Assembly: GCA_016212105.1 (NCBI GenBank)
Contig: JACRHJ010000032.1
Location: 1-64,000, forward strand
Reading direction: 5' to 3'
DNA: 64,000 bases
Origin: Nitrospirota bacterium
GTDB taxonomy: Bacteria > Nitrospirota > JACRHJ01
Shown: positions 1 through 64,000 of the stretch, in pieces
Layout of the letters: each line of letters begins with the position of its first letter
Position numbering within the stretch: position 1 is the stretch's first letter
Program-made: the position numbers and the translations under genes
The notes under the pieces: model-generated
The model's input: only the letters and a program-made list of their open reading frames with translations
What the model was told of the DNA's origin: nothing
Databases searched by the model: none

Positions 1-113
1 GGAGCCAAGAGGACATCGTGAAGAAAACCCGGTCGTTCATGAAAACACTGCAAACAAGACCACTGCACGTCAGCAGGTACTTCAAGCACGAGAAAGTAAA
101 TTACGCGGCGTGA
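1..113 (+). CDS. 3' end of a transposase-like gene (partial)
   Basis: An open frame enters from the window edge and ends at TGA 111-113, giving 36 C-terminal residues that finish in RYFKHEKVNYAA. Tails of the form R-x-FM...RP..V..YF.H..V.YAA are, from memory, typical of one group of IS630-like transposases; this is recognition of a short tail, not an alignment. The next gene on the other strand is AT-rich and looks cut short only 22 bases away. That fits an insertion event, but it could be any short C-terminus. Confidence 0.4.
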   Translation, partial: SQEDIVKKTRSFMKTLQTRPLHVSRYFKHEKVNYAA

Positions 114-134
114 TTGCCCTGTTTAACCACCGGG

Positions 135-608
135 TTAATATAATAAGCATGGGTATTCACCTTCTTCTCCAGGATTTTCTTTCAAAATCATGTCTCTAAG
201 CTTGCCCTCATGAGGCCCCAGAGATACCGATTGAAATGTTGGTATAGATGTAATTCCTGCCCTCCATAACACCGAGAGTAGAAATAACTTGAACCGCCTG
301 TAATCAACGTCTTCAAAGTACAGGTACTCTTCCATTGAAAACGTGTACTCCAGTAATTTCTTCAAGACATTTTCATAAGCATATTTTTCGTATGCGCTTA
401 GTTTCCCTTCGCAAACGCTACATAGTAAATATTCCCGTAACCCTTTTTGAATCTTGTTGTCACTTCCATCTGAGAGCACACCCAACATCTTATGATTGTC
501 GTTATATAACGACTTGTAGAAAAACTCCGGTATTATATGGGAATTACATAGCTGTGCGCTATTCCCGCATAATTTGCATGTACTGTGTCTATTATTATTC
601 ATGTTCAT
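135..608 (-). CDS. Zinc-finger (HNH-like) protein, probably C-terminally truncated
   Basis: A 157-residue protein with an N-terminal CKLCGN pair, then a CNSHIIPEF segment, and a second pair CSVCEGK near residues 63-68. CxxC...SHIIPxF...CxxC is a metal-binding arrangement seen in a group of uncharacterised HNH-like/zinc-ribbon proteins. The rest (VDYRRFKLFLLSVLWRAG) is alpha-helical and unassigned. The stop comes right after PGEEGEYPCLLY. Relatives I recall run on for about 100 further residues, so truncation by the neighbouring transposase-like element is likely but unproven. Base composition is clearly more AT-rich than gyrA next door, a sign of acquisition. Start is ATG 606-608. Enzymatic activity cannot be claimed. 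Confidence 0.6.
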   Translation of the reverse strand: MNMNNNRHSTCKLCGNSAQLCNSHIIPEFFYKSLYNDNHKMLGVLSDGSDNKIQKGLREYLLCSVCEGKLSAYEKYAYENVLKKLLEYTFSMEEYLYFEDVDYRRFKLFLLSVLWRAGITSIPTFQSVSLGPHEGKLRDMILKENPGEEGEYPCLLY

Positions 609-744
609 ATCTCTGCGCGAAATAATGTCAAGGCTTTGATTCTATTTGCCACACGGCCCTTATCCTATTGATTCTACAAATCTATTACCGCGACCAATTG
701 TGACATATCGACCTAAATCAGGCGCAATTGGCCCCAAATAAACC

Positions 745-767
745 GGGGCGGCCAATCCGGCCGCCCC
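745..767 (-). terminator. Putative intrinsic terminator of gyrA
   Basis: A perfect 9-bp stem (GGGGCGGCC / GGCCGCCCC) with a 5-base loop lies 8 bases past the gyrA stop. On the minus strand it is followed by a T-rich stretch (GGTTTATTTGG). The U tract is imperfect. Confidence 0.55.
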
Positions 768-774
768 GCATAAC

Positions 775-3273
<2,499 letters not shown>

Positions 3274-3339
3274 GTATTCTTTTCCTTAGTTGACTATCTT
3301 CTTGCGGGCGTCCGCAATATGATACTGCATGTAGTAACG

Positions 3340-3470
3340 GTGTCTTTCTTTGCTTTTCCGGTGTCATTCTGAGCGAAGCGAAGAATCCGCTTATGCGGTT
3401 TTTCTTTCTTTTGAACTTTGCCTGTCATTCTGAGGCAAAGCCGAAGAATCCGCCTATGCGCCCTTGACTC
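3340..3470. repeat. Two tandem CATTCTGAG-type dispersed repeats
   Basis: Two copies of a short repeat (GTCATTCTGAGCGAAGCG then AAGAATCCGC, and a variant reading GAGGCAAAGC) lie head to tail between gyrA and the GIY-YIG gene. The same family recurs near 3783, 3900, 18640, 27440, 32047, 32102 and 33290. Confidence 0.7.
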
Positions 3471-3473
3471 TTC

Positions 3474-3755
3474 TTAGAACTCCTCGCTCAAATCATTCCA
3501 CGACTGGTTCACGCTGTTAACCAGCGCTATCTTCCTCGCGCGCGTCCAGCCCTTTATCTGCTTCTCCCTTGCGATTGCCGCATGAACGTCGTTTGTCTCT
3601 TCGAGATATACAAGCCTGTGGACCTTGTACTTGGATGTAAAGCCTTCTACCAGTCCGTTTTTGTGTTCGTAAATCCTTTTCGTGATGTTGCTCGTCACTC
3701 CCGTGTAAAGCGTCATCGAGTCGCTTGCGAGGATGTAGACGTAGAATGTTTTCAT
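3474..3755 (-). CDS. GIY-YIG domain protein
   Basis: A 93-residue single-domain GIY-YIG protein. The first strand reads FYVYIL (the GIY equivalent is VYI), the second LYTGVTSN (the YIG equivalent is YTG), followed by RIYEHKNG, the helix segment IAREKQIKGWTRARKIALV and a short acidic tail. This is the compact UvrC-like/YhbQ group of predicted nucleases, whose cellular role is mostly unknown. It is full length for that group. Repeats bracket it on both sides, and it lies between gyrA and gyrB on their strand. Whether it acts on DNA or is a passenger cannot be told from sequence. Confidence 0.85.
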   Translation of the reverse strand: MKTFYVYILASDSMTLYTGVTSNITKRIYEHKNGLVEGFTSKYKVHRLVYLEETNDVHAAIAREKQIKGWTRARKIALVNSVNQSWNDLSEEF

Positions 3756-4080
3756 GCACCTGTTATTCTTAGAATGTACGGTGTCATTCTGAACGCAGTG
3801 AAGAATCTGCCTGTATATTTTGCATTGTGTTCTTATGCCCTATTTAAGAAGCTACGCCATTATCGCCCACACAAACAAGAGAGAACCAAAATCGCATAGG
3901 CGGATTCTTCGCTTCGCTCAGAATGACACCGTAAGGGCGGCTGCTTGCTGAAATCGGCTGCCTTCTGCCGTGGGCCACCATTTTGCCTGCGTCGGCAATA
4001 TGGTCAAGATGGTTACTTGCTTGGTGTTTTGTCAATTTTAAAATTTGCTATAAACTACCCCAATGTTCATTCTTGTTATT
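3756..4080. repeat. Gene-free stretch with dispersed repeats
   Basis: Two copies of the CATTCTGA.../AAGAATC repeat in opposite orientation (about 3781-3811 and 3898-3931) frame a non-coding spacer. A short minus-strand open frame here is only a translation of the repeat. Nothing else is recognisable. Confidence 0.55.
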
Positions 4081-4302
4081 TTAGACATCAGTGGCTTTTA
4101 TTTCCCGGCCAATGGCGTCAATAATAGCTTGTGCGTACATTCGTGGGATTATCACGATACTATCATCTTCTTGCCCTGAAGATTGTTGTTGCCTTATAAC
4201 TATATCTCTATTAGCATTTGCGTAAACAGCTATAGCATCCATCGGTTCCACAACAATATCGTTTTCTTCTTCTTTTCCATACCAACTCCACTCTTCTGAC
4301 AT
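4081..4302 (-). CDS. Small protein of unknown function
   Basis: A 73-residue acidic protein, not recognised. The N-terminus is hydrophilic (SEEWSWYGKEEEND); the C-terminal half holds DSIVIIPRMYAQAIIDAIGREIKA, a likely amphipathic helix. No cysteines, signal peptide or membrane segment. A strong ribosome-binding site (GAGGAGG) stands 6 bases before the ATG, which is why I accept it as a gene. It is AT-richer than gyrB and lies just downstream of it on the same strand, across a short repeat. Confidence 0.6.
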   Translation of the reverse strand: MSEEWSWYGKEEENDIVVEPMDAIAVYANANRDIVIRQQQSSGQEDDSIVIIPRMYAQAIIDAIGREIKATDV

Positions 4303-4361
4303 TGGTGCCTCCTCTATTATAAATCTAAGACTTTTGGTTAGAATTAGGTCGCCCCATACAA

Positions 4362-4404
4362 TCCCCCTCTCCTCGCGGGAGAGGGGGCTGGGGGTGAGGG
4401 GTCT
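4362..4404. repeat. CCCTCTCC/GGAGAGGG dispersed repeat
   Basis: A short inverted repeat (CCCCTCTCC, loop TCGC, GGGAGAGGGG) followed by CTGGGGGTGAGGGG sits right after the gyrB stop. A degenerate relative occurs at about 60530-60577. Confidence 0.6.
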
Positions 4405-4407
4405 CCC

Positions 4408-7585
<3,178 letters not shown>

Positions 7586-8683
7586 CTACAATTTTATAGC
7601 CGCCCCGTCGCCGGTATCCTCAACCAGGAACAGCCGGCAGTCGCGCCCGGAAACCAGCGTCTCGTCCGTGGACGTGAGGAGCGCCTGTCCCATCCCGGAC
7701 ACGTAGTCCATAAGGGCGTCCCGCCGCCGGACGTCAAGCTCCGACGCGACGTCGTCCAGCAGCAGCACAGGGTACTCGCCCTGTTCGTCTCTGTACACCT
7801 CAGCGTCCGCAAGCACCAGAGCCAGGAGCGCGAGCCGTCCCTGCCCCCGCGACGCGGTCAGACGCATGTCGCGGCCGGAAAGCGTTATCCCCAGGTCGTC
7901 GAACTGCGGCCCGGCCTGGCAGCTTCCCCGCCTTATGCCCTCCGCGCGCTTCTTCCTGAACAGCTCCCGGTACGAGGACTCGAGCTCGTCCTTGCCCTCG
8001 CCCCTAGCCTGCGAACGGTAGGTGAGGCCAAGCTCGCCGCTGCCGAGCGTGCTGTCGTAAAGCGCCGCCGCCCGAGGCCCAAGGCCCGCCACCCGCTCCC
8101 TTCGCCTGAGCGTTACCTCCGCCGCGAGCGGGACGAGCAGCTCCTCCCAGGACTCCATGACCTTGTCGTCGCCCGCGCGGAGCGCGGCGTTCAACTGCTT
8201 CACGGACGCGGCGCACCTGCCCACGACGTCGATATAGGATGGGTGTGCGTGGAAGACCGACCGGTCCAGGAACCGTCTCCTGTGCGCGGGGTACTCCCGG
8301 ACGAGGAAGAGGTCTTCCGGCGAGAAGCTTACAACCTTTAGCGAAAGGAGGTACTCGCGCACTGAGCCCGGCTTCTTGCCGTCCAGCGTCACGCGCCTGC
8401 CCTCCTTGGAAATGCCTACCGTCAGCCGCCTGCTGCTTGAGCTGTGCGCCTGCTCCCGGACTACCTCGCCCCGGACCATCCCCTCGGCCGCGCCCCATGC
8501 GAGGAGGGCGGGCGCCTTCACCCCCCTGAAAGAACGCAGGCTCGCCAGGAATGAGACCGCCTCCAGCAGGTTGGTCTTGCCCTGCGCGTTGCCCCCGTGG
8601 AAGAGGTTCATCCCCGGGCCCAGTTCGACGTCCAGCCTCGAATAGTTCCTGATGGACAGGAGCGACAGGGATTTCAGGAACAT
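7586..8683 (-). CDS. recF: DNA replication and repair protein RecF
   Basis: A 365-residue SMC-like ABC ATPase that helps load RecA on gapped DNA with RecO and RecR. Walker A is GGNAQGKTN near residue 30. The signature region reads ASRGQGRLALLALVLA, where most RecF proteins have S-x-GQQK, so the second Q is changed to G here. Walker B with D-loop is PVLLLDDVASELD near residue 315. Length is normal. It sits between dnaN and gyrB, the ancestral order, all on one strand. Start is ATG 8681-8683. The last codons lie against a GGTGGGC-type repeat. Confidence 0.93.
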   Translation of the reverse strand: MFLKSLSLLSIRNYSRLDVELGPGMNLFHGGNAQGKTNLLEAVSFLASLRSFRGVKAPALLAWGAAEGMVRGEVVREQAHSSSSRRLTVGISKEGRRVTLDGKKPGSVREYLLSLKVVSFSPEDLFLVREYPAHRRRFLDRSVFHAHPSYIDVVGRCAASVKQLNAALRAGDDKVMESWEELLVPLAAEVTLRRRERVAGLGPRAAALYDSTLGSGELGLTYRSQARGEGKDELESSYRELFRKKRAEGIRRGSCQAGPQFDDLGITLSGRDMRLTASRGQGRLALLALVLADAEVYRDEQGEYPVLLLDDVASELDVRRRDALMDYVSGMGQALLTSTDETLVSGRDCRLFLVEDTGDGAAIKL

Positions 8684-8812
8684 AATTCAACCTGACGGCA
8701 CGCGACAAAGCCGCTGGATTCCCGCTTTCGCGGGAATGACATCACTCCCTGTCGTCCCTGTGCTGTTTGGTTAAGCGCGTCCATTACCTGCACGCCGTAC
8801 ACAAGCCCGGCG

Positions 8813-9931
8813 TCATATCCGCATCGGCATGACGACGCAGCGGTATCCCTCTTCGCCGACCGGCGAGATTATGCAGGGAGACAGCGTATCCTTGAGGAGC
8901 AGCGTAACCTTGTCCTGCTCCATCGCGGAAAGCGCGTCGAGGAGGTACCTGGCGTTGAACCCGACCTCGAGCTCGCCGCCCGCGTAGTCCGCGTCCATCT
9001 CTTCCCTCGCCTCGCCGACCTCCGGGTTCTGGGAGGACAGCACCGCCTTGCCGGCGTCGAACGTGAACTTGACCGCGTTCGTCCTCTCCCGCGACAGGAG
9101 CGAGACGCGCTTGAGCGCGGATACGAAGTTCGCCTTGTCCACGCCGACGGTCTTGTCGTTGTCGGCCGGCACGACCTGCTCGTAGTTGGGGTAGTTCCCC
9201 TCGATTAGCCTGGTCACCATGTACAGCGAGTCCATCTTGAACACTATATGGTTTTTCGAGAGCGACATCTTGAGCGAGCCCTCGCCCTCGTCGAGCAGCT
9301 TCTTCAGCTCCGCCGCGGACTTCTTCGGGATGATGGCCGAGGTCTCCTCGAGCGCCGAGGCGTCGCCGTCGGCCTGCTTTGCGAGTATGGCGAGCCTGTG
9401 CCCGTCTGTGCCGACGACGGTCAGCTTCATCCCACCAGCCTCCGACGACACGGTCATGAAAAGGCCGTTCAGGACGTAGCGTGTGTCGTTGTCGCCCGCG
9501 GCGAATATGGTCTTTCTTATGAGGTCGCGCATCGCGTGCGCGTCCATGTCTATGAAGCCCGCGCCCTCCATGTCCGGGAGAGCGGGGAACTCCTCGGCCG
9601 CGAGCCCGGAGAACTTGAAGACGGCGGAGCCGCTCTTTATCGTCGCCCAGTTGTTCTCGGCGGACTCCACGAGGACGTCCTCGCTCGGCAGCTCGCGGGC
9701 TATCTCGTAGAGCTTCCGGGCGGACAGCGTTATCCCGCCCGGCTCCTCTACCTCGGCCGCGTAGACGCCGCGCATGCCGATTTCGAGGTCTGTCGCAGTT
9801 ATGGATATGCCGCCCTCGACCGACTGTATGAGGACGTTCGAGAGGACCGGCATGGTGTTCCTGCGGTCCGCGACGGACTGTACCCTCGACAGCCCCTTGA
9901 GCAGCTCGTCCTTCTTTATCCTGAACCTCAT
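8813..9931 (-). CDS. dnaN: DNA polymerase III beta sliding clamp
   Basis: A 372-residue beta clamp made of three similar folds that dimerises into a ring on DNA. It begins MRFRIKKDELLKGLSRVQSV and ends VVMPMRI, as beta clamps do. I place the start at ATG 9929-9931, not at the upstream in-frame codon: a good ribosome-binding site (GGGGAGG) lies 6 bases before it, and the 20 residues upstream are a translation of a repeat. A GGGAC-type hairpin stands in the 5' leader. Downstream of dnaA in the classic dnaA-dnaN-recF-gyrB order, with about 250 bp of repeats between dnaA and dnaN. Confidence 0.96.
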   Translation of the reverse strand: MRFRIKKDELLKGLSRVQSVADRRNTMPVLSNVLIQSVEGGISITATDLEIGMRGVYAAEVEEPGGITLSARKLYEIARELPSEDVLVESAENNWATIKSGSAVFKFSGLAAEEFPALPDMEGAGFIDMDAHAMRDLIRKTIFAAGDNDTRYVLNGLFMTVSSEAGGMKLTVVGTDGHRLAILAKQADGDASALEETSAIIPKKSAAELKKLLDEGEGSLKMSLSKNHIVFKMDSLYMVTRLIEGNYPNYEQVVPADNDKTVGVDKANFVSALKRVSLLSRERTNAVKFTFDAGKAVLSSQNPEVGEAREEMDADYAGGELEVGFNARYLLDALSAMEQDKVTLLLKDTLSPCIISPVGEEGYRCVVMPMRI

Positions 9932-9961
9932 TTGGACCTCCCCTATAAACCAAAAGAATAA

Positions 9962-10002
9962 TTCCCGCCTTTTTGTTAAAAGGCGGCCCAAAAACTTTCG
10001 TG
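9962..10002 (-). repeat. GGGAC hairpin, copy 1 (5' of dnaN)
   Basis: On the minus strand it reads AAAGTTTTTGGGCCGCC...; stem CCGCCTTTT / AAAAGGCGG, degenerate GGGAA at its CDS-proximal end, about 30 bases before the dnaN start. Confidence 0.75.
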
Positions 10003-10126
10003 CAGCAGACTGTCGTGTATTCGACTGTCATTCCCGCGAAAGCGGGAATCCATTGTAATATTCCAAGGTCAAAATGGACCCCCGTTTTCACGGGGGTGAC
10101 ACTAATTGAGCGGCCGGAGGCAGCCC

Positions 10127-10169
10127 AAAAGTTTTCGGGCCGCCCTAATACATTAGGGCGGGACTTTCA
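10127..10169 (+). repeat. GGGAC hairpin, copy 2 (3' of dnaA)
   Basis: Stem CCGCCCTAAT / ATTAGGGCGG with loop AC, a compensated variant. Its GGGAC end faces the dnaA stop about 10 bases away. Confidence 0.8.
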
Positions 10170-10178
10170 CTTTTGCCT

Positions 10179-11555
10179 TTATCCCTTGACCTGCTTTATA
10201 AGGTTCTCGACCTCCGCGTCGAACTTGAGGTCGTTCTGCCTTTTCTCCTCGACCTGGCGGCAGGCGTGCATGACGGTGGTGTGGTCCTTGCCGCCGAAGG
10301 CCTTGCCGACCTCGGGGAGCGAGTTGCCAGCCACGGTGCGGCATAGGTACATTGCGAGCTGCCTCGGCTGGACGAGCCGCTGGGTGCGCTTCTTGGACTT
10401 TATCTCGGCCACCTTTATCTGGTGCCTGTCCGCGATGAGCCTTATTATCTCGTCGGTGCTCATCACTTTTGTCTTCTCGGTGATGATGTCCCTGAGGACG
10501 CCCTTGGCGAGTTCCATGTTAATCTCGCGGCCGGTCAAGGACGCGTACGCGCCGAGCCTGATGAGCGAGCCCTCGAGCTCGCGGACGTTCGACTTTATGT
10601 TATTCGCGAGGAACATCGCCACGTCCTGGGGCAGCTCGATGCCCTCCTGGCGGGCCTTCCTCTCGACTATCGCCGCCTTGGTCTCCAGGTCCGGGGCCTG
10701 GATGTCCGCGATGAGCCCCCACTCGAAGCGGGAGCGGAGCCTCTCCTCCATGTCCGGCATGTCCTTGGGGAAGCGGTCGGACGAAAGCACTATCTGCTTC
10801 GAGTACTCGTGGAGCGTGTTGAAGGTGTGGAAGAACTCCTCCTGCGTGCGCTCCTTGCCGGCAATGAACTGTATGTCGTCTATCGCGAGGACGTCGGTGT
10901 TCCTGTACTTGTTCCTGAACTCGGTCATCCTGTTGTAGTGGATGCTGTTTATCAGCTCGTTTGTGAACTCCTCTGAAGTCATGTACGTAATCTTGGTCTT
11001 GGGGGAGCGCTCCTTCATGAAGCCGCAAATGGCCGAGAGGAGGTGCGTCTTGCCGAGGCCGACGCCTCCGTATATGAAGAGCGGGTTGTATGCCCTGCCC
11101 GGGTTCTCGGCGACTGCGAGCGCGGCCGCGTGCGCGAACTGGTTGGACGGGCCGACGACGAATGTCGAGAACGTGTACTTTGGGTTCAGGCCGTGCGGTT
11201 TGGTCTTCTGCCGGGGCGGCTCCGGGACGGAGGCCTCTTCCGGAGCGGCCTCGGCGGAAGGCTCCTCGTCCATGACCTCGCCGGTCTCCTCGCCGTTTTC
11301 GTCCTTCATTATCTGGAATGCTATCGAGACCTCTTCCCTTTCGAGGACCTCCGACAGGATGCGGGCAAGCAGGTCCATGTAGTGGTCGAGGAGCCACTGC
11401 TTGAAGAACTTGTTCGGGACCGCGAGGACGACGCTGTCGTCCTTTATCACGGCTATCCTGACCGGCCGGAACCAGGTGTCATAGTTCTGGCGGCTGACCT
11501 CCTTCAGTATCCTTTTCTGTGCAAGCGCCCAGAAGTCCTTCTCCTGCTCGGTCAT
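10179..11555 (-). CDS. dnaA: Chromosomal replication initiator DnaA
   Basis: A 458-residue AAA+ initiator that binds the DnaA boxes of oriC and opens the duplex. Domain I (about 1-85, FWALAQKRILKEVSRQNYDTWF) mediates DnaB/DnaA contacts. Domain II is an acidic Pro/Ala/Glu linker (about 90-120). Domain III has Walker A GGVGLGKTH and Walker B VLAIDDIQF. Domain IV ends with the DnaA signature GKDHTTVMHACRQV. Start is ATG 11553-11555 with CAGGAA about 9 bases upstream. The leader holds a palindromic pair of DnaA boxes at 11638-11657 that overlaps plausible promoter elements, so autoregulation is likely (inference). Confidence 0.97.
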   Translation of the reverse strand: MTEQEKDFWALAQKRILKEVSRQNYDTWFRPVRIAVIKDDSVVLAVPNKFFKQWLLDHYMDLLARILSEVLEREEVSIAFQIMKDENGEETGEVMDEEPSAEAAPEEASVPEPPRQKTKPHGLNPKYTFSTFVVGPSNQFAHAAALAVAENPGRAYNPLFIYGGVGLGKTHLLSAICGFMKERSPKTKITYMTSEEFTNELINSIHYNRMTEFRNKYRNTDVLAIDDIQFIAGKERTQEEFFHTFNTLHEYSKQIVLSSDRFPKDMPDMEERLRSRFEWGLIADIQAPDLETKAAIVERKARQEGIELPQDVAMFLANNIKSNVRELEGSLIRLGAYASLTGREINMELAKGVLRDIITEKTKVMSTDEIIRLIADRHQIKVAEIKSKKRTQRLVQPRQLAMYLCRTVAGNSLPEVGKAFGGKDHTTVMHACRQVEEKRQNDLKFDAEVENLIKQVKG

Positions 11556-11636
11556 GAAAACTATTCCTGTTTAGCTGTAAAGTTGTTTCAGTAAAAGGGA
11601 TAAGGTCTAAAAATCGGCTTATAAGTTACACACACC

Positions 11637-11658
11637 GTTATCAACAGGTGTTGATAAC
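11637..11658. promoter_or_regulatory. Palindromic pair of DnaA boxes
   Basis: GTTATCAACA, spacer GG, TGTTGATAAC: two convergent 9-mer boxes 2 bases apart, just inside the dnaA leader. Expected to bind DnaA both for origin opening and for repression of dnaA. Confidence 0.8.
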
Positions 11659-12005
11659 TTTATAAACCTTATATTATCAATATCTTAAACCACCAAAAGT
11701 CCCCGCTTCCGGCCAGCTTTCCATACCGTTTAACCCCTCGAATTTCCTTGATTTTGCCGGTGTGGAACATTCCCGGCCGGAGGGCACTGTCATCTCTATT
11801 ACTTCAGGGTTATTCCCGTGCTTGGGACTCGCCGGGCCCAGGCTGCTTCCGGCCGGCGGCCCCGGCAGGTGGTATTGCGGGATTTAGAAATATACCAAAT
11901 CCGTGCGTCATTATCAAGTTATTTGTGTCCTCCGGGAATATGGCCTGCCCCGGCAGGCTTATCCTGTTGATAAGCTCTATACAGTTTTTCCCGGCCCGGT
12001 CTGCA

Positions 12006-12043
12006 TGTGGATAACCCGCTTCCCTGCCCGTATGTTATCAACA
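12006..12043. promoter_or_regulatory. DnaA box pair, right cluster
   Basis: TGTGGATAA at 12006-12014 (minus-strand consensus TTATCCACA) and TTATCAACA at 12035-12043. With TGTTGATAA at 11965-11973 they form the rpmH-side cluster. Confidence 0.8.
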
Positions 12044-12198
12044 GGGACCGCCTTGCTTATTTCTTTCACAAATCGGGGCCGTATACAGGTTATCAGGATA
12101 TCCACGCCAATGACTATCTGTTACGGCTTATTTTGAAAAACTGTATAAAGAGAACAGAGGCGTCCAAAAACATGCCGGAATGACCCCGTTGTTTTTTC

Positions 12199-12226
12199 TT
12201 GACTTTTGAAGCTTCATGAGTATAAT
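12199..12226 (+). promoter_or_regulatory. Sigma-70-type promoter of rpmH-rnpA
   Basis: TTGACT and TATAAT are separated by 16 bases, about 55 bases before the rpmH start. It is the best promoter match in the origin region. Confidence 0.75.
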
Positions 12227-12281
12227 TTAGGATTTTGTTCGAGAGAACGCAACCGAAAGCGATACCAGAAAGGGATAGACG

Positions 12282-12419
12282 ATGAGCCTTACATTTCACA
12301 ACCCCAGCAACCTCAAGCAGAAGAAGACACACGGTTTCCGTGCCAGGATGGCCACTCCCGGCGGCAGGAACGTCATCAGGAGAAGGCGCGCCAAGGGCAG
12401 GAAAAGGCTTACCCACTAA
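12282..12419 (+). CDS. rpmH: 50S ribosomal protein L34
   Basis: A 45-residue, highly basic protein: [20 protein letters not shown] at the start, an [17 protein letters not shown] core and KRLTH at the end. This is the standard L34 pattern and length. L34 is a late-assembling protein of the large ribosomal subunit. It is first in an operon with rnpA and yidD, starting about 55 bases after a good promoter, and diverges from dnaA across oriC as in many bacteria. The TAA is 3 bases before the rnpA start. Confidence 0.95.
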
Positions 12420-12422
12420 AAC

Positions 12423-12776
12423 GTGGGTAACGAGGCCGGCAGGATAACCAGAAGGTCCGACTACGTCCGGGTCCACAAGCTGGGCAGGAAGCACGTCGGC
12501 AGGTTCCTGCTGCTCTTCCACCTGGCGGGCGGGACGTCCGGGTTACGTGTCGGTATTACCGTCAGCTCCAAGGTCGGCGGCGCAGTCGTCAGAAACCGCG
12601 CCAAGCGAAGGATCCGCGAGGCCGTCCGTGCCGAGCTGGGCGATGTGGGCGAGGGTGGGCAGACGGTGCTTTGTGTTTCCGGGGAGGTCGCCCTTGTCGC
12701 GCTCGGCCGCATAAGGGACGCCTCCTTTGACGAGATCAAGGCGGACCTCGCATCTCTTCTGAAAAGGGTGGCATGA
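12423..12776 (+). CDS. rnpA: Ribonuclease P protein component
   Basis: A 117-residue basic protein subunit of RNase P, which trims 5' leaders of pre-tRNAs with the RnpB RNA. The RNR motif is VVRNRAKRRIREA near residues 58-70, and the N-terminal ITRRSDYVRVHKLGRK is the usual entry of the fold. It starts with GTG 12423-12425, 3 bases after rpmH. The stop TGA 12774-12776 directly abuts the yidD ATG, so all three genes are likely translated together. Confidence 0.93.
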   Translation: MGNEAGRITRRSDYVRVHKLGRKHVGRFLLLFHLAGGTSGLRVGITVSSKVGGAVVRNRAKRRIREAVRAELGDVGEGGQTVLCVSGEVALVALGRIRDASFDEIKADLASLLKRVA

Positions 12777-12986
12777 ATGAAGTGGCCGCTGCTTTTACTT
12801 ATCCGGGCGTACAAGCTCCTGATTTCGCCCCTGCTCCCGCCTTCCTGCCGGTTTTACCCGACATGTTCAGACTATGCATACGAGGCGGTGGACAGGTACG
12901 GCCTGTTTAAAGGTTCTTATCTGGCGGCAAGGCGTATCGCAAGGTGTCACCCTTATAACCCTGGCGGGTACGACCCGGTGAAATAG
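12777..12986 (+). CDS. yidD: Membrane protein insertion efficiency factor YidD
   Basis: A 69-residue protein with an amphipathic N-terminal helix ([19 protein letters not shown]) and the conserved [15 protein letters not shown] and [16 protein letters not shown] segments, with all three family cysteines. It helps YidC/Sec insert membrane proteins at the inner membrane. The ATG follows the rnpA stop with no spacing. yidC follows after about 160 bp that hold two opposed GGGAC hairpins. Confidence 0.93.
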
Positions 12987-12989
12987 TTA

Positions 12990-13030
12990 AGTCGCGCTTT
13001 TTTGTAAAAAAGCGCCCAAAAAACTTTTAT
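12990..13030 (-). repeat. GGGAC hairpin, copy 3 (3' of yidD)
   Basis: Shortened variant: CGCTTTTTT / AAAAAAGCG stem. It starts GTCGCGC only 3 bases past the yidD stop and ends AAACTTTT. Confidence 0.7.
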
Positions 13031-13072
13031 CGCGCCTCCGGCCACGTATACACGTGGAGTGCAAATAACTAT

Positions 13073-13113
13073 TAAAAGTTTTCGGGCCGCCCTTTTACAA
13101 AAGGGCGGGACTG
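13073..13113 (+). repeat. GGGAC hairpin, copy 4 (5' of yidC)
   Basis: Stem CCGCCCTTTT / AAAAGGGCGG, loop AC. The GGGAC end faces the yidC start 35 bases on. Copies 3 and 4 form an opposed pair around a GCCTCCGGC core. Confidence 0.8.
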
Positions 13114-13147
13114 TTGTTTTTCTTCTTTTAAGGTTTTATAAGGACAT

Positions 13148-14704
13148 ATGGAAAAGAGAATGTTGATAGCGGTCGGGCTCTCGATCGCGGTACTTGCGCT
13201 CTTCAGCTTGCTGTTCCCGTCGAGGCCGGTCGCTCCTGTCCCCGTAAAGGCAGCGAAGACCGCCGATGCGCCAGCCGGACAGGTAACGGAGCCTGCCGCG
13301 CTCCCGGCCGCGGCTCCCGCCGCGCCCGTAACCGCCCCCGCCGCCATACCCGACGTCCCGGAACGCCTTATAACAATAGAAACAGACCTGTATACCGCCG
13401 TGATATCCACGCGTGGCGGCGTCATCAAGAGCTGGAAGCTCAAGGCATACAAGGACGATACAGGCGCGCCCATCGAGATGGTCGTGTTCAAATCCGGCCT
13501 GATGCCACTTACAGTCGCGCCAGACGGCATGAACATCGCTTCGGCCGGGGCAGTGCCATACCAGGCGGACGTCGCGGGTGATACCATCAATGTGAACGGC
13601 GAGGCACCGCTCGTCCTTGTGTATAACGCCCCGGACGGAACATCCATCACCAAGTCCATGAAGTTCAAGACCGGCACGTATGCGGTGGACATGAAGGTGG
13701 ACGTCACCGGATTCAGCGGATACAACCTGTATATGGGCGAGAGCTTCGGCAGCCTGACTACCGCTGACAAAAAGGACTACGGGCATGTCGGGCCTATCAC
13801 CTTCTTCGACGGCGTCACCAAGAAGGACGAGAAGGACGACATGGAGAAGGATACGGTCGAGTACTCCGGGACGACCGGCTGGACCGCCATATCCGACAAG
13901 TACTTCATGGCGGCGGTCGCGCCGGACGGGCCGATCAGGGCGGTAGTCAGCAAGGGCACGTCCGACTGGGGATACGTCGGCGTTACGGGGGCCCCGGGCG
14001 CGAGCTTCGTCGTCTATGCAGGGCCCAAGGAGTTCGACCGGCTCAAGGCGCTCGGACACGACCTGGACGCTGCGGTCGACTTCGGCTGGTTTACGTTCAT
14101 AGGCAAGCCGCTCTTCGTCGCGCTCCAGTACTTCAACAGCATGGTGGCCAACTGGGGCTGGGCGATAATAATCGTCACCATAATCATAAAGGTCCTTTTC
14201 GCCCCGCTCACGCACAAGTCCCAGAAGTCCATGAAACGCATGCAGAAGCTCCAGCCGCTCTTCGCCGAGCTGAAAGAGAAGCACAAGGGCGACCCGCAGA
14301 AGCTGAACATCGAGATGATGGAGCTGTACAAGAAGCACAAGGTAAACCCGATGGGTGGCTGTCTGCCGATGCTCGTCCAGATGCCTGTCTTCTTCGCGCT
14401 TTACAGCGTACTGAACAACGCCATAGAGCTCAGGAGCGCGCCGTTCGCCCTCTGGATAACCGACATGTCGGCTAAGGACCCGTACTACGTCCTGCCGGTC
14501 CTGATGGGCGCGTCCATGCTCCTGATGCAGAAGATGACGCCTACCTCGATGGACCCGATGCAGAACAGGATAATGATGATAATGCCGGTCGTCCTGACGT
14601 TCATGTTCATCAACCTGCCGTCCGGCCTCGTCCTGTACTTCGTCGTCAGCAACCTGCTGTCGATGGCCCAGCAGCTCTACATCAACAAGTACGTTACGGA
14701 CTGA
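13148..14704 (+). CDS. yidC: Membrane protein insertase YidC
   Basis: A 518-residue insertase of the Gram-negative type. An N-terminal membrane helix (about 5-22) is followed by an Ala/Pro-rich linker, a large periplasmic beta domain (about 70-300), and then the conserved 60-kDa inner-membrane-protein domain: VANWGWAIIIVTIIIKVLFAP, the hairpin with KMKRMQKLQP-type sequence, KHKVNPMGGCLPMLVQMPVFFALY, and the final LPSGLVLYFVVSN. It inserts membrane proteins with or without SecYEG. It is part of the rpmH-rnpA-yidD-yidC block but set off by repeats. Start is ATG 13148. Confidence 0.95.
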   Translation: MEKRMLIAVGLSIAVLALFSLLFPSRPVAPVPVKAAKTADAPAGQVTEPAALPAAAPAAPVTAPAAIPDVPERLITIETDLYTAVISTRGGVIKSWKLKAYKDDTGAPIEMVVFKSGLMPLTVAPDGMNIASAGAVPYQADVAGDTINVNGEAPLVLVYNAPDGTSITKSMKFKTGTYAVDMKVDVTGFSGYNLYMGESFGSLTTADKKDYGHVGPITFFDGVTKKDEKDDMEKDTVEYSGTTGWTAISDKYFMAAVAPDGPIRAVVSKGTSDWGYVGVTGAPGASFVVYAGPKEFDRLKALGHDLDAAVDFGWFTFIGKPLFVALQYFNSMVANWGWAIIIVTIIIKVLFAPLTHKSQKSMKRMQKLQPLFAELKEKHKGDPQKLNIEMMELYKKHKVNPMGGCLPMLVQMPVFFALYSVLNNAIELRSAPFALWITDMSAKDPYYVLPVLMGASMLLMQKMTPTSMDPMQNRIMMIMPVVLTFMFINLPSGLVLYFVVSNLLSMAQQLYINKYVTD

Positions 14705-14717
14705 AAGCAAAGGCAAG

Positions 14718-14755
14718 GTCCCGCCTTCTTGTAAGAAGGCGGCCCAAGAACTTTT
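14718..14755 (-). repeat. GGGAC hairpin, copy 5 (3' of yidC)
   Basis: Begins GTCCC 14 bases past the yidC stop. Stem CCGCCTTCTT / AAGAAGGCGG. Confidence 0.8.
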
Positions 14756-14787
14756 GTGAGTTATATATATACCGCCGGAGGCCGCAT

Positions 14788-14827
14788 AAAAGTTTTTTGG
14801 CCGCTTTTTTTCAAAAAAGCGGGACCT
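14788..14827 (+). repeat. GGGAC hairpin, copy 6 (5' of the PocR gene)
   Basis: Stem CCGCTTTTTT / AAAAAAGCGG, loop TC. The GGGAC end faces the next start 22 bases away. It is preceded by GCCGGAGGCC, a motif shared with other copies. Confidence 0.8.
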
Positions 14828-14847
14828 TCTCTTAAAGGGGTTTCATT

Positions 14848-16815
14848 ATGCCGGGAACTGTTTCTCTGTCCGAGACGCTTGTCGGGTGGCATGAGGTCCA
14901 GGAGTCGCTCGCGCGTCTGACCGGGCTGGAGTACGCGGTCTATGACGTGCACGGCAACCCCATCGGCATGGTGAGCGGGGAGAGCCCGTTCTGCCGCGCC
15001 GCGCGGAGGCGCGAGTCCGACACCGCAACCTGCGACGACCAGTGCGGCCGGTTCATCAGGTCCTCGCCCGGCAGGCCCGGGGTAAGGTATTACAAGTGCG
15101 GCAACGGCCAGAACGTCTTCGCGCTCACCGTCAAGAGCGGGGGACAGGACGTGGTCATAGCGGGCGGCAAGACCTTCTCGAACCGGCAGGAGTACGAGGG
15201 CGCTATCAAGGGCCTAATGGAAGGCACGGGCCGTCTGTCTCTCACCGGGAAGCACCGTTACCGTTTCGTCGGCAGGAAGAGGCTCAAGGAGACGGTAGAC
15301 CTCGTACAGGCCGCCGCCGGCCGACATTTCGACATATCCCACCAGAAACAGAAATACCAGACAAGGCTCTCCCGGCTGTCCGCGCTCCTCGAGAACGTAT
15401 CGCTCCTGTACCACGAGGGCGGCACGGACGGCTTCGTGCGCGGCATGCTACGGAACCTGTCCGTCCTGTTCGACGCGGATGCGGCCACGCTTACGACCTA
15501 CGGGCCGGGCATGGGGCCGCACGGGGAGACGACGGTGCACGAGCAGGGTGACATCGCCGGCCTTATCCCGGCCGAGACGCTCGGCCTGGCCCTCGCCAGG
15601 AGGCACGCCCGCTCACCCGAGATATACAGGACGGGCAAGGCGAGCGACATGGACGGACTCGGGCTCGGCGGCATCGCCGGCGCCGCAGTCAGCGTCCCGT
15701 TCTACAGGTCGGGCGCGCTTGAGGGCGTCGTCTGCCTGGTAAACCCCGGCTTCGCCCCGGACGAGGCGCCGTCTCTGCGCGCGTACATCCAGCAGTGCGC
15801 GGCTATCCTCGAGAACAAGCGCCTCAAAGGCGAGCTGCGCGACAAGATGAAGGGCCTGAAGGAGCTGGTCGACATCGGCTCGAAGATCGGCCCGATGATG
15901 GACACGGCGGACATACTGAGGTTCATCTTCGACAAGTCGGCCGAGATTATCCGCGCGGAGCGCGGCTCGCTCATGCTAATAAACGAGGCGACCGACGAGC
16001 TGGTGGTCAAGGTCTCGCGCGGCATGAGTTCCGAGCTGTCCGCAAGCCTCAGGCTAAAGCTCGGCGAGGGCATCGCGGGCGGCGTGGTAACGACCGGGAC
16101 CCCGCTCGTCGTGCGCGATATGGAGACGGACGCCCGGCTCTCCGTGAGGAAGCGTCCACGCTACACGACACGGTCTTTCATAAGCCTGCCGCTCAAGGCC
16201 GAGGGGCGTGTCATCGGCGTCCTGAACCTCTCCGACAAGGAGAACGGCGAGCCTTTCGGCGAGGAGGACCTCGAGGTCCTGTCGTCGTTCGCCTCCCAGG
16301 CCGCGGTCGCGCTGGAGCGGGCTATATACTACGGGAAGGCGGAGGAACTCAGGCAGTCCTCGATCATGGACCCGGTCACCGGCCTCCTCAACCAGCGGTA
16401 CTTCAGCGACCGGCTGTTTGAGGAGATAGACCGCTCCGAGCGCTACGGCCGCAGGTTCAGCCTGCTCGTCGTCCGGCTCGACGGGCTCAAGGGCTTTGGG
16501 GGCAGGCTGGGAAGGCGGGCATCGGACGAGGCGGTAGTCGAGACCGCAAGGGCGCTCCGGGGCATGCTCCGCTCGAACGACATCGTCTCCCGCTACAGCG
16601 AGGAGGGCTTCGCCATCGCCCTGCCCGAGACGGACAACGACAGCGCCGCCCTTCTCGCGGGACGCATACAGGAGACGGTCTCGTGCCTCGGGTTCGCGGC
16701 CCGGGACGAGGGAGCAGCCGGGCGCATAACCGTCCACCTGGGCCTCGCAAGCTACCCCGAGGACGGCCTGGCACTCAAGGACCTGTTCGACAAGGCGTCC
16801 GCGCTGGCGGGGTAA
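14848..16815 (+). CDS. PocR-GAF-GAF sensor with degenerate GGDEF domain
   Basis: A 655-residue cytoplasmic signalling protein with no membrane segment. The N-terminal part (about 8-150) resembles the PocR ligand-binding domain, with cysteines in SPFCRAARR, TATCDDQCGRF and YYKCGNGQNVFAL. Two GAF domains follow (about 180-330 and 345-495), then a GGDEF fold (about 505-655). The GG[DE]EF motif is replaced by YSEEGF, so diguanylate cyclase activity is unlikely; it may bind GTP or act as a scaffold. It lies between yidC and mnmE, where jag is often found; I see no jag. GGGAC hairpins flank it on both sides, pointing inward. Start ATG 14848 has AAAGGGG upstream. Confidence 0.8.
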   Translation: MPGTVSLSETLVGWHEVQESLARLTGLEYAVYDVHGNPIGMVSGESPFCRAARRRESDTATCDDQCGRFIRSSPGRPGVRYYKCGNGQNVFALTVKSGGQDVVIAGGKTFSNRQEYEGAIKGLMEGTGRLSLTGKHRYRFVGRKRLKETVDLVQAAAGRHFDISHQKQKYQTRLSRLSALLENVSLLYHEGGTDGFVRGMLRNLSVLFDADAATLTTYGPGMGPHGETTVHEQGDIAGLIPAETLGLALARRHARSPEIYRTGKASDMDGLGLGGIAGAAVSVPFYRSGALEGVVCLVNPGFAPDEAPSLRAYIQQCAAILENKRLKGELRDKMKGLKELVDIGSKIGPMMDTADILRFIFDKSAEIIRAERGSLMLINEATDELVVKVSRGMSSELSASLRLKLGEGIAGGVVTTGTPLVVRDMETDARLSVRKRPRYTTRSFISLPLKAEGRVIGVLNLSDKENGEPFGEEDLEVLSSFASQAAVALERAIYYGKAEELRQSSIMDPVTGLLNQRYFSDRLFEEIDRSERYGRRFSLLVVRLDGLKGFGGRLGRRASDEAVVETARALRGMLRSNDIVSRYSEEGFAIALPETDNDSAALLAGRIQETVSCLGFAARDEGAAGRITVHLGLASYPEDGLALKDLFDKASALAG

Positions 16816-16830
16816 AGGCGAAAGGCAACA

Positions 16831-16868
16831 CCCCGCCTTCTTGTAAGAAGGCGGCCCAAGAACTTCTA
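16831..16868 (-). repeat. GGGAC hairpin, copy 7 (3' of the PocR gene)
   Basis: Stem CCGCCTTCTT / AAGAAGGCGG. The CCCC end faces the upstream stop 15 bases away. It is also the outer end of the left inverted repeat around mnmE. Confidence 0.8.
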
Positions 16869-16962
16869 AGTGGCCTCCGGCATCGGGATTTCGTAGGGCG
16901 CGACGCCCCCGGCGCGCCGAAGGTCCTGCTTTTATGTAGGGGCCGACCCGTGTGTCGGCCCT
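16831..16962 (+). repeat. Left arm of inverted repeat flanking mnmE
   Basis: About 130 bases made of a GGGAC hairpin, a GCCTCCGGCATCGGGATTTC stretch, a GGGCGCGACGCCCCCGGCGC block and a GCCGAC hairpin. They recur in reverse complement at 18680-18814 with few differences and a central stretch of about 60 identical bases. Confidence 0.85.
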
Positions 16963-17048
16963 TCCCAATAAAATTGATGGTTCATCCCCCTCCCGTCCCC
17001 AAAATCACCGGTGGACTTGAGGGGATTTTTGTTATAAGATGCAACGCC

Positions 17049-18437
17049 ATGAAAGATAACACGAACGACACCATCTGCGCCATATCAACCCCGCCCGGCA
17101 TGGGCGGCATAGGCATCGTGCGCGTCTCCGGCCCGGACGCGGTGGGCGTGGCATGCAGGTTAATGCCTGATATTGCAAGTAAGGTGGGGGGTAACTCCCA
17201 ATCTCATTATATAATATACGGCCACGTAGTAAACCAGTCCGACGGACGGGTTTTGGACGAGGCGCTCCTGACGGTGATGCGCGCCCCCCGGACGTACACA
17301 CGCGAGGACGTGGCCGAGATAAACTGCCACGGCGGGCCGGCGGCGGTCAGGGCGGTGCTTTCGGCCGCGATGGCCGCGGGCGCGCGTCTCGCCGAGCCTG
17401 GCGAGTTCACGAGACGGGCGTACTTAAACGGCCGGATCGACCTGACGCAGGCCGAGGCGGTGATGGACCTTATCGCGTCCCGGACGGAGCTCTCGCTCGC
17501 GGCGGCGGCCGGCCAGCTTGGCGGCGGCCTCCGGGGCCGGGTCGAGGGGCTGCGCGAGCGCATCGCCGGGCTTCTCGCCCTGGTCGAGCTGTCCATAGAC
17601 TTCTCCGAGGAGGACGTGGAGGTCGCCCCGGCGGCGGCCCTGCTTGAGAAGTCGGCGGGAATCCGGGCGGACTTGGACGGCCTCATAGCATCTTACGGGC
17701 AGGGCCGCGTCCTGCGGGAGGGGCTGCGCGTGGCCATCGTCGGCAGGCCGAACGTCGGGAAGTCGTCCCTTTTGAACCTCCTTGCGCGTGACGACCGGGC
17801 GATCGTGACGGACGTGCCCGGCACGACGCGGGACACGGTCGAGGAGACGATAAACATAGGCGGGCTGCCGGTCGTCGTGATAGACACGGCGGGCATCCGG
17901 CATAGTGAAGATGTTGTGGAAAAAGAGGGGATAAGGCGGTCGGTGAAGGCGCTTGAGAACTCCGACCTCGCGCTGCTTGTCCTGGACGGGGCCACGGAGC
18001 TGACAGCGGAGGATACCGCGCTTATAGATAAAATCAGGGGGCGCGCATGCGTCCCCGTGATAAACAAGTCCGACCTGCCGGGGCTCCTGGATGACGGTCA
18101 GCTTCGGGAGTTGCTTGGCGATGCCGTTCCCGTGCATATCTGCGCGAAGAGCGGGGAGGGGCTCGACGCGCTTGTGGCGCGTATACGCGAGTCCGCGCTT
18201 GGCGGCGGCATGGAGCGGCCGCCCGACGTCGCGATTAACCTGCGGCACAAGGACGCCCTGAGCCGTGCGGCGTCGGCTCTCGGCAGCTTCGATGCCGGGG
18301 TGGCCGGAGGACACTCTCCGGAACTGCTCGCGCTTGAGCTCCGGGACGCGCTTGACGCGGTTGGGGATGTCGTGGGCGCGACCACGCCGGACGACGTCCT
18401 GAACAGGATATTCGGGGAGTTCTGCATAGGCAAGTAG
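17049..18437 (+). CDS. mnmE: tRNA modification GTPase MnmE
   Basis: A 462-residue GTPase that, with MnmG, installs the (carboxymethyl)aminomethyl group on U34 of tRNAs. The N-terminal folate-binding domain starts TICAISTPPGMGGIGIVRVSG. The helical domain has GEFTRRAYLNGRIDLTQAEA. The inserted G domain has G1 GRPNVGKSS (about residue 230), G3 DTAG and G4 NKSD. The C-terminus is FCIGK, with the family's functional cysteine. Start is ATG 17049; upstream in-frame sequence is repeat translation. The gene lies inside a 130-bp inverted repeat. A parS site follows 4 bases after its stop. Confidence 0.95.
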   Translation: MKDNTNDTICAISTPPGMGGIGIVRVSGPDAVGVACRLMPDIASKVGGNSQSHYIIYGHVVNQSDGRVLDEALLTVMRAPRTYTREDVAEINCHGGPAAVRAVLSAAMAAGARLAEPGEFTRRAYLNGRIDLTQAEAVMDLIASRTELSLAAAAGQLGGGLRGRVEGLRERIAGLLALVELSIDFSEEDVEVAPAAALLEKSAGIRADLDGLIASYGQGRVLREGLRVAIVGRPNVGKSSLLNLLARDDRAIVTDVPGTTRDTVEETINIGGLPVVVIDTAGIRHSEDVVEKEGIRRSVKALENSDLALLVLDGATELTAEDTALIDKIRGRACVPVINKSDLPGLLDDGQLRELLGDAVPVHICAKSGEGLDALVARIRESALGGGMERPPDVAINLRHKDALSRAASALGSFDAGVAGGHSPELLALELRDALDAVGDVVGATTPDDVLNRIFGEFCIGK

Positions 18438-18441
18438 TTGA

Positions 18442-18457
18442 TGTTCCACGTGGAACA
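18442..18457. promoter_or_regulatory. parS site 1
   Basis: TGTTCCACGTGGAACA, a perfect 16-bp palindrome matching the bacterial parS consensus, just after mnmE. ParB nucleation site about 6 kb from oriC. Confidence 0.9.
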
Positions 18458-18679
18458 GACACAAGCTCGCCCGCCGTTGCCCCTTGTATTTGTAGGGCGC
18501 GACGCCCCCGGCGCGCCGGGCCTTTGTGTAGGGGTCCCGCACACCGTGCGTGAGGCCCGCCCTGGTTTACACGTAATGACGACATAAGGTGCGGGCGCAG
18601 TGAACTGCGCCCCTACAATAATTATATACAGGCGGATTCTTCGGCTGCGCCTCAGAATGACACCGTAAGGTCAAAATCA

Positions 18680-18814
18680 GGGCCGACACGCGGGTCGGCC
18701 CCTATAGAAAAGCAGGACCTTCGGCGCGCCGGGGGCGTCGCGCCCTACGAAATCCCGATGCCGGAGGCCTTATAAAAGTTCTTGGGCCGCCTTCTTACAA
18801 GAAGGCGGGACTTT
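18680..18814 (-). repeat. Right arm of inverted repeat flanking mnmE
   Basis: Near-identical reverse complement of 16831-16962. The differences are a few substitutions next to the hairpin and at the GCCGAC block. Confidence 0.85.
18773..18814 (+). repeat. GGGAC hairpin, copy 8 (5' of mnmG)
   Basis: AAAAGTTCTTGGGCCGCC, stem closed by AAGAAGGCGG, GGGAC end 22 bases before the mnmG start. Inner end of the right inverted-repeat arm. Confidence 0.8.
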
Positions 18815-18834
18815 GCCTTTCTCCGAGGTTGACC

Positions 18835-20700
18835 TTGCATTTCTGCCCTACAGAATACGATGTCATAGTAGTCGGCGCGGGCCATGCGGGCTGCGAGGCC
18901 GCGCTTGCCTCCGCGCGGATGGGCAGGCGCACGCTGCTCCTCACGATGAACCTGGACTCGGTCGCGCAGATGTCCTGCAACCCGGCAATCGGCGGGCTTG
19001 CGAAGGGGCAGATAGTGAAGGAGATAGACGCGCTCGGCGGCGAGATGGCGAGGAATACCGATAAAACGGGCATCCAGTTCCGCAGGCTGAACATGAGCAA
19101 GGGGCCGGCGGTCCGGGCGACCCGCGCGCAGGCGGACAAGCAGTGGTACCGGCGCGCCATGAAGGAGACGGTCGAGCGTCAGGCGGGCCTCGACCTGAAG
19201 CAGGGGATGGCGGTGCGGCTGATAGTTGAGGGGGGCCGGGCGGCGGGGGTGGTGGACCACCTGGGCGTGGGCTACCGGGGCCGGGCGGTGGTGCTTACGA
19301 CCGGCACGTTCCTCAACGGACTTATCCACATAGGCGGCACAAGTTTTCCCGCGGGCAGGGCGGGCGAGTTCCCGGCGGTCGGGTTGTCCGAGTCTCTCGC
19401 GGAGCTTGGCTTCCCGATAGGCCGGCTGAAGACCGGCACCCCGCCCCGCATAGACGCAAAGACAATAGACTTTACAAGGCTTTCCGTCCAGCCGGGGGAC
19501 GACCCGCCCCCGCCGTTTTCGTACTCCACTGAGCGGATAACCAACAGGCAGCTGCCTTGTTTTATAACGTACACGAACGTGGTTACGCACAGGATAATCA
19601 CAGACAACCTGGGCCGCTCGCCTCTTTATGGAGGCGCCATCAAGGGCATAGGCCCGCGCTACTGCCCGTCCATCGAGGACAAGGTGGTGCGGTTCCCGGA
19701 CAAGGACCGCCACCAGATATTCCTTGAGCCGGAGGGCTACGACACTACCGAGTACTACACAAACGGCATCTCGACCAGCCTGCCCGCCGACGTCCAGTTG
19801 GCGCTCGTCCGGACTATGCCGGGCCTTGAAAACGCGGAGATAATGCGGCCCGGCTACGCGATAGAGTACGACTTCGTCCCGCCGACCGAGCTTTCGAGCA
19901 CGCTTGAGACCAAGCGCGTCCGGGGCTTGTTCCATGCGGGGCAGATAAACGGGACGTCGGGCTACGAGGAGGCGGCCGGGCAGGGGCTCCTTGCCGGGAT
20001 AAATGCCGCGCGTTCGGTGCGGGGCGAGCCCCCGCTTGTGCTCGGCCGGGACGAGGCGTACATCGGCGTGATGGTGGACGACCTCGTGACGCGCGGGGCG
20101 GACGAGCCGTACCGGATGTTCACCTCGAGGGCGGAGTACCGGCTGCTCCTGCGGGAGGACAACGCGGACATGCGGCTGACGCAGTACGGATATGATATAG
20201 GGCTGGTGACGCAGGCCGACTACGACAGGTTTGTCCGGAAGCGGGACGCGGTAGAACGCGAGCTTGCGAGGCTCGGGGGCACGCGGGTTGCGCTCGAAGG
20301 CGAGAGGCCTACCCTGATGGAGTACCTGCGGCGTCCGGACGTGACTTATCAGGATATTGAGCGGCTTTCGCCGTCCGAGGCTCACCTCTGCGACTCGGCT
20401 ATGGAGCAGGTGGAAATCCTCGTGAAATACGAGGGTTACATAAAGCGGCAGGCGGGCGAGGTCGAGCGGCTGAGGCGTTACGAGCGGCGGACTGTGCCGG
20501 ATGACTTCGACTACAGTCTGCTGTCGGGGCTGTCTCTGGAGGTCCGGCAGAAGCTGGAGCGGGTCCGGCCCCGGTCTGTCGGGCAGGCGGGGCGCATTCC
20601 CGGCATAACGCCTGCCGCGACCGCCATCCTGCTTGTCGCGCTGGAGAAGCGGAGGCGGATGTCCGGCGGGGCGGAAGTCGAAGGCGGGGACGGGGAGTAG
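18835..20700 (+). CDS. mnmG: tRNA modification enzyme MnmG (GidA)
   Basis: A 621-residue FAD-dependent partner of MnmE in U34 modification. The Rossmann motif [23 protein letters not shown] is at the very N-terminus. [43 protein letters not shown] and [17 protein letters not shown] are family signatures, and the C-terminal helical tRNA/MnmE-binding part is complete. I prefer TTG 18835 as start, because a GAGG site ends 6 bases before it; TTG 18829 would touch that site. parS site 2 begins on the base after the stop. Confidence 0.95.
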
Positions 20701-20716
20701 TGTTCCACGTGGAACA
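20701..20716. promoter_or_regulatory. parS site 2
   Basis: TGTTCCACGTGGAACA, perfect palindrome, directly after the mnmG stop codon. Confidence 0.9.
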
Positions 20717-20725
20717 TCTAAAGTC

Positions 20726-20757
20726 GTTACTTTTCTTTCAGGTGAAAGAAAAGTAAC
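20726..20757. repeat. GTTAC hairpin
   Basis: Perfect 15-bp arms (GTTACTTTTCTTTCA and complement) around GG. The same family occurs at 40071-40102. Confidence 0.75.
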
Positions 20758-20806
20758 ACAAAAGAAAGCCAATAGGTTTAAGGGCCGACCAACGGGAGGC
20801 CATCTC

Positions 20807-20850
20807 AAAAAAGTTTTCGGGCCGCCCTTTTACAAAAGGGCGGGACTTTA
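20807..20850 (+). repeat. GGGAC hairpin, copy 9 (5' of rsmG)
   Basis: Stem CCGCCCTTTT / AAAAGGGCGG, loop AC. The GGGAC end is about 12 bases before the rsmG start. Confidence 0.8.
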
Positions 20851-20858
20851 CTCATTAT

Positions 20859-21488
20859 ATGAATTCAGACCTCGAACATATCCTCATAGACGGCGCGTCG
20901 AGGCTCGGCGTTTCCCTGTCCGAAGCCCAGGCGGCGGCCTTCGGCGTATACCTCGACGAGCTGCTCAAGTGGAACCGCAGGATAAACCTGACGGCCATCA
21001 CCAGCCCGCGCGAGGTCGTAATCAAGCATTTCCTCGACTCGCTCTCCATTTGCCGGCTCATCCCGGAAGGCCCGGCGCGCGCGGTGGACATCGGGACGGG
21101 CGCGGGCTTCCCCGGCCTGCCGCTGAAGATAGCCAGGCCGGGCCTGGACGTCACGCTGGACGAGCCGAACAGGAAGAAGGCCGCTTTCCTGCGTCACATG
21201 GCGAGGACGCTCGGCCTGGAAGGGGTATCGGTCGTCGAGGACAAGGTTGAGGACATCCAGCCCGGCGAGGGCGGCTTCGGCGTCGTCCTCTCCCGCGCGT
21301 TCAGGGACCCGGCGCTCCTCCTGCCGCTCGTGCGGCCTCTTCTCGCGGAGTCCGGTCTTGTGGCTCTCTCTCTCGGGCCGGAGAACACGCTGGAGCCGCC
21401 CGAGGGCTGGCGCATGCTCTCGGAGGAGGAGATAACCCTGCCGTATTCGGACATCGGGCGGCGGCTCGTGGTCTACGTCCCGGCATGA
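20859..21488 (+). CDS. rsmG: 16S rRNA (guanine-527-N7)-methyltransferase
   Basis: A 209-residue SAM-dependent methyltransferase that modifies G527 of 16S rRNA. YLDELLKWNRRINLTAI and HFLDSLS precede the SAM-binding VDIGTGAGFPGLPLKIA. The later SRAF segment and the C-terminal R-rich strand (GRRLVVYV) are typical. Length is normal. It keeps the mnmG-rsmG-parA-parB order common near origins, but a GHKL gene intervenes before parA. The start ATG 20859 follows closely on a GGGAC hairpin and has no clear ribosome-binding site. parS site 3 begins right after the stop. Confidence 0.94.
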   Translation: MNSDLEHILIDGASRLGVSLSEAQAAAFGVYLDELLKWNRRINLTAITSPREVVIKHFLDSLSICRLIPEGPARAVDIGTGAGFPGLPLKIARPGLDVTLDEPNRKKAAFLRHMARTLGLEGVSVVEDKVEDIQPGEGGFGVVLSRAFRDPALLLPLVRPLLAESGLVALSLGPENTLEPPEGWRMLSEEEITLPYSDIGRRLVVYVPA

Positions 21489-21504
21489 TGTTCCACGTGG
21501 AACA
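21489..21504. promoter_or_regulatory. parS site 3
   Basis: TGTTCCACGTGGAACA, perfect palindrome, at the rsmG stop. Confidence 0.9.
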
Positions 21505-21816
21505 TAGCCTCTTTGGTCCGGTAGGGGCCGTACCAAGCGAAGCGCGTGTCGGCCCTGTATTTTCTTAATGCAGGGGGCCCGCACACCGTGCGGGATGCCC
21601 GCCCTCTTGGTTGTCTTTGCGAGGAGTCCCGCGCCTCGCGGGGCGACGCGGCAATCTCCTACGTTATGTTATTCGGCGGTCTTTGGTAAGCCGAAAAAAA
21701 TGCACGCGCATATCCTCCGTTGATTTACCCTCCCACCACAACATCTGTGACACGCCCCGCGGCGGGTTGCCATATATAGATAATCGCTTGAAATACCGGA
21801 TAAATCCGGCCCGCCA
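21505..21816. repeat. Spacer between rsmG and the GHKL-parA-parB operon
   Basis: Holds a GCCGAC-type repeat with an insertion (about 21523-21560) and a TTGCGAGGAG...GCGGCAATCTCC repeat (about 21614-21660), related to sequence near 55890 and 7320. The rest is AT-richer and unassigned. Confidence 0.55.
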
Positions 21817-21832
21817 TGTTCCACGTGGAACG
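21817..21832. promoter_or_regulatory. parS site 4 (one mismatch), upstream of the par operon
   Basis: TGTTCCACGTGGAACG differs from the palindrome only in the last base. It ends 11 bases before the -35 of the operon promoter, so ParB binding here could repress its own operon. Confidence 0.8.
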
Positions 21833-21843
21833 CGATTTATGCC

Positions 21844-21872
21844 TTGACTTGCCACGCCGCATAAAATAGAAT
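21844..21872 (+). promoter_or_regulatory. Promoter of the GHKL-parA-parB operon
   Basis: TTGACT and TAGAAT with a 17-base spacer, about 65 bases before the GHKL start. Confidence 0.7.
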
Positions 21873-21935
21873 GCTGTCTGGGCAGCGTGAAAAACGCTGT
21901 ATGCCGGTATAACCACGCGCAGAGAACATAGTAAC

Positions 21936-23447
21936 ATGCCGGAATCCACACTACAGATAACCGTCGACAAAAGCCACCTCGTCACGATAGGGGAGCAGCT
22001 CTACTCGCGCAGCGTCGAACTCCTGCGCGAGCTGGTCAACAACACCTACGACGCGGACGCGACCGAGGTATACGTCGAGATAAGCCCGGACAGGGTCGTC
22101 GTCTCCGACGACGGGACCGGCATGGACAGGGAGGGCCTGGGCCAGTATTTTGTGATCGGCTCATCCGAAAAGAGGCTCCGGCACCTCTCCAAAAAGTTCC
22201 GCCGGGAGAGGGTCGGCCAGTTCGGCATAGGCAAGTTCGCGTCGCTTTCGGCCGCCGGGGCGTTCGAGGTGTATACACAGTCCGGCGGGTTCGCCGCGAG
22301 GGTGACGTTCGACAAGAAGGAGTGGGAGAAGACCACGACCAACTGGGGACTGCCGCTCGAAATATGCGAGTACGACCCGGCAAGGGGAGACGGGACCACC
22401 ATCACCCTGTCCGACCTTGTCAAGCCCATGGACCTCGATGAGGCGGAACAGCGGCTGATGGAGTCCGTCCCGCTGAAGGCCCAGCACTTCAAGGTCTTCC
22501 TGAACGGCAAGAGGCTCACGCCACGCCAGGTACAGGGCAAGAGGCTGCCGTTCCTTGAGGGCACGCCGTTCGGGCCGGTGCATGGGGAGATAATCATCCT
22601 CCCCGCCTCGCGCGCGAACACGGAGGACCTCGGCATAGGCTGCTATGTCAAGCAAGTGCTCGTAAAAAAAGAGTATTTCGGGATGGAGGTGTGGGGCCGG
22701 GACCTCGCGCTCGTCCGTGGCGACGTGAACGCCGACTTCCTGCCCATCACCAGCGACCGCTCGAACTTCATAACCGACACCCCCGAGTACAAGGCCTTCG
22801 ATACGGTCATGCGGAAGGTGGTCGAGGACGTAAGGAAGGCCCTCGGACGGCTGACCGAGCACAAGGAGACCAAGGTGGTCAAGCGCGCCCTCAAGGACGC
22901 GCTCGACAGGATACTGAAGGCGCTCCGGAAAAACCCGGAGTACTCGCCGTTCGGGATGCTCCCTGTCGGAGACGGCACGGAGGGCGCCGGAGGCGCGGCT
23001 GCGGAGGGCGCGAAGGGCAGGGAAGGAGACGCCGCGGCCGCCGGCGAGGCGAAGAAGACCCGGAAGAAGCGCGAGAAAAAGCCGAAGGAACCGACCGTCA
23101 AGCGGCTTACGCCCCGCGCCGTCGTGCAGAAGCTGAAGCTCGGGCATTCCGGCGTCACGTGCTGCCTCGACCATTTCGGGGAGAGCGGACCGGAATGCTT
23201 CACCGAGGGCAGCGTGATATACATAAACGTCGAGCACCCGATGTACAAGAGGGAGGCGAGGAAGCTCGACTCGCACACCATGCACGTCGCAAGGCTCATA
23301 TCCCAGGAAATATCGCTGATGAAGGACCCCAAGAACCCGAGACAGGCGTTCGAGAGGCAGAGCAGGCTGCTCAAGGACGCCTTCATAGAGGGCGCCGAAA
23401 AAGCGGACACGGAAGACAAGGGAGATAAGGAAGAGGGGGCGGTATGA
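21936..23447 (+). CDS. GHKL (Hsp90-like) ATPase coupled to parA
   Basis: A 503-residue protein with an N-terminal GHKL ATP-binding domain: N-box ELLRELVNNTYDADA (Glu32, Asn36), G1 VSDDGTGM (Asp59), G2 GQFGIGKFAS (94-103). A transducer-like middle part (about 160-310) follows, then a helical stretch, a low-complexity Ala/Gly then Lys/Arg linker (about 343-388) and a separate C-terminal domain (about 390-485) with TCCLDHF, SVIYINVEHPMY and LISQEISLMKDPKNPRQAFERQ. Gyrase B, MutL, Hsp90 and MORC share the N-domain and work as ATP-gated dimers or clamps, but this family is not one I can name. The stop overlaps the parA ATG (ATGA), and a parS site and promoter precede it, so it is the first gene of the segregation operon. 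A role in origin handling is inference. Confidence 0.8.
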   Translation: MPESTLQITVDKSHLVTIGEQLYSRSVELLRELVNNTYDADATEVYVEISPDRVVVSDDGTGMDREGLGQYFVIGSSEKRLRHLSKKFRRERVGQFGIGKFASLSAAGAFEVYTQSGGFAARVTFDKKEWEKTTTNWGLPLEICEYDPARGDGTTITLSDLVKPMDLDEAEQRLMESVPLKAQHFKVFLNGKRLTPRQVQGKRLPFLEGTPFGPVHGEIIILPASRANTEDLGIGCYVKQVLVKKEYFGMEVWGRDLALVRGDVNADFLPITSDRSNFITDTPEYKAFDTVMRKVVEDVRKALGRLTEHKETKVVKRALKDALDRILKALRKNPEYSPFGMLPVGDGTEGAGGAAAEGAKGREGDAAAAGEAKKTRKKREKKPKEPTVKRLTPRAVVQKLKLGHSGVTCCLDHFGESGPECFTEGSVIYINVEHPMYKREARKLDSHTMHVARLISQEISLMKDPKNPRQAFERQSRLLKDAFIEGAEKADTEDKGDKEEGAV

Positions 23448-24211
23448 GCAGGGCAAAGGTCATCGCGGTGGCGAACCAGAAGGGCGGGGTGGGCAAGACC
23501 ACGACGGCGGTCAACCTGTCGGCGTCGCTCGCGGCGGCCGAGAAGAGGGTCCTCCTCGTGGACGCCGACCCGCAGGGCAACTCGACCAGCGGCGTGGGGC
23601 TGGACAAGGACTCCGTCGTATCGAGCACCTACGACCTCTACACCGGCGAGCGTACGCTCGCGGAGCTGGTAACCCCGACGGTGCTTCCGCACCTCTTCAT
23701 CGTCCCGTCGAAGGTGGACCTCTTCGGCGCGGAGATAGAGCTTGCCTCGCGCGAGGGCAGGGAGACGATACTCCGCCGGGGTATCGAGGAGGTCGCGGAC
23801 AGCTACGACTACATCATAATCGACTGCCCGCCGGCGCTGGGGCTCCTTACGCTGAACGCGCTGACCGCGGCACAGTCCGTCCTGATACCGGTGCAGTGCG
23901 AGTACTACGCGCTCGAAGGCCTCTCTCAGCTCCTCCACACGCTCGACCTCGTCCGCGCCTCGCTGAACCCGGACCTCGAGGTCGAGGGGATACTCCTGAC
24001 GATGCACGACACGCGGAACAACCTCTCCCGCCAGGTGGAGGACGAGATACGAAAACACTTCGGAGAAAAGGTGTACCAGACGATGATACCGAGAAACGTA
24101 AGCCTTTCCGAGGCCCCGAGCCACGGCAAGCCCATAATAACCTACGACATACGCTCACGGGGCGCGCAGAGCTACCTGGGCCTCGCCAGGGAGGTGCTGG
24201 GACATGTCTAA
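23444..24211 (+). CDS. parA: Chromosome partitioning ATPase ParA (Soj)
   Basis: A 255-residue deviant-Walker ATPase. KGGVGKTT at residues 13-20 carries the signature lysine Lys13; LLVDADPQGNSTSG and YIIIDCPPALGLLTLNAL are the A' and B motifs. It has no N-terminal helix-turn-helix, so it is the chromosomal Soj type. It binds DNA non-specifically as an ATP dimer and pulls ParB-parS complexes. Its ATG lies inside the stop of the GHKL gene (ATGA overlap), and its 3' end overlaps parB by 8 bases, so the three proteins are translationally coupled. Confidence 0.95.
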   Translation: MSRAKVIAVANQKGGVGKTTTAVNLSASLAAAEKRVLLVDADPQGNSTSGVGLDKDSVVSSTYDLYTGERTLAELVTPTVLPHLFIVPSKVDLFGAEIELASREGRETILRRGIEEVADSYDYIIIDCPPALGLLTLNALTAAQSVLIPVQCEYYALEGLSQLLHTLDLVRASLNPDLEVEGILLTMHDTRNNLSRQVEDEIRKHFGEKVYQTMIPRNVSLSEAPSHGKPIITYDIRSRGAQSYLGLAREVLGHV

Positions 24212-25058
24212 GCCGGCGCTCGGCAAGGGCCTGGGCGCGCTCATACCCAGGGGAACACTGGAGGCCGCGGGCACGAACAACGCCGTGGTCGAGATAGACG
24301 TCACCCGCATCCTCCCCAACAAGTACCAGCCGAGGAAGGCCTTCGACGACGCGGCGCTGGCCGGGCTTGCGGAGTCCATAAAGGAAAACGGCGTGATCCA
24401 GCCGGTGCTGGTCACGAGGCGGCCCGACGGCGGCTACGAGCTTATCGCGGGGGAGCGCAGGCTCCGGGCCTCGATGCTTGCCGGGCGGAAGAAGGTCCCG
24501 GCGATAGTCCGGGAGGTCGCCCCCGTGGCGGCGATGGAGCTTGCGCTCATCGAGAACATCCAGAGGGAGGACTTAAACCCCATCGAGACGGCCGAGGCCT
24601 ACGAGCGGCTGATGGGCGAGTTCGGCCTGACCCAGGAGGACATGGCGAGGAAGGTCGGCAAGGAGCGCTCGACGGTGGCGAACTTCCTCAGGCTCCTCGC
24701 GCTCCCGCCGGAGGTGAAGCTGGACGTCGCGGGCGGGGCATTAAGCATGGGCCACGCGAAGGCGGTGCTCTCGCTCGATACGCCCGCGAAGCAGATGTCG
24801 CTCCGGAGGGAGATTATATCGCGCGGTTTGTCCGTGCGCGAGGCCGAGTCGATGGCGAAGAGGATGAAGGCGCCGGGCAAGGTCGCGGTCAAGAAGGGCC
24901 GGGAGGCCTCGGCACAGGTGGCGATGCTCGAGGACGAGCTGAAGAGGAAGCTCGGCACGAAGGTGCACATAAAGCAAAAAGGGAAGGGCGGGAAGATAGA
25001 GATAGAGTTCTTCTCGGGGGACGAGCTGGACAGGCTTTTGGAGATACTGCGTGGATAA
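24204..25058 (+). CDS. parB: Chromosome partitioning CTPase ParB (Spo0J)
   Basis: A 284-residue ParB. The N-terminus LGKGLGALIP is the ParA-stimulating peptide. The CTP-binding fold has YELIAGERRLRA and ENIQREDLNP, followed by the helix-turn-helix (LTQEDMARKVGKERSTVANFLRLL) that reads parS and a C-terminal dimerisation domain (KLGTKVHIK...DELDRLLEIL). It should nucleate on the four parS palindromes found at 18442-21832 and spread as a CTP clamp. It is the last gene of the operon; about 230 bp of repeats follow. Confidence 0.96.
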   Translation: MSKPALGKGLGALIPRGTLEAAGTNNAVVEIDVTRILPNKYQPRKAFDDAALAGLAESIKENGVIQPVLVTRRPDGGYELIAGERRLRASMLAGRKKVPAIVREVAPVAAMELALIENIQREDLNPIETAEAYERLMGEFGLTQEDMARKVGKERSTVANFLRLLALPPEVKLDVAGGALSMGHAKAVLSLDTPAKQMSLRREIISRGLSVREAESMAKRMKAPGKVAVKKGREASAQVAMLEDELKRKLGTKVHIKQKGKGGKIEIEFFSGDELDRLLEILRG

Positions 25059-25291
25059 CATGTTGTTTTCATATTAAAGGCAGGGCCGACACGACGGTCG
25101 GCCCCTACAAATTTGTAGGGGAGGACCCTCGTGTCCTCCCTTCTTGTATTATATAAAAGCAGGTCCCTCGGCTTCGCTCGGGACGACAGGAGTATGCACT
25201 AACCCGTTAAAAGTTTTTTGGCCGCATTTTTACAAAAAAGCGGGGTCTTTTCCGGGGTTTATCCCCGGGTCATAAAAGGAGGCACAGCATT
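25059..25291. repeat. Repeat cluster downstream of parB
   Basis: A GCCGAC hairpin (about 25082-25110), a GTAGGGGAGGACCCTCGTG block (about 25115-25145, also near 37805), a GGTCCCTCGGCTTCGCTCGG repeat (about 25163-25190) and GGGAC copy 10. Confidence 0.7.
25209..25251 (+). repeat. GGGAC hairpin, copy 10 (5' of the bactofilin gene)
   Basis: Imperfect stem CCGCATTTTT / AAAAAAGCGG with one mismatch. The right end reads GGGGTC and faces the bactofilin start about 40 bases on. Confidence 0.65.
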
Positions 25292-25696
25292 ATGTTCAAG
25301 AAGGCGAAGGGCCATCCGGACGTGGAGGAGGTAGTGGCGTTCCTGGGGAAGGGCACGGACTTCCGGGGCGTGCTCCACTTCGAGGGCACGATAAGGGTGG
25401 ACGGCAGGCTGGAGGGCGAGGTATTCACGAAGGACACGCTGATAGTCGGCGACTCGGCCGACATAACGGGGAACCTCAACATCGGCACACTCATAACATC
25501 TGGAAAGATAACGGGAAATATCACTGCGACGAAGATGTGCCATTTCGTCGCGCCCGGCACGCTGAACGGAGACGTGAACACCCCGGTGCTTCACGTGGAC
25601 GAGGGCTTCCGTTTCAACGGCCGCTGCGACATGAAGAGGGACGACAAGGTGGTCGGGCATATAATGCCCAAGGAAGACTCCGCGAAGGCAGTTTAA
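25292..25696 (+). CDS. Bactofilin (polymer-forming cytoskeletal protein)
   Basis: A 134-residue bactofilin. The central beta-helix region has the repeating pattern LHFEGTIRVDGRLEGEVFTKDTLIVGDSADITGNLN; short tails lie on both sides and there is no membrane segment. Bactofilins polymerise without nucleotide and in some bacteria (Myxococcus BacNOP with ParABC) hold the ParB-parS complex near the pole. Its place just after parB is therefore suggestive, though it has its own leader. A strong ribosome-binding site (AGGAGG) lies 9 bases before ATG 25292. Confidence 0.92.
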   Translation: MFKKAKGHPDVEEVVAFLGKGTDFRGVLHFEGTIRVDGRLEGEVFTKDTLIVGDSADITGNLNIGTLITSGKITGNITATKMCHFVAPGTLNGDVNTPVLHVDEGFRFNGRCDMKRDDKVVGHIMPKEDSAKAV

Positions 25697-25723
25697 TACA
25701 ATTTACCGTCCCAGTACTATTTA

Positions 25724-26779
25724 ATGAAACGAAAAATCGTCATAGCCATGAGCGGCGGGGTGGACAGCTCCGTGGTCGCGGCGCTCCTCGCGCGCCAGGG
25801 CCACGAGGTCGTCGGCGTCACCATGCGCCTGTGGGGCGACGACGGCGACAGCGCGTCCGCGGTCGAGTCCGCGCGGGAGTCGTGCCGGCTCCTGGGCATA
25901 ACGCACAAGGTGCTCGACGTGCGCGAGACGTTCAGGAAGGAAGTGATAGACTACTTCCTCGACGAGTACGCGGCGGGGCTGACGCCCAACCCGTGCGTCC
26001 GCTGCAACGAGCAGATCAAGTTCGGGATACTCCTCAGGTTCATGGACCTCGTCCACGGCGAAAGGCTCGCCACCGGGCATTACGCGCGCGTCCTGCTGGA
26101 CGGCAGGACCGGCCGGTACGTCCTGTCGCGCTCCGCCGACCGCAACAAGGACCAGAGCTACTTCCTGTACCGGCTCGACCAGAAGCGGCTTTCCCATTCC
26201 ATATTCCCGCTCGGCGACATGACGAAGGAGGAGGTCCGGGAGACCGCGAGGAGGCTCGGCCTGCCGTCCGCGGACCGCGCGGACAGCCAGGAGGTCTGCT
26301 TCATCCCGGACAACGACTGCCGGGGCTTCGTCGAGGACGAGAGGCCGGACGCGGTGAAGGAGGGCGACTTCGTCGACATGAAGGGTTTCTCGCTCGGCAG
26401 GCACAGGGGCATCGCCTTCTATACGGTCGGCCAGAGGAAGGGGCTCGGCGTGTCGTCACCGCTCGGCCGGCGGTACGTCATAGACCGGGACCCCGACACG
26501 AACGCCATAACGCTCGGCGACGAGTCCGACCTTATGAAGGACGGCTGCACCGTGGGCATGCTCAACTGGGTGGCCGTGGAGCGGCTCGACGGGCCGACCG
26601 ACGCGGATGTCATGCTCCGGTACAGGGGAAAGCCGGTGCCCGCGGTGCTTGAGCAGGAGGGCGGGATAGTCCGCGTGGCCTTCAAGCGTCCCGACCCGGG
26701 CGTCTCGCCGGGCCAGTCCGCGGTCTTCTACCAGGGAGACGTCGTGCTCGGCGGAGGGGTTATGATGAGGGGGGAATAG
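25724..26779 (+). CDS. mnmA: tRNA-specific 2-thiouridylase MnmA
   Basis: A 351-residue ATP-pyrophosphatase that thiolates U34 of Lys, Glu and Gln tRNAs. The PP-loop is MSGGVDSSVVAALL at the N-terminus. The catalytic cysteine pair is in NPCVRCNEQIKFG (about residue 91) and DSQEVCFIPD (about residue 190). GHYARV, KDQSYFLYRL and YTVGQRKGLG are family blocks, and the C-terminal beta barrel is complete. It starts 27 bases after the bactofilin stop. With mnmE and mnmG only kilobases away, all three U34 wobble-modification genes sit near oriC. Confidence 0.95.
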   Translation: MKRKIVIAMSGGVDSSVVAALLARQGHEVVGVTMRLWGDDGDSASAVESARESCRLLGITHKVLDVRETFRKEVIDYFLDEYAAGLTPNPCVRCNEQIKFGILLRFMDLVHGERLATGHYARVLLDGRTGRYVLSRSADRNKDQSYFLYRLDQKRLSHSIFPLGDMTKEEVRETARRLGLPSADRADSQEVCFIPDNDCRGFVEDERPDAVKEGDFVDMKGFSLGRHRGIAFYTVGQRKGLGVSSPLGRRYVIDRDPDTNAITLGDESDLMKDGCTVGMLNWVAVERLDGPTDADVMLRYRGKPVPAVLEQEGGIVRVAFKRPDPGVSPGQSAVFYQGDVVLGGGVMMRGE

Positions 26780-27004
26780 GTCGGGAATGGGTCTGCATGT
26801 GGGCCACACTTGTCCGTCATTCCCGCGAAGGCGGGAATCCAGGAAGTTATAGCTGCCCGATTTATCGGGCGTTTTTGTAGGGCGCGACGCCCCCGGCGCG
26901 CCGATAAAGCAACCGGTAGGGTGGGCACCGCCCACCGTTCATTTTCTTTTTGCTCCGCCTAGTATAGATAAGCTCCGCCCATCGAGCGAATCGAGAAGGA
27001 CAAG
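26780..27004. repeat. Repeat cluster after mnmA
   Basis: A TCCCGCGAAGGCGGGA hairpin (about 26820-26840), a CCCGATTTATCGGGC hairpin (about 26856-26872), a GGCGCGACGCCCCCGGCGCG block (about 26880-26902) and a GGTGGGCACCGCCCACC hairpin (about 26918-26934). Confidence 0.7.
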
Positions 27005-27130
27005 ATGGCGGGCAGTGCCCGCCCTACTACGGTGAAGCAGTTGGAAGGCTATCTCGATAAAATTAAGGAAAGAAAACCAGGGTGTCCTTTAGCATGGGGA
27101 GATTATAAAGATGCGCTTAACCGACAATAG
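27005..27130 (+). CDS. 41-residue ORF starting inside a repeat
   Basis: ATG 27005 lies in a GGCGGGCAGTGCCCGCC repeat. The peptide continues VKQLEGYLDKIKERKPGCPL then AWGDYKDALNRQ and stops at TAG 27128-27130, overlapping the next ORF by 20 bases. GAGAAGG precedes the ATG. The body is AT-rich and reads like a real helical protein fragment, so it may be the tail of a broken gene given a new start by a repeat. Function unknown. Confidence 0.35.
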   Translation: MAGSARPTTVKQLEGYLDKIKERKPGCPLAWGDYKDALNRQ

Positions 27131-27359
27131 CGATGAGCAATTATTGCTGAAGGACTTGTTTCTGCTGGGATTATCAATAATAGGATATGTGTTATGCGCC
27201 AAGGTATTGTTAGCTTTGATTGCTTATTTCTTTGGTGCAGATGAATTTAAATCTGGGAATATATACGTTTTCTTATGTGGCTTAGTTTTTATTTGGCTTC
27301 ATCGAAAATATGGCCGCAAAGCACCCAACAACAATACCAAGACATCCAATAGTCAGTAG
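27111..27359 (+). CDS. Small membrane protein of unknown function
   Basis: An 82-residue protein with two predicted membrane segments (about 14-41, LFLLGLSIIGYVLCAKVLLALIAY-like, and about 48-64, GNIYVFLCGLVFIWLH), a polar acidic loop between them and a basic/Asn-rich tail. GGGGAG lies 9 bases before the ATG. It is markedly AT-rich next to GC-rich housekeeping genes, lies between dispersed repeats and overlaps the preceding tiny ORF. It is not recognised; two-gene overlap and composition suggest an acquired fragment. Confidence 0.5.
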   Translation: MRLTDNSDEQLLLKDLFLLGLSIIGYVLCAKVLLALIAYFFGADEFKSGNIYVFLCGLVFIWLHRKYGRKAPNNNTKTSNSQ

Positions 27360-27497
27360 GGTGGGCACCGCCCACCGTTCTTGATTTTATGTGGGCCGAC
27401 CCGTGTGTCGGCCCTTCTTGGTTGATACAGGCAGGTTCTTCGCGGAGTTTATCCTGAGCGTAGTCGAAGGACTCAGAATGACACCGTTAAATGCATA

Positions 27498-28265
27498 TTA
27501 CCGGTGCGAATTCAGCACCCCCATCATCTCCCCATGTACCCGCCCGTTCGTCGCCAGTATCTCCTTCATCGAAGGCACAAACGGGTTCCCCGAAAAGTCC
27601 GTCACCACCCCGCCCGCCTCAGTAAGTATCAGCGCGCCCGCGGCCGTGTCCCACGGTTTCAGCCGAAGCTCCCAGTACCCGTCGAACTTCCCCGACGCGA
27701 GATAGCACAAATCCAGCGCGGCCGAGCCGTCCCGCCTTATGCCCTGCGCCGCGAGAGACATCGCGGAAAACTGCGCCATTATCCTGTCCGCGTCCGACTC
27801 TATGTCGTACGGAAATCCGGTGACAAGGAGCGAGCGCTCAAGGGTTTCCGTGTCCGATACGCGCAGAGCCGCGCCGTTCATGAAAGCCCCGCCGCCCTGC
27901 GTGGCCGTGTACGTCTCGTCCCGTACCGGGTCGTGTACCACGCCGACAAGCGTCTCGCCGCCGCGCGTGAACGCAATCGAGACGCAGAAGCAAGGGTAGC
28001 CGTGCGCGAAGTTTACCGTCCCGTCCAGCGGGTCTACGATCCACAGTCCGTCGCCGTCCCAGGCCGCGCCCTCCTCGGCCATGAAGCCGTGTCCGGGGAA
28101 CGCCTCCCTTATGATGGACGCGATAAGCGCCTCGGACGCCCGGTCCGCTTCGCTCACCGGGTCGCGCCGGGACTTGTACCGGACGTCCTTGAGGCGGCCC
28201 AGGTGCTCCATCAGGACCCTGCCCGCATCCTTTGCGGCGGTTATGGCTACGTCGAGTTCTTCCAT
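27498..28265 (-). CDS. suhB: Inositol-1-monophosphatase family protein
   Basis: A 255-residue Mg-dependent phosphatase of the IMPase/SuhB family. The metal-binding blocks are EEGAAW (about 65), WIVDPLDGTVNFAHGYP (about 75-91) and LKPWDTAAGALILTEAGG (about 202-219), where the Asp ligands are all present. It hydrolyses inositol phosphates or related sugar phosphates; the true substrate cannot be fixed from sequence (some homologues act on fructose-1,6-bisphosphate or NADP). It stands alone on the minus strand between repeat clusters. Confidence 0.88.
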   Translation of the reverse strand: MEELDVAITAAKDAGRVLMEHLGRLKDVRYKSRRDPVSEADRASEALIASIIREAFPGHGFMAEEGAAWDGDGLWIVDPLDGTVNFAHGYPCFCVSIAFTRGGETLVGVVHDPVRDETYTATQGGGAFMNGAALRVSDTETLERSLLVTGFPYDIESDADRIMAQFSAMSLAAQGIRRDGSAALDLCYLASGKFDGYWELRLKPWDTAAGALILTEAGGVVTDFSGNPFVPSMKEILATNGRVHGEMMGVLNSHR

Positions 28266-28495
28266 TTATGCAACGCCTTTCTTGTAGTAATCAGCAGGAT
28301 AATAATCCGGCAACTAATTTAGAGCAACTTCCTGGCCCCCGTGTCAAGCACGGGGCGACAAAAAGAAACCGTCATTCCCGCCCCGGCTTTAGGCATACCG
28401 GGGTGAACTCCAGCGGGAATCCAGAGACTTATAATGTTTAGCCTGGTTGACATGTTTGGTTGCCGGACTAATAATTTCCAGCGAGAAGTTAAAGG
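28266..28495. repeat. Repeat cluster
   Basis: AATCCGGCAACT followed by a CCCGTGTCAAGCACGGG repeat (about 28303-28352) and a long CCCGCCCCGGCTTTAGGCAT repeat (about 28372-28432). No gene. Confidence 0.65.
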
Positions 28496-29812
28496 TCACA
28501 GTCCCTCTGTCTCCGGCTTCCTGACCCTGACCTTCACGATGGCGGTCTTCGTCACGTCCTCGCAGACGAGAGTATACTCCCTCCACCGGAGCCGTTCGCC
28601 TTTTTCCGGGAACCGCCTCAGCTCGTCGAGAATCAGGCCGGCGAGAGTGTCATAAGGCAGGTGCTCCCCGAACTTTACCTGCAAGACCTCCTCCAGGTCG
28701 TTCATGGATATAAAGCCGTCCACGAGGAAGCTCCCGTCCGCCGACCTGACGGCGTGCCGCGTCTCGCCTGTGTCGTGCTCGTCCTCTATCTCGCCCACCA
28801 GCTCCTCCAGCAGGTCTTCCGTGGTCACCAGGCCGCTGACGCCGCCGTACTCGTCCAGCACTATAGCCATGTGGTTCCTCGACCGCTGCATCTCCCGGAG
28901 GAGGTCGCCCGCCTTTTTGGTCTCAGGCACGAACAAGGCGGGACGCAGGACACCCGACAGGCCGGACCAGGGCTCCTGCGCCATCCGCCCCGTGAGCAGG
29001 TCCTTGCTGTGTATGAAACCGGCGACATTGTCGGTATTGCCGTCGTATACAGGATACCTGGAGTACATGTTTTCCATGACCACACGCATGACGTCTTCCA
29101 TCGGCAGGTTTATCTCCAAAGCGACCATCCTGGTGCGCGGCACCATTATCTCGCGCACGACGGTCTGGGAGAAGTCGAGCATGTTCCCGATAACCTTGCG
29201 TTCGAGCTCGCTCAGTGCGCCCGTCTCGCCGCCTTCCGAAACGGTATGCAGCACCTCCTCGCGCGTGATGAACGCCAGCCCGGCGCTGGGTTTTACGCCA
29301 AGGAGCGCGAGCACGGCCCTGTTCGACAGCGTCAAGAAACTTACCGCGATGCCCGCGAACACGGAAAGGGACTGGATCGGCTTCGCGACAAGGAGGGACA
29401 TCCTGTCGGCGTACTGCAGCCCTATGGTCTTGGGGGCAAGCTCTCCCAATATCAGAGAGAAATACGAGACCAGAAGGACGACAAGCCCGATGGACAGGGG
29501 TTCGGCGGCCTGGCGGACGAACTCTACGGAAGACGACGTCAATACGGGTTTGAGGTACTCGACGGCCGTGGCGCCTCCGACAGCGGACGCGAGCGAGCCG
29601 ACGACGGTTACGCCTATCTGCACCGTCGCCAGAAACCGGTGCGGGTCGCTCTGGAGCTGCTCGACGACCTTCGCCCTGGCGTCCCCCTCGGCCACAAGGC
29701 CGGAGACCGTGCTCTTTCGTGCCGAGATTATGGCAAGCTCCGAGCCCGCGAAGAACCCGTTGGCGAGGATGAGGAGGAATATCACCATGATTTCGATAAA
29801 GATTGGTTCCAT
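28496..29812 (-). CDS. CNNM/CorC-HlyC family membrane transporter
   Basis: A 438-residue protein of the CNNM/hemolysin-C-like family. The DUF21 membrane domain (about 1-190) has four hydrophobic segments beginning IFIEIMVIFLLILANGFFAG, with SELAIISARKS. It is followed by a CBS pair (about 205-340, REIMVPRTRMVALE, SRNHMAIVLDEYGGVSGLVT) and a CorC_HlyC transporter-associated domain at the end. Relatives are implicated in Mg/Co export. Start is placed at ATG 29810-29812, because GGAG lies 9 bases upstream and the 23 residues before it are not membrane-like. Confidence 0.88.
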   Translation of the reverse strand: MEPIFIEIMVIFLLILANGFFAGSELAIISARKSTVSGLVAEGDARAKVVEQLQSDPHRFLATVQIGVTVVGSLASAVGGATAVEYLKPVLTSSSVEFVRQAAEPLSIGLVVLLVSYFSLILGELAPKTIGLQYADRMSLLVAKPIQSLSVFAGIAVSFLTLSNRAVLALLGVKPSAGLAFITREEVLHTVSEGGETGALSELERKVIGNMLDFSQTVVREIMVPRTRMVALEINLPMEDVMRVVMENMYSRYPVYDGNTDNVAGFIHSKDLLTGRMAQEPWSGLSGVLRPALFVPETKKAGDLLREMQRSRNHMAIVLDEYGGVSGLVTTEDLLEELVGEIEDEHDTGETRHAVRSADGSFLVDGFISMNDLEEVLQVKFGEHLPYDTLAGLILDELRRFPEKGERLRWREYTLVCEDVTKTAIVKVRVRKPETEGL

Positions 29813-30016
29813 GACACAGTCTCCGTTTCGGGGATGGCGCCGGCAATGAATATCGTGCCAACGTACAGCTAAGTATGCCATCCGGACGCGCTCCCGTCCA
29901 CAATAAAGTCCGGGCCGCGGATTACCCGCACACCCCCGCGGACAACTCGAACCATTTCCGTCTTCGCGGGAACGACGCCCTGACCGGGCGGCACCCGCCG
30001 GGCGCCCAAAAAAGCC

Positions 30017-30045
30017 TTGATTTTAGCCCATCCCTGTGTTTAAAT
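30017..30045 (+). promoter_or_regulatory. Possible promoter of lysA
   Basis: TTGATT and TTAAAT with a 17-base spacer, about 35 bases before lysA. Moderate match. Confidence 0.35.
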
Positions 30046-30080
30046 GTAAGACTGCTAAATCTATTTCTACATGAGGACTT

Positions 30081-31334
30081 ATGGACGATTTCAGGTACGT
30101 GGACGGCAGGCTCTTCTGCGAGGACGTCGCCGTCGAGGAGATAGCCCGCGAAGCGGGCACGCCGGTATACATATACAGCAAAAAAACGCTGGAGAGGCAC
30201 TTCAAGGTTTTCGACGAGGCCTTCTCCGGAATGCCCCATATCGTGTGCTTCGCCATGAAGGCGAACTCGAACCAGTCGGTCGTCGGGACGTTCGCAAAAC
30301 TCGGCGGAGGGGCGGACGTCGTATCCGGCGGCGAGCTGTTCCGGGCGATGAGGGCGGGCGTCCCTGCCGAGAAGATAGTATACGCGGGCGTCGGCAAGAC
30401 GGTCGCCGAGATTGAATATGCGCTCAACTCCGGCATACTCATGTTCAACATAGAGTCCGAGGACGAGCTGCTGACGATAGACGAGACGGCGGGCCGGCTC
30501 GGCGTGAAGGCCAGGGTCGCGCTACGGATAAACCCGGACGTGGACGCGCAGACCCACCCGTACATCTCGACCGGGCTCAAGAAGAACAAGTTCGGCATAG
30601 CGATAGAGCACGCGATGGAGGGTTACAGGACGGCATCGGCCCTTTCGAACATAGAGGTCGTGGGAATACACCAGCACATCGGCTCCCAGCTCACGGAACT
30701 CGGCCCGTTCGTGGACTCGCTGAAGAAGACGGTCGAGCTTGTCGCCCGGCTGAAGGATGCCGGCGTGGACATAAAATACATAGACGTAGGCGGCGGTCTC
30801 GGCATAAAGTACCTCGACGAGGACCCGCCGCACCCGTCGGAGCTTGCGGACGCGCTCATGCCGGTACTCGAGGGCGTCGGTTGCACGCTGATCTTCGAGC
30901 CGGGCCGTGTGCTTGTCGGGAACGCGGGCTGCCTCGTGACGAAGGTGCTATACAGGAAGGCGACCGAGGTCAAGAACTTCGTGATAGTGGACGCGGGCAT
31001 GAACGACCTCGTCCGCCCGACGCTCTACCAGGCCTACCATGCGGTAAAGCCGGTAATGAAGAAGGAGGGCCCCGAGTACGTCGCGGACGTCGTCGGGCCG
31101 ATATGCGAGACGGGCGACTTCCTGGCGAAGGACCGGACGATGACCGTGCCGGAGGGCGGCGACCTGCTTGCCGTGATGAGCGCGGGGGCGTACGGCTTTA
31201 CGATGTCGTCCAACTACAACTCCCGTCCGAGGGCGGCCGAGGTGATGGTCTCCGGAGGGAAGTTCCAGGTCGTCAGGAAGCGCGAGACCTACGAAGACCT
31301 GGTAAAGGGCGAGGCCCTCGCGGATTTTTCGTAA
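30081..31334 (+). CDS. lysA: Diaminopimelate decarboxylase
   Basis: A 417-residue PLP enzyme of the alanine-racemase fold that converts meso-DAP to L-lysine, the last step of lysine synthesis. The Schiff-base lysine is Lys60 in CFAMKANSN. HQHIGSQ (about 200), YIDVGGGLG, FEPGRVLVGNAG and the catalytic-cysteine block GPICETGDFLAKDR (about 350) are all present. Full length. It is followed by a TPR gene, then dapF, dapA, dapB and dapL on the same strand, so it opens the lysine/DAP gene group. Start is ATG 30081 with GAGGA just upstream. Confidence 0.96.
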   Translation: MDDFRYVDGRLFCEDVAVEEIAREAGTPVYIYSKKTLERHFKVFDEAFSGMPHIVCFAMKANSNQSVVGTFAKLGGGADVVSGGELFRAMRAGVPAEKIVYAGVGKTVAEIEYALNSGILMFNIESEDELLTIDETAGRLGVKARVALRINPDVDAQTHPYISTGLKKNKFGIAIEHAMEGYRTASALSNIEVVGIHQHIGSQLTELGPFVDSLKKTVELVARLKDAGVDIKYIDVGGGLGIKYLDEDPPHPSELADALMPVLEGVGCTLIFEPGRVLVGNAGCLVTKVLYRKATEVKNFVIVDAGMNDLVRPTLYQAYHAVKPVMKKEGPEYVADVVGPICETGDFLAKDRTMTVPEGGDLLAVMSAGAYGFTMSSNYNSRPRAAEVMVSGGKFQVVRKRETYEDLVKGEALADFS

Positions 31335-31393
31335 AGGAAAAAAGCAGGTCCCTCCGCTTCGGTCGGGACGACGGCATCAATGCCAACCTCTCA

Positions 31394-31435
31394 ATAGTTT
31401 CTGGGCCGCCTCTTTACAAAGAGGCGGGACTTTTC
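31394..31435 (+). repeat. GGGAC hairpin, copy 11 (5' of the TPR gene)
   Basis: Stem CCGCCTCTTT / AAAGAGGCGG, loop AC. The GGGAC end is about 45 bases from the TTG start that follows. Confidence 0.8.
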
Positions 31436-31475
31436 TTGCCCCCCGTTTTTTGTATTTAACAAAGGCGGTGTTGAA

Positions 31476-31976
31476 TTGAGTGAAGACCCCTGGAAAGAGA
31501 CGGACCCGGCCAAGGACAGGCCTGCCGGGCCGGAGCAGGACCCGGAGGAGTTTTACAAGGCGGGCGTGTTCCTCCTGAAGCGGAACAGGGCGAAGGAGGC
31601 GCTGGTCGCCTTCAAGCAGGCGCTGGAGCTTAGGCCGACCGACCCGCGCTACAAGTCGTATTTCGGGCTTGCGCTCGCGGTATCCGAGAACCGTGTCAAG
31701 GAGGCGCTCCGCATCTGCGAGAGCACGGTCGAGAAGGAGTTCTTCCGTTCGGAGCTGTACCTGAACCTGGGCCGCGTATACCTCATGGCGGGCAACAGGA
31801 GGAAGGCGCACCAGGCATTCCGGAAGGGGCTCGCGCTCGACAGGGACAGCAACGAGCTGAAGTTCGAGCTTGACCGCATGGGCGTCAGGAAGCAGCCGGT
31901 GCTCCCGTTTCTGGACAGGAGGCACGCGCTGAACAAGCTGGCCGGAAAACTCCTGCACAGGCTGAGGCTGAGATAA
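31476..31976 (+). CDS. TPR-repeat protein
   Basis: A 166-residue soluble protein with about three tetratricopeptide repeats: PEEFYKAGVFLLKRNRAKEA, then a degenerate one with YKSYFGLALAVSENRVKEAL, then YLNLGRVYLMAGNRRKAHQA. A basic tail (KLAGKLLHRLRLR) ends it. No signal peptide. Likely a protein-interaction module; no partner is evident. It starts with TTG 31476 (MSEDPW), with GGCGGT about 6 bases before. It sits inside the lysine gene group, between lysA and dapF, but is separated from both by repeats. Confidence 0.8.
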   Translation: MSEDPWKETDPAKDRPAGPEQDPEEFYKAGVFLLKRNRAKEALVAFKQALELRPTDPRYKSYFGLALAVSENRVKEALRICESTVEKEFFRSELYLNLGRVYLMAGNRRKAHQAFRKGLALDRDSNELKFELDRMGVRKQPVLPFLDRRHALNKLAGKLLHRLRLR

Positions 31977-32046
31977 ACAAGAGGGGTCTTTCTATCATTA
32001 GTATGGTTTAAACAACAGGCTTGTTAAAACCCGTGTGAGCATTGGC

Positions 32047-32129
32047 TGTCATTCTGAGCGTAGCGAAGAATTGCATTAAGTATTTGCATTTCAAGATACA
32101 GGCAATTCTTCGCTACGCTCAGAATGACA
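32047..32129. repeat. Long perfect inverted repeat (CATTCTGAG family)
   Basis: Two 28-base arms, TGTCATTCTGAGCGTAGCGA onward and its exact complement, are separated by 27 bases, in the gap between the TPR gene and dapF. It would form a large hairpin in RNA. Confidence 0.85.
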
Positions 32130-32206
32130 AATCCGGGGTCGCTCGTCTTTGTTTACGGCCGTTATTTACCCACGCTAAACGAGAAAGGACCAACAAGGGG
32201 TAGAAG

Positions 32207-33028
32207 ATGTACAGGCTGCCGTTCGTAAAGATGCACGCGTCGGGAAACGACTTCATAATAATAGACACGCGCCAGGGCCAGGTCCAGGGCGACGTGACGG
32301 AGTTCGTCCGGAAGGTCTGCCGTCAGCACTACTCTGTCGGCGCGGACGGGCTGATACTGATACAGGGTTCGGACACGGCCGACTTCCGCTGGCAGTTCTT
32401 CAACTCGGACGGGGGCGAGGTCGAGATGTGCGGGAACGGCTCGCGCTGCGCCGCGCGTTTCGCGTATCTGAAGGGCATCGCAGGAAAGAGCCTCAGGTTC
32501 GAGACGCTCGCGGGCGTCATACACGCAGAGATAATGGACGGGACGGTCAAGGTCCAGTTGACCGCGCCCAGGGACTTCCAGCCGGAGGTCTCGGTGAAGC
32601 TCGGGGCCTGGACGCGCGAAGGCTCGTTCCTGAACACGGGCGTACCGCACGTCGTCTACTTCGTGGACGACCTGGAGACGGTGGACGTGGTGTCAGAGGG
32701 CTCGCTTACCAGGTACAACGAACTCTTCCGCCCTTCGGGCACGAACGCGAACTTCGCCAAGGTGCTGGGCAGGGGCGAGATGGCGGTGCGTACCTACGAG
32801 CGCGGGGTCGAGGGCGAGACGCTCGCGTGCGGGACGGGCGCGACAGCGGCCGCGCTGGTCGCGGGCGCTAAGGGCCTGGTGGACTCGCCGGTGCGGCTCA
32901 CGACTCAGGGCGGGAGCGTCCTGAAGGTCTACTTCGGATGGGACGGGAGCGAGTTCAAGGACGTCTTCCTCGAAGGGGACGCGGTGCTCGTATACCAGGG
33001 CGCGCTTGAAGAGGGGGCGCTTCTGTAA
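32207..33028 (+). CDS. dapF: Diaminopimelate epimerase
   Basis: A 273-residue cofactor-independent epimerase that interconverts LL-DAP and meso-DAP. Both catalytic cysteines are visible: EVEMCGNGSRCAARF (about Cys76) and LACGTGATAAAL (about Cys217). The start MYRLPFVKMHASGNDFIIID and the block GTNANFAKV are typical. In this genome it acts directly on the product of DapL, whose gene is nearby. A good AAGGGGTAGAAG leader precedes ATG 32207. Confidence 0.95.
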   Translation: MYRLPFVKMHASGNDFIIIDTRQGQVQGDVTEFVRKVCRQHYSVGADGLILIQGSDTADFRWQFFNSDGGEVEMCGNGSRCAARFAYLKGIAGKSLRFETLAGVIHAEIMDGTVKVQLTAPRDFQPEVSVKLGAWTREGSFLNTGVPHVVYFVDDLETVDVVSEGSLTRYNELFRPSGTNANFAKVLGRGEMAVRTYERGVEGETLACGTGATAAALVAGAKGLVDSPVRLTTQGGSVLKVYFGWDGSEFKDVFLEGDAVLVYQGALEEGALL

Positions 33029-33358
33029 ATCATAGGGGTTGTCTCCCCGTGCCCATTCGACTACGCTCAGGGCAGGCTTTGACACGGGGTCCAGGAAGTT
33101 GTAGGGCGCGACCCACCGCTTGTCATTCCCGCGAAAGCGGGAATCCATTGTAACGCACAAAGTCAAAATGGACCCCCGTTTTCACGGGGGTGACAATCAG
33201 GGCGGGCACACGGACCCGCCCCTGCATAAAGGCATCGGTGGGCAATGCCCACCCTACGAAAGTTTACGGACGCAAAAAAGAGAAAAGCGGATTCTTCGCT
33301 TCGCTCAGAATGACAGATATTGTGTTTCACGCATCACGATAAATATCCGGAGGTCAAC
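33029..33358. repeat. Repeat cluster between dapF and dapA
   Basis: A CCCCGTGC...GACACGGGG repeat interrupted by ATTCGACTACGCTCAGGGCA (about 33040-33095), a TCCCGCGAAAGCGGGA hairpin (about 33125-33145), a CCCCCGTTTTCACGGGGG hairpin (about 33172-33192), a GGGCGGGCACACGGACCCGC hairpin (about 33200-33222), a GGTGGGCAATGCCCACC hairpin (about 33237-33254) and a CATTCTGAG-type repeat (about 33288-33313). Confidence 0.7.
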
Positions 33359-34231
33359 ATGCTCAAAGGCTCGATGGTAGCGATAGTAACGCCCTTCAGG
33401 GACGGCAAGGTGGACGAGGCCGCGCTGGGCGAACTGATAGACTGGCATATCGCGTCCGGCACGGACGCGATCGTCCCGTGCGGCACGACCGGCGAGTCCG
33501 CGACGCTCACATACGAGGAGCACGACCACGTAATCGAGTACACCATCAGGAAGGTCGCGGGCCGCGTCCCGGTAATCGCGGGCACAGGCTCGAACTCGAC
33601 GGACGAGACGATAGCGCTCACGAAGCACGCGAAGGACGCGGGCGCGGACGCGGCGCTGCTCATCACGCCGTACTACAACAAGCCGACGCAGGAGGGTCTG
33701 TACAGGCATTACAAGGCGGTCGCGGACGCGGTCGGCATACCCATCGTGATGTACAACGTCCCGGGCAGGACCTCGGTCAACATGCTGCCGTCCACGGTCG
33801 CGCGCTGCGCGCACATAGAGAACATCGTCGGGATAAAGGAGGCGACCGCGAACCTCCAGCAGATAAGCGAGATAATCGAGCTGTGCGAGGGGAAGCTGGA
33901 CGTATACTCCGGCGACGACTTCACGGTGCTCCCGACGCTCGCCATCGGCGGCATGGGCGTCATCTCGGTCTCGGCCAACTGCGCCCCGGCGGACATGGCG
34001 GGGCTGTGCGACTCATACTTCGCGGGAAACCTGGAGGAGTCGAGGCGCTACCACTACAGGATGCAGCCGCTTAACCAGGCGATGTTCTTCGAGACGAACC
34101 CGATACCGGTAAAGACCGCGCTCGGCATGATGGGCAGGATAAACCCGGAGCTGAGGCTTCCCTTGTGCCCGATGTCCGAGGGCAACACCGAGAAGCTCAG
34201 GAATGTGCTGAAGGCGTACGGGCTGATATAA
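33359..34231 (+). CDS. dapA: 4-hydroxy-tetrahydrodipicolinate synthase
   Basis: A 290-residue class I aldolase-fold enzyme that condenses pyruvate with aspartate semialdehyde, the committed step to DAP. The signature PCGTTGESATLTYEEH (about 42-57), the catalytic tyrosine region ITPYYNKPTQEGLY and YNVPGRTSVNM, and the Schiff-base lysine in VGIKEATANL (about 162) are present. Start is ATG 33359: CCGGAGG precedes it by 5-8 bases, and the 13 residues upstream are repeat translation. A three-gene AT-rich cassette separates it from dapB. Confidence 0.96.
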   Translation: MLKGSMVAIVTPFRDGKVDEAALGELIDWHIASGTDAIVPCGTTGESATLTYEEHDHVIEYTIRKVAGRVPVIAGTGSNSTDETIALTKHAKDAGADAALLITPYYNKPTQEGLYRHYKAVADAVGIPIVMYNVPGRTSVNMLPSTVARCAHIENIVGIKEATANLQQISEIIELCEGKLDVYSGDDFTVLPTLAIGGMGVISVSANCAPADMAGLCDSYFAGNLEESRRYHYRMQPLNQAMFFETNPIPVKTALGMMGRINPELRLPLCPMSEGNTEKLRNVLKAYGLI

Positions 34232-34258
34232 TTTAAGATAAGCACTTAAGGAGCAACG

Positions 34259-35011
34259 ATGCCCAAGTATAAGAATCCTCCACTTGTGGAAGCCCTGTGT
34301 GAGTTTCAATTCGAAGCGGGAGAACCGTTCGACAACACGATCCCAGGGTTGTTCTATGCAGAAATAAAGGGCGAATATCCTATCAAGAAGCAGCAGAGGG
34401 GCATTGATTTCAAATTAAACCAGGCGGATGGTAAATTTGAGGCCACTCCGGGCATATCGGAGAAGTCCCAATTTTATAACAAGGAAGAAAACGCCTTGAT
34501 ACAGATAGGGACTAACATGCTTGCCGTTAATACTCTGACACCTTATCCGGGCTGGGAAGCATTTAAGCCCATGATAACAAAACACCGGGAAATTTATCAA
34601 CAACTGGCAACCCCAAAGGGAATTAAGCGAATCGGTCTCAGGTATATTAACAAGATAAACATTCCGGAAAAAGAGCACGAAGGGAGTGTAATAGAGCTAA
34701 AAGATTATTTCACGTTCATTCCTCAAACGCCCAAGGCCCTACCTTCGAATGTAAGTTCATTTAATCTGAAGGTAGATATTCCATATAATGATGGGCGAGA
34801 TACCATCATACTGATATTGGCCTCGACAAAGCCGGACAAAGAAAACACAATGGCGGTTTTTCTTGACATAGACTACTCTATAGTGAATAACTCAAAGACT
34901 GCTTTGGACGAGAATGAATGGATTGAAGAAGCCCATAGCAATATTGAAATGGCGTTCGAGGAAATATTAACCGATAAATGCCGAGCGTTATTCATGGAGA
35001 CAATCCAATGA
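34259..35011 (+). CDS. TIGR04255-like protein, first gene of a three-gene cassette
   Basis: A 250-residue protein starting MPKYKNPPLVEALCEFQFE, which I recognise as the opening of the sporadically distributed family TIGR04255 (function unknown; about 250 residues, matching). Other blocks are RIGLRYINKINIP near the middle and DIDYSIVNN plus a C-terminal helix (EEAHSNIEMAFEEIL). No signal or membrane segment, no nuclease motif. AAGGAG lies 6 bases before the ATG. The gene is much more AT-rich than dapA before it. Its stop overlaps the next start (ATGA). Family distribution and position suggest a mobile accessory, possibly defence, operon; that role is inference. Confidence 0.75.
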   Translation: MPKYKNPPLVEALCEFQFEAGEPFDNTIPGLFYAEIKGEYPIKKQQRGIDFKLNQADGKFEATPGISEKSQFYNKEENALIQIGTNMLAVNTLTPYPGWEAFKPMITKHREIYQQLATPKGIKRIGLRYINKINIPEKEHEGSVIELKDYFTFIPQTPKALPSNVSSFNLKVDIPYNDGRDTIILILASTKPDKENTMAVFLDIDYSIVNNSKTALDENEWIEEAHSNIEMAFEEILTDKCRALFMETIQ

Positions 35012-35592
35012 ACACCGTCGTAGATAATGGACTTCGTGCATACATGTTTTCAAATTCATCTAGTGTAGCTACGCTTGGGTACCTGAACACAGGAAGGCCA
35101 GAACTATTGGCTAATCATGGCGTTGGCATCGTGTGTGGTAATGTGGCTACGGCGGGGGGCCCTTGTTTAGATGATATTATTATACCACTTAGACAAATCG
35201 GGGCATGGGGTCTGTGTGAAACGGCAAGGGATTATCGAGAAGAATCATCCGTTGTGCGTGAGCAAGACGAAAAGCTTGCCGACCTAAGAAAATATTATCA
35301 AATCGAAGATGAAATTTCCGTAAAACATTTTCTTCTTGGGAATGCCTTCATCATCGATTACCTATTGGAAGCCCCAGATAAAATAGAGAATGTTTTTGGG
35401 GCGGATGCTAAGTTGGCGCTGGAACTGAGCGGCTACGACGAGTCCGACGTGGAGGATATCGTCATCGCCATCCTGTCTCCATTTGATGTTGAAATCACTT
35501 TGCGCCTCCATAATCAACTTGACGACGAGTGGGCATTATCCGTCTTCAAGGCTACGGATTGCAAACTTGTAACGGTCGTCAATTGCACATGA
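35008..35592 (+). CDS. Unknown protein, second gene of the cassette
   Basis: A 194-residue protein that I do not recognise. It opens with MNTVVDNGLRAYMFSNSSSV; the N-terminal half is mixed and carries GVGIVCGNVATAGGPCLDD and IPLRQIGAWG. The middle is charged (EESSVVREQDEKLADLRKYY), and the C-terminal part is acidic (GYDESDVEDIV, EITLRLHNQLDDEW). No membrane segment. The start at ATG 35008 is set by the 4-base overlap with the upstream stop. The same ATGA overlap links it to the third gene at 35589, so the three proteins should be made in fixed ratio and may work together. AT-rich like its partners. Confidence 0.65.
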   Translation: MNTVVDNGLRAYMFSNSSSVATLGYLNTGRPELLANHGVGIVCGNVATAGGPCLDDIIIPLRQIGAWGLCETARDYREESSVVREQDEKLADLRKYYQIEDEISVKHFLLGNAFIIDYLLEAPDKIENVFGADAKLALELSGYDESDVEDIVIAILSPFDVEITLRLHNQLDDEWALSVFKATDCKLVTVVNCT

Positions 35593-35957
35593 CATTCGAC
35601 TGGCGCCTATATATTGAACTGGCCGATGAGCTAATAAAGGCAGACCCATCAGGTCGACTTGCTGAAGCATACTACCGTTCTGCCATTAGCAGAATGTATT
35701 ACGGTGTATTTTGCTTGACACGAGAACGCCTCACGAATATGGGGATACGGTTTTCCACTACCGGAGAGGTTCATAAAGAAGTACGGGAAGTGTTAACGAG
35801 ACGATTCAATAGTACCGCCTCAACGAAGTTGGCAAAAAAGCTGGGAGAATTACATACCTATAGAAAGAAAGCGGATTATGATAGCTCGTTAGGAATAAAT
35901 ACAAGTATAGCCGATGGTATAAAAAAAGACGCCTTAGAGTGCCTTGCTCAAATTTAA
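35589..35957 (+). CDS. HEPN-like protein, third gene of the cassette
   Basis: A 122-residue, all-helical protein with the HEPN pattern: AEAYYRSAISRMYYGVFCLTRE (about 25-46) and, in the last helices, LHTYRKKADYDSS (about 88-100). Many HEPN proteins are toxin or antiphage RNases with an R-x4-6-H motif. Here the Arg is followed by KKADYD without a His, so catalysis is doubtful; it resembles non-catalytic HEPN proteins that bind nucleic acid or a partner. Start ATG 35589 overlaps the previous stop (ATGA). The dapB leader begins 26 bases after its stop. Confidence 0.7.
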   Translation: MTFDWRLYIELADELIKADPSGRLAEAYYRSAISRMYYGVFCLTRERLTNMGIRFSTTGEVHKEVREVLTRRFNSTASTKLAKKLGELHTYRKKADYDSSLGINTSIADGIKKDALECLAQI

Positions 35958-35983
35958 CACATTGATAATCAAGGGACGTTAAA

Positions 35984-36787
35984 ATGATCAATTGCATAGT
36001 CACCGGCGTCGCCGGCCGCATGGGCAGAAGGATAGTGGACATAGTGCTTGAGACGGACGGCATGGACGTGTCGGGCGCGACGGAGAGGACGGGCCACGAG
36101 CTGGTCGGGATGGACGTCGGCGACTTCCTGGGACTGGGGAAGAAGGGCTCGGCCATCTCGGACGACGTCGCGAAGGTTATCAAGGGCTCGGACGTGATAA
36201 TAGACTTCACGTTCCCGGAGGTAACGCTCCTCAACCTGCGCGCGGCGGCAAAGGCGGGCAAGGCCGCGGTGATAGGCTCTACAGGCTTTTCCGGCGACCA
36301 GACGGCCGAGGTGAAGAGGCTCGCTAAGAAGATACCCATAGTGCTCGCGCCCAACATGAGCGTCGGCGTCAACCTCCTCCTGAAGGTGCTCGCGGACGTC
36401 GCGCGCGTGCTGGACGAGGACTACGACATAGACATCGTCGAGACGCACCACAGGCACAAGAAGGACGCGCCCTCCGGCACCGCGCTCAAGATGGCGCAGG
36501 TCGTCGCGGCGGCGCGCGGCAAGAGCCTCGACAAGGTCGGCGTCTTTGAGCGCCACGGCAACATCGGCGAGCGGAAGCGCGGGGAGATAGGCGTCCAGAC
36601 GCTCCGGGTCGGCGACGTGGTCGGCGAGCACACCGTGATATTCGGGACGCTCGGCGAGCGCATAGAGATAACGCACAAGGCGTCCTCGCGCGACGTCTTC
36701 GCGCGCGGCGCGGTACGCGCGGCCGCGTGGGTGTCGAGGCAGAAGCCGGGTCTTTACGACATGCAGGACGTGCTGGGGATAAAATAA
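35984..36787 (+). CDS. dapB: 4-hydroxy-tetrahydrodipicolinate reductase
   Basis: A 267-residue NAD(P)H-dependent reductase. The nucleotide-binding motif CIVTGVAGRMGR is at the N-terminus, STGFSGDQ and APNMSVGVN lie mid-protein, and the substrate/catalytic block is VETHHRHKKDAPSGTA (about 150-165), with the catalytic His and Lys. It produces tetrahydrodipicolinate, the substrate of DapL. Normally directly downstream of dapA in such operons; here an AT-rich cassette of 1.7 kb lies between. Start is ATG 35984 with AAGGGACG upstream. Confidence 0.96.
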   Translation: MINCIVTGVAGRMGRRIVDIVLETDGMDVSGATERTGHELVGMDVGDFLGLGKKGSAISDDVAKVIKGSDVIIDFTFPEVTLLNLRAAAKAGKAAVIGSTGFSGDQTAEVKRLAKKIPIVLAPNMSVGVNLLLKVLADVARVLDEDYDIDIVETHHRHKKDAPSGTALKMAQVVAAARGKSLDKVGVFERHGNIGERKRGEIGVQTLRVGDVVGEHTVIFGTLGERIEITHKASSRDVFARGAVRAAAWVSRQKPGLYDMQDVLGIK

Positions 36788-36984
36788 CCGGGCGTGTTGC
36801 GCCCGCACTATTTGTAGGGGCCGACCTATGTGTTGGCCCTGCCGTCACCCCCGCGAAAGCGGGGGCCCAGTGACGTTGGGATTATCGAAAGCCGCTGGAT
36901 TCCCGCTGGAGTTTACCCCGGTATGTCTAAAGCCGGGGCGGGAATGACGCACTATTCACGCAACACGGTACACGGACGTAAACC
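36788..36984. repeat. Repeat cluster after dapB
   Basis: A GCCGAC hairpin variant (about 36814-36840), a CCCCCGCGAAAGCGGGGG hairpin (about 36848-36868) and an inverted long CCCGCCCCGGCTTTAGGCAT-family repeat (about 36893-36948). Confidence 0.65.
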
Positions 36985-37734
36985 ATGCGCCTTGTAAGAT
37001 ACATACGAAAAGACAAAGAGGGCTGCGGCATCCTCGAAGAGAACCGCATCCAGCCGGTCGAGGACCTGTTCGGCCTGAAGAAGTCCGGCAGGCCGTTCGA
37101 CATGGTCGAGGCGAGGCTCCTCGCGCCGACTGCGCCGTCGAAGATTATCTGCGCCGGGCTCAACTACATGGACCACGCGGCCGAGATGAACATGCCGATC
37201 CCGTCCGAGCCGATAATATTCATGAAGCCGCCGTCCGCGGTCCTCGGGCCGGGCGGCGTGATAAAGTACCCGAACATGTCGCACCAGGTGGAGCACGAGG
37301 CTGAGCTTGGCGTGGTTATCGGGAAGACGACTAAGGACGTGACGCCCGAGGGCGCGGCCGCCTGCATACGCGGCTACACATGCTTCAACGACGTCACCGC
37401 GCGCGACCTCCAGAAAAAAGACGGCCAGTGGACGCGGGCGAAGTCGTTCGACACGTTCGCGGTCTTCGGCCCGTGGATAGAGACAGAGCTGGACCCGTTC
37501 AACGTGATGGTCGAGGCATACCTGAACGGCGCGGTAAAGCAGTCGTCCTCCACCGCGAACATGATATTCCCGGTCTACGGCCTGGTCTCGTTCATATCGA
37601 GGGTGATGACGCTCCTCCCCGGCGACGTGATAGCGACCGGGACTCCGCCGGGCATCGGCCCGATGAAGGTGGGCGACGAGATCGAGATAAGGATAACGGG
37701 GATAGGCACGCTGTACAATACGATTGGGATGTAA
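36985..37734 (+). CDS. Fumarylacetoacetate hydrolase family protein
   Basis: A 249-residue FAH-fold enzyme. The core begins near IICAGLNYMDHAAEM (about residue 52). The metal ligands are in SHQVEHEAELGVVIG (about 100-114, E-x-E) and FNDVTARDLQKKDGQW with a following Asp. TGTPPGIGPMKVGD and the closing GIGTLYNTIG are typical. Family members include oxaloacetate tautomerases/decarboxylases and catechol meta-pathway hydrolases; the short FAH-only form favours an oxaloacetate or acylpyruvate activity. The N-terminal 50 residues are a small extra domain. Position between dapB and dapL may be incidental. Confidence 0.85.
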   Translation: MRLVRYIRKDKEGCGILEENRIQPVEDLFGLKKSGRPFDMVEARLLAPTAPSKIICAGLNYMDHAAEMNMPIPSEPIIFMKPPSAVLGPGGVIKYPNMSHQVEHEAELGVVIGKTTKDVTPEGAAACIRGYTCFNDVTARDLQKKDGQWTRAKSFDTFAVFGPWIETELDPFNVMVEAYLNGAVKQSSSTANMIFPVYGLVSFISRVMTLLPGDVIATGTPPGIGPMKVGDEIEIRITGIGTLYNTIGM

Positions 37735-37911
37735 CGCTAAGAATAAGGCAGGGCCGACATCCTTCGGCTACGCTCAGGACAGGCTCTGGTCGGCCCCTAC
37801 AAAATTGTAGGGGAGGACCCTCGTGTCCTCCCTTCTTGAATCAGATAAAAGCAGGTCCCTCCGCTTCGGTCGGGACGACAGGCATAATACATACACGGGG
37901 AGGCAATTGTT
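37735..37911. repeat. Repeat cluster before dapL
   Basis: A GCCGAC hairpin whose loop carries an inserted CTTCGGCTACGCTCAGGACA segment (about 37752-37800), then a GTAGGGGAGGACCCTCGTG block (about 37806-37836) and a CTCCGCTTCGGTCGGGACGA repeat (about 37852-37882). Confidence 0.65.
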
Positions 37912-39147
37912 TTGGCGGATACATTCATACAGTCGCTGTTCGCGGAGCGGATTGGCGGCAAGAAGTACGGCAAGGACACGACGATCTACAAGTTCGAGAA
38001 GATAAAGCGCGCGAAGAGGGCGGCGCTCGCGGCCAACCCCGGCGCGGAGATAATCGACCTCGGCGTGGGCGAGCCGGACGAGATGGCATTCCCCGGAGTT
38101 GTGACGACGCTCCAGGCCGAGGCCGCGAAGCCTGAGAACAGGGGCTACGCGGACAACGGGATACAGGAGTTCAGGGACGCGGCGGCGAAGTACCTTGCGA
38201 AGGTCTACGGCGTCAAGGGCATCGACCCCGAGACCGAGGTGCTGCACAGCATAGGCAGCAAGCCCGCGCTCGCGATGCTCCCGTACGCGTTCATAAACCC
38301 CGGCGACGTGACGCTGATGTGCGTGCCGGGCTACCCGGTCATCGCGACTCACACCAAGTACGCGGGCGGCGAGGTGTACAACATACCGCTCGAAGCGGAG
38401 AACGGGTTCCTGCCCAGGCTGGACAGGATACCTGCCGCCATAAGGAAGCGCGCGAAGCTTTTGTACATAAACTTCCCCGGCAACCCGACCGGCGCGATGG
38501 CGACGAAGAAGTTCTTCGCCGAGGTCGTCGAGTTCGCCAGGAGGAACAAGGTCGTCGTGGTGCAGGACGCAGCGTACGCCGCGCTTGTCTATAAGGGCAG
38601 GCCGCTGTCGTTTCTGTCCGTGCCCGGCGCGAAGGAAGTCGGCGTCGAGATACACTCGATGTCCAAGGCGTACAACATGACCGGCTGGCGGCTCGCGTTC
38701 ATCGCGGGCAATCCGCGCGTCGTCTCGGCCTTCGGCCACATAAAGGACAATTGCGACTCCGGCCAGTTCAAGGCTATACAGAAGGCGGGCGTGTATGCGC
38801 TTTCGCACCCGGAGATAACCGAGGCCATAACCGCGAAGTACAGGAGGCGCCTTGAGTCGCTTGTAAAGACGCTCAAGGGCGTGGGCTTCGACGCGAAGAT
38901 GCCCGGCGGCTCGTTCTACCTGTACGTCCGTGCGCCCAAGGCGGTCAAGGGCGGACAGACGTTCGAGAAGGCCGAGCAGTTCTCGGAGTTTCTGATAAAG
39001 GAGAAACTCATCTCGACCGTGCCCTGGGACGACGCGGGCCATTACGTACGGTTCTCCGCGACGTTCGAGGCGAATGGCGAGGCCGACGAGGCGCGCGTCC
39101 TGGAAGAGGTGAGGAAGCGGCTCGGCGGGCTGGAGCTGGTTTTTTAG
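37912..39147 (+). CDS. dapL: LL-diaminopimelate aminotransferase
   Basis: A 411-residue class I/II PLP aminotransferase that makes LL-DAP from tetrahydrodipicolinate in one step, bypassing the succinylase/acetylase route. GVGEPDEMAFPGVV, NRGYADNGIQEFRDAAAKY, NFPGNPTGAMATKKFF and the PLP lysine in SMSKAYNMTGWRLAFIAGN (about residue 250) are the family blocks. With lysA, dapF, dapA and dapB in the window and no dapC/D/E seen, the DapL route is strongly supported. Start is TTG 37912: GGGGAGG lies 8 bases upstream. Confidence 0.92.
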   Translation: MADTFIQSLFAERIGGKKYGKDTTIYKFEKIKRAKRAALAANPGAEIIDLGVGEPDEMAFPGVVTTLQAEAAKPENRGYADNGIQEFRDAAAKYLAKVYGVKGIDPETEVLHSIGSKPALAMLPYAFINPGDVTLMCVPGYPVIATHTKYAGGEVYNIPLEAENGFLPRLDRIPAAIRKRAKLLYINFPGNPTGAMATKKFFAEVVEFARRNKVVVVQDAAYAALVYKGRPLSFLSVPGAKEVGVEIHSMSKAYNMTGWRLAFIAGNPRVVSAFGHIKDNCDSGQFKAIQKAGVYALSHPEITEAITAKYRRRLESLVKTLKGVGFDAKMPGGSFYLYVRAPKAVKGGQTFEKAEQFSEFLIKEKLISTVPWDDAGHYVRFSATFEANGEADEARVLEEVRKRLGGLELVF

Positions 39148-39177
39148 ATGGCGCATGCTGTTAATTAAGAGGTGCCC

Positions 39178-39378
39178 ATGAAGGACGGTCTACGCGCTCT
39201 TATAACAAGAGAAAAAGACTGGTACATAGCAAGGTGTCCGGAGCTTTCGGTCACAACACAGGGGGCAACAATCGATGAGGCAAGGGCCAACCTCGATGAG
39301 GCGGTAGAAATTTATATAGAAAGCTTTGGTGTTTCATGCGCACAGACGGAAGAAAGCCCGGCGAACTCCGCCCGGTAA
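39178..39378 (+). CDS. HicB-like protein without HicA
   Basis: A 66-residue protein with the HicB partial-RNase-H fold: [20 protein letters not shown] then [20 protein letters not shown]. HicB proteins are antitoxins to the HicA RNase, but no HicA gene is nearby and this one has no C-terminal DNA-binding domain, so it is an orphan. ATG 39178 is chosen because AAGAGG lies 5 bases before it; GTG 39172 is an alternative. Its last 43 bases overlap the start of rph in another frame, so the two are likely cotranslated. Confidence 0.65.
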
Positions 39379-40067
39379 AGATAACGCGAAACTACATAAA
39401 GCACGCCGAGGGCGCGGTCCTCATAGAGGTCGGCGACACGAAGGTCATATGCACCGCGACCTTCGAGCCCAAGGTCCCGCCGTTCCTCAAGGGCAAGGGG
39501 GTGGGCTGGGTCACGGCAGAGTACGGGATGCTGCCGCGCTCGTCCGGCCAGAGGATACGCCGCGAGTCGGCCGCCGGGAAAATCGGCGGACGCACGCATG
39601 AGATACAGCGGCTCATAGGCCGCTCTCTCCGCGCGGTCGTGGACACGGCCTACCTTGGCGAGAACACGGTATGGATAGACTGCGACGTCATACAGGCCGA
39701 CGGCGGCACCCGCACCGCGTCCATCACCGGCGCGTTCGTCGCGCTCTGTGACGCGATAAACGATGCGCGCGCTAAAGGCCTCGTCGCCGTGAACCCGATA
39801 CGCGACTTCCTCGCCGCGGTCAGCGTCGGGATAGTCTCCGAGACCCCGGTGCTCGACCTCTGCTACGCCGAGGACAGCACCGCTGGCGTGGACATGAACA
39901 TCGTCAAGACAGGCAAGGGCGGGTTCGTCGAGGTTCAGGGAACCGCCGAGGGCGAGCCGTTCACGGTCGCCCAGATGGACGAGCTGATGGCGCTCGCGGC
40001 CTCGGGCGTAGGCAAGCTTGTCGGCGTGCAGAGGGAGATGCTCGGCGACGTCACGGCGGCGTGGTAG
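39336..40067 (+). CDS. rph: Ribonuclease PH
   Basis: A 243-residue phosphorolytic 3'-5' exoribonuclease that trims tRNA and other structured RNA ends. It opens [20 protein letters not shown], has [35 protein letters not shown] (phosphate-binding arginines) and [20 protein letters not shown], and closes with a normal tail. Full length. The start overlaps the HicB-like gene by 43 bases. A GTTAC-type hairpin begins 4 bases past the stop; rdgB follows in the common rph-rdgB order. Confidence 0.95.
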
Positions 40068-40070
40068 TTC

Positions 40071-40102
40071 GTTACTTTCTTTTCAGGTGAAAAGAAAGTA
40101 AC
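40071..40102. repeat. GTTAC hairpin after rph
   Basis: Perfect 15-bp arms (GTTACTTTCTTTTCA and complement) around GG, sister of 20726-20757. Confidence 0.75.
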
Positions 40103-40144
40103 ACAAAGAAAAGCCGATAGTTTAAAACCCATGATTTTCTTTGG

Positions 40145-40174
40145 GTACCTTTCTTTTTTCCAAAAGAAAGGTAC
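40145..40174 (+). promoter_or_regulatory. Hairpin covering the rdgB ribosome-binding site
   Basis: Arms GTACCTTTCTTTT and AAAAGAAAGGTAC with loop TTCC. The AAAGG that should serve as ribosome-binding site for rdgB lies in the 3' arm, so folding would mask it. Confidence 0.5.
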
Positions 40175-40177
40175 GGT

Positions 40178-40786
40178 GTGAATATGAAGTTAGTCCTCGC
40201 CACAACCAACAAGGGCAAGCTCAAAGAGATTACCGCGCTCCTCTCCGGTCTCGGCGTGGAGGTGAAAGGTCTGTCGGACTTCCCCGGCTGCCCGGAGGTT
40301 GTCGAGGACGGCAAGACCTTCCGCGAGAACGCGCTGAAGAAGGCGCGTGAGATAGCGGCATTCACAGGCCTGCCCGCGCTCGCGGACGACTCGGGGCTTG
40401 AGGTAGATGCGCTGGACGGCGCGCCGGGGGTGTACTCCGCGCGCTTCTCTGGAAAAGACGCTGACGACGGGAAGAACAACAGGAAGCTGCTGAAGCTTCT
40501 GAAGGATACGCCGCAGGCGGGGCGCGGGTGCAGGTTCGTATGCGTCCTCGCCTTCGCGGGCCCTCCGGGTTCCGGCATCCGCGAGAAGGTGCTCCGGGGC
40601 GAGGTCAAAGGGCGCGTCGCGCACGAGCCGCGCGGACCGCACGGATTCGGCTACGACCCGCTGTTCTATTACCACCCGGCGAGGAAGACCTTCGCCGAGA
40701 TGGGGCCGGAGGCCAAGAACCGTGTCAGCCACCGGGGGCGTGCGCTGAAGAAGTTCAGGGAGTACCTTAAGGGTCAGACTTTGTAG
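40178..40786 (+). CDS. rdgB: XTP/dITP diphosphatase (non-canonical purine NTP pyrophosphatase)
   Basis: A 202-residue HAM1/RdgB enzyme that clears XTP, ITP and dITP from the nucleotide pool. LVLATTNKGKLKEI at the N-terminus, ALADDSGLEVDALDGAPGVYSARFSG (about 69-94), HGFGYDPLFY (about 163-172) and NRVSHRGRALKKF (about 184) form the active site. GTG 40178 (6 bases after AAAGG) or ATG 40184 could be the start; they differ by two residues. It follows rph, as in many genomes, after a repeat-hairpin leader. Confidence 0.94.
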   Translation: MNMKLVLATTNKGKLKEITALLSGLGVEVKGLSDFPGCPEVVEDGKTFRENALKKAREIAAFTGLPALADDSGLEVDALDGAPGVYSARFSGKDADDGKNNRKLLKLLKDTPQAGRGCRFVCVLAFAGPPGSGIREKVLRGEVKGRVAHEPRGPHGFGYDPLFYYHPARKTFAEMGPEAKNRVSHRGRALKKFREYLKGQTL

Positions 40787-41024
40787 GGTGGGCACGGCCC
40801 ACCGATTCATTGCTCGTCATTCCCGCCCCGGATTTAGGCATACCGGGGTAAACTCCGGCGGGAATCCAGGAATTAGATTTTATGTAGGGGCCGACCCGCG
40901 TGTCGGCCCTGCCTTGGCGTTATGGTTTGGTTGTAGTTGCCCCATTAATGGGGCGATTATAAAGGCGCCCGATAAATCGGGCAGCTACAACTTAATGCAG
41001 GAAGCAGCAGGAGGTATAGTAGAA
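40787..41024. repeat. Repeat cluster after rdgB
   Basis: A GGTGGGCACGGCCCACC hairpin (about 40788-40804), a long CCCGCCCCGGATTTAGGCAT repeat (about 40818-40873), a GCCGAC hairpin (about 40886-40912) and a CCCGATAAATCGGGC hairpin (about 40967-40983). Confidence 0.65.
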
Positions 41025-41312
41025 ATGCCGATGTACGAGTACAGGTGTGGCGGTTGCAACGAGACGTTTACTGTAATGCAGAAGATGGGCGCGGGCGCGG
41101 AAGGACTGTCCTGTCCGGCGTGCCGTTCGACCGAGCTTAGCAAGCTTATATCCAGCACGTTTTCTCCTGAGTCCGAGAAGGCGATGCCGACGGACCTCGA
41201 GATGTCCAAGGCGATGCACGACATCCAGAAGGCGTCGGCGGGCTCGCCGTGCGCGTCCGGCATGTGCGGCGGGGGCGGGGGCAACACGTGCAGCATAAAG
41301 GAGTTCGGTTGA
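41025..41312 (+). CDS. FmdB-family zinc-ribbon protein
   Basis: A 95-residue regulatory-type protein. The N-terminal zinc ribbon is MPMYEYRCGGCNETFTV followed by LSCPACRSTELSKLISSTFS, the CxxC...CxxC form of the FmdB family. The tail is Cys/Gly-rich (PCASGMCGGGGGNTC) and may hold an extra metal. The role is unknown in most bacteria. ATG 41025 has GCAGGAGG 10 bases upstream; the in-frame sequence further up is repeat translation. engB starts 25 bases after the stop. Confidence 0.88.
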   Translation: MPMYEYRCGGCNETFTVMQKMGAGAEGLSCPACRSTELSKLISSTFSPESEKAMPTDLEMSKAMHDIQKASAGSPCASGMCGGGGGNTCSIKEFG

Positions 41313-41337
41313 TGCACGTAGGCGGCGGGGCGGCGTC

Positions 41338-41919
41338 GTGAAGGTAACGCGGGCGGTGTTCGTAAAGGGCGCGGTGGACGAGCGCGGCTGGCTCCGGGAC
41401 GGGATGGCGCAGGTCGCGTTCGTGGGCCGCTCGAACGTCGGGAAGTCCTCGCTTATAAACAGCCTGGTGGGAAGAAAAGGGCTGGTCAAGACCTCGTCTA
41501 CACCGGGCAAGACGCGCGAGGTGAACTTCTTCCGCATCAACGGCGCGTTCTACTTCGTCGACCTGCCGGGCTACGGATATGCGAGGACGCCGGGCAAGGT
41601 GCAGGCGGGCTGGGGCCCGATGATAGAGGGCTACCTGAAGGACAGCCCGGACCTCAGGCTGGTCATCTTTCTGGTGGACATCCGGCATGAGCCGGGCGAC
41701 AACGACATGGTCATGCGCGAATGGCTCGCGCGCTACGGCCTGCCGACGGTATGCGTGGCGACGAAGGCGGACAAGATTACCCGGGGCAACCGCATGAAGC
41801 ATGTCAAAATACTCGCGGACAAGCTGCAGGTCCCAATGGAGGGCATAGTGGAGTATTCGGCCCAGACCGGCGAGGGCAAGGGTATATTGTGGGACGCCAT
41901 CCTTGACGCGGTGGCATAA
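41338..41919 (+). CDS. engB: Ribosome-biogenesis GTPase EngB (YsxC/YihA)
   Basis: A 193-residue TRAFAC GTPase needed for large-subunit assembly. G1 is FVGRSNVGKSSLINSL (about residue 28), G3 FVDLPGYGYA, G4 ATKADK, and the switch-I region KTSSTPGKTREVNFF is complete. Start is GTG 41338. Likely in one transcript with the FmdB-like gene just upstream; repeats follow. Confidence 0.93.
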   Translation: MKVTRAVFVKGAVDERGWLRDGMAQVAFVGRSNVGKSSLINSLVGRKGLVKTSSTPGKTREVNFFRINGAFYFVDLPGYGYARTPGKVQAGWGPMIEGYLKDSPDLRLVIFLVDIRHEPGDNDMVMREWLARYGLPTVCVATKADKITRGNRMKHVKILADKLQVPMEGIVEYSAQTGEGKGILWDAILDAVA

Positions 41920-42112
41920 TAATCCGACCGTTATATAGAGCAAAGTCACTGGGCCCCGTGTCAAGCACGGGGTGACACCTAACTACACGTCATTCCCGCC
42001 CCGGCTTTAGGCATACCGGGGTGAACTCCAGCGGGAATCCAGCGACTTTTTCTTGCATAGTCTGCTTGACCTGCTTATTATGTTCTGTATTAAAAGTAAC
42101 GGAGGTATCGAG
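41920..42112. repeat. Repeat cluster before the cyclophilin gene
   Basis: A CCCGTGTCAAGCACGGG repeat (about 41953-41973) and a long CCCGCCCCGGCTTTAGGCAT repeat (about 41996-42045). Confidence 0.6.
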
Positions 42113-42631
42113 ATGAAGGTTTTATTGAGGGTATTGATGGCGGCGATGGTTGTCGCGCTGGCGTTCACGAGCGTTTCCGCAAAGGAGAAGAAAAAAGTGA
42201 TAGTCATAAAGACGGAGAAGGGCAACATAGAGATTGAGCTGAACCACAAGGACGCGCCCAAGCATGCCGAGAACTTCGAGAAGCTGACGAAGGACGGCTT
42301 CTACAACGGGCTTACATTCCACAGGGTCGAGCCTAACTTCGTCGTCCAGGGCGGAGACCCGTCGGGCAACGGCACGGGCGGCCCCGGCTACACCATACCG
42401 GCCGAGATCAAGGCGAAGCACGTGGACGGCGCGGTCGCCGCCGCGCGGCTGGGCGACGCGGCCAACCCCAAGAAGGCCTCGTCCGGCAGCCAGTTCTACA
42501 TCTGCCTCGGCCCGCAGAGCTTCCTGGACGGCAACTACACCGTCTTCGGCCAGGTGGTCAAGGGCATGGACGTTGCGCGTAAGATCCAGAGGGGCGACAA
42601 GATGATCTCCGTCACCATCGAGGAAAAGTAA
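42113..42631 (+). CDS. Periplasmic cyclophilin-type peptidyl-prolyl isomerase
   Basis: A 172-residue protein with a signal peptide (MKVLLRVLMAAMVVALAFTS, then VSA-KEKK) and a cyclophilin domain: GNIEIELNHKDAPKHAENFE, FYNGLTFHRVEPNFVVQGGDP (catalytic Arg and Gln region) and SSGSQFYICLGPQ. It speeds folding of exported proteins around prolines. ATG 42113 is chosen for its CGGAGG ribosome-binding site and signal peptide. bamD starts 2 bases after its stop, which suggests an envelope-biogenesis pair. Confidence 0.92.
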   Translation: MKVLLRVLMAAMVVALAFTSVSAKEKKKVIVIKTEKGNIEIELNHKDAPKHAENFEKLTKDGFYNGLTFHRVEPNFVVQGGDPSGNGTGGPGYTIPAEIKAKHVDGAVAAARLGDAANPKKASSGSQFYICLGPQSFLDGNYTVFGQVVKGMDVARKIQRGDKMISVTIEEK

Positions 42632-42633
42632 CG

Positions 42634-43425
42634 ATGAAAACCATGCGAGTTGCGGCGGCCTTCGCGGCCGTCATGCTGATGGTCTCCATCCAGGGCTGCT
42701 CGGTATTCAACTGGGGGAGCGCGCCCAAGGAGACCGAGTCCGCGCCGGCTGCAAAGACGGACGACGTCTTCCGCGAGGGCGAGGCGCTGCTCGAGTCCGG
42801 CAAGTACGACGAGGCCAGGAAGGCCTACTCGAAGGTGCGCGAGACCGACCCGGAGAAGACATACGAGCCGCTGGTCATGGTCAGGCTCGGCGACTCGTAC
42901 TACGAGGAGGGCCGCTACGCCGAGGCCGAGGTCGAGTACAGGCGGTTCCTCGACCTCCACCCGCGCAACAAGGCGGCCCCGTACACCAAGTACCAGCTCG
43001 GCATGTGCGGCTTCAAGCAGATGGGCACGCCCGACCGCGACCCGGGCTTCGCCCTGTCCGCGATGAAGGAGTTCCAGGAGCTGCTCGACCTGTACCCCGG
43101 CAGCCCGTACGAGGAGGAGGCGAAGGAGAAGCTCCGTGTCGCAAAGGGCAAGGTGGCCGACAACGAGTTCAACGTAGGCATGTACTACTACAAGCGCGGC
43201 TCGTACCCGGCCGCGATAAAGAGGTTCAAGGGCATGATAGAGAAGTACCCCGGCAGCAAGAACGAGCCGGAGGCGCTGTACTGCATGGCGGACAGCTACA
43301 TCTCGCTTGGCGAGTTCGGGTACGCGAAGGATACGCTTACCATGCTCTTTACCGAGCACCCGAACCACGAGATGGCGGCAAAGGCCAAGGACAAGCTCTC
43401 GCCGGAGATACCGGAAGACAAGTAG
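42634..43425 (+). CDS. bamD: Outer-membrane assembly lipoprotein BamD
   Basis: A 263-residue lipoprotein. The signal peptide ends in a lipobox (VSIQGCS, Cys22). After a flexible linker come TPR-like repeats: FREGEALLESGKYDEARKAY, VRLGDSYYEEGRYAEAEVEY, a FLDLHPRNKAAPYTKYQLGM block and NVGMYYYKRGSYPAAIKRFK. Spacing and length match BamD, the essential TPR lipoprotein that works with BamA to insert beta-barrels. A generic TPR lipoprotein (YbgF-like) is the alternative. Translated right after the cyclophilin gene. Confidence 0.87.
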   Translation: MKTMRVAAAFAAVMLMVSIQGCSVFNWGSAPKETESAPAAKTDDVFREGEALLESGKYDEARKAYSKVRETDPEKTYEPLVMVRLGDSYYEEGRYAEAEVEYRRFLDLHPRNKAAPYTKYQLGMCGFKQMGTPDRDPGFALSAMKEFQELLDLYPGSPYEEEAKEKLRVAKGKVADNEFNVGMYYYKRGSYPAAIKRFKGMIEKYPGSKNEPEALYCMADSYISLGEFGYAKDTLTMLFTEHPNHEMAAKAKDKLSPEIPEDK

Positions 43426-43568
43426 GGTGGTTCGCTTCTGTACGTCATTCCCGCGAAGGCGGGAATCCAGGAATTAGATTTTATGTAGGGGCCGACCCGC
43501 GTGTCGGCCCTTGCTTTATCTGTCGCCCCGTGCTTGACACGGGGTCCAGGAAGTTAAGGGAGTTGATA
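43426..43568. repeat. Repeat cluster
   Basis: A TCCCGCGAAGGCGGGA hairpin (about 43448-43466), a GCCGAC hairpin (about 43487-43512) and a CCCCGTGCTTGACACGGGG repeat (about 43525-43545). Confidence 0.65.
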
Positions 43569-43961
43569 ATGGGGAAAAGGGCTATATCATGCATTTTGTT
43601 TCTTGTCCTTTCTCTTTCATGTGCATATGCAAGTGATATAAAGAGGACAGGAACATTTTCAGATCTGGAATATAACGAAGAAGGTGGGGACCTTCTCGGT
43701 AGTGAGATAAGAATTGTGGTGGGGAAAGATGGCTATGAAGGTACTTTCCAAATTTCGGAGGGGGAGCCGGATAGCTTAGTTTTATTAAGCCCTGTCGTTA
43801 TAGATGATGGCAATAACGTTTCATTTAAAATAAAATCAGGATATTATGCAGGTAAGTTTACGGGTAGAATTGCCAAGGATATATTGACAGGCACATTGAC
43901 ACTCGTGGATGGTACTAAAATCAAGTTCCATTTAAAACGTGGCAGGAGCTACTGGGAATAA
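43569..43961 (+). CDS. Exported protein of unknown function
   Basis: A 130-residue protein with a clear signal peptide (MGKRAISCILFLVLSLSCAY, then A-S). The mature part (TGTFSDLEYNEEGGDLLGSE, GYEGTFQISEGEPDSLVLLS and the tail LTGTLTLVDGTKIKFHLKRG) is beta-rich with repeated G-T/F patterns, like small lipocalin- or immunoglobulin-like folds. No assignment is possible. GGGAG precedes ATG 43569. It is AT-richer than its neighbours and stands between bamD and the siroheme gene. Confidence 0.65.
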   Translation: MGKRAISCILFLVLSLSCAYASDIKRTGTFSDLEYNEEGGDLLGSEIRIVVGKDGYEGTFQISEGEPDSLVLLSPVVIDDGNNVSFKIKSGYYAGKFTGRIAKDILTGTLTLVDGTKIKFHLKRGRSYWE

Positions 43962-43984
43962 CAAGCAGTATATGGATCTCAAAT

Positions 43985-44644
43985 ATGCCTGACACCAGAA
44001 AATTCTACCCCATATTCCTCGACATAACCGGCCGCCGCGCGGTAGTCGCCGGCGGCGGCCCGGTCGCCGCCCGGAAGGCCGGCTCGCTTGCCGACGCCGG
44101 CGCGGACGTGACCGTCATCAGCCCCGCGCTCTGCCCGCAGATGTCCGCGCTCGTGTCCGATGGCCGCGCGCGCCACGTCGCGCGCGTGTACCGGAAGGGC
44201 GACCTTGCCGACGCGTCGGTCGTGGTCGCGGCGACGGACGACCCGGCCGTGAACGAGGCGGTCTGCGCGGACGCGAAGGATGCGGGCGCGCTGGTAAACT
44301 GCGTCCGCCCCCCGGACGTGGGCGACTTCGTCGTCCCGTCCACGATACGCCGGGGCGGCCTGACGGTCGCTGTCTCAACCTCCGGCGGCTGCCCGGCGCT
44401 GACGAAGAAGCTCAGGCGCGACATCGAGGCCTTCCTCGGAGACGAGTACGGCGCGTACCTGGAGTTCCTCGAAGAGGCGCGGGGTATCATAAAGGAGTCC
44501 GTGCCTGACGAGGCAGTCAGGCAGGCGATACTCACGAGGCTGGTCGAGTCGGACCTTTCGGTCTCCTTCCGTACCGATGGCACGGACGCCGCGCATAATA
44601 AGGGCCGGGACATGCTCGCTACGCTGATTGCCGGCGGGGCATGA
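43985..44644 (+). CDS. Precorrin-2 dehydrogenase / sirohydrochlorin ferrochelatase
   Basis: A 219-residue protein matching the N-terminal domain of siroheme synthase CysG (Met8p-like) without the methyltransferase half. It opens KFYPIFLDITGRRAVVAGGG and continues PVAARKAG, an NAD-binding fold; VVVAATDDPAVNEAV and FVVPSTIRRGGLTVAVSTSG are typical, with the family's catalytic Asp in ATDDP. It makes sirohydrochlorin and inserts iron to give sirohaem, needed by sulfite and nitrite reductases; it may also feed alternative haem synthesis. It starts 23 bases after the exported-protein gene. Confidence 0.9.
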   Translation: MPDTRKFYPIFLDITGRRAVVAGGGPVAARKAGSLADAGADVTVISPALCPQMSALVSDGRARHVARVYRKGDLADASVVVAATDDPAVNEAVCADAKDAGALVNCVRPPDVGDFVVPSTIRRGGLTVAVSTSGGCPALTKKLRRDIEAFLGDEYGAYLEFLEEARGIIKESVPDEAVRQAILTRLVESDLSVSFRTDGTDAAHNKGRDMLATLIAGGA

Positions 44645-44670
44645 CCGGCTTCCCCTTGTGTCTTTTATTT

Positions 44671-44774
44671 GCACACCCTCCGCGCCCAGTGTGTCAAGAT
44701 TGCAACACACCCACCAAGTTTTAGTGGCGCACATGCCCGGCTGGCCCCATATATTGTATAAGCACACCCTCCGC
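44671..44774. promoter_or_regulatory. Direct repeats upstream of the lpxC sigma-54 promoter
   Basis: GCACACCCTCCGC occurs exactly at 44671-44683 and again at 44762-44774, 91 bases apart, upstream of a sigma-54 promoter. Candidate enhancer-binding-protein sites (inference). Confidence 0.4.
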
Positions 44775-44780
44775 AGACTT

Positions 44781-44796
44781 TGGCACCCTTATTGCA
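44781..44796 (+). promoter_or_regulatory. Sigma-54 promoter of lpxC
   Basis: TGGCAC, 5 bases, TTGCA: the full -24/-12 consensus with correct spacing, about 90 bases before the lpxC start. Confidence 0.75.
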
Positions 44797-44887
44797 TATA
44801 AATTTTTCAAATCAGTCCGGCATCCAGGGGGCCGGGTTGTGTAGCAGAGATAGTAATGGGTGGTTGCAGGACTACGAGGGGATTGAC

Positions 44888-45793
44888 GTGTTGTACCAGA
44901 AGACATTAAGCAAGAGCGTTAAGCTGGAGGGGATAGGCCTTCACTCGGGCCAGATGGTCAGGGTTGAGCTTCACCCCGCGCCCGCGGACAGCGGCGTGTA
45001 TTTCGTCGTGGATGGCCATGTAATCAAGGCCGCCTGCGCCAGCGTTTTCGACACCACATACGCCACCAGCCTGATGGGCAACGGACGCGTGGTGCGCACC
45101 GTGGAACACCTGCTCGCGGCGCTCGCCGGGCTCGGCGTGGACAACGTCCGCATCGAGGTCAGCGGCTCCGAGGTGCCCATCCTCGACGGCAGCGCCTGGC
45201 CATTCGTCAAGGCCATGAAGGACGCCGGCCTCAATTTGCAGCGCTCCCCCAGGAAATACCTGAAGATACTCAAGCCGGTCACGGTGCTGGAGGGCGATAA
45301 GTCGGCTTCGCTCCTCCCGTCCCCGGAGCCGAGGATTACATACCGCATAGACTTCGCGCACCCGCTCCTGTCGGACCAGCACTTCTCGCTCGGCCTCGAG
45401 CAGGAGTCTTTCGAGCACGAGCTTTGCCAGGCGCGTACGTTCGGCTTCCTCAGGGACGTCGAGATGCTCCAGAAGGCGGGCCTTGCCCAGGGCGGCTCGC
45501 TCGACAACGCTGTCGTGATGGACGACGAGAGGATACTGAACGAGGAGGGGCTTCGCTACCCGGACGAGTTCGTCCGCCACAAGATGATGGACGCGGTAGG
45601 CGACCTCTCTCTCCTCGGGTTGCCGTTCATCGGCCACCTGGTCGCGGACAAGTCCGGACACAAGCTCAACCACCGCCTTGTGCGGGAGGTGCTCTCCAGG
45701 CCGGACTCGTGGATACTGGTCGAAGGGGGCATTGCCGTCGGGGACGCGGCTCTCGGGCTCGGTATGGCTACCGTGGGCGCCGCTGGCGAGTAA
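44888..45793 (+). CDS. lpxC: UDP-3-O-acyl-N-acetylglucosamine deacetylase
   Basis: A 301-residue zinc deacetylase, the committed step of lipid A synthesis, so the organism makes LPS or a lipid-A-like molecule. LEGIGLHSGQMVRVELHPAP opens it; zinc ligands are in TVEHLLAALAGLGVDN (His) and VRHKMMDAVGDLSLLG (His and Asp); EVPILDGSAWPFV and HKLNHRLVREVL are present. GTG 44888 is preferred: GAGGGG lies 6 bases before it, and the 36 residues upstream are not LpxC-like. A sigma-54 promoter upstream is unusual for this housekeeping gene. Confidence 0.94.
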   Translation: MLYQKTLSKSVKLEGIGLHSGQMVRVELHPAPADSGVYFVVDGHVIKAACASVFDTTYATSLMGNGRVVRTVEHLLAALAGLGVDNVRIEVSGSEVPILDGSAWPFVKAMKDAGLNLQRSPRKYLKILKPVTVLEGDKSASLLPSPEPRITYRIDFAHPLLSDQHFSLGLEQESFEHELCQARTFGFLRDVEMLQKAGLAQGGSLDNAVVMDDERILNEEGLRYPDEFVRHKMMDAVGDLSLLGLPFIGHLVADKSGHKLNHRLVREVLSRPDSWILVEGGIAVGDAALGLGMATVGAAGE

Positions 45794-46003
45794 AAGCTTG
45801 AACCGTCATCCCCGCCCCGGCTTTTTGCATTCCGGGGTAGACTCCAGCGGGAATCCAGAAACTTCCTGGACCCCGTGTCAAGCACGGGGCGACAACCATA
45901 TACTCAACAATTAAAAGTTCTTGGGCCGCCTTCTTTCAAGAAGGCGGGACGTTGATTTCCGATTAAGGAGGGGCCAGGAGCCGGCAGTTCAGGTTCCTGG
46001 CCT
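45794..46003. repeat. Repeat cluster between lpxC and the TPR gene
   Basis: A long CCCGCCCCGGCTTTTTGCAT repeat (about 45808-45860), a CCCCGTGTCAAGCACGGGG repeat (about 45868-45892) and GGGAC copy 12. Confidence 0.65.
45913..45952 (+). repeat. GGGAC hairpin, copy 12 (3' of the TPR gene)
   Basis: Stem CCGCCTTCTT / AAGAAGGCGG with loop TC. The GGGAC end faces the minus-strand stop at 46004, about 52 bases away. Confidence 0.8.
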
Positions 46004-47116
46004 TTATTTTTGTCCGGGGCTTACCGGCGGGTGCCTGTACCTGTCGTCTTCCGGCACAAGCTCCATCGCCTTCAGGAACGACTGTACCGAGTCCTCGGAG
46101 GCGCCCCTGGCCTTCTGCACGAGGCCGAGCTGGTACCATGCCTCGGCCTGCGCCTTTTTCCCCTCGACCTCGGTGGTCGCGCGTCCCAGGTAGGCCTCGG
46201 CCTTTTCGAGCTGCCCAAGCTCGAAAGATATTGTACCCGCCATCACCAGCGCGTCCTTGTAACCGACGTTCTTCTCGTATATCCCGAGCGCGGCCTCCAT
46301 GTCGCCTGGCTCGCCCCGGCCGGTATATGCGCGGGCAAGTTCGTAGGGTATCTCGCGTCCGCCCATGTAAGCCGGGTTCAGCGCGCCGGCGCGCGCGAGG
46401 TGCCTTGCCGCCTCCCTGAACTCCCCGCGTCCGAGGTCGACCATCCCGAGGTTGTACCATGCGGCGACATAGTTGGGGTAGGCCTCGATAGCCTTGTTGT
46501 ACTGCTCCACGGCCGAGGCCTCGTCGCCCATCCTCTGGAAGTAGCGGGCAATGTTCAGGAGCGCGAGCTGGCCCTGGAGTGTCTTCATGTTGAACGTGGC
46601 CTCGAGCAGGCCGGGGTCCTTCTGGAGCGCGGTCTTGAAGCAGCCCCTCGCCTCGTCGTAGCTGTCCATGTGGTAGTACGCGATGCCCATGTGGTTGTAC
46701 ACGCTGGGCATGTCGAAGTAGTCCGGGTACTGTGTGACGAGCGTCTGGAACATGCCGAGCGCGTCCTCGTCACGGCCGAGCCTCATGTATAGCTTCCCGA
46801 GCGCGGAAATGAACTTGGGCATGTAGACCTTGTCGCCCTTGCACTCGGCGACCGCCTTCCTGTACCAGCCCTCGGCCTCCTTCAGGCGCCTGATGTCCCT
46901 CGACACCGTCTCGCCCATCATGTAAAGCGAGGAGACATGGCGCGGGTTGGCCTTCAGCGCGTCCGTGAACAGCTTCTCGGCGGCCTCGTACTTCCCGGAC
47001 TGGTAGAGCGTCACGCCGTCCAGGTATATCTGGTTCGCGTCGGCAGAAAACGCGGGCGCGGCGTGCACCGTCAATGCGAGGAAGAGTGCAAGGCAGGCTA
47101 TGTAAGGACGGGGCAT
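46004..47116 (-). CDS. Exported TPR-repeat protein
   Basis: A 370-residue protein with a signal peptide (MPRPYIACLALFLALTVHAA, then PAFSA) and at least eight tetratricopeptide units, for example YLDGVTLYQSGKYEAAEKLF, YNHMGIAYYHMDSYDEARGC, AWYNLGMVDLGRGEFREAAR and AWYQLGLVQKARGASEDSVQ. It should be a periplasmic interaction scaffold. ATG 47114-47116 is chosen because of the signal peptide and a GAAAGG site; the 45 in-frame residues upstream are repeat translation. It diverges from the 15-haem cytochrome gene. Confidence 0.87.
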   Translation of the reverse strand: MPRPYIACLALFLALTVHAAPAFSADANQIYLDGVTLYQSGKYEAAEKLFTDALKANPRHVSSLYMMGETVSRDIRRLKEAEGWYRKAVAECKGDKVYMPKFISALGKLYMRLGRDEDALGMFQTLVTQYPDYFDMPSVYNHMGIAYYHMDSYDEARGCFKTALQKDPGLLEATFNMKTLQGQLALLNIARYFQRMGDEASAVEQYNKAIEAYPNYVAAWYNLGMVDLGRGEFREAARHLARAGALNPAYMGGREIPYELARAYTGRGEPGDMEAALGIYEKNVGYKDALVMAGTISFELGQLEKAEAYLGRATTEVEGKKAQAEAWYQLGLVQKARGASEDSVQSFLKAMELVPEDDRYRHPPVSPGQK

Positions 47117-47402
47117 GGTACTGGTACCTTTCGGGCAATATTCAATTAAAGAAGGGCCGGCACGACGGCCCTGTCTGTCACCCCCGTGAAAACGGGGGTC
47201 CATTTTGACTCTACGTATTACAATGGATTCCCGTTTTCGCGGGAATGACAAACAAAGATAATGTAGAACATGGCAAACGGTATGCGGAACCCTGTATACA
47301 AAAACTCTAAATCAAAAGCCCGTCCAAGTCAATGATATTTTATAATCCAAGTCCTTGACAACGGCGCTCGATATATGTAAATATTGTCCGTGGAGGGCGC
47401 AT
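47117..47402. other. Divergent intergenic region with repeats and a weak promoter
   Basis: Holds a CCCCCGTGAAAACGGGGG hairpin (about 47187-47207) and a TCCCGTTTTCGCGGGA hairpin (about 47228-47245). A TGGCAA...TGCG element (47271-47286) keeps the GG-N10-GC spacing of sigma-54 promoters but has three mismatches. TTGACA near 47355 with TAAATA 17 bases on is a possible sigma-70 promoter for the cytochrome. Confidence 0.45.
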
Positions 47403-48878
47403 ATGAGGATTACGGCGGTTTGCATAATGGTCGCGGCGGCGCTTGCGGTTGTCTGCGGCCTGGCCTTCGCGGGCAGCGGCGGCGAGGACAAGGCGCTCAA
47501 GGAGATGATCAAGCAGAGCCGGCTTGAGCACGCCAACCCGCATATCGCGCTCGGATGCGCCGCATGCCACGGCGTGAACAACCCCCAGGCCGGCCCGGAC
47601 GGCAAGGTCCCGTTTGCCGGGGGCGCGGGCATCAAGGAGGCCTGCTACGCCTGCCACGACAGATCTTCCAACATACACCCGGTCGGCCAGCTCCCTTCCA
47701 TGAAGGTGCCCGCGCACCTGCACCTCGAGGAAGGCCGTGTCTCCTGCAACACCTGCCACGACATGCACATGCAGACCACGAAGGACCACCTGCTCCGGGG
47801 TTTCGCGGACGGACGGTACAAGAACCGGCCGGACCTCTGCATAGACTGCCACGGCGAGAAGTTCGTCCGGAAGAACCCGCACGTCAACCAGAAGGAACGC
47901 GGCCTGTGCGTCTTCTGCCACCAGACCGAGCCAGGCAAGATGGACACCGAGAGGACGGTCCGGTTCCGGTACGGGATACTGCGCACGTGCAACTTCTGCC
48001 ACAACGTCGTCGGGCAGGGCCACCCGGTCAACGTGGACAAGGACGTCGCCCCACCGAGGTCGCTGCCGAGGGACGTGGACGGCTCGGTCACATGCGCCAC
48101 CTGCCACAACCCGCACGGCACGACTGACACGCTCCACTTCCTCCGCCGCGAGTACATCGTCAGCCTCGAGGCGGCGAGGAACTTCGACCCGCACAAAAAC
48201 GACTGCCTCGCCTGCCACGGCGACACCCCGAAGAAGGGCGCTACACTTGACGCCGTCTATGCGGGGCTCAAGTTCAAGGGGAATGTCGGGCTTCTGTGCA
48301 ACAGCTGCCACGGCGCGCACAGCGTCCACCCGGTCGAGGTAGCCCCGGCCCCGGACATGAAGGTGCCGGACTACCTTCCTCTGGACGGCAAGGGCCGGAT
48401 AAACTGCATCACCTGCCACGAGATGAACTGCGGCGGGGGCAGGGTAAAGCTCAGGCTGTTCGACGAACGGGAAGGCTCGATGAAGATGCTCTGCTATTCG
48501 TGCCACGACGAGAAGAAGTTCGCCAAGACAAACCCGCACGGGGGCATCGAGGAGGGCGAGGGCTGCCTGTTCTGCCACGAGCGGCAGCCGGACAGGAGGA
48601 CGGACACCGCCGCGACCGTGTCCTTCATCACAAGCATGAGGATGATATGCCTGCGCTGCCACGACCGGCACAACCACCCGGCCGGGGTGGAGCACCTGGT
48701 CATGCCGGAGACCGACCTGCCCAGGGACCTGCCGGTGGACGACGCGGGCATGATTACCTGCATCACCTGCCACAACCCGCACATTGGCGGCGAGAAGGGC
48801 AGCTCGACGGCTCTCGACCGCCGCCTGCGCCGTCCGGGCGACAAGCTCTGCGACGTCTGCCACGTGGCGAACTATTGA
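47403..48878 (+). CDS. 15-haem c-type cytochrome
   Basis: A 491-residue exported protein: signal peptide MRITAVCIMVAAALAVVCGL, then AFA. I count 15 CxxCH motifs (CAACH, CYACH, CNTCH, CIDCH, CVFCH, CNFCH, CATCH, CLACH, CNSCH, CITCH, CYSCH, CLFCH, CLRCH, CITCH, CDVCH), and several are followed by NPH or DMH sequences, as in the doubled CxxCH cytochrome repeats. It is a periplasmic or outer-surface electron carrier. GGAGGG precedes ATG 47403. It is followed at once by a peptide-binding lipoprotein gene; the connection is not obvious. Confidence 0.93.
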   Translation: MRITAVCIMVAAALAVVCGLAFAGSGGEDKALKEMIKQSRLEHANPHIALGCAACHGVNNPQAGPDGKVPFAGGAGIKEACYACHDRSSNIHPVGQLPSMKVPAHLHLEEGRVSCNTCHDMHMQTTKDHLLRGFADGRYKNRPDLCIDCHGEKFVRKNPHVNQKERGLCVFCHQTEPGKMDTERTVRFRYGILRTCNFCHNVVGQGHPVNVDKDVAPPRSLPRDVDGSVTCATCHNPHGTTDTLHFLRREYIVSLEAARNFDPHKNDCLACHGDTPKKGATLDAVYAGLKFKGNVGLLCNSCHGAHSVHPVEVAPAPDMKVPDYLPLDGKGRINCITCHEMNCGGGRVKLRLFDEREGSMKMLCYSCHDEKKFAKTNPHGGIEEGEGCLFCHERQPDRRTDTAATVSFITSMRMICLRCHDRHNHPAGVEHLVMPETDLPRDLPVDDAGMITCITCHNPHIGGEKGSSTALDRRLRRPGDKLCDVCHVANY

Positions 48879-48955
48879 CCGCCATGCCGCGTCCCATGGA
48901 CCTCGATGCCTCTGGAAAAACAGGACTGGCCGGCGGCTGCGCCGACACTGGGAAG

Positions 48956-50521
48956 ATGCTCAAAAGGACCGCCATTATCCTACTCCTGTTCCTCCTCGGC
49001 TGCTCCACGCAGGCGCGTCAGCCGGAGTACCTCTACCTGCGCCTGTCGTCCGACCCGACCACGCTCGACCCCGCTTTCATAGTGGACACGGCCGGCGGCG
49101 CCATCGCCGCGAAGCTGTACAACGGCCTGGTCGGCTTCGACCGTGACGCCAAGGTCGTGCCGGACGCGGCGGAGTCGTACGAACTGAGCAAAGACGGAAA
49201 GACCTATATATTCCACATACGCCCAGGCATAAAATTCACCAACGGCCGCGAGCTGACCGCGCAGGACTTCAAGTACTCGTTCGAGCGCGTCCTGTCGCCA
49301 GTGACCAGCTCCCCGCGCACCTGGCTCTTCGACAGGGTAGCCGGGGCGCGCGAGTTCATGGACGGGAAGGCGGACGGCGTCTCAGGCATCAGGGCCCTTG
49401 ACGCCCGGACGCTCGTGATAGAGCTGGCCGCGCCGTTCGGCCCGTTCCTCGGCCTGCTCGCCATGCCCGGCGCGTACGTCATCCCAAGGGAGGCGGTGGA
49501 GGCGGAGGGTGAGGGCTTCTCCGACAGGCCCGTCGGCACCGGGCCGTACACCCTCGCGTCCTGGGAGCACGGGAGCCGCATCACCCTTTCCGCGAACCCC
49601 GGCTACTTGGGCGAGAAGCCCAGGCTCGCCGGTATAATCTACCGTGTAATCCCGGAGGACCTGACCGCGGTGGCCGAGTTCGAGCGAGGTAACCTCGACG
49701 CCATCGGTATACCCGCGCCAGAGTTCGCAAGGTACGTCAAAGACCCAAAGTGGAAGGGCAACGTGTTGTCGCAGGTCGGGATGAACACCTACTACCTCGG
49801 GATGAACTGCGCACGTCCCCCGTTCGACGACCCGAGGCTCCGGCAGGCGGTCTCGTATGCCATAGACAAAAAACGCATCCTCGCCACGGTATACGAGGGG
49901 CGTGCCGTGGCCGCCATAGGCCCCGTGCCGCCCGTCCTGCTGACGATGCCGCCGTGCTGTCTGGACTCATACCCCTACGACCCCGCCGAGGCGAAGCGGC
50001 TCCTCTCCGAGGCGGGCCACCCGGACGGCCTGAAGATGACGATATACATCGGGGCTGAACAGGAGACGCTCGACATGGTCGAGGTCGTCCAGCAGTACCT
50101 CGGTGACGCGGGCATCGAGGTGTCGATCGTACAGCTCGAATGGTCCGCCTTCAAGCAGGCGGTGAACGACGGGGACGCGGACGCCTTCTGGCTGTCATGG
50201 CAGGCGGACTACCCCGACCCGGAGAACTTCCTCTACCCAGTCTTCCACAGCGGGAACGCGGGCTCGGCCGGGAACAGGGCGCGTTTCTCCGACGCGGAGT
50301 TCGACAGGCTGATAACCGAGGCACAGTCGGAGCCTGACCCGGCGAAGCGTGACGTGCTCTACCGCTCCGCCCAGACGCGGGCGGTGCAGATGGCCCCCTG
50401 GGTGTTCTTCTGGCACAAGAAGGACTACGTCGTCCACCAGCCCTGGGTGACCGGTTACAGGCTGTACCCCATAAGCAACGCGGACAAGGGGCTGGGCGTG
50501 GCGTTATTAATCCGGCAATAA
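48956..50521 (+). CDS. ABC transporter peptide-binding lipoprotein (family 5)
   Basis: A 521-residue extracytoplasmic solute-binding protein of the OppA/DppA family. The signal peptide MLKRTAIILLLFLLGCS has a lipobox cysteine (Cys16). YLRLSSDPTTLDPAFIVDTA, GLVGFDRDAKVVPDAAESYE, SKDGKTYIFHIRPGIKFTNG and the SYAIDKKRI block are family signatures. It would bind peptides or another small ligand in the periplasm; no permease or ATPase genes are adjacent. ATG 48956 lacks a well-spaced ribosome-binding site; ATG 48884, in frame and 5 bases after the cytochrome stop, is an alternative with 24 extra residues. Confidence 0.88.
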   Translation: MLKRTAIILLLFLLGCSTQARQPEYLYLRLSSDPTTLDPAFIVDTAGGAIAAKLYNGLVGFDRDAKVVPDAAESYELSKDGKTYIFHIRPGIKFTNGRELTAQDFKYSFERVLSPVTSSPRTWLFDRVAGAREFMDGKADGVSGIRALDARTLVIELAAPFGPFLGLLAMPGAYVIPREAVEAEGEGFSDRPVGTGPYTLASWEHGSRITLSANPGYLGEKPRLAGIIYRVIPEDLTAVAEFERGNLDAIGIPAPEFARYVKDPKWKGNVLSQVGMNTYYLGMNCARPPFDDPRLRQAVSYAIDKKRILATVYEGRAVAAIGPVPPVLLTMPPCCLDSYPYDPAEAKRLLSEAGHPDGLKMTIYIGAEQETLDMVEVVQQYLGDAGIEVSIVQLEWSAFKQAVNDGDADAFWLSWQADYPDPENFLYPVFHSGNAGSAGNRARFSDAEFDRLITEAQSEPDPAKRDVLYRSAQTRAVQMAPWVFFWHKKDYVVHQPWVTGYRLYPISNADKGLGVALLIRQ

Positions 50522-50761
50522 TATATGCAAACCCTGCGAAGTAAGAAACGTCCCTGGATTCCCGCTTTCGCGGGAATGACGTGCGATTGTTCGTCGCCCC
50601 GTGCTTGACACGGGGTCCAGGAAGTTTGCCAATTTTGCAACCGGATTAATAACACGGTAAGGCCCAATATTAACGCCCGTTTTCCCTTGTCATAGCAACC
50701 GCCATGCTGTAAGCTATATATGTTTGCCGCAACATGATACCTGACAACCGCGGGTAGGACT
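50522..50761. repeat. Repeat cluster before the sensor kinase
   Basis: AATCCGGCA followed by TATGCAAAC...GCGAAGTAAGAAA, a TCCCGCTTTCGCGGGA hairpin (about 50553-50578) and a CCCCGTGCTTGACACGGGG repeat (about 50596-50616). The same AATCCGGCA to TCCCGC order recurs at about 61672-61742. The last 120 bases are unassigned leader. Confidence 0.6.
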
Positions 50762-52975
50762 ATGAATGCGTCCAACAGGCCGTCCATCCATAATATCGCC
50801 TATGTCGCGGTATTCCTCCTCATCATCTCGGTCATCGTATACCTGAACCTCGTCTTCCAGCAGAACCTGAAAAACGACATCGCGCACCAGTTCTCGGACC
50901 AGCAGCTCCTCCTCGCCCGAGGCGCATCGCTCAGCATAGAAAAGCACATCGACAACTACGTAAAACACCTGGTCACGCTCGCGCAGCTCCCGTCAATACG
51001 CGACATGGAGGAGTCCCGCGCGCGTGAGCAGATACTGAAGACGATCATAGACGAGATACCGCGCGAGGAGGAGACCATCGTCAACTTCCAGCTCATAGAC
51101 AAGCGCGGCATTATCGTCATCGACACGTCCACGCACAGCTCCGCCGGCATGGACATCTCGGACCGCGAGTACTTCGCCAAGACACGCCAGCTCGTCAAGG
51201 GCGAGGTCAACATCACGAACATGCTCCGGATGAAGGAGCTGAGCCCGTCTAAGCGGTACATCGTCATATCCACGCCTCTGTACAAGAACACAGCCGGGGG
51301 GCCGGTTGCATTCAACGGCGCGGCCCTCTTCGCCGTCAGCGTGGACGACATCGCGGGCGAGTACGTCTCGCAGATACGGATCGGGAAGCGCGGCTACGCA
51401 TGGGTCATGGACAGCCACGGCACGCTGGTGTACCACCCGACCAACCCGGAGATGATAGGCAGGAACCTCCTTGACGCGGACGAGTCCTGCTACCAGTGTC
51501 ACAGGTCGTTCGACGCGGAGAGGAAGATACTCGCGGGCGTGGGCATCGACTACGGCCTGTACACCGCGCCCATGGGCGAGGACAAGCTAATATCGTTCTC
51601 CCGCGCGCGCGTCGGCTCGGAGTCCTGGATCGTATGCGTCACCGCCCCGTTCACGGAGGTCACGTCTCTCATCGCGAAGTCGATGAAGCTGTACTCGTGG
51701 CTCATCTCCATAATCTTCTTCACCGTCATCGGCACGTCCGTGTTCTTCATCGTCCTGATAAAGAAAAAGACCGCGGCCGACGAGCGCGCGAAGTACGCGT
51801 CCGAGCTGGAGGTCAGGATAAAGGAGCGCACCAGCGAGCTTTCCCGCGAGAAGGAGAAGCTGCACGCGATCCTGTCCGGGTTCGGCGCGGCGGTCTCGCT
51901 CATAGACCGGAACTACAAGGTGCTCTGGGCGAACGAGGTCGTGGCCCAGAACGTGAAGTACCCGGTAGGGAAGATGTGTTACGCAGCCTACAGGAACAGG
52001 ACGAGCCCGTGCCAGGGCTGCCCGCTGCCCGCCGCGCTGGCGAGCGGCCGCATCGAGACCGCAGAGATGGCATGCCGCAGGCCCGGCGTCAGGCCCGGGG
52101 CTGCCCGAGACCCACTGGACGACTACATCACGGGCGACCTGCTCGCGATGCTTGCGCACGACGGCGCGGGCTACTTCCAGTTCGTCATCGCGCCCATCAA
52201 AGACAAGGACGGAAACGTCACCCAGGTGGTCGAGCTTATACAGGACGTGACCGGGATAAAGAGGCTGGAGCAGTCGATGATGCACTCCGAGAAGCTTGCC
52301 GCGCTCGGGCGCATATCGGCCGGCATAGCGCACGAGATAGGAAACCCGCTCACGTCCATATACTCGTTCATACAGATACTCCAGGAGAACCGGTACGACA
52401 GCTTCACGAACAACACGCTCGACACCATATCGTTCCACATCAACCGCATTAAGGAGATAGTCCAGCAGATGTCCGGGTTCTCCCGCAGCTACACGGTGGA
52501 GAAAGGGCCGGTGGACATGAACGACTCCGTCCGGGCCGCGCTCGACCTGCTCGGCCACGAGAAGGGTATGAAGGGCTGCCAGCTCTTCACGAGCTACTTC
52601 CCGGAGATGCTCATCGTGACGGCGGACGAGAAGTGGCTGGTCTCGGTCTTCGTCAACCTGATAATAAACGCGCTCGACGCGATGCCGGGGCCGGGGCGGC
52701 TCACGGTCAGGACCTGCGTCGAGGAGGTGCGCGAGGGCTGCCGGAGGGCGGTGGCCGAGGTCTCGGACACCGGCGTCGGCATACCGCACGAGGACATAGA
52801 GAAGATATTCGACCCGTTCTACACGACGAAGCAGTCAGGCAAGGGGACCGGCCTGGGCCTCGCTGTCACGTATTCCATAATCAAGGACCTGGGCGGCGAC
52901 ATATCCGTCGTGAGCCAGCCGGGCGAGGGTACGACTTTCACGATCAAGCTGCCGATGGAGGAGTGTTTTGGCTGA
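50762..52975 (+). CDS. Sensor histidine kinase with haem-binding (CxxCH) periplasmic Cache domain
   Basis: A 737-residue membrane kinase. A membrane helix (about 12-33), a periplasmic double-Cache-type sensor (about 40-300) and a second helix (about 311-333) lead to a coiled coil (about 340-370), a PAS domain (about 366-500), HisKA with the phosphorylated His524 (SAGIAHEIGNPLTS) and HATPase (NLIINALDAMPG, VSDTGVGIP, GKGTGLGLAV). The periplasmic domain contains CYQCH at 243-247, a c-type haem attachment motif. The PAS domain carries CYAAYRNRTSPCQGC, a possible metal or disulfide site. It likely senses periplasmic redox state or a haem ligand (inference). The response-regulator start overlaps its 3' end by 8 bases. 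Confidence 0.9.
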   Translation: MNASNRPSIHNIAYVAVFLLIISVIVYLNLVFQQNLKNDIAHQFSDQQLLLARGASLSIEKHIDNYVKHLVTLAQLPSIRDMEESRAREQILKTIIDEIPREEETIVNFQLIDKRGIIVIDTSTHSSAGMDISDREYFAKTRQLVKGEVNITNMLRMKELSPSKRYIVISTPLYKNTAGGPVAFNGAALFAVSVDDIAGEYVSQIRIGKRGYAWVMDSHGTLVYHPTNPEMIGRNLLDADESCYQCHRSFDAERKILAGVGIDYGLYTAPMGEDKLISFSRARVGSESWIVCVTAPFTEVTSLIAKSMKLYSWLISIIFFTVIGTSVFFIVLIKKKTAADERAKYASELEVRIKERTSELSREKEKLHAILSGFGAAVSLIDRNYKVLWANEVVAQNVKYPVGKMCYAAYRNRTSPCQGCPLPAALASGRIETAEMACRRPGVRPGAARDPLDDYITGDLLAMLAHDGAGYFQFVIAPIKDKDGNVTQVVELIQDVTGIKRLEQSMMHSEKLAALGRISAGIAHEIGNPLTSIYSFIQILQENRYDSFTNNTLDTISFHINRIKEIVQQMSGFSRSYTVEKGPVDMNDSVRAALDLLGHEKGMKGCQLFTSYFPEMLIVTADEKWLVSVFVNLIINALDAMPGPGRLTVRTCVEEVREGCRRAVAEVSDTGVGIPHEDIEKIFDPFYTTKQSGKGTGLGLAVTYSIIKDLGGDISVVSQPGEGTTFTIKLPMEECFG

Positions 52976-54317
52976 GCGGATACTTGTGGTGGACGACGAG
53001 AAGTCGATATGCGACGCGCTCGCGCACGTGCTGAAGAAAGCGGGCTACGCGGTAACCACGGCGTTTTCTGGTGTCGAAGGCATAAAACTCATCGAGAGCA
53101 TGGGGTTCGACCTGGTCATCTCCGACATCAAGATGGAGGGGGTAAGCGGCCTCGACGTCCTCAGACGGTCGCTGGAGGTCTCGCCCGACATGCCGGTCAT
53201 CATGATAACCGCGTTCGGCTCGATTGACTCGGCGGTCGAGGCGGTCCGGCTCGGCGCCGCCGACTACATCACCAAGCCCTTTGTCAACGAGGACCTCCGG
53301 ATGCGCGTGGCGAAGACACTCGAGACGCGAAGGCTCGCCGCCGAGAACCGCGAGCTGAAGGCGCAGCTCTCGGACAAGTACGACTTCTCACGCGTGATAG
53401 GCCGCTCGGACGCGATGAAGAAGGTCTTCGTCCTCCTCGAGAAGGCGATACCCGCAAGCAGCAACATCCTGATTACAGGCGAGACAGGGACCGGCAAGGG
53501 CCTGGTCGCCAAGACAATACACTACAACAGCCCGAGGAAGGACCGGCCGTTCGTAGCGGTAAACTGCGGCGCGATACCGGAGCACCTCCTCGAAAGCCAG
53601 CTCTTCGGCCACAAGAGGGGCGCGTTCACCTCCGCCGACCGGGACGCGAAGGGCGTCGTCGAGGGGGCGGAGGGCGGGACGCTCTTCCTCGACGAGATAG
53701 GCGAGATGCCGCTCGGCCTCCAGGTCAAGATTCTCAAGCTAATCCAGGACCGGGAGTACCTGCCTGTGGGCGGGACCGCGCCCGTTTCTCTCGACGCGCG
53801 CATCATCGCCGCGACAAACCAGGACCTGGAGAAACTCATCTCCGAGGGCCGGTTCCGCCAGGACCTTTACTACCGCCTGAACGTGCTCGAGATAGAGATG
53901 CCGCCGCTCCGCGCGCGCGGCGACGACTCGCTCTTCCTCGCGCGCGAGTTCGTGAAGGAGTTCGGTAAGGCGGCGGGCGGCAAGGTTACGGGCATGGACA
54001 AGTCCGTCGAGCGGGTCATCGTCAACTACCCGTGGCCGGGCAACATCAGGGAACTCCGGAACGTCGTCGAGCGCGCCCTCGTCCTGTGCGACGGATGCAC
54101 CATAACGTCCGAGCACCTGCCGGAGCGGTTCTCCCAGGCCGGGCCCGGCGGCCGCATCAACCCGCACCTCAAGGAGGCGCACGAGGAGTTCGAGTCCAGG
54201 TACATCCAGCGCATCTGCGAGGAGAACGCCGGTGACAAGGAGCTTACCGCGAAGATTCTCGGGATAGACCTTGCGACGCTGTACAGGAAGATAAAGAAGT
54301 ACGATATAGGGTGCTGA
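52968..54317 (+). CDS. Sigma-54-dependent response regulator (NtrC family)
   Basis: A 449-residue three-domain regulator. The receiver has Asp10/Asp11, the phosphoacceptor Asp53 and Lys103. The AAA+ domain has Walker A GETGTGKG (171-178) and Walker B GGTLFLDE (236-243). The sigma-54-contact loop reads GAFTSA (218-223), not the usual GAFTGA. A Fis-type helix-turn-helix ends it (LTAKILGIDLATLYRKIKKY). TTG 52968 starts inside the kinase gene, so the pair is coupled. Consensus sigma-54 promoters at 44781 and 63008 in this window are candidate targets (inference). Confidence 0.94.
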   Translation: MAERILVVDDEKSICDALAHVLKKAGYAVTTAFSGVEGIKLIESMGFDLVISDIKMEGVSGLDVLRRSLEVSPDMPVIMITAFGSIDSAVEAVRLGAADYITKPFVNEDLRMRVAKTLETRRLAAENRELKAQLSDKYDFSRVIGRSDAMKKVFVLLEKAIPASSNILITGETGTGKGLVAKTIHYNSPRKDRPFVAVNCGAIPEHLLESQLFGHKRGAFTSADRDAKGVVEGAEGGTLFLDEIGEMPLGLQVKILKLIQDREYLPVGGTAPVSLDARIIAATNQDLEKLISEGRFRQDLYYRLNVLEIEMPPLRARGDDSLFLAREFVKEFGKAAGGKVTGMDKSVERVIVNYPWPGNIRELRNVVERALVLCDGCTITSEHLPERFSQAGPGGRINPHLKEAHEEFESRYIQRICEENAGDKELTAKILGIDLATLYRKIKKYDIGC

Positions 54318-54676
54318 TGGATTTTTCACCACAGAGTCACAGAGGCACAGAGAAAACCGGTTTATTGCAGGGGCTGGCCCGTGCCTTATAGACCTTGACG
54401 TCACCCCCGTGAAAACGGGGGCCCAGCGACTTTTTAGACGCCGGTCTCATGCGCAACGAAATTCCTGGATTCCCGCCGGAGTTTACCCCGGTACACCTAA
54501 AGCCGGGGCGGGAATGACGCCCACCATGACACAACATGTCGCGCCATCAGTTGTAGCTGCCCGATTCATCGGGCGCTCTAAAAGCAGGGGCCGACACACG
54601 GGTCGGCCCCTGCATGAAAACCACGAAGCCCACCCGTCGCCTGGCATACTCGAAATCCTAAAGCTGCACATTGACG
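54318..54676. repeat. Repeat-filled spacer
   Basis: A CCCCCGTGAAAACGGGGG hairpin (about 54403-54422), an inverted long CCCGCCCCGGCTTTAGGTGT-family repeat (about 54468-54520), a CCCGATTCATCGGGC hairpin (about 54560-54575) and a GCCGAC hairpin (about 54590-54612). No gene. Confidence 0.7.
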
Positions 54677-54705
54677 TTGACGGCCTTCCCCGCACCTGCT
54701 ATTAT
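54677..54705 (+). promoter_or_regulatory. Promoter of the cNMP-rhodanese gene
   Basis: TTGACG and TATTAT with a 17-base spacer, about 50 bases before the start. Confidence 0.6.
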
Positions 54706-54757
54706 CCACGCAAAATAATAATAAATGCCCTGCCCCCGTCAATCAAGGAGGACTGTA

Positions 54758-55834
54758 ATGCTGACGGCATCCGAACTGAGGCAGTACAGCTATTTCGCCG
54801 GACTGTCAGGCGGCGCGCTCGAAGAGCTGGCCAGAAGCGTCGAGGAGGTCGAGGTCGCCGAGGGCACTAAGCTCATCCGCCAGGGCTCGCCGCCCGACTA
54901 CTTCTACTTCGTCGAGAAGGGCGAGCTGGAGGTCACGAAGAGGAACCGTTTCGGGCAGGAGGCGAAGCTCCAGGTCCTCTCCCGGGGCCAGGGCTTCGGC
55001 GAGACCGCGCTCATCACCTGCTCGCACCGGACATGTTCCGTCACCACCAGGACGGGCTCGACGCTCCTTCGGCTCGGCAAAAAGGACTTCGAACGGATAG
55101 TCGTCATGGACTCGGCCTTCAAGAGCATGCAGGTCGAGGCGGCCGGCGCGCACTCTTCGAACGGTAATATAAAGCTGTACCAGCCGTTCGCCCTGCTCGA
55201 ACCGGAAAAGATGCTCTCCCTCGCGGACAGGCTTGTCGAGGAAAGGTACGCGCTTGGAGATGACATCGTGCGTCAGGGCGACCCGCCCGGCTCGTACTAC
55301 ATAATCAAGTCCGGACGCGTCGATGTCCTGAAGGCTGTCAAGGGCGGCGCGCCCGTGCGTGTGGCCACCCTCGGCGAGGGCGAGAGCTTCGGCGAGGAGG
55401 GCATAATCCGCGAGCAGGGCAGGAACGCGACGGTGCGCGCGTCAGAGGATACTGTTGTACTCGCTCTGGACAGGAAGGACTTCAACAAGATACTCAAGGG
55501 CTCGTACCTCCAGTTCGTCTTCCCGGAGGAGATACGCTACGACAGCCTCGGCGAGTACGTCTTCATAGACGCGCGCATCCCGCCCGAGCACGAGGAGGAG
55601 CACATCGAGGGTTCGGTCAATATCCCCATCGAGTTCCTCCGGAGCCGGTACGCGGAACTAGACCCGGAGCAGGAGTACGTCACCTACTGCACCAACGACT
55701 CGCGCGGCATGACCTCGGCGTACCTGCTCTCGATGAACGGTTTCAAGGCGAAGTGCCTGCGCGGCGGCCTGAGCGGATGGGAGGGGCCAATCACGTCGTC
55801 CGGCGGCGGGGTGCACCTGCCGGCGCGGGCATAG
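54758..55834 (+). CDS. Two cyclic-nucleotide-binding domains fused to a rhodanese domain
   Basis: A 358-residue cytoplasmic protein. The first cNMP-binding fold (about 10-130) has VAEGTKLIRQGSPPDYFYFV and GQGFGETALIT. The second (about 140-260) has ALGDDIVRQGDPPGSYYIIK and GEGESFGEEGII. Both keep the GE of the phosphate cassette, though the following Arg/Ala-Leu pattern differs from CRP. The C-terminal rhodanese domain (about 268-350) has the active loop YCTNDSRG with Cys. There is no DNA-binding or channel domain, so it may be a cAMP- or redox-gated sulfurtransferase or a signalling sensor. AAGGAGG lies 6 bases before ATG 54758. Confidence 0.88.
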   Translation: MLTASELRQYSYFAGLSGGALEELARSVEEVEVAEGTKLIRQGSPPDYFYFVEKGELEVTKRNRFGQEAKLQVLSRGQGFGETALITCSHRTCSVTTRTGSTLLRLGKKDFERIVVMDSAFKSMQVEAAGAHSSNGNIKLYQPFALLEPEKMLSLADRLVEERYALGDDIVRQGDPPGSYYIIKSGRVDVLKAVKGGAPVRVATLGEGESFGEEGIIREQGRNATVRASEDTVVLALDRKDFNKILKGSYLQFVFPEEIRYDSLGEYVFIDARIPPEHEEEHIEGSVNIPIEFLRSRYAELDPEQEYVTYCTNDSRGMTSAYLLSMNGFKAKCLRGGLSGWEGPITSSGGGVHLPARA

Positions 55835-56026
55835 ACTCCGCATATGTGCAGGGGTCCAGCACGCCGTTCGGGATGCCCGCCCTGGTTGTCATTGCGAGGA
55901 GTCACACGCTACGCGGGACGACGCGGCAATCCCAGCCTTTAAGAACTGAGATTGCCACGCTCCGCTCGCAATGACGGGCAAAAGACTGGAAGGGCAGACA
56001 CATGGGCCTGCCCCTACATAAAAAAC
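55835..56026. repeat. Inverted TTGCGAGGAG repeats after the cNMP-rhodanese gene
   Basis: GTCATTGCGAGGAGTC...CGCGGCAATCCC (about 55888-55933) is followed by an inverted GAGATTGCCACGC...CGCAATGACGGGC (about 55948-55980). Related fragments lie near 7320 and 21614. Confidence 0.6.
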
Positions 56027-56056
56027 AAGAGGGGCGGCCGACCGGCCGCCCCTCTT
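56027..56056 (-). terminator. Intrinsic terminator of the respiratory operon
   Basis: A perfect 14-bp stem (AAGAGGGGCGGCCG and complement) around AC. On the minus strand it is followed by TGTTTTTT, 32 bases after the 12-haem cytochrome stop. The gyrA terminator has a similar core. Confidence 0.8.
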
Positions 56057-56087
56057 GCATTTGTTCGCTAGTCCCTAGCCCCTGCCC

Positions 56088-57221
56088 TTATCCCTGCACG
56101 TGGCACGAGTCGCAGGCGTCCGCCGCGAAGGCCTTCTTCCCGTTGTGGCAGCTTCCGCAGTATTTTCCGTTATTGATCTTGTCCATCGTCATCTTGCCCG
56201 CCGTCTTCTTGAAACCGAACAACGCGGTATGGCAGTCCTGGCATTTCATGCCCATGCCCATGTGGTTGTCGTGGGAGAACCTCACAGGCCCGAAGCCCTC
56301 AACGTTGTAGGCCACGGTGCCGCCGCCCTTCGCGCCGCCCATGTGGCAGCGGCCGCAGTCCGACGCCGGGAACGCGCCCTTGCCGTTGTGGCATGTGCCG
56401 CAGCCCTTGCCGGAGAACATCGCGGCCATAGTCATCTTCCCGCTGGAGCGCGTCATCTTGAAGGCCTTGTCGTGGCAGGAGTCGCAGGTGAGCCCCTTGG
56501 ACATGTGCTTCTTGTGGTCGAAGGAGACGTCGCCCGCGGACGCCACCGCATAGGTTATCCTGCCGCCGCCCACCTTGCCGCTCATCGATACGCCTGTCGG
56601 CATCCCGTTCGGGTGGCACATGCCGCACGAGGTCGTCTTCTCGTCGTGGCAGGTGTAGCAGGTGTCCATCGTCGGGCGGTAGGTCGCAAATCCGGCCGGC
56701 CGCCTCTCGTGGAATATGTTGTAGTGGCAGTAGGTGCACTTTATGCCCAGCTCGCCGATATGCTTCTGGTGCGGCATCCGCACCCGCTCGTTCGCGGGCC
56801 TCGCGCTGCTCGCCGCCTCCACGCCGACTTTTTTGTCGAGGTCGTCCTTGTGGCAGCCGAGGCAGCGCTCGGAGACGAGGTCCTCCTTGGCCGAGAACCG
56901 GAAGTGGAACGCCGCCGCCATCACCCCCGGCTCCGAGACGTCGTGGCAGGTCGCGCAGTTGATGTCCGGGTGCAGCGCGGACTTCTGCCAGAAGTTCTGG
57001 TCGCGCTGGTTGACGTGGCAGTTCAGGCAGTAGAGCTTCTGGGTGCCGACCAGGTGCACGAAGCCCAGAGAGAGTACCACGCCCGGCAGCGCCAGCACCG
57101 CGAGGACGAGAAGCAGCGTCGTCTTCTTTATCCCGGACAGCTTCTTGATGAGCGGCCTGACATCCGGCGACGGCGCCTTCATGATCAGGTCAATCAGCCT
57201 GTTGTTCTTATCGTTGCCCAT
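56088..57221 (-). CDS. Membrane-anchored 12-haem cytochrome with two triheme repeats
   Basis: A 377-residue protein with one N-terminal membrane helix (about 33-56), then a NapC/NrfH-like or related region with six CxxCH motifs (CLNCH, CATCH, CLGCH, CTYCH, CYTCH, CGMCH). Two tandem 62-residue triheme units follow: 232-293 (FDHKKHM, CDSCH, CGTCHNGKGAF, CGRCH) and 312-374 (FSHDNHM, CQDCH, CGSCHNGKKAF, CDSCH). The triheme unit matches the pattern I know as the nanowire-type three-haem repeat. It probably carries electrons between the quinone pool or the molybdoenzyme and periplasmic acceptors. Last gene of the minus-strand operon. Confidence 0.9.
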   Translation of the reverse strand: MGNDKNNRLIDLIMKAPSPDVRPLIKKLSGIKKTTLLLVLAVLALPGVVLSLGFVHLVGTQKLYCLNCHVNQRDQNFWQKSALHPDINCATCHDVSEPGVMAAAFHFRFSAKEDLVSERCLGCHKDDLDKKVGVEAASSARPANERVRMPHQKHIGELGIKCTYCHYNIFHERRPAGFATYRPTMDTCYTCHDEKTTSCGMCHPNGMPTGVSMSGKVGGGRITYAVASAGDVSFDHKKHMSKGLTCDSCHDKAFKMTRSSGKMTMAAMFSGKGCGTCHNGKGAFPASDCGRCHMGGAKGGGTVAYNVEGFGPVRFSHDNHMGMGMKCQDCHTALFGFKKTAGKMTMDKINNGKYCGSCHNGKKAFAADACDSCHVQG

Positions 57222-57256
57222 TTTGGACTCCTTTATCAGGATGCTGTAAACCTATT

Positions 57257-57298
57257 AAAAGTTCTTGGGCCGCCTTCTTACAAGAAGGCGGGACTTTT
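57257..57298 (+). repeat. GGGAC hairpin, copy 13 (3' of the molybdoenzyme gene)
   Basis: Stem CCGCCTTCTT / AAGAAGGCGG, loop AC. GGGAC faces the minus-strand stop at 57309, about 14 bases away. Confidence 0.8.
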
Positions 57299-57308
57299 CT
57301 TCAGTCTT

Positions 57309-59507
57309 TTAAGCTTTTGCGAGTGTTACCTTTGTCAGCATCCAGCCCTGCCCGCCGGACTCCTTGTCCACGGCGAACGGTATTATCCGGTTCGGGTTTA
57401 CGCCGAGGCCTTCGCCCTCCTGGTGCCACCAGACGCAGTCGGTGAAGGGGTCCTGGCTTTCAAACCGCTCGGCCTTCTCTATCTTGCCGTAGCCCGCGTG
57501 GCCGGAGCCCGCCGCGAGCGCGACCGTCCTCGGATGCACGCCCGGCGAGAGCATCACCTCGACCTCTATCTTCCCGGCCGAGGTCGTGAGGTGCACCTTG
57601 TCGCGCGTCCCCAGTCCGAGCGCCCGGCCGACGGCCGCGTTGATGAACACCCGGCTCCCGTGGTTTATCTCCTTCAGGTAGAGGTTGTTCTCCGTCGAGC
57701 CCTCGTTGTAGCCTGTCGGGTCGTACTTGACCAGGACGAACTCGTCGTCCCGGAAGTTCTTGTACTGCTCCGGCTGCTCGTATGACGGGAGCGCCGGCCC
57801 GTCCTTCCAGGCGATGTCTATCTTGCCGGACGGCGTCGCGTACCCGGACAGGCCCGCCCCGCCCATTATCCCGTGGCTGCCGTGGCTTGACGTGTAGTAG
57901 AAACCGGTCGCGGCGAGGTTGTCGATGCCCGCGCCCAGCCTCGACGCCGCCTGCGCGGCGTAGTCCTCCGAGTCCGAGTACCCGAGCGGCCTGCCCGCGG
58001 CGGACGCGATGCCCGCGAGGATTTCCACGAAGGGCTTCGTCCCGCCGACTGGTATGACCACCGGCTGGCCGTAGTTGACGACAGGCTCGCCGTCCGGGCC
58101 CGGCACGACGTCCACCGAGTACTCCTCGAGGTACGTCGTCACGGGAAGCACCAGGTCCGCGTACAGGCCGGTGTCCGATATGTTTGTGTCCATGCAGACG
58201 ATGAACGGCAGCGCCGTCTCGTCGGCGAGGAGCTTCGCTATCTCGCCCGCCTCCGGCGAGCCGTAGGCCGGGTCCGCGCCGTGTATGATGTACGCGCCGA
58301 CCCTGCGGCTTCCGTCCTTGATGGACTTGTAGAAGGCCTCCGGGGCAACCCTCTCCGCGCCCTTGACCGGCCCTTCAGCCTTGAGGTATTTCGGCATCAG
58401 GTTGCAGCCCCGCCTGTTCAGCTTGCCGGTTATGACGGACAAAAGCCGTACCGCGCGCTCGTTGGACGTCCCGTTCGGGTGCTTGCTTACGCCGCCGCCG
58501 GTCAGGACGACGCCTTTGTCCACGCGGGCGAACTCGGCCGCGAGCCGCCTGATGTCGTCTGCCTTGACTCCGCTTATCCGCTCCGCGAGCGACGGCGTGA
58601 ACGAGGCCAGGTGTTCCTTCAGCGCCGACGGGGTGGTGTTCGTCCAGCGCGCGATGAAGGATCCGTCGTACAGCCCCTCGTGCATTATCACGTTCGCCAT
58701 GGCGAGCGCCACGACAGTGTCCGTGCCCGGAAGGAGCGGCATCCACTCGTCGCTCCGGCCCGCCGTCGGCGACAGCCTCGGGTCGAACGTCACAAGCTTC
58801 ACCGTGCTGTCCTTCGACCGGGCGGAGACTATGTCCGCGACCGCCCTGACGCCGGACGACCCGCATGAGAACGGGTCCGCGCCGAAGTTGAGTATGTAAC
58901 CGGTGTTCGCAAGGTCCGGTACGTCCGTGGTACAGCCGAACGTGCCGGTGAGCGCCGCCTCGCGGCTCGGCGAGACGCTGCAACCGTGCGAGACGAGCAG
59001 CCCGCCGCCAAGCCTGGACAGGAACTCCTCGCTTGCGCCTGAGGACGGCCCGCCCGCGGTCTCGACCACGAGCTTCCGGCCCGTGGAGGATTTCAGGTGT
59101 TTTGCTATCTCGGACGCGGCGTCTTCCCACGATATTTCCTGCCAGCGGCCCTCGCCGCGTTTGCCCGTCCTCCTCATCGGCTTCGTCAGGCGTTCCGGGT
59201 CGCACTGCGCGTACAGCCCGGCCTGGCCGATAAGGCAGAGCCTGCCCTGGTTCACCGGGTGCGCCGGGTTGCCGTTCAACTTCATAAGGACGCCGTCCTG
59301 GACGTACGCCACTATCCCGCAGCCCGCCCCGCAGCCGCCGCAGGACGTCGGGATGCCCTTTACGCGCTTGCCGGTGTTGCGGTTCACGTAGTATCCGCCC
59401 TGGTCGGCCGAGGATGCGAACAGCTCTCCGAAGAGGCTGTTGGCCGCCAAGACGGAGGCCCCTGCCGCCGTGTATTTTAGGAAGTCCCTCCTGAGTATCG
59501 TCTTCAT
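57309..59507 (-). CDS. Tat-exported molybdopterin oxidoreductase (PsrA/PhsA-like)
   Basis: A 732-residue catalytic subunit of the DMSO-reductase superfamily. A Tat signal (LRRDFLKYTAAGASVLAA) puts it in the periplasm. The N-terminal [4Fe-4S] ligands are Cys56, Cys59, Cys63 and Cys91. HGCSVSPSREAA offers Cys176 as likely Mo/W ligand, as in polysulfide/thiosulfate-type enzymes. The C-terminal molybdopterin dinucleotide-binding region (INHGSRVFINAAVGRALGLG) is complete. With the NrfD and ferredoxin genes next to it, it forms a CISM (PsrABC-like) complex. The substrate cannot be read from sequence: polysulfide, thiosulfate, tetrathionate or another. CGGAGG precedes its ATG. Confidence 0.92.
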   Translation of the reverse strand: MKTILRRDFLKYTAAGASVLAANSLFGELFASSADQGGYYVNRNTGKRVKGIPTSCGGCGAGCGIVAYVQDGVLMKLNGNPAHPVNQGRLCLIGQAGLYAQCDPERLTKPMRRTGKRGEGRWQEISWEDAASEIAKHLKSSTGRKLVVETAGGPSSGASEEFLSRLGGGLLVSHGCSVSPSREAALTGTFGCTTDVPDLANTGYILNFGADPFSCGSSGVRAVADIVSARSKDSTVKLVTFDPRLSPTAGRSDEWMPLLPGTDTVVALAMANVIMHEGLYDGSFIARWTNTTPSALKEHLASFTPSLAERISGVKADDIRRLAAEFARVDKGVVLTGGGVSKHPNGTSNERAVRLLSVITGKLNRRGCNLMPKYLKAEGPVKGAERVAPEAFYKSIKDGSRRVGAYIIHGADPAYGSPEAGEIAKLLADETALPFIVCMDTNISDTGLYADLVLPVTTYLEEYSVDVVPGPDGEPVVNYGQPVVIPVGGTKPFVEILAGIASAAGRPLGYSDSEDYAAQAASRLGAGIDNLAATGFYYTSSHGSHGIMGGAGLSGYATPSGKIDIAWKDGPALPSYEQPEQYKNFRDDEFVLVKYDPTGYNEGSTENNLYLKEINHGSRVFINAAVGRALGLGTRDKVHLTTSAGKIEVEVMLSPGVHPRTVALAAGSGHAGYGKIEKAERFESQDPFTDCVWWHQEGEGLGVNPNRIIPFAVDKESGGQGWMLTKVTLAKA

Positions 59508-59520
59508 CCAAGCACCTCCG

Positions 59521-60444
59521 CTACATGATAGGTATGAACTGTCCGCCGACCGTCACCGTGTACCGCATTATGTACACGCCGATGAGCGCGAAGACCATGA
59601 GGACGGCCCATACCTTTAGGTTTTTGTTGACGCCCGGCACAGCCATCGCAAGCACCGGCAGGAGGTTCCCGAGACCCAGGTCGACATACGCGTAGAGGCT
59701 GCTCAGGTGGCCGGTCAAAAGCATCTTGGCCGCCTCGACCGCCTCCTCCGACTCGAACCGCATGTTCACCTGCTCCGTGAAGACTATGAACAGGTTCAGT
59801 ATCATGAACACGCCCGCGAGACGCGTAAGGTTTATCAGGAGGCCGTTGTCCGTCTCCTTCTCGTGCTCGTCGGCCCAGGAGTCCTTCCTGTTCTTGGTCC
59901 AGTGCCGGATGATGCCTATGAGCGTCATCAGCGCAATGCCCGAGACCATCGCCGAGGACAGGAAGTATATCGGCATGAGCGACGTGCTCCAGGCCACGCG
60001 GGATATGCCCATCGAAAGGACGAAGCCCGTGTAGGCATGCACGCCAATGGCGAGCGGCAGGCTTATCGCGCCGAATATCTTCGCGTACTTCATGTTGTTC
60101 TTGAAGAGCATTACGATGTAAATCGTGGTGGTTATCGGGTAGGAGCAGAGGAAGACCGAGCCCCACGTAAGCGGCGAGGTCGAGTTGCCCCTCGTCATAA
60201 GGTACCAGAACCTGAGCGGCTGTCCCAGGTCCACGACCAGCAGTATCGGCGCGGTCGAGAAGAGTATGATGACCCCTATCGCGCCTATCTTGGCTATCGG
60301 CTTGTACTCCTTCTTGCCGGTAAGCGTCGCGCCGATAGAGAGCAGAGAGCAGCCGGCGTGCAGGCCGACCATGTAGAAGTACGTCGCTATCGCTATGGTC
60401 AGCGGTATCTCGTGCGGCACGTTGTACAGAACGTTCATGTCCAT
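59521..60444 (-). CDS. NrfD/PsrC-type membrane quinone-interacting subunit
   Basis: A 307-residue polytopic membrane protein with about eight hydrophobic segments. VPHEIPLTIAIATYFYMVGL, HAGCSLLSIG, LLVVDLGQPLRFWYLM and the final KVWAVLMVFALIGVYIMRY are NrfD-type. It should anchor the molybdoenzyme/ferredoxin arm and exchange electrons with (mena)quinone. It starts at ATG 60442-60444 after AGGAGG, in a leader carrying GGGAC hairpin copy 14. The molybdoenzyme gene starts 13 bases after its stop. Confidence 0.93.
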   Translation of the reverse strand: MDMNVLYNVPHEIPLTIAIATYFYMVGLHAGCSLLSIGATLTGKKEYKPIAKIGAIGVIILFSTAPILLVVDLGQPLRFWYLMTRGNSTSPLTWGSVFLCSYPITTTIYIVMLFKNNMKYAKIFGAISLPLAIGVHAYTGFVLSMGISRVAWSTSLMPIYFLSSAMVSGIALMTLIGIIRHWTKNRKDSWADEHEKETDNGLLINLTRLAGVFMILNLFIVFTEQVNMRFESEEAVEAAKMLLTGHLSSLYAYVDLGLGNLLPVLAMAVPGVNKNLKVWAVLMVFALIGVYIMRYTVTVGGQFIPIM

Positions 60445-60460
60445 GTTGTCGGCCTCCTGT

Positions 60461-60502
60461 AAAGTCCCGCCTTCTTGTAAGAAGGCGGCCCAAGAACTTT
60501 TA
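60461..60502 (-). repeat. GGGAC hairpin, copy 14 (5' of the NrfD gene)
   Basis: Stem CCGCCTTCTT / AAGAAGGCGG. The GGGAC end runs straight into the AGGAGG ribosome-binding site, about 17 bases from the start. Confidence 0.85.
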
Positions 60503-60578
60503 ATGGGTTAGACCCCTGACCGCCAGTTTATCCCCCTCCCCACCCGCGGGGGGGGGAAGGGGGGCTGGGGGGGCCCCT

Positions 60579-61217
60579 TTAGAATATCTCTTCGAGAACC
60601 TTGTGGTCGTGCTCGATGCTGTACTCGACGTCTATGCCCTTGAGCGGGTCCGCCATGTCCTTGTCCAGCCCGACGTAGAAGACGGACGGCAGGGTGCCCG
60701 AGTCCGGCTTCAGCACCGAGGTCGGCAGCTTTATCAGGAGCTGCGCCACCTCGCTCTCCGGGTCGTTCATGTCGCCAAAGACACGGGCCCCGGCGGGGCA
60801 GGTCTCGACGCAGGCGGGCTTCAGGCCCGCGTCGACCCTGTGGCTGCAGAAGTAGCACTTCTGGGCGTACTTCCTTACAGGGTTCAGGTAACGCACCTGG
60901 TACGGGCAGGCCGCCATGCAGTACTTGCAGCCGGTGCACTTGTGCGGGTCAATCAATACGATGCCGTCGTCACGCTGGTACGACGCCTTCGTGGGACAGA
61001 CCCGGACGCATATAGCCTTCTCGCAGTTGTTGCAGAGGACCGGCAGGGACATGGTCCTGGCGACCGGATAATCGCCCTTCTCCATGACCTTCACCCAGGA
61101 CCTCCAGACCGCGGGCGGGACTTCGTTCTCCGCCTTGCACGCGACAGAGCAGCTGTGGCAGCCGATGCACCTGGTGAGGTCTATGACCATCGCGTATCTC
61201 TTGGCCGTGTTCGACAT
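60579..61217 (-). CDS. Four-cluster [4Fe-4S] ferredoxin subunit (PsrB/DmsB-like)
   Basis: A 212-residue iron-sulfur electron-transfer subunit. It has four Cys groups: CIGCHSCSVAC (17-27), CNNCEKAICVRVCP, CTGCKYCMAACP and CYFCSHRVDAGLKPACVETCP. This is the classic DmsB/PsrB/NrfC layout, linking the molybdoenzyme to the NrfD subunit. It has no signal peptide and is expected to be co-exported with the Tat-signalled partner. Gene order ferredoxin, NrfD, molybdoenzyme, cytochrome is on one strand. A 12-bp-arm hairpin lies before its start. Confidence 0.93.
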   Translation of the reverse strand: MSNTAKRYAMVIDLTRCIGCHSCSVACKAENEVPPAVWRSWVKVMEKGDYPVARTMSLPVLCNNCEKAICVRVCPTKASYQRDDGIVLIDPHKCTGCKYCMAACPYQVRYLNPVRKYAQKCYFCSHRVDAGLKPACVETCPAGARVFGDMNDPESEVAQLLIKLPTSVLKPDSGTLPSVFYVGLDKDMADPLKGIDVEYSIEHDHKVLEEIF

Positions 61218-61253
61218 GATGGCTCCTTGATGTCAGTGGATATGATGTGCTTG

Positions 61254-61290
61254 CCGCCCCGTCCCCTGTGCTTTTACCGGGACGGGGCGG
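61254..61290 (-). other. GC-rich hairpin inside the respiratory operon
   Basis: Perfect 12-bp arms (CCGCCCCGTCCC and complement) with a 13-base loop stand between the fourth small membrane protein and the ferredoxin gene. There is no U tract, so it could act as a processing or stability hairpin rather than a terminator. Confidence 0.45.
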
Positions 61291-61303
61291 GGGGGGGTAT
61301 TCT

Positions 61304-61639
61304 TCAGTTTACCTTCGTCTCCGAATGCGCAAGCTCGCGGTGCTCCTTGGGCTCGGTCAAGGCGCCGTATGCGTGGCCTGTCAGCCAGCCTATCGAGGAG
61401 CAGGTCACCACGAAGAATATGCCGGTGACCAGGACGCCCGCCAGCATGGACGCTCCGACTATCACCCTCGAAAGGAGCGTCGTCCCGGCCGGGGTATGGA
61501 ACACGTTGTTGACTATGTCGAGGCCTATCGCCCCGCCGATGAGTGAACCCTGGAGCAGGCCGAAGAGCGCGAACATCACAAGCCCCACACCCGCGCCAAC
61601 CAGCCCGTATTTCCTGCCCATCTGGTCTTTGTACTTCAT
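61304..61639 (-). CDS. Two-helix glycine-rich membrane protein, paralogue 4
   Basis: A 111-residue member of a set of four tandem paralogues. First hairpin: VGLVMFALFGLLQGSLIGGA then IGLDIVNN. Second: LLSRVIVGASMLAGVLVTGI then FFVVTCSSIGWLTG. The shared pattern is F-x-x-F/L-G-x-x-Q-G-x-x-x-G-G-x-x-G-L, then x-R-x6-M-x-A-G. Short charged N- and C-termini. The function is not recognised. AAGGAGG precedes its ATG. It is the gene next to the ferredoxin subunit of a molybdoenzyme complex, so a structural or assembly role there is possible. Confidence 0.75.
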   Translation of the reverse strand: MKYKDQMGRKYGLVGAGVGLVMFALFGLLQGSLIGGAIGLDIVNNVFHTPAGTTLLSRVIVGASMLAGVLVTGIFFVVTCSSIGWLTGHAYGALTEPKEHRELAHSETKVN

Positions 61640-61824
61640 GGCCTTGCCTCCTTCCAGGACGTTTGATTATGAATCCGGCAACTTTATATGCAAACGAGCG
61701 AAGTAAGAAAAGTCTCTGGATTCCCGCTTTCGCGGGAATGACGCCGTTTATTGTCGTCCCCGTGAAAACGGGGACCCAGTGTCTTTTGCATATTTAATTG
61801 CCGAAGCAATAATATGTGTGCGCG
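61640..61824. repeat. Repeats within the respiratory operon
   Basis: AATCCGGCAACT, a TCCCGCTTTCGCGGGA hairpin (about 61720-61738) and a CCCCGTGAAAACGGGG hairpin (about 61757-61776) lie between two of the paralogues. Confidence 0.6.
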
Positions 61825-62184
61825 TCAGTCCTTGCTGGTCTCCGAGGCTTCCGCGTACTCGTAACCGGCGTCGGTCGCATCCGCGCCCTGCGCGACGCTC
61901 ACGAGGTATCCGCCCGCCGCGCCTATCGCGCTGCCCGCGACCACGAAGGCCACGAAGGATATGCCGACGCCCGCGAGCATCGCGGCGGCGATTACCGCGC
62001 GCGGCAGAAGCTCGTTCGCCATCAGCCGGAGCGTCGTCTCGCCGAACAGGTAGTTTATGAGGCTGAGGCCGGCCGTGCCGCCTATCGCCGCGCCCTGGAG
62101 CAGCCCGAAGACCGCGAACATCGCCACGCCTATACTCGCGCCTATAACACCACACTTCTTCATGAGTACGCTTTTCTCTACCAT
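61825..62184 (-). CDS. Two-helix glycine-rich membrane protein, paralogue 3
   Basis: A 119-residue paralogue: IGVAMFAVFGLLQGAAIGGT then AGLSLINYLFG, and LLPRAVIAAAMLAGVGISFV then AFVVAGSAIGAAGG. It has the in-membrane Gln-Gly and the Arg...MLAG pair shared by the set. The tail is acidic (DATDAGYEYAEASETSKD). AGGAG precedes ATG 62182-62184. GGGAC hairpin copy 15 stands in its leader. The function is not recognised. Confidence 0.75.
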   Translation of the reverse strand: MVEKSVLMKKCGVIGASIGVAMFAVFGLLQGAAIGGTAGLSLINYLFGETTLRLMANELLPRAVIAAAMLAGVGISFVAFVVAGSAIGAAGGYLVSVAQGADATDAGYEYAEASETSKD

Positions 62185-62221
62185 GGTAAGGCTCCTTTCG
62201 AGGAAAACATTAAAAACCAGG

Positions 62222-62264
62222 AAAAGTCCCGCCTTCTTGTAAGAAGGCGGCCCAAGAACTTTTA
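62222..62264 (-). repeat. GGGAC hairpin, copy 15 (5' of paralogue 3)
   Basis: Stem CCGCCTTCTT / AAGAAGGCGG. GGGAC end about 40 bases before the start at 62184. Confidence 0.8.
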
Positions 62265-62277
62265 ACAGTAAAACAGG

Positions 62278-62610
62278 CTACCTTGCCTGAGTAGCAGCTT
62301 CCTTGGTCTCGGCCTGCTTAGGGGACAGCACGCGGCCGACCGCCCAGCCCGCGACCCCGCCGACCGTCATGAACATCACGAAGGATACCAGAGCGCCTGC
62401 CAGCATGGACGCCCCGATTACCACGCGGGATATGAGGCTCGCACCCGCGATCTCGATCGCGCCGGAACCGAACACCTCGTTCGCAAGCACCAGGCCCGCC
62501 GTGCCGCCTATCGCCGCGCCCTGCAGAAGACCTAAGACCGCGAAACCCGCAAGACCCGCCCAGAGACCAGCCGTCAAACACTTTTTCGCCATGCTCTCGT
62601 TCGTCTTCAT
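62278..62610 (-). CDS. Two-helix glycine-rich membrane protein, paralogue 2
   Basis: A 110-residue paralogue: LAGFAVLGLLQGAAIGGTAG then LVLANEVFG, and LISRVVIGASMLAGALVSFV then MFMTVGGVAGWAVG. The tail is polar (SPKQAETKEAATQAR). ATG 62608-62610 (MKTNESMAKK) is preferred over an upstream in-frame codon because AGGAGGTG lies 5 bases before it. It starts 10 bases after the stop of paralogue 1. The function is not recognised. Confidence 0.75.
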   Translation of the reverse strand: MKTNESMAKKCLTAGLWAGLAGFAVLGLLQGAAIGGTAGLVLANEVFGSGAIEIAGASLISRVVIGASMLAGALVSFVMFMTVGGVAGWAVGRVLSPKQAETKEAATQAR

Positions 62611-62620
62611 GACACACCTC

Positions 62621-62968
62621 CTATTGAAAATGGACAATGCCCTTGTCCGAAGTACCCGTGATGCAGTGCGACCTCTTCACGGCCTGCCCGCCCCTGACGG
62701 CGTAGCCTATCAGCCTGCCCGCCGCGAAGCCGCTCGATATGAACATCGTCGCGGAAAGTATGATGCCCGCAACCATCCCGATACCGGTCATAACCCTCGA
62801 CATCGCCTCCGCGCTCATGCCGGCCGGGCCGAGGATGTACCCGCCAAGCTCAAGGCCGGCCGCCCCGCCGACCAGCACGCCCTGCATGAAACCGAAGACA
62901 ACGAAGGCCGCCGCCCCGGCGAGGCCGCCCAGCAGGCCGAGCATCTTGGAATACCTTTTCGCGTCCAT
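62621..62968 (-). CDS. Two-helix glycine-rich membrane protein, paralogue 1
   Basis: A 115-residue paralogue and first gene of the operon: GAAAFVVFGFMQGVLVGGAA then GLELGGYILG, and AMSRVMTGIGMVAGIILSAT then MFISSGFAAGRLIGYA. GGAGGGTG precedes ATG 62966-62968, and a consensus sigma-54 promoter lies about 40 bases upstream. The most diverged of the four (MVAG instead of MLAG). Its function is unknown; the glycine spacing suggests tight helix packing, as in oligomeric membrane assemblies. Confidence 0.75.
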   Translation of the reverse strand: MDAKRYSKMLGLLGGLAGAAAFVVFGFMQGVLVGGAAGLELGGYILGPAGMSAEAMSRVMTGIGMVAGIILSATMFISSGFAAGRLIGYAVRGGQAVKRSHCITGTSDKGIVHFQ

Positions 62969-63007
62969 CGCACCCTCCGTTTTTTGTCCCTCTTGCCCCT
63001 TAATAAG

Positions 63008-63023
63008 AGCAAACGGCGTGCCA
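63008..63023 (-). promoter_or_regulatory. Sigma-54 promoter of the respiratory operon
   Basis: On the minus strand TGGCACGCCGTTTGCT matches the -24/-12 consensus (TGGCACR-N4-TTGCW) at every fixed position, about 40 bases before the first paralogue. Confidence 0.85.
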
Positions 63024-63245
63024 ACAAAAACAGGATTGTTTTGGTGTGCGGATAATTAAATTGCAACTCGTTGATAATTATCGGCAATAAACTGCGAGGC
63101 GGGATTGTCTGGCCAGCCTGGGAAGGCGGGCGGGACGGGGCCGGCCCATGTTTTTTTGCACGGATGCAAATAGGGGCCGTCCTGAATTTGCAGAATTGCG
63201 AGTTATCAGTTATGGTTATGAAGAGGATAAGGGCGGGACGCCCGC
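63024..63245. other. Upstream region of the sigma-54 promoter
   Basis: An AT-rich tract with GTTGATAATTATC (about 63070-63082), a small dyad that could bind a regulator, then a GC-rich unassigned stretch. No gene or known repeat. Confidence 0.35.
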
Positions 63246-63279
63246 AAAAAAAGAAGGGCCGACACACGGGTCGGCCCTT
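63246..63279 (-). terminator. Possible terminator of the upstream cytochrome gene
   Basis: A GCCGAC-type hairpin (AAGGGCCGAC / GTCGGCCCTT, 6-base loop) followed on the minus strand by CTTTTTTT. It lies about 190 bases past the stop of the multiheme gene. Confidence 0.55.
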
Positions 63280-63467
63280 TATCGTCACCCCCGTGAAAAC
63301 GGGGGTCCATTTTGACATATTAATCCGGCAACTAAACGGGCGAACTTCCTGGACCCCGTGTCAAAGCCTGCCCTGAGCGTAGTCGAATGGGCACGGGGCG
63401 ACGAACAAGCACACGTCATTCCCGCCCCGGCTTTTAGGCATACCGGGGCAGGGATGACAACGATGAG
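63280..63467. repeat. Repeat cluster after the terminal cytochrome gene
   Basis: A CCCCCGTGAAAACGGGGG hairpin (about 63286-63306), AATCCGGCAACT, a CCCCGTG...CACGGGG repeat interrupted by CTGCCCTGAGCGTAGTCGAA (about 63352-63400) and a long CCCGCCCCGGCTTTTAGGCA repeat (about 63420-63452). Confidence 0.65.
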
Positions 63468-64000
63468 TTACCTGTCCCCCGTCTTCCACGTATGCGCCTT
63501 GTGGCATGTGCCGCAGGCGGCCCTGTTGCCCGCGTGTATCTTGCCGGTCAGGTCCTTGGCGTGGCAGCCGCGGCATTTCTCGTCCGACGGCTTTATCGCG
63601 CCGTGCGGGTCGTGGCAGTCGAAACACTCGAGCTTTGCCATCGGTGCGTCGGCCGGGAACATGGACTCCTTGTGGCAGTTCATGCAACGCTGCCTCGTCG
63701 GGATGACCCGGTTCTTCTCCGTCCCCTCCCGCAGGGAGAAGATGTGGCAGTCCACGCAGGAGAGCCCCACCATCCCGGCCGCGTGCACGGACTTGTCCTT
63801 GTGGCACCTGGCGCAGGCGTCCCTGTCGAACGGGAAGTCGTGCTTTTTGAACGGGTGGCAGTTGAAGCACTCGATGAAGTGGTGGCGGTAATGGCCGTAG
63901 GCCTCCTGCGGCTTGGGCTCGGGCTGGCCCTCCACCTTGTCCATGCCCTGAGACTTCTGCTCCCAGTGGCACTCGCCGCAGGACTCCCACGGGAGCTTCT
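63468..64000 (-). CDS. Multiheme c-type cytochrome (5' end outside window)
   Basis: The reading frame continues past the window edge; the internal ATG at 63942-63944 is not the real start, because WESCGECHWEQKSQG lies in frame upstream of it. The visible 177 residues hold eight CxxCH motifs (CGECH, CFNCH, CARCH, CVDCH, CMNCH, CFDCH, CRGCH, CGTCH) and several HDFPF/HAAG-type spacers typical of NapC/NrfH- or c3-like chains. It is an exported electron carrier, upstream of the sigma-54 operon on the same strand but probably separated from it by a terminator. Confidence 0.88.
   Translation of the reverse strand, partial: KLPWESCGECHWEQKSQGMDKVEGQPEPKPQEAYGHYRHHFIECFNCHPFKKHDFPFDRDACARCHKDKSVHAAGMVGLSCVDCHIFSLREGTEKNRVIPTRQRCMNCHKESMFPADAPMAKLECFDCHDPHGAIKPSDEKCRGCHAKDLTGKIHAGNRAACGTCHKAHTWKTGDR

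Follow-up and report, generated by a model that had tools for sequence, protein, structure and literature searches.

Bacteria have been known to carry intrastrand-triplex repeats since 2000 (Hoyne et al. 2000, as summarised in PMC4666352), and the class IV motifs, or PIT elements, described in that work and in Holder et al. 2015 (PMC4666352), are the systems closest to the 38-nt hairpin repeat analysed here. Both are extragenic and present in many copies, share the order Hoogsteen block, Y arm, R arm, use T.A-T and C.G-C triplets, and form inverted pairs of two different types, as reported for TM-ECO. PIT elements contain 8 or more triplets, as opposed to five or six strict ones in the 38-nt repeat, which in addition features six covarying subfamilies, a strict orientation and distance from gene edges, and was found in one species only. 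For the E. coli PIT family, neither triplet covariation nor strict placement is reported. Published finders require triplex lengths of 6 or more, or more than 7 in Hoyne et al. (via PMC4666352); such a cut-off is a search threshold, not a structural definition.

BoxC / TM-ECO elements are also intergenic intrastrand-triplex repeats with inverted pairs of differing types (A and B in TM-ECO), but they are G/C-rich, belong to the purine-motif class II and, for TM-ECO, are reported without orientation bias or fixed gene distance; identity was rejected, the 38-nt repeat being of another class and not following their sequence, CCCTCNCCC-N3-6-GGGNGAGGG-N3-GGGNGAGGG. For the E. coli triplex family, footprinting in vivo and functional tests gave negative results (PMC4666352).

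The REP/BIME repeats of RAYT proteins are likewise short hairpins outside genes whose 5' flank is conserved, found singly or as inverted pairs, and the 38-nt repeat, with 133 copies, is itself a short, extragenic, high-copy palindrome. It carries, however, AAAAG in place of GTAG 5' of the hairpin, its flank changes together with the stem in the manner of a third strand, and no cognate Y1 transposase was found, the two Y1_Tnp genes being accompanied by other repeats; assignment to the REP class was thus discarded. RNA major-groove triplexes of the MALAT1/ENE type sit at RNA ends; the proposed fold would resemble them in laying a U(C) third strand into a helix's major groove at the edge of a transcript, but it would be that of a bacterial repeat, with the third strand on the 5' side.

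Copies in the window and in the genome

The window, the whole 64,000-nt stretch of Nitrospirota bacterium contig JACRHJ010000032.1 that was analysed, contains 15 copies of the repeat, all at the places originally proposed. Names of neighbouring genes were checked with Pfam (dnaN, dnaA, rnpA, yidC, PocR-GAF-GGDEF, mnmG, rsmG, bactofilin, TPR, molybdoenzyme and NrfD). The copies are as follows:

9962-9999, minus strand: subfamily TTTTT; GGGAC side 30 nt from dnaN start
10127-10164, plus strand: third strand TTTTC, arm CTAAT; stem kept, two triplets broken; 14 nt from dnaA 3' end
12991-13028, minus strand: subfamily TTTTTT; right after yidD stop; stem end pair swapped from C-G to G-C
13074-13111, plus strand: subfamily TTTTC; 36 nt from yidC start
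14718-14755, minus strand: subfamily TTCTT; 13 nt past yidC stop
14788-14825, plus strand: subfamily TTTTTT; 22 nt from PocR-GAF-GGDEF gene start; GCCGGAGGC tail module
16830-16867, minus strand: subfamily TTCTT; 14 nt past PocR-GAF-GGDEF stop; GCCGGAGGC tail module
18774-18811, plus strand: subfamily TTCTT; 23 nt from mnmG start; GCCGGAGGC tail module
20809-20846, plus strand: subfamily TTTTC; 12 nt from rsmG start
25209-25246, plus strand: subfamily TTTTTT, one stem mismatch; 45 nt from bactofilin start
31393-31430, plus strand: subfamily TTTCT; 45 nt from TPR gene start
45913-45950, plus strand: subfamily TTCTT; 53 nt from TPR gene 3' end; outside a terminator-like inverted repeat
57257-57294, plus strand: subfamily TTCTT; 14 nt from molybdoenzyme gene 3' end
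60464-60501, minus strand: subfamily TTCTT; 19 nt from NrfD gene start
62226-62263, minus strand: subfamily TTCTT; 41 nt from start of the small gene 61825-62184

The copy at 12991-13028 was scored at 214 nt from a gene because the gene caller missed yidD; a YidD-like C-terminus (GYDPVK, stop) can be read from the sequence a few bases away. The box AAAAGTTYTYGGG, searched with up to 2 mismatches, matches the window 17 times (two matches overlapping) against 3.2 expected, a number reached by no shuffle. Across the 3.05 Mb genome, a covariance model built from the 15 window copies detected 133 copies, and no called gene contains one; the context of genome copies was studied in the stretches fetched around the model matches. 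By their 5' flanks, copies fall into six subfamilies (TTCTT, TTTCT, TTTTC, TTTTT, TTCTTT and TTTTTT), and loop, flank and subfamily variants combine freely. The sequence GCCGGAGGC, originally noticed just outside several copies, is indeed found there in 7 of its 8 intergenic occurrences within the fetched sequence, as a minority tail module.

The repeat appears confined to one species, where about 130 near-identical copies occupy unrelated sites, while none was found in the sister genus or in five genomes of the same family. None of 60 relatives contains the exact pattern, scattered 3-mismatch matches there occurring at the level of a reversed-pattern control, nor do any of 395 other genomes of the phylum, which gave three matches lacking a fitting stem and flank. 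A search of GTDB genomes returned two matches, neither of them a copy, and a single match in a viral contig was attributed to chance. A generic T5 triplex-hairpin pattern was absent from 98 relatives, and within the window no Rfam match scored above the gathering threshold.

Covariation of the three strands

Each 38-nt unit starts with AAAA and G5, followed by the putative third strand (T6, T7, N8, N9, N10), a GGG linker, the Y arm (14-23), a 2-3 nt loop with an invariant C, the R arm (26-35) and GAC, after which the sequence is T-rich. The original prediction had described the 5' flank as a fixed box, AAAAGTT(C/T)T(T/C)GGG; its variable part turned out instead to covary with the stem. This part is the mirror of the loop-side pyrimidine arm, and therefore matches the purine arm in parallel, as would a T.A-T / C.G-C third strand. 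Layers 1-5 would accordingly be T.A-T and C.G-C triplets formed parallel to the R arm, and a sixth layer would be either T.A-T or G.G-C. Most copies have five strict triplets, the TTCTTT and TTTTTT subfamilies (11 copies) have six, and G.G-C layers come in addition.

A perfect five-layer parallel match is found in 118 of 129 copies, as compared to a mean of 38 and a maximum of 58 after shuffling. Among the 37 flanks that are not mirror-symmetric, 28 match in parallel and none as a direct repeat or in antiparallel; the antiparallel register fails in two layers, and register tests ruled out that the flank directly repeats the stem or pairs with it by Watson-Crick rules. Mutual information, computed over 79 columns with no model supplied, places triplets 8-21-28, 9-20-29, 10-19-30 and 11-18-31 among the top pairs. 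In the 133-copy alignment, 53 stem cells are changed on both sides, against 7.2 in shuffled data, and 99.1% of cells are paired, in full agreement with the proposal that stems differ in sequence yet stay paired. Double changes are also frequent in parallel third-strand pairs, 39 against 6.9 shuffled, and drop to 0-1 when the strand is slid by one column. The third strand is held almost as tightly as the stem, with deviations of 1.5% and about 1%, respectively; the loop position deviates in 33% and positions 1-3 in 16%. Only four layers vary, and independent triplet events are therefore few. A second, unrelated class IV family, common to six genomes, features the same mirror covariation (44 of 45).

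These data support a selected structure beyond the case originally made, with three covarying strands instead of two, and indicate, at the sequence level, that a three-stranded fold, rather than the hairpin alone, is what evolution has kept. The joint change of third strand and both arms in four layers, echoed by the second family, amounts to comparative evidence for this. The order third strand, Y arm, R arm on a single strand and the third strand parallel to the R arm, with T.A-T and C.G-C triplets, are features of class IV, and both are present; as judged from these features, the repeat is an intrastrand-triplex family of the PIT type. We infer that the repeat strand physically forms a triplex.

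Placement at gene borders

All 15 window copies aim their GGGAC end at a gene edge within 55 nt, as first noted, and the rule extends to the genome, without being absolute: 111 of 133 copies lie within 55 nt of a gene edge, and in 110 of 132 the distance to the next gene is shorter on the GGGAC side. The copies as a group are thus neither randomly oriented nor remote from genes, a behaviour specific to this repeat among those tested, no gene-edge anchoring being seen in four other repeat families of the genome. The GGGAC end faces a gene start in 98 copies and a gene end in 35. In gaps between genes of the same direction, sense copies (n=90) lie at a median of 31 nt from the start (IQR 23-41) and antisense copies (n=30) at a median of 12 nt past the stop (IQR 7-14); variation in gap length is taken up almost wholly by the far side of the copy (rho 0.96 and 0.97). 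In 34 copies, other repeats occur within 40 nt on the tail side; no copy has one so close on its head side. That the orientation rule arose solely through lengthening of the gap at the tail is made less likely by the gap lengths, since sense gaps that hold an element match element-free gaps. Such strict one-sided placement makes function testable.

A possible border cap and its alternatives

Our tentative reading, to which we give somewhat less than an even chance, is that the repeat is extragenic, dispersed and non-autonomous and that what it conserves is a triple helix made from a single strand, the start-facing copies being guessed to act as a leader-RNA cap and the end-facing ones as a plain hairpin. 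Each copy lies at the border of an expression unit, third strand outward. In the leader RNA, immediately outside the ribosome-binding segment, start-facing copies would form a triplex hairpin of the pyrimidine motif, serving as a cap against decay or read-through from the repeat-filled upstream gap; end-facing copies would form a plain hairpin just past the stop codon. The stronger claim, that selection has set RNA triple-helix caps, each with its third strand facing outward, at the borders of over 100 unrelated genes across the genome to seal transcript ends near the ribosome-bound segment, we consider rather unlikely; if true, it would provide a natural bacterial RNA triple helix backed by covariation of three strands in a large set of copies. 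RNA can form pyrimidine-motif triplexes, while purine-motif ones are reported not to arise in it (PMC4666352), and it counts against an RNA cap that antisense 3' copies nevertheless keep the third strand as well as sense ones do. Further points against it are the lack of promoter or terminator effects of E. coli PIT elements (PMC4666352) and the outer helix AAAAGTT/GACTTTT, which in ViennaRNA competes with the third strand on paper. Moreover, sigma-70-like promoters lie between the GGGAC end and the gene in several cases (e.g. C40:1833, C55:22537, C16:84358), so not every copy is in leader RNA.

Recent spread could also account for the near-identity of the copies. A REP-like mobile repeat with no host role is a plausible alternative, though less likely than not: an enzyme would recognise the single-stranded triplex hairpin, only foldable copies would spread, and placement would reflect insertion preference, with other repeats landing on the third-strand side. 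The confinement of so many near-identical copies to unrelated contexts of one species agrees with this, as do the free mixing of variants, the tail-to-tail inverted pairs resembling BIMEs and the tightest gaps, where both orientations occupy the same place. However, no candidate enzyme emerged: mobilisation by RAYT was rejected, both Y1/RAYT genes adjoining their own, different GTAG repeats. Families with REP features in this genome show no anchoring at gene edges, and no target duplication was seen, by inspection, in aligned flanks, which, together with the single-hairpin units, also speaks against a MITE of a DDE transposase.

A structure acting at the DNA level is improbable; in this reading an intrastrand triplex or cruciform would make polymerases stall or serve as a mark of chromosome borders, and other repeats would gather on its unstable third-strand side. 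This would account for the one-sided accumulation of other repeats and for the equal constraint on sense and antisense copies. Close inverted pairs never join copies of one subfamily (0 of 9, p about 0.05), E. coli TM-ECO pairs always combine type A with type B, and genome instability has been tied to E. coli triplex motifs (PMC4666352). Such a structure leaves unexplained, however, the narrow 31-nt and 12-nt distances and the 3:1 sense excess, and in-vivo footprints showed no stable triplex for the E. coli motif (PMC4666352).

We regard as very unlikely a conditional RNA switch or weak terminator, in which the triplex would alternate with the outer helix. ViennaRNA favours this helix for both RNA and DNA, and positions 37-38 vary mainly by changes that preserve G-U pairing; the helix, thermodynamically possible, shows no covariation, the genes served are unrelated, and Rfam gave no match in the window. 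An intrinsic terminator was also dismissed: the stem is followed by GGGAC or GGCCC rather than a U-tract, the T-run is short and offset, and a loose terminator scan flags only 2 copies in 9.9-21 kb.

Looping of a message through pairing between the 5' and 3' copies of its gene, as originally suggested, is scarcely credible: opposite full-length copies are complementary in principle, and yidC and the PocR gene are bracketed as described, but the bracketing copies are of different subfamilies (TTTTC/TTCTT at yidC, TTTTTT/TTCTT at the PocR gene) and differ in the upper stem, and none of seven plus-then-minus pairs within 2.5 kb match. Finally, the upstream motif ACCTNWY, considered as a promoter or anti-Shine-Dalgarno sequence, is equally present in 3' antisense copies, and is therefore part of the repeat.

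Copies of the element and its predicted third strand

The 15 copies of the hairpin element placed in the window by the original prediction are all present there, align without gaps over 38 nt, and share a conserved box. Allowing up to two mismatches, this box is found 17 times where 3.2 are expected, a count reached in no shuffle of the window. With a covariance model trained on the 15 copies, at least 133 copies (E <= 0.01) were recovered across the 3.05 Mb genome (one genome, 61 contigs, 93.8% completeness); this is a lower bound, 150 of 2530 candidates having been scored, but scores fall steeply toward the end of the list. The fetched stretches give back the same 133 copies. The window, with its 15 copies in 64 kb, exceeds the average element density of the genome about fivefold; its 11.5-13 kb segment, between divergent dnaA (-) and rnpA/yidD/yidC (+), is the probable replication-origin region.

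The original description missed a third strand. Compared with one another, the copies show a flank of 5-6 bases, preceding the linker and CCGCC stem, that mirrors the pyrimidine arm on the loop side.

Third-strand flanks and the arms mirroring them
TTTTC, mirrored arm CTTTT
TTTCT, mirrored arm TCTTT
TTCTT, mirrored arm TTCTT
TTTTT, mirrored arm TTTTT
TTCTTT, mirrored arm TTTCTT

Such a mirror repeat is complementary, in parallel, to the purine arm, just as the third strand of a pyrimidine-motif triple helix (T.A-T, C.G-C) would be. Five perfect layers are found in 118 of 129 in-register copies, against a mean of 38.4 and a maximum of 58 in 20,000 shuffles; among the 37 flanks without mirror symmetry, 28 fit the parallel register, and no flank fits a direct repeat or an antiparallel helix. 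An antiparallel register of the third strand was also tried, and discarded because two layers break. Model-free mutual information over 79 columns places triplets 8-21-28, 9-20-29, 10-19-30 and 11-18-31 among the top pairs. By an independent pair counter, the stem has 53 double-changed cells (7.2 in shuffles) and the parallel third-strand pairs have 39 (6.9 in shuffles), where a slide of one column leaves 0-1. These figures count copies, not events: since the variation derives from about six subfamilies, only a small number of events (four layers) are independent, though every one of them involves all three strands.

Measured against their own subfamily, copies deviate by 1.5% per site in the third strand and by about 1% in the stem. 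Loop position 24 deviates far more (33%), as do positions 1-3 (16%) and 37-38 (19%). G5 and the loop base C25 are nearly invariant, and may be in contact atop the predicted triplex. Intactness is about equal in sense copies (GGGAC end, or head, toward a gene start) and antisense copies (head toward a gene end).

Its architecture places the element among the predicted intrastrand-triplex repeats of the PIT kind, which Hoyne and Holder et al. number as class IV (PMC4666352). It departs from that kind in three ways: its strict triplets number only five to six, its subfamilies covary, and its orientation at gene borders is strict. E. coli TM-ECO is described as lacking both orientation bias and a fixed distance to genes, and the paper makes no mention of covariation (PMC4666352).

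Placement at gene borders and possible role

None of the 133 copies lies within a called gene, calls being made by our own codon-usage caller, which has known misses, such as yidD. The proposed orientation toward gene edges holds genome-wide in same-direction gaps, with 90 sense and 30 antisense copies (p about 2e-8) at fixed distances: 31 nt (IQR 23-41) from sense copy end to start codon, with the Shine-Dalgarno sequence about 18 nt beyond the copy, and 12 nt (IQR 7-14) from stop codon to antisense copy end. It does not extend to the tightest gaps, where both orientations take the same place; the rule therefore applies to longer gaps. No comparable anchoring is seen in four other repeat families from this genome. 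The tail side takes up almost all gap-length variation (rho 0.96 and 0.97).

Some copies lie more than 55 nt away from any called gene. In several of these a sigma-70-like promoter stands between head and gene; others point the head toward the start or end of a missed gene, and two have tRNA genes about 20-40 nt downstream. The head thus orients toward the expression unit, not the ribosome-binding site as such.

Our best guess, held tentatively, is that the element caps gene borders. In the 98 copies facing a gene start, transcription into the gene reads the strand capable of the pyrimidine-motif triplex, which is reported to form in RNA (PMC4666352). The triplex hairpin would stand just outside the ribosome-binding segment, its outward third strand meeting the side from which decay or read-through of the repeat-filled gap would come; from the 35 gene-end copies, the transcript would bear the complementary hairpin just past the stop codon. 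Counting against a border cap are the copies located upstream of promoters, and the third strand kept in antisense copies, although the purine version reportedly does not form in RNA (PMC4666352). The alternative of a mobile single-strand repeat with an insertion preference, which we consider possible but rate lower, accounts for spread and constraint about as well as a border cap, but leaves the fixed distances unexplained. On the tail side, 34 copies have another repeat within 40 nt, but no copy has one that near the head. Such one-sided crowding would be accounted for by a border or instability element acting at the DNA level, unlikely as that reading is overall.

A second putative triplex family and inverted pairs

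Scanning de novo for hairpins whose 5' flank is mirrored brought up a second putative class IV family, composed of CTTTCTTTT-G-N-TTAC-TTTTCTTTC and a partner type, CTTTTCTTT-G-N-TTAC-TTTCTTTTC (in brief, CTTTCTTTT..TTACTTTTCTTTC and CTTTTCTTT..TTACTTTCTTTTC).

Second-family sites in the window
20727-20768, (-), family member
40072-40113, (-), family member
near 40131-40175, (+), variant

The family is carried by this genome and all five same-family genomes, and was not found in 35 other genomes. An open pattern permitting every third-strand/arm combination gave 45 sites: the mirror, read from the listed sequences, is perfect in 44, the exception having one third-strand base changed, and none of the 45 mixes one type's third strand with the other's arm. 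The family independently replicates the third-strand covariation, and does so across two genera. Each of the four close inverted pairs that it forms combines the two types.

Second-family inverted pairs (genome:contig:positions)
G004:C233:27570/27607
G005:C22:20352/20389
G005:C217:345/382
G002:C6:53088/53131

In the main element, none of nine close inverted pairs has matching subfamilies (p about 0.05). The E. coli triplex motif has the same habit: in every one of its five inverted pairs, a type A copy is partnered with one of type B (PMC4666352). The main element, the second family and TM-ECO alike thus seem to avoid inverted pairs of identical copies. The suggestion that 5' and 3' copies pair and loop the message is not supported, because bracketing copies differ in subfamily: agreement was found in 0 of 7 '+-' pairs within 2.5 kb.

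Distribution and accompanying repeats

Searches for the main-element sequence in the five same-family genomes (of another genus), 60 relatives, 395 other genomes of the phylum, the GTDB collection and IMG/VR gave no hit that is a true copy. This distribution indicates a species- or genus-level expansion. The genome has only two Y1 transposase genes; the adjoining repeats differ from the main element and bear GTAG, so that neither gene points to a mobilising enzyme for it.

The two RAYT-like Y1 transposase genes, each adjoining its own GTAG-bearing REP repeat (GTAGTTGCCCGATTCATCGGGC; GTAGGGTGGGCTACGCCCACC)
1444-1854 of genome stretch L041
271-498 of genome stretch L042

The genome is also rich in BoxC-like polypyrimidine triplex repeats, CCCTC-rich and with CTCCC arms; most of them are close to gene 3' ends, and their orientation shows no bias (stretches L055, L061, L062, L068, L071, L095, L125 and others). 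A further repeat, GGTCCCTC(C/G)(G/A)CTTCG(G/C)TCGGGACGAC, found 29 times in the fetched sequence, lies within 60 nt of the third-strand side in 12 element copies, always in the same relative orientation (tail-side examples: window 31337-31372 and 25152-25187). Finally, GCCGGAGGC occurs 8 times between genes in the fetched sequence, and in 7 of these cases it lies just beyond an element tail, in place of the usual AACCTNNY module; five of the seven are in the window's contig.

Copies tailed by GCCGGAGGC
window 10127, 12991, 14788, 16830 and 18774
contig C29, position 89402
contig C32, position 10936

Follow-up and report, generated by a model that had tools for sequence, protein, structure and literature searches.

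A putative new family of small glycine-rich two-helix membrane proteins with candidate sigma-54 promoters, frequently encoded near quinone and multiheme-cytochrome genes

The stretch of DNA analysed, hereafter the window, spans 64,000 nucleotides of a contig (JACRHJ010000032.1) from a Nitrospirota bacterium. Four small membrane-protein genes, each endowed with a recognisable ribosome-binding site, lie in tandem on its minus strand, between positions 61304 and 62968. In the order of transcription they are paralogue 1 (62621-62968, 115 aa), paralogue 2 (62278-62610, 110 aa counted from the ATG), paralogue 3 (61825-62184, 119 aa) and paralogue 4 (61304-61639, 111 aa); all are of the type called A below, and paralogue 1, first after a sigma-54 promoter, is the most diverged copy. 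Alignment of the four yields 18 invariant columns, and each protein carries both the motif F-x-x-[FL]-G-x-x-Q-G-x3-GG-x-x-GL and the motif R-x6-M-x-AG. When the whole 3.05-Mb genome was searched with one member, exactly these four genes were returned (E 1e-62 to 6e-9); a profile built from the four found the same set only, and a profile of the related B proteins re-found two of them and no extra copy. Judged from their sequences, the four genes are true paralogues. In the family tree they form one clade (support 97/93), with paralogue 1 on a long branch, which indicates a local amplification of the family in the window lineage. None of the four has a Pfam or NCBIfam assignment. A preliminary description of the locus had proposed four tandem paralogues sharing these motifs, two glycine-patterned helices in each, and the lack of a family name. 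The three points hold, the second by virtue of glycine repeats in both helices and of a two-helix AlphaFold2 model.

Downstream, on the same strand, lie genes for a 4Fe-4S ferredoxin-like subunit of the DsrO/TtrB type (60579-61217, 212 aa) and an NrfD membrane subunit (59521-60444, 307 aa), for a molybdopterin oxidoreductase with a TAT-like leader (57309-59507, 732 aa), and for a multiheme cytochrome c (56088-57221, 377 aa) combining an NrfH-like N-terminus with triheme nanowire domains (TIGR04257). The molybdoenzyme falls in the PhsA/QrcB neighbourhood, and scores under every curated NCBIfam cut-off. Pfam thus bears out the respiratory gene set that had been read downstream of the paralogues. 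A decaheme NrfH/NapC-like cytochrome gene (63468-64000, minus strand, continuing to contig position 64337; 289 aa) is a separate upstream unit, and the same gene cluster adjoins the family in other genomes.

A sigma-54 promoter, TGGCACGCCGTTTGCT (63008-63023, minus strand), matches perfectly the consensus TGGCACG-N4-TTGCT, and is located 39 bp ahead of the start codon of paralogue 1. Sites as strong as this number 25 in the genome, against 10 for a reversed control pattern. A terminator-like hairpin with a T tract (63254-63279, minus strand) separates the promoter from the decaheme gene. The paralogues and the genes down to the cytochrome had been assumed to share one promoter. The promoter itself is borne out; that all these genes are on a single transcript is plausible, as they are on the same strand and separated by gaps of about 13 to 185 bp, though against it several of these gaps contain hairpin repeats, one of them terminator-like. 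A 40-bp palindromic intergenic repeat, GTCCCGCCTTCTTGTAAGAAGGCGGCCCAAGAACTTTTAA, is found at 57255-57294, 60464-60503 and 62226-62265; counting copies with 3 mismatches or fewer, the genome hosts 33, these three in the gene cluster among them. Just upstream of the promoter, an inverted repeat (TGCGGATAATTA-N16-TAATTATCGGCA, 63047-63086) is a possible activator site.

The family is not confined to the window. When 296 genomes of the window's phylum, probably Nitrospirota, were searched with a profile of the four paralogues, 73 proved to contain relatives, and 64 of them, from 16 families, gave strong matches (E below 1e-5). A scan of genome contigs with narrow peptide patterns confirmed at least one locus. 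The survey covers these 296 genomes, all in one phylum, and makes no claim of absence for other phyla. Searches of plasmid sequences gave no match, and none was confirmed in viral contigs; a mobile or plasmid origin was consequently rejected. No description of the family was found in the literature searched, nor a name in the libraries searched, and these small glycine-rich two-helix membrane proteins probably constitute a family undescribed before.

Two subtypes, A and B, are cleanly separated in the tree (100/100), and are related to each other in profile comparison at E 4e-21. Type A proteins carry the signature LLPGSFIGGVIGL, in which the window copies have Q in place of P, type B proteins the signature VPGFYFGSYG. 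We studied 42 loci, the window's own included, with genes called by a simple script. The usual unit is an A gene followed by a B gene (23/42 loci); the window unit is made of type A only. In one genome, represented by loci L057, L058 and L070, type A genes on two contigs are about 96% identical over 435 bp, and contig ends fall inside these repeats. At L058 one A gene apparently continues into the end of a B gene, which may reflect a deletion or an assembly artefact.

Promoters of the same kind are nearly universal in the family. The pattern TGGCAYR-N5-TGCW was searched in the 150 bp upstream of the 40 units having at least 150 bp of upstream sequence; 36 of them carry a site at up to one mismatch, against about 0.5 expected by chance, the chance rate in the same loci being 0.013 per 150 bp. 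These are consensus matches, not measured transcription starts. The site is perfect in 32 units, and all loci together (1.14 Mb, both strands) hold just 38 perfect sites. Most sites end 30-50 bp ahead of the first start codon. Sigma-54 control of electron-transfer genes is known, for example in Geobacter (PMC2725144). The promoters are also compatible with the main rival of the interpretation preferred below, namely that A and B proteins afford a phage-shock-like, sigma-54-induced protection, their oligomers plugging or stiffening a leaky inner membrane and preserving the proton-motive force, the need for which would be greatest with low-energy respiration. PspB and PspC are likewise small membrane proteins under sigma-54; many A/B units are bicistronic and stand alone, and the sequences look structural and cofactor-free. 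In sequence, the single match to PspB or PspC profiles, a weak PspC transmembrane hit in one member, falls at 14.5 bits (E 0.03) far under the cut-off of 27. The gene neighbourhood differs as well: no PspA or PspF analogue was recognised beside the units, their neighbouring regulators belong to two-component systems of NtrC type, and the subtype tracks the type of respiratory complex. We regard protection of this sort as doubtful.

In 20 of the 42 loci, neighbour-gene clustering revealed respiratory (quinone/multiheme-cytochrome) genes within 5 kb. Two modules recur, with gene names backed by Pfam and NCBIfam. The first begins with a decaheme NrfH/NapC-like cytochrome, next to which comes an A-B pair, followed in turn by a seven-heme cytochrome, cytochrome b and a triheme cytochrome of the c7 type. 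In the second, an A gene, often an A-A pair, precedes genes for NrfD, an FeS protein and a triheme cytochrome. The subtype matches the complex, A alone accompanying NrfD/FeS, A-B accompanying cytochrome b. Type B was found in eight of nine cytochrome-b loci, and in none of nine NrfD loci, window included (about 2e-4 one-sided by our own arithmetic, uncorrected for relatedness). Triheme cytochromes of the TIGR04257 type are encoded by all 64 strongly positive genomes and by 82 of the remaining 232, a co-occurrence for which the Fisher value overstates the case, since related genomes are not independent. Family-bearing genomes are a strict subset of those bearing TIGR04257. These cytochromes are widespread in the phylum (146/296 genomes), and most of the genomes encoding them lack the family, and they can therefore work without it. 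The link to respiratory genes inferred at first from one operon extends well outside the window. A tie to the molybdoenzyme, which had also been drawn, was rejected, as no relative of the window enzyme was found in the other 41 loci, and the enzyme is peculiar to the window.

In the other 22 loci no respiratory gene falls within 5 kb of the unit, several of these loci being cut by contig ends. The family is thus no obligate part of a single complex, contrary to the view first entertained; CISM and NrfD subunits would be expected always to be encoded with their complex. The stand-alone units mostly have their own sigma-54 promoter, and 17 of them retain the A-then-B order. According to an alternative view, the proteins are true but optional membrane subunits binding NrfD or cytochrome b directly, the copies that stand alone being remnants or spares. 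Many loci in which A/B genes immediately precede an NrfD, FeS or seven-heme gene, the matching of subtype and complex, and the tandem expansion in the window can all be read in this way. Yet more than half of the units are away from any complex and mostly keep A-B order and promoter intact; we hold direct binding to be unlikely.

Two further proteins without assignment recur in the loci. A second small glycine-rich membrane protein, of about 97 aa, sits near the decaheme gene or a response regulator (L049, 3572-3907; L054, 3386-3679; L062, 6145-6447; and four other loci). The other, which looks soluble and measures about 120 aa, has a conserved PCDEA motif and is located near A genes in NrfD-type loci (L046, 7299-7655; L049, 7440-7811; L059; L070).

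Many respiratory loci, and the window, are accompanied by genes for a sensor kinase and an NtrC-type activator of sigma-54. In the window these map on the plus strand (50762-54317), and encode a histidine kinase with a periplasmic dCache domain containing a CxxCH motif (50762-52975) and, beside it, the response regulator (52968-54317). Kinase orthologues with the motif were identified in nine other family loci (L039, L054, L059, L062, L063, L066, L069, L070 and L074). The position of the genes suggests that the kinase may control the A/B promoter. According to a recent preprint, single Cache domains (DUF3365/Tll0287) can bind heme covalently, and those joined to signalling modules show properties of NO sensors (PMC12889525). 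The double Cache domain of the window kinase is similar in idea; its conserved CxxCH suggests that the protein may sense by covalent heme while lying outside that single-Cache heme family.

AlphaFold2 folds the type A protein (paralogue 4, with 52 homologues) into two helices, at residues 2-47 and 55-95 (monomer model, mean pLDDT 82), and the type B protein into helices at 2-47 and 55-110 (monomer model, pLDDT 74). Conserved type A residues are G15, G19, F23, G27, G31, G35, G36 and G39 in the first helix, M65, G68, F76, G84 and G88 in the second; glycines are spaced at multiples of four (15, 19, 27, 31, 35 and 39; 68, 84 and 88), and F23 and F76 are in register with these stripes. Charged residues are almost solely at the ends and in the polar loop with conserved R58 which joins the helices. 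In type A, the stretches devoid of K, R, E, D and H reach median lengths of 41 and 33 residues, exceeding that needed for crossing the membrane. Basic residues are gathered at both termini, about three at each, which suggests that both face the cytoplasm. The type A helices contain no conserved acidic residue, histidine or cysteine; type B has frequent cysteine at 71 and lysine at 13. The lack of conserved ionisable or ligating residues in the A helices argues against a redox, proton or ion-path role and for a structural one, and the pore or quinone path initially envisaged was accordingly dropped. A channel, a proton path or an element of a c-ring-like rotor would fit two glycine-rich helices, and the weak Foldseek matches of the A model include F-ATPase c-rings at E 4 or more; nothing in that search was significant (best E 0.76), and the carboxylate that ATP synthase subunit c conserves in its membrane helix has no counterpart, no Asp or Glu being conserved inside the helices. 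Such a function appears extremely improbable.

The same model invites comparison with Mic10, a small two-helix hairpin of the mitochondrial MICOS complex. The A/B proteins may curve the inner membrane into folds accommodating respiratory complexes. We know of no such internal membranes in these bacteria, and none of 52 A and 28 B members matched the Mic10 profile at E 0.1; the resemblance is of type only. Hairpins of such type can bend membranes, as Mic10 does (PMC8071792), the A/B helices are longer than the bilayer, and Geobacter forms intracytoplasmic membranes under energy limitation by a mechanism that is unknown (PMC10082016). All considered, we deem membrane curving very improbable.

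The interpretation that we tentatively prefer, with a probability of roughly 0.45, is that A and B proteins form a structural glycine-zipper oligomer which organises, or helps to assemble, the membrane around quinone/multiheme-cytochrome modules. Of the heteromeric membrane element of a respiratory complex originally hypothesised, the assembly factor or scaffold and the notion of an unrecognised respiratory element survive; the fixed subunit, the pore and the quinone path do not. The proteins would be small inner-membrane helical hairpins with both ends facing the cytoplasm, and glycine stripes would drive their packing into oligomers, homomeric or heteromeric, in which A joins either B or another A. 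Oligomers would serve structurally, as a membrane organiser or an assembly scaffold for complexes made of multiheme cytochromes and either NrfD/FeS or cytochrome b. The CxxCH dCache kinase and the sigma-54 regulator may switch A/B genes on together with the complexes, in response to a redox or similar signal, and stand-alone pairs may provide the same scaffold in trans. In the window lineage, one A gene would have been amplified to four copies beside the molybdoenzyme/NrfD complex. Oligomerisation, topology and the organising role are all inferred. A bolder extension, which we consider quite improbable, is that paired glycine hairpins are a phylum-wide, sigma-54-controlled system building an inner-membrane domain for low-energy electron transfer from quinone to cytochromes, a functional counterpart of the organisers of mitochondrial cristae. 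Should the scaffold exist, electron-transfer modules of this sort would need dedicated structural membrane proteins. An unassigned family whose promoter signature is very tight, and which occurs in mostly uncultured bacteria rich in multiheme cytochromes, provides a marker of, and a testable handle on, the assembly and switching of quinone-linked electron export, a step left unexplained by lists of cytochrome genes.

Comparison of the family with Pfam, NCBIfam and PDB sequence profiles produced no convincing match, and the four paralogues fall below curated cut-offs. The most frequent weak Pfam resemblance is to oleosin (PF01277), detected at E 2e-4 at best and in 8 of the 52 A members, the window member scoring 12.9 bits against a gathering score of 25. 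Oleosin is also a long hydrophobic hairpin, but is a plant lipid-droplet protein, whereas A proteins have the polar R58 loop. Similarly, the glycine zipper YMGG (PF13441) was matched at 15.9 bits, under its gathering score of 28.9, and the glycine zipper 2TM (PF05433) by two B members at a mere E 0.022. With Mic10 the A/B proteins share, in the models, two membrane-spanning helices, each bearing glycine motifs, a presumed oligomeric state and, by inference, ends on one side of the membrane, a likeness in the way of working only; the A/B helices are longer, and the A/B proteins differ by their paired subtypes and sigma-54 control. Respiratory operons are known to include small accessory membrane proteins. 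The window operon resembles those of CISM enzymes (Phs, Qrc, Dms) in its molybdoenzyme, FeS and NrfD-type membrane subunits, and we know of no named CISM subunit resembling the four paralogues. The CbcL- and CbcBA-type quinol oxidases of Geobacter, for which the parts of the reports consulted do not mention A/B proteins (PMC6295460, PMC12307469), are akin to the modules flanking the family, as they combine multiheme cytochromes with cytochrome b and have sigma-54 regulators nearby.

Follow-up and report, generated by a model that had tools for sequence, protein, structure and literature searches.

A sigma-54 promoter with conserved upstream palindromes precedes small membrane protein and electron-transfer genes in a Nitrospirota genome, with a haem-kinase/regulator pair as candidate activator

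The nearest functional parallel to the locus analyzed here appears to be BccR-CbcBA of Geobacter sulfurreducens, in which a sigma-54 response regulator is reportedly needed for the expression of a 7-haem cytochrome and a b-type cytochrome. The likeness lies in the company that the regulator keeps, as Nitrospirota regulators of the type studied here often stand beside genes for a 7-haem cytochrome and a ~240-aa cytochrome b561-family protein; the small-protein cassette described below is not known from the Geobacter system. By sequence, the NtrC-type AtoSC-atoDAEB system of E. coli is also similar: AtoC is the closest NCBIfam model of our regulator, although the score of 431.6 bits does not reach the equivalog cut-off of 714. 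The atoDAEB operon has two adjacent palindromic sites with TGCA-containing half-sites at about -184 to -144, upstream of a sigma-54 promoter (PMC3118216), and our locus too has two palindromic TGCA-containing sites upstream of such a promoter. The half-sites of AtoC are, however, spaced otherwise (GCTATGCAGAAATTTGCACA), and the atoDAEB operon is catabolic and acetoacetate-responsive.

Three further systems invite comparison. In Desulfovibrio vulgaris, sigma-54 promoters (tGGcacg / tTGCt) and EBP regulons have been defined comparatively, and the regulon of one EBP, DVU3142, is an electron-transport complex; its regulators and targets differ from ours (PMC4641369). The sCache_heme family (DUF3365/PF11845; PMC12889525) resembles our sensor in having an extracytoplasmic CXXCH Cache domain that feeds a histidine kinase, but it is a single-Cache family, whereas our kinase carries dCache_1 with no PF11845 match. 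Finally, the Qrc, Phs, Psr and Ttr oxidoreductases share with our locus the combination of a molybdopterin subunit, an FeS protein, NrfD and a multihaem cytochrome. The molybdoenzyme nevertheless scores 273.7 and 213.2 bits against PhsA and QrcB, under the curated cut-offs of 694 and 440, and the protein compared with TtrB falls under the NCBIfam equivalog cut-off.

Against this background we analyzed a 64-kb stretch of a Nitrospirota contig, hereafter the window. Our reading is that a minus-strand element at 63008-63023 is very probably the sigma-54 promoter of a unit encoding four small membrane proteins (P1-P4), an FeS protein, NrfD, a molybdoenzyme and a cytochrome, that it lies within a control region recurrent in Nitrospirota, and that it would be activated by a haem-kinase/regulator pair. 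The sigma-54 promoter, the NtrC-type regulator and the IHF-like site are parts of known kinds, and in the open-access papers we found no account of the regulon, the operator or the small-protein family.

The promoter, TGGCACGCCGTTTGCT, matches TGGCACG-N4-TTGCW with zero mismatches in a pattern search, and its -24/-12 GG and GC lie ten bases apart within TGGCAC-N5-TTGCW. From its last base, 39 nt separate it from the ATG of P1 at 62968, with a GGAGG ribosome-binding site in between, and the spacing predicts a transcription start near 62997. The first-pass annotation had placed a consensus sigma-54 promoter here, about 40 bases before the first paralogue, and both the element and its position are borne out. 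Across the genome (3.05 Mb in 61 contigs, G000) exact TGGCAC-N5-TTGCW occurs 23 times, compared with none for the same pattern read backwards, and three of the other sites precede genes of the sort classically under sigma-54 control, which Pfam identifies as nifH, an ammonium transporter gene and a type IV pilin gene. The genome encodes one rpoN (PF04552, E=2.2e-62) and 14 strong Sigma54_activat domains, nine of which, including that of the window, have an exact site no more than 10 kb away. Only one other exact site falls within the window, TGGCACCCTTATTGCA at 44781-44796 on the plus strand, directly 5' of a gene that we take from its sequence to be lpxC-like; no TTTGCA-N4-TGCAAA palindrome is found near it.

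Conservation before homologues of P1 provides a measure of whether this 16-mer might be a functionless chance match. Of 61 genomes sampled, 10 contain such homologues, counting that of the window, and in all 17 Nitrospirota loci collected (L066-L082) TGGCA-N7-TGC(A/T) stands 33-60 nt 5' of the start codon of the first homologue. A scan of named genomes, from which the best 80 of 98 stretches were used, partly covers the same contigs; the titles of these 80 are mostly Nitrospirae/Nitrospirota or Thermodesulfovibrio, with one Desulfobulbaceae and one Campylobacterota. In 61 of these 80 loci the 200 bp before the homologue contain the strict form TGGCAY-N6-TGCW. The other 19 break down as follows: two sit at the end of a contig, seven are one base off (L095, L115, L116, L119, L124, L135, L147), one is two bases off (L160), and nine have no site (L087, L137, L141, L142, L143, L146, L149, L152, L161), several of them with coding sequence just upstream. 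When the 74 of these best 80 loci with at least 160 bp of upstream sequence are considered, the strict site lies within 120 bp of the homologue in 57, compared with 3 among 470 control genes taken from these loci. The simple consensus is admittedly common once mismatches are allowed (the window holds seven matches with at most two, fewer than its shuffles), but TGGCACGCCGTTTGCT is exact, its spacing to the ATG and the ribosome-binding site is right, and an equivalent site stands at the equivalent place before distant homologues at a frequency far from that of the control genes. We therefore ruled out a chance match, which would be extraordinarily improbable; on this comparative evidence 63008-63023 is a genuine sigma-54 promoter. 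As a separate observation, the small-protein genes of L137, L143, L146, L149 and L152 lack a promoter of their own and apparently lie behind upstream coding sequence, and inside operons of this type L179, L180 and L182 contain a gene of ~110-118 aa starting MKF(I/V)VSR or MKFIVNR.

Upstream of the promoter, an intrinsic-terminator-like hairpin with a T tract (63254-63279, minus strand) closes a multihaem cytochrome gene, and the interval that it bounds is therefore a separate control region. Within it are two candidate enhancers related to TTTGCA-N4-TGCAAA: proximal UAS1, TTTGCACGGATGCAAA (63155-63170), is exact and centred 139 bp upstream of the promoter's TGG, and distal UAS2, TTTGCAGAATTGCGAG (63187-63202), has two mismatches and is centred at 171 bp, 32 bp from UAS1. 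Given the predicted start, they would be centred near -165 and -197. The genome contains no exact copy other than UAS1. An IHF-like site, TATCAACGAGTTG, containing an exact WATCAANNNNTTR, lies between enhancers and promoter at 63066-63078 on the minus strand; the IHF consensus takes the form WATCARXXXXTTR (quoted in PMC7962754). An inverted repeat around 63047-63086 was also considered as an enhancer and rejected, as relatives conserve TTTGCA-N4-TGCAAA and 63066-63078 fits an IHF-like site better.

In relatives the centre of the palindrome lies 49-53 bp upstream of TGG, and a second copy is often found at 69-71 or 79-82 bp. At no more than one mismatch it is found within 100 bp of TGG at 47 of 56 promoters (30 exact) versus none of 1020 random 100-bp stretches, and two copies at no more than two mismatches accompany 43 of the 56. 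The IHF-like WATCAANNNNTTR, allowing one mismatch, recurs 17-18 bp upstream of TGG at 36 of 55 promoters (6% in shuffles). The window has the same order of UAS2, UAS1, IHF-like site and promoter but is more spread out, its enhancers lying 139 and 171 bp from TGG rather than about 51 and 70 or 81 bp. By sequence, UAS1 and UAS2 represent the shared upstream regulator site envisaged in the first-pass annotation, and they are conserved in relatives. Searched as a single exact pattern, enhancer plus promoter turned up 33 times, spread over 19 of the 245 Nitrospirota genomes, never when reversed, and in none of 395 genomes from the phylum of L164, the locus titled Desulfobulbaceae. In a survey of 30 loci, nine of which end at contig ends, the next gene, judged where downstream DNA sufficed, codes for a small protein of the family (gene A or the partner, gene B), with the exceptions of L171, a multihaem cytochrome, and L168, ResB. 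The window's own genome has one-mismatch enhancer copies elsewhere (C4:81081, C24:57744), with no sigma-54 site near either, so its regulon seems limited to the operon behind 63008-63023.

The first genes of this operon encode small membrane proteins. P1 (62621-62968, minus strand, like the genes that follow) is a Gly-rich protein of 115 aa, and P2 (62278-62610), P3 (61825-62184) and P4 (61304-61639) are its paralogues, P4 being nearest to the family profile. A hairpin of two long helices is predicted for P4 (mean pLDDT 82, pTM 0.61). We sought an identity for the small proteins through Pfam, NCBIfam and PDB sequence or fold, and nothing exceeded threshold: P1-P4 have no match in Pfam or NCBIfam at E≤0.001, P4 has no fold match in the PDB at E≤0.001, and the lone Pfam score among 15 gene-B members is to a TM7S3/TM198-like family (4.2e-5). 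In relatives the cassette pairs gene A (A1) with another small-protein gene (A2), and cytochromes may or may not accompany it; the cytochrome-linked form includes a 7-haem cytochrome, the ~240-aa cytochrome b561-family protein and a 6- to 9-haem protein, and stands beside a kinase/regulator pair. Judged from these gene contents, the constant output would be Gly-rich two-helix membrane proteins of ~105-115 aa, usually with multihaem cytochromes and sometimes with FeS/NrfD. Some genomes have five or six matches to the family (G034, G052, G072, G075, G151, G197), and the cassette frequently coincides with contig breaks, as though it were an assembly repeat (L172, L177, L178, L190, L192).

Downstream of P4 follow a 4Fe-4S ferredoxin-like subunit (Fer4_11; TtrB/DsrO-like; 60579-61217), an NrfD-type membrane subunit (59521-60444), a PhsA/QrcB-like molybdopterin oxidoreductase (57309-59507) whose N-terminal RRDFLK is presumably a Tat-like motif, and a multihaem cytochrome c7-type protein (56088-57221); a strong terminator-like hairpin at 56025-56058 marks the operon end. 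Whether one promoter serves all of these genes can be weighed from their arrangement. It could instead drive only P1-P4, or P1-P2, with the FeS-NrfD-molybdoenzyme-cytochrome genes having a promoter of their own: the cassette stands alone in many relatives, there are gaps of 93, 185, 86 and 134 nt, and a hairpin between P2 and P3 (62229-62250) could cause a partial transcription stop. That hairpin is, however, weaker than the one at 56025-56058, no strong terminator lies inside the operon, and all genes are on the same strand between the terminators at 63254-63279 and 56025-56058. The linkage of the molybdoenzyme itself lacks conservation, as at E≤1e-80 the enzyme occurs in 9 of 245 genomes, and only the window's genome has it next to a promoter of this type; one other of these genomes, G169, has the small-protein family, on another contig. 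Against a small-protein-only transcript, L276 (G108) has FeS and NrfD genes behind a promoter of this kind and L265 (G177) has NrfD/FeS genes behind an exact UAS, in both cases adjoining the haem-kinase/regulator pair. We regard restriction to the small proteins as unlikely, at something over one chance in five, and favor readthrough along the whole unit, to which a PhsA/Qrc-like molybdoenzyme may have been added in this genome. The hairpin sequence CCGCCTTCTTACAAGAAGGCGG occurs twice, at 62229-62250 and again between the molybdoenzyme and cytochrome genes at 57270-57291, and candidate readings of the pair are a repeat or a processing/attenuation element.

The candidate activator is encoded on the plus strand at 52968-54317 and adjoins the gene of a sensor histidine kinase at 50762-52975, in agreement with the AAA+ activator and cognate kinase noted earlier at 50762-54317. 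It is an NtrC-family response regulator with the domains of an NtrC-type bEBP, namely a receiver (PF00072), a Sigma54_activat AAA+ domain (PF00158) and a Fis-type HTH (PF02954) that contains GIDLATLYRKIKKYDI. The loop that in this class contacts sigma-54 reads GAFTSA in place of GAFTGA, as it does in at least five orthologues (L201, L208, L209, L211, L218); the other 16 of the 22 regulator loci listed have GAFTGA, and two other bEBPs of the same genome have GAFTDA. This departure tells against our reading; the stronger idea that it makes the regulator defective was dropped, as GAFTSA is also found in orthologues from another family in which the module is retained. The genomes of those five orthologues also have the small-protein family, and a search of the open-access literature for the string GAFTSA found no paper.

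Several comparisons tie this regulator to the cassette. Regulators with a D(L/I)xTLYRK recognition helix form one HTH clade of 46 sequences (support 0.999). Across 245 genomes an orthologue is present in 42 of the 47 with the small-protein family (E≤1e-10) and in 12 of the 198 without it, at a regulator cut of best E≤1e-132 that was set after the list had been viewed; the Fisher p of about 1e-30 is inflated by the kinship of the genomes. The discordant genomes are thus five with the family and no orthologue and 12 of the reverse kind, and in six of these 12 (L262, L263, L264, L266, L268, L269) the stretch is cut off by the end of its contig close to the expected position. Regulator and family share a contig within 20 kb in at least 13 of the 42 genomes, and at many loci the haem-kinase/regulator pair is found close to the cassette. 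The small proteins are absent from the members sampled of the family to which the window's genome belongs (G001-G005), whose regulator matches reach only about 1e-118 to 1e-124; this suggests either gain in the window's lineage or loss in those of G001-G005.

A genuine promoter might still be activated by another bEBP. The genome has 14 strong Sigma54_activat matches to choose from, the window's regulator lies 8.7 kb from the promoter and has no enhancer of its own, and at the cut used its orthologue is absent from 5 of 47 genomes with the family. Yet among the 14 bEBP tails of this genome only that of the window's regulator has the DLATLYRK helix, it alone of the 12 bEBPs included in the tree falls inside the orthologous clade, and this clade tracks the cassette over the 245 genomes as its frequent neighbor. 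Activation by a different bEBP is therefore improbable in our estimation. Because promoter and enhancers are conserved, orthologues co-occur and the genes are often adjacent, the regulatory link is well supported by comparison, and the haem-kinase/regulator pair is the best candidate activator. The earlier proposal that this pair switches on the molybdoenzyme operon accordingly stands in part: the pair emerges as the leading candidate from its co-occurrence, neighborhood and distinct clade, whereas linkage to the molybdoenzyme was seen only in this genome.

The kinase places a CXXCH motif (C243, C246, H247) within a dCache_1 domain (Pfam, E=1.9e-24). Adjacent kinases of relatives are 35-41% identical to it, and in all 13 kinases aligned the Cache-domain CXXCH is at the same place, making covalent attachment of haem very likely. 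It shares the Cache-domain CXXCH with sCache_heme proteins, but with no match to PF11845 (Tll0287/DUF3365) at E≤0.001 it lies outside that family by domain content. What the domain would sense is a matter of choosing between signals. Periplasmic redox state had been proposed at the outset; since the single-Cache haem family, whose CXXCH Cache domains are fused to signalling modules, has the properties of a NO sensor (PMC12889525), redox state is one of several options. The invariant CXXCH of the window's kinase and that precedent would be consistent with a sensor of NO or another small haem ligand, and with an operon that responds to NO or nitrogen oxides rather than to redox conditions in general. 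The NO property is not transferable from a single-Cache PF11845 family to a dCache_1 kinase, however, and electron-transfer outputs fit redox sensing too, so we hold a haem-ligand signal to be possible but doubtful.

Taken in sequence, the haem-Cache domain of the kinase at 50762-52975 would receive the signal, and the kinase would phosphorylate the NtrC-type regulator at 52968-54317, oligomers of which may then bind UAS1 and UAS2. Bending of the intervening DNA at the IHF-like site would allow the AAA+ domain of the regulator to open the closed sigma-54 RNA polymerase complex at 63008-63023, and the output would be the small membrane proteins together with an FeS/NrfD/molybdoenzyme/cytochrome complex. 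More broadly, and with somewhat greater reserve, we lean toward a dedicated Nitrospirota-wide sigma-54 regulon. Its fixed cis-architecture would consist of tandem TTTGCA-N4-TGCAAA enhancers at a spacing of 20 or 30 bp, a bend at an IHF-like site and a -24/-12 promoter, and it would be governed by a histidine kinase whose double-Cache domain gained a covalent c-type haem. At its core the regulon would produce Gly-rich two-helix membrane proteins of ~110 aa, a family so far undescribed, which probably serve electron-transfer complexes of the periplasm or membrane as general accessory subunits.

A guessed promoter thereby becomes a testable circuit that recurs in Nitrospirota, one whose sensor, regulator, operator, promoter and outputs are individually specified and open to mutagenesis, and the operator sequence allows members of the regulon to be found in uncultured genomes. 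The circuit also brings forward a double-Cache haem kinase distinct from the single-Cache haem sensors described, and a small membrane-protein family, absent from Pfam and NCBIfam, that is tied to electron-transfer genes. In one relative (L277:7831-13549, G151), the enhancer and sigma-54 site stand before ResB-type cytochrome c biogenesis genes, with a further CXXCH kinase and a further NtrC-type regulator behind them, an arrangement that suggests a regulatory cascade.
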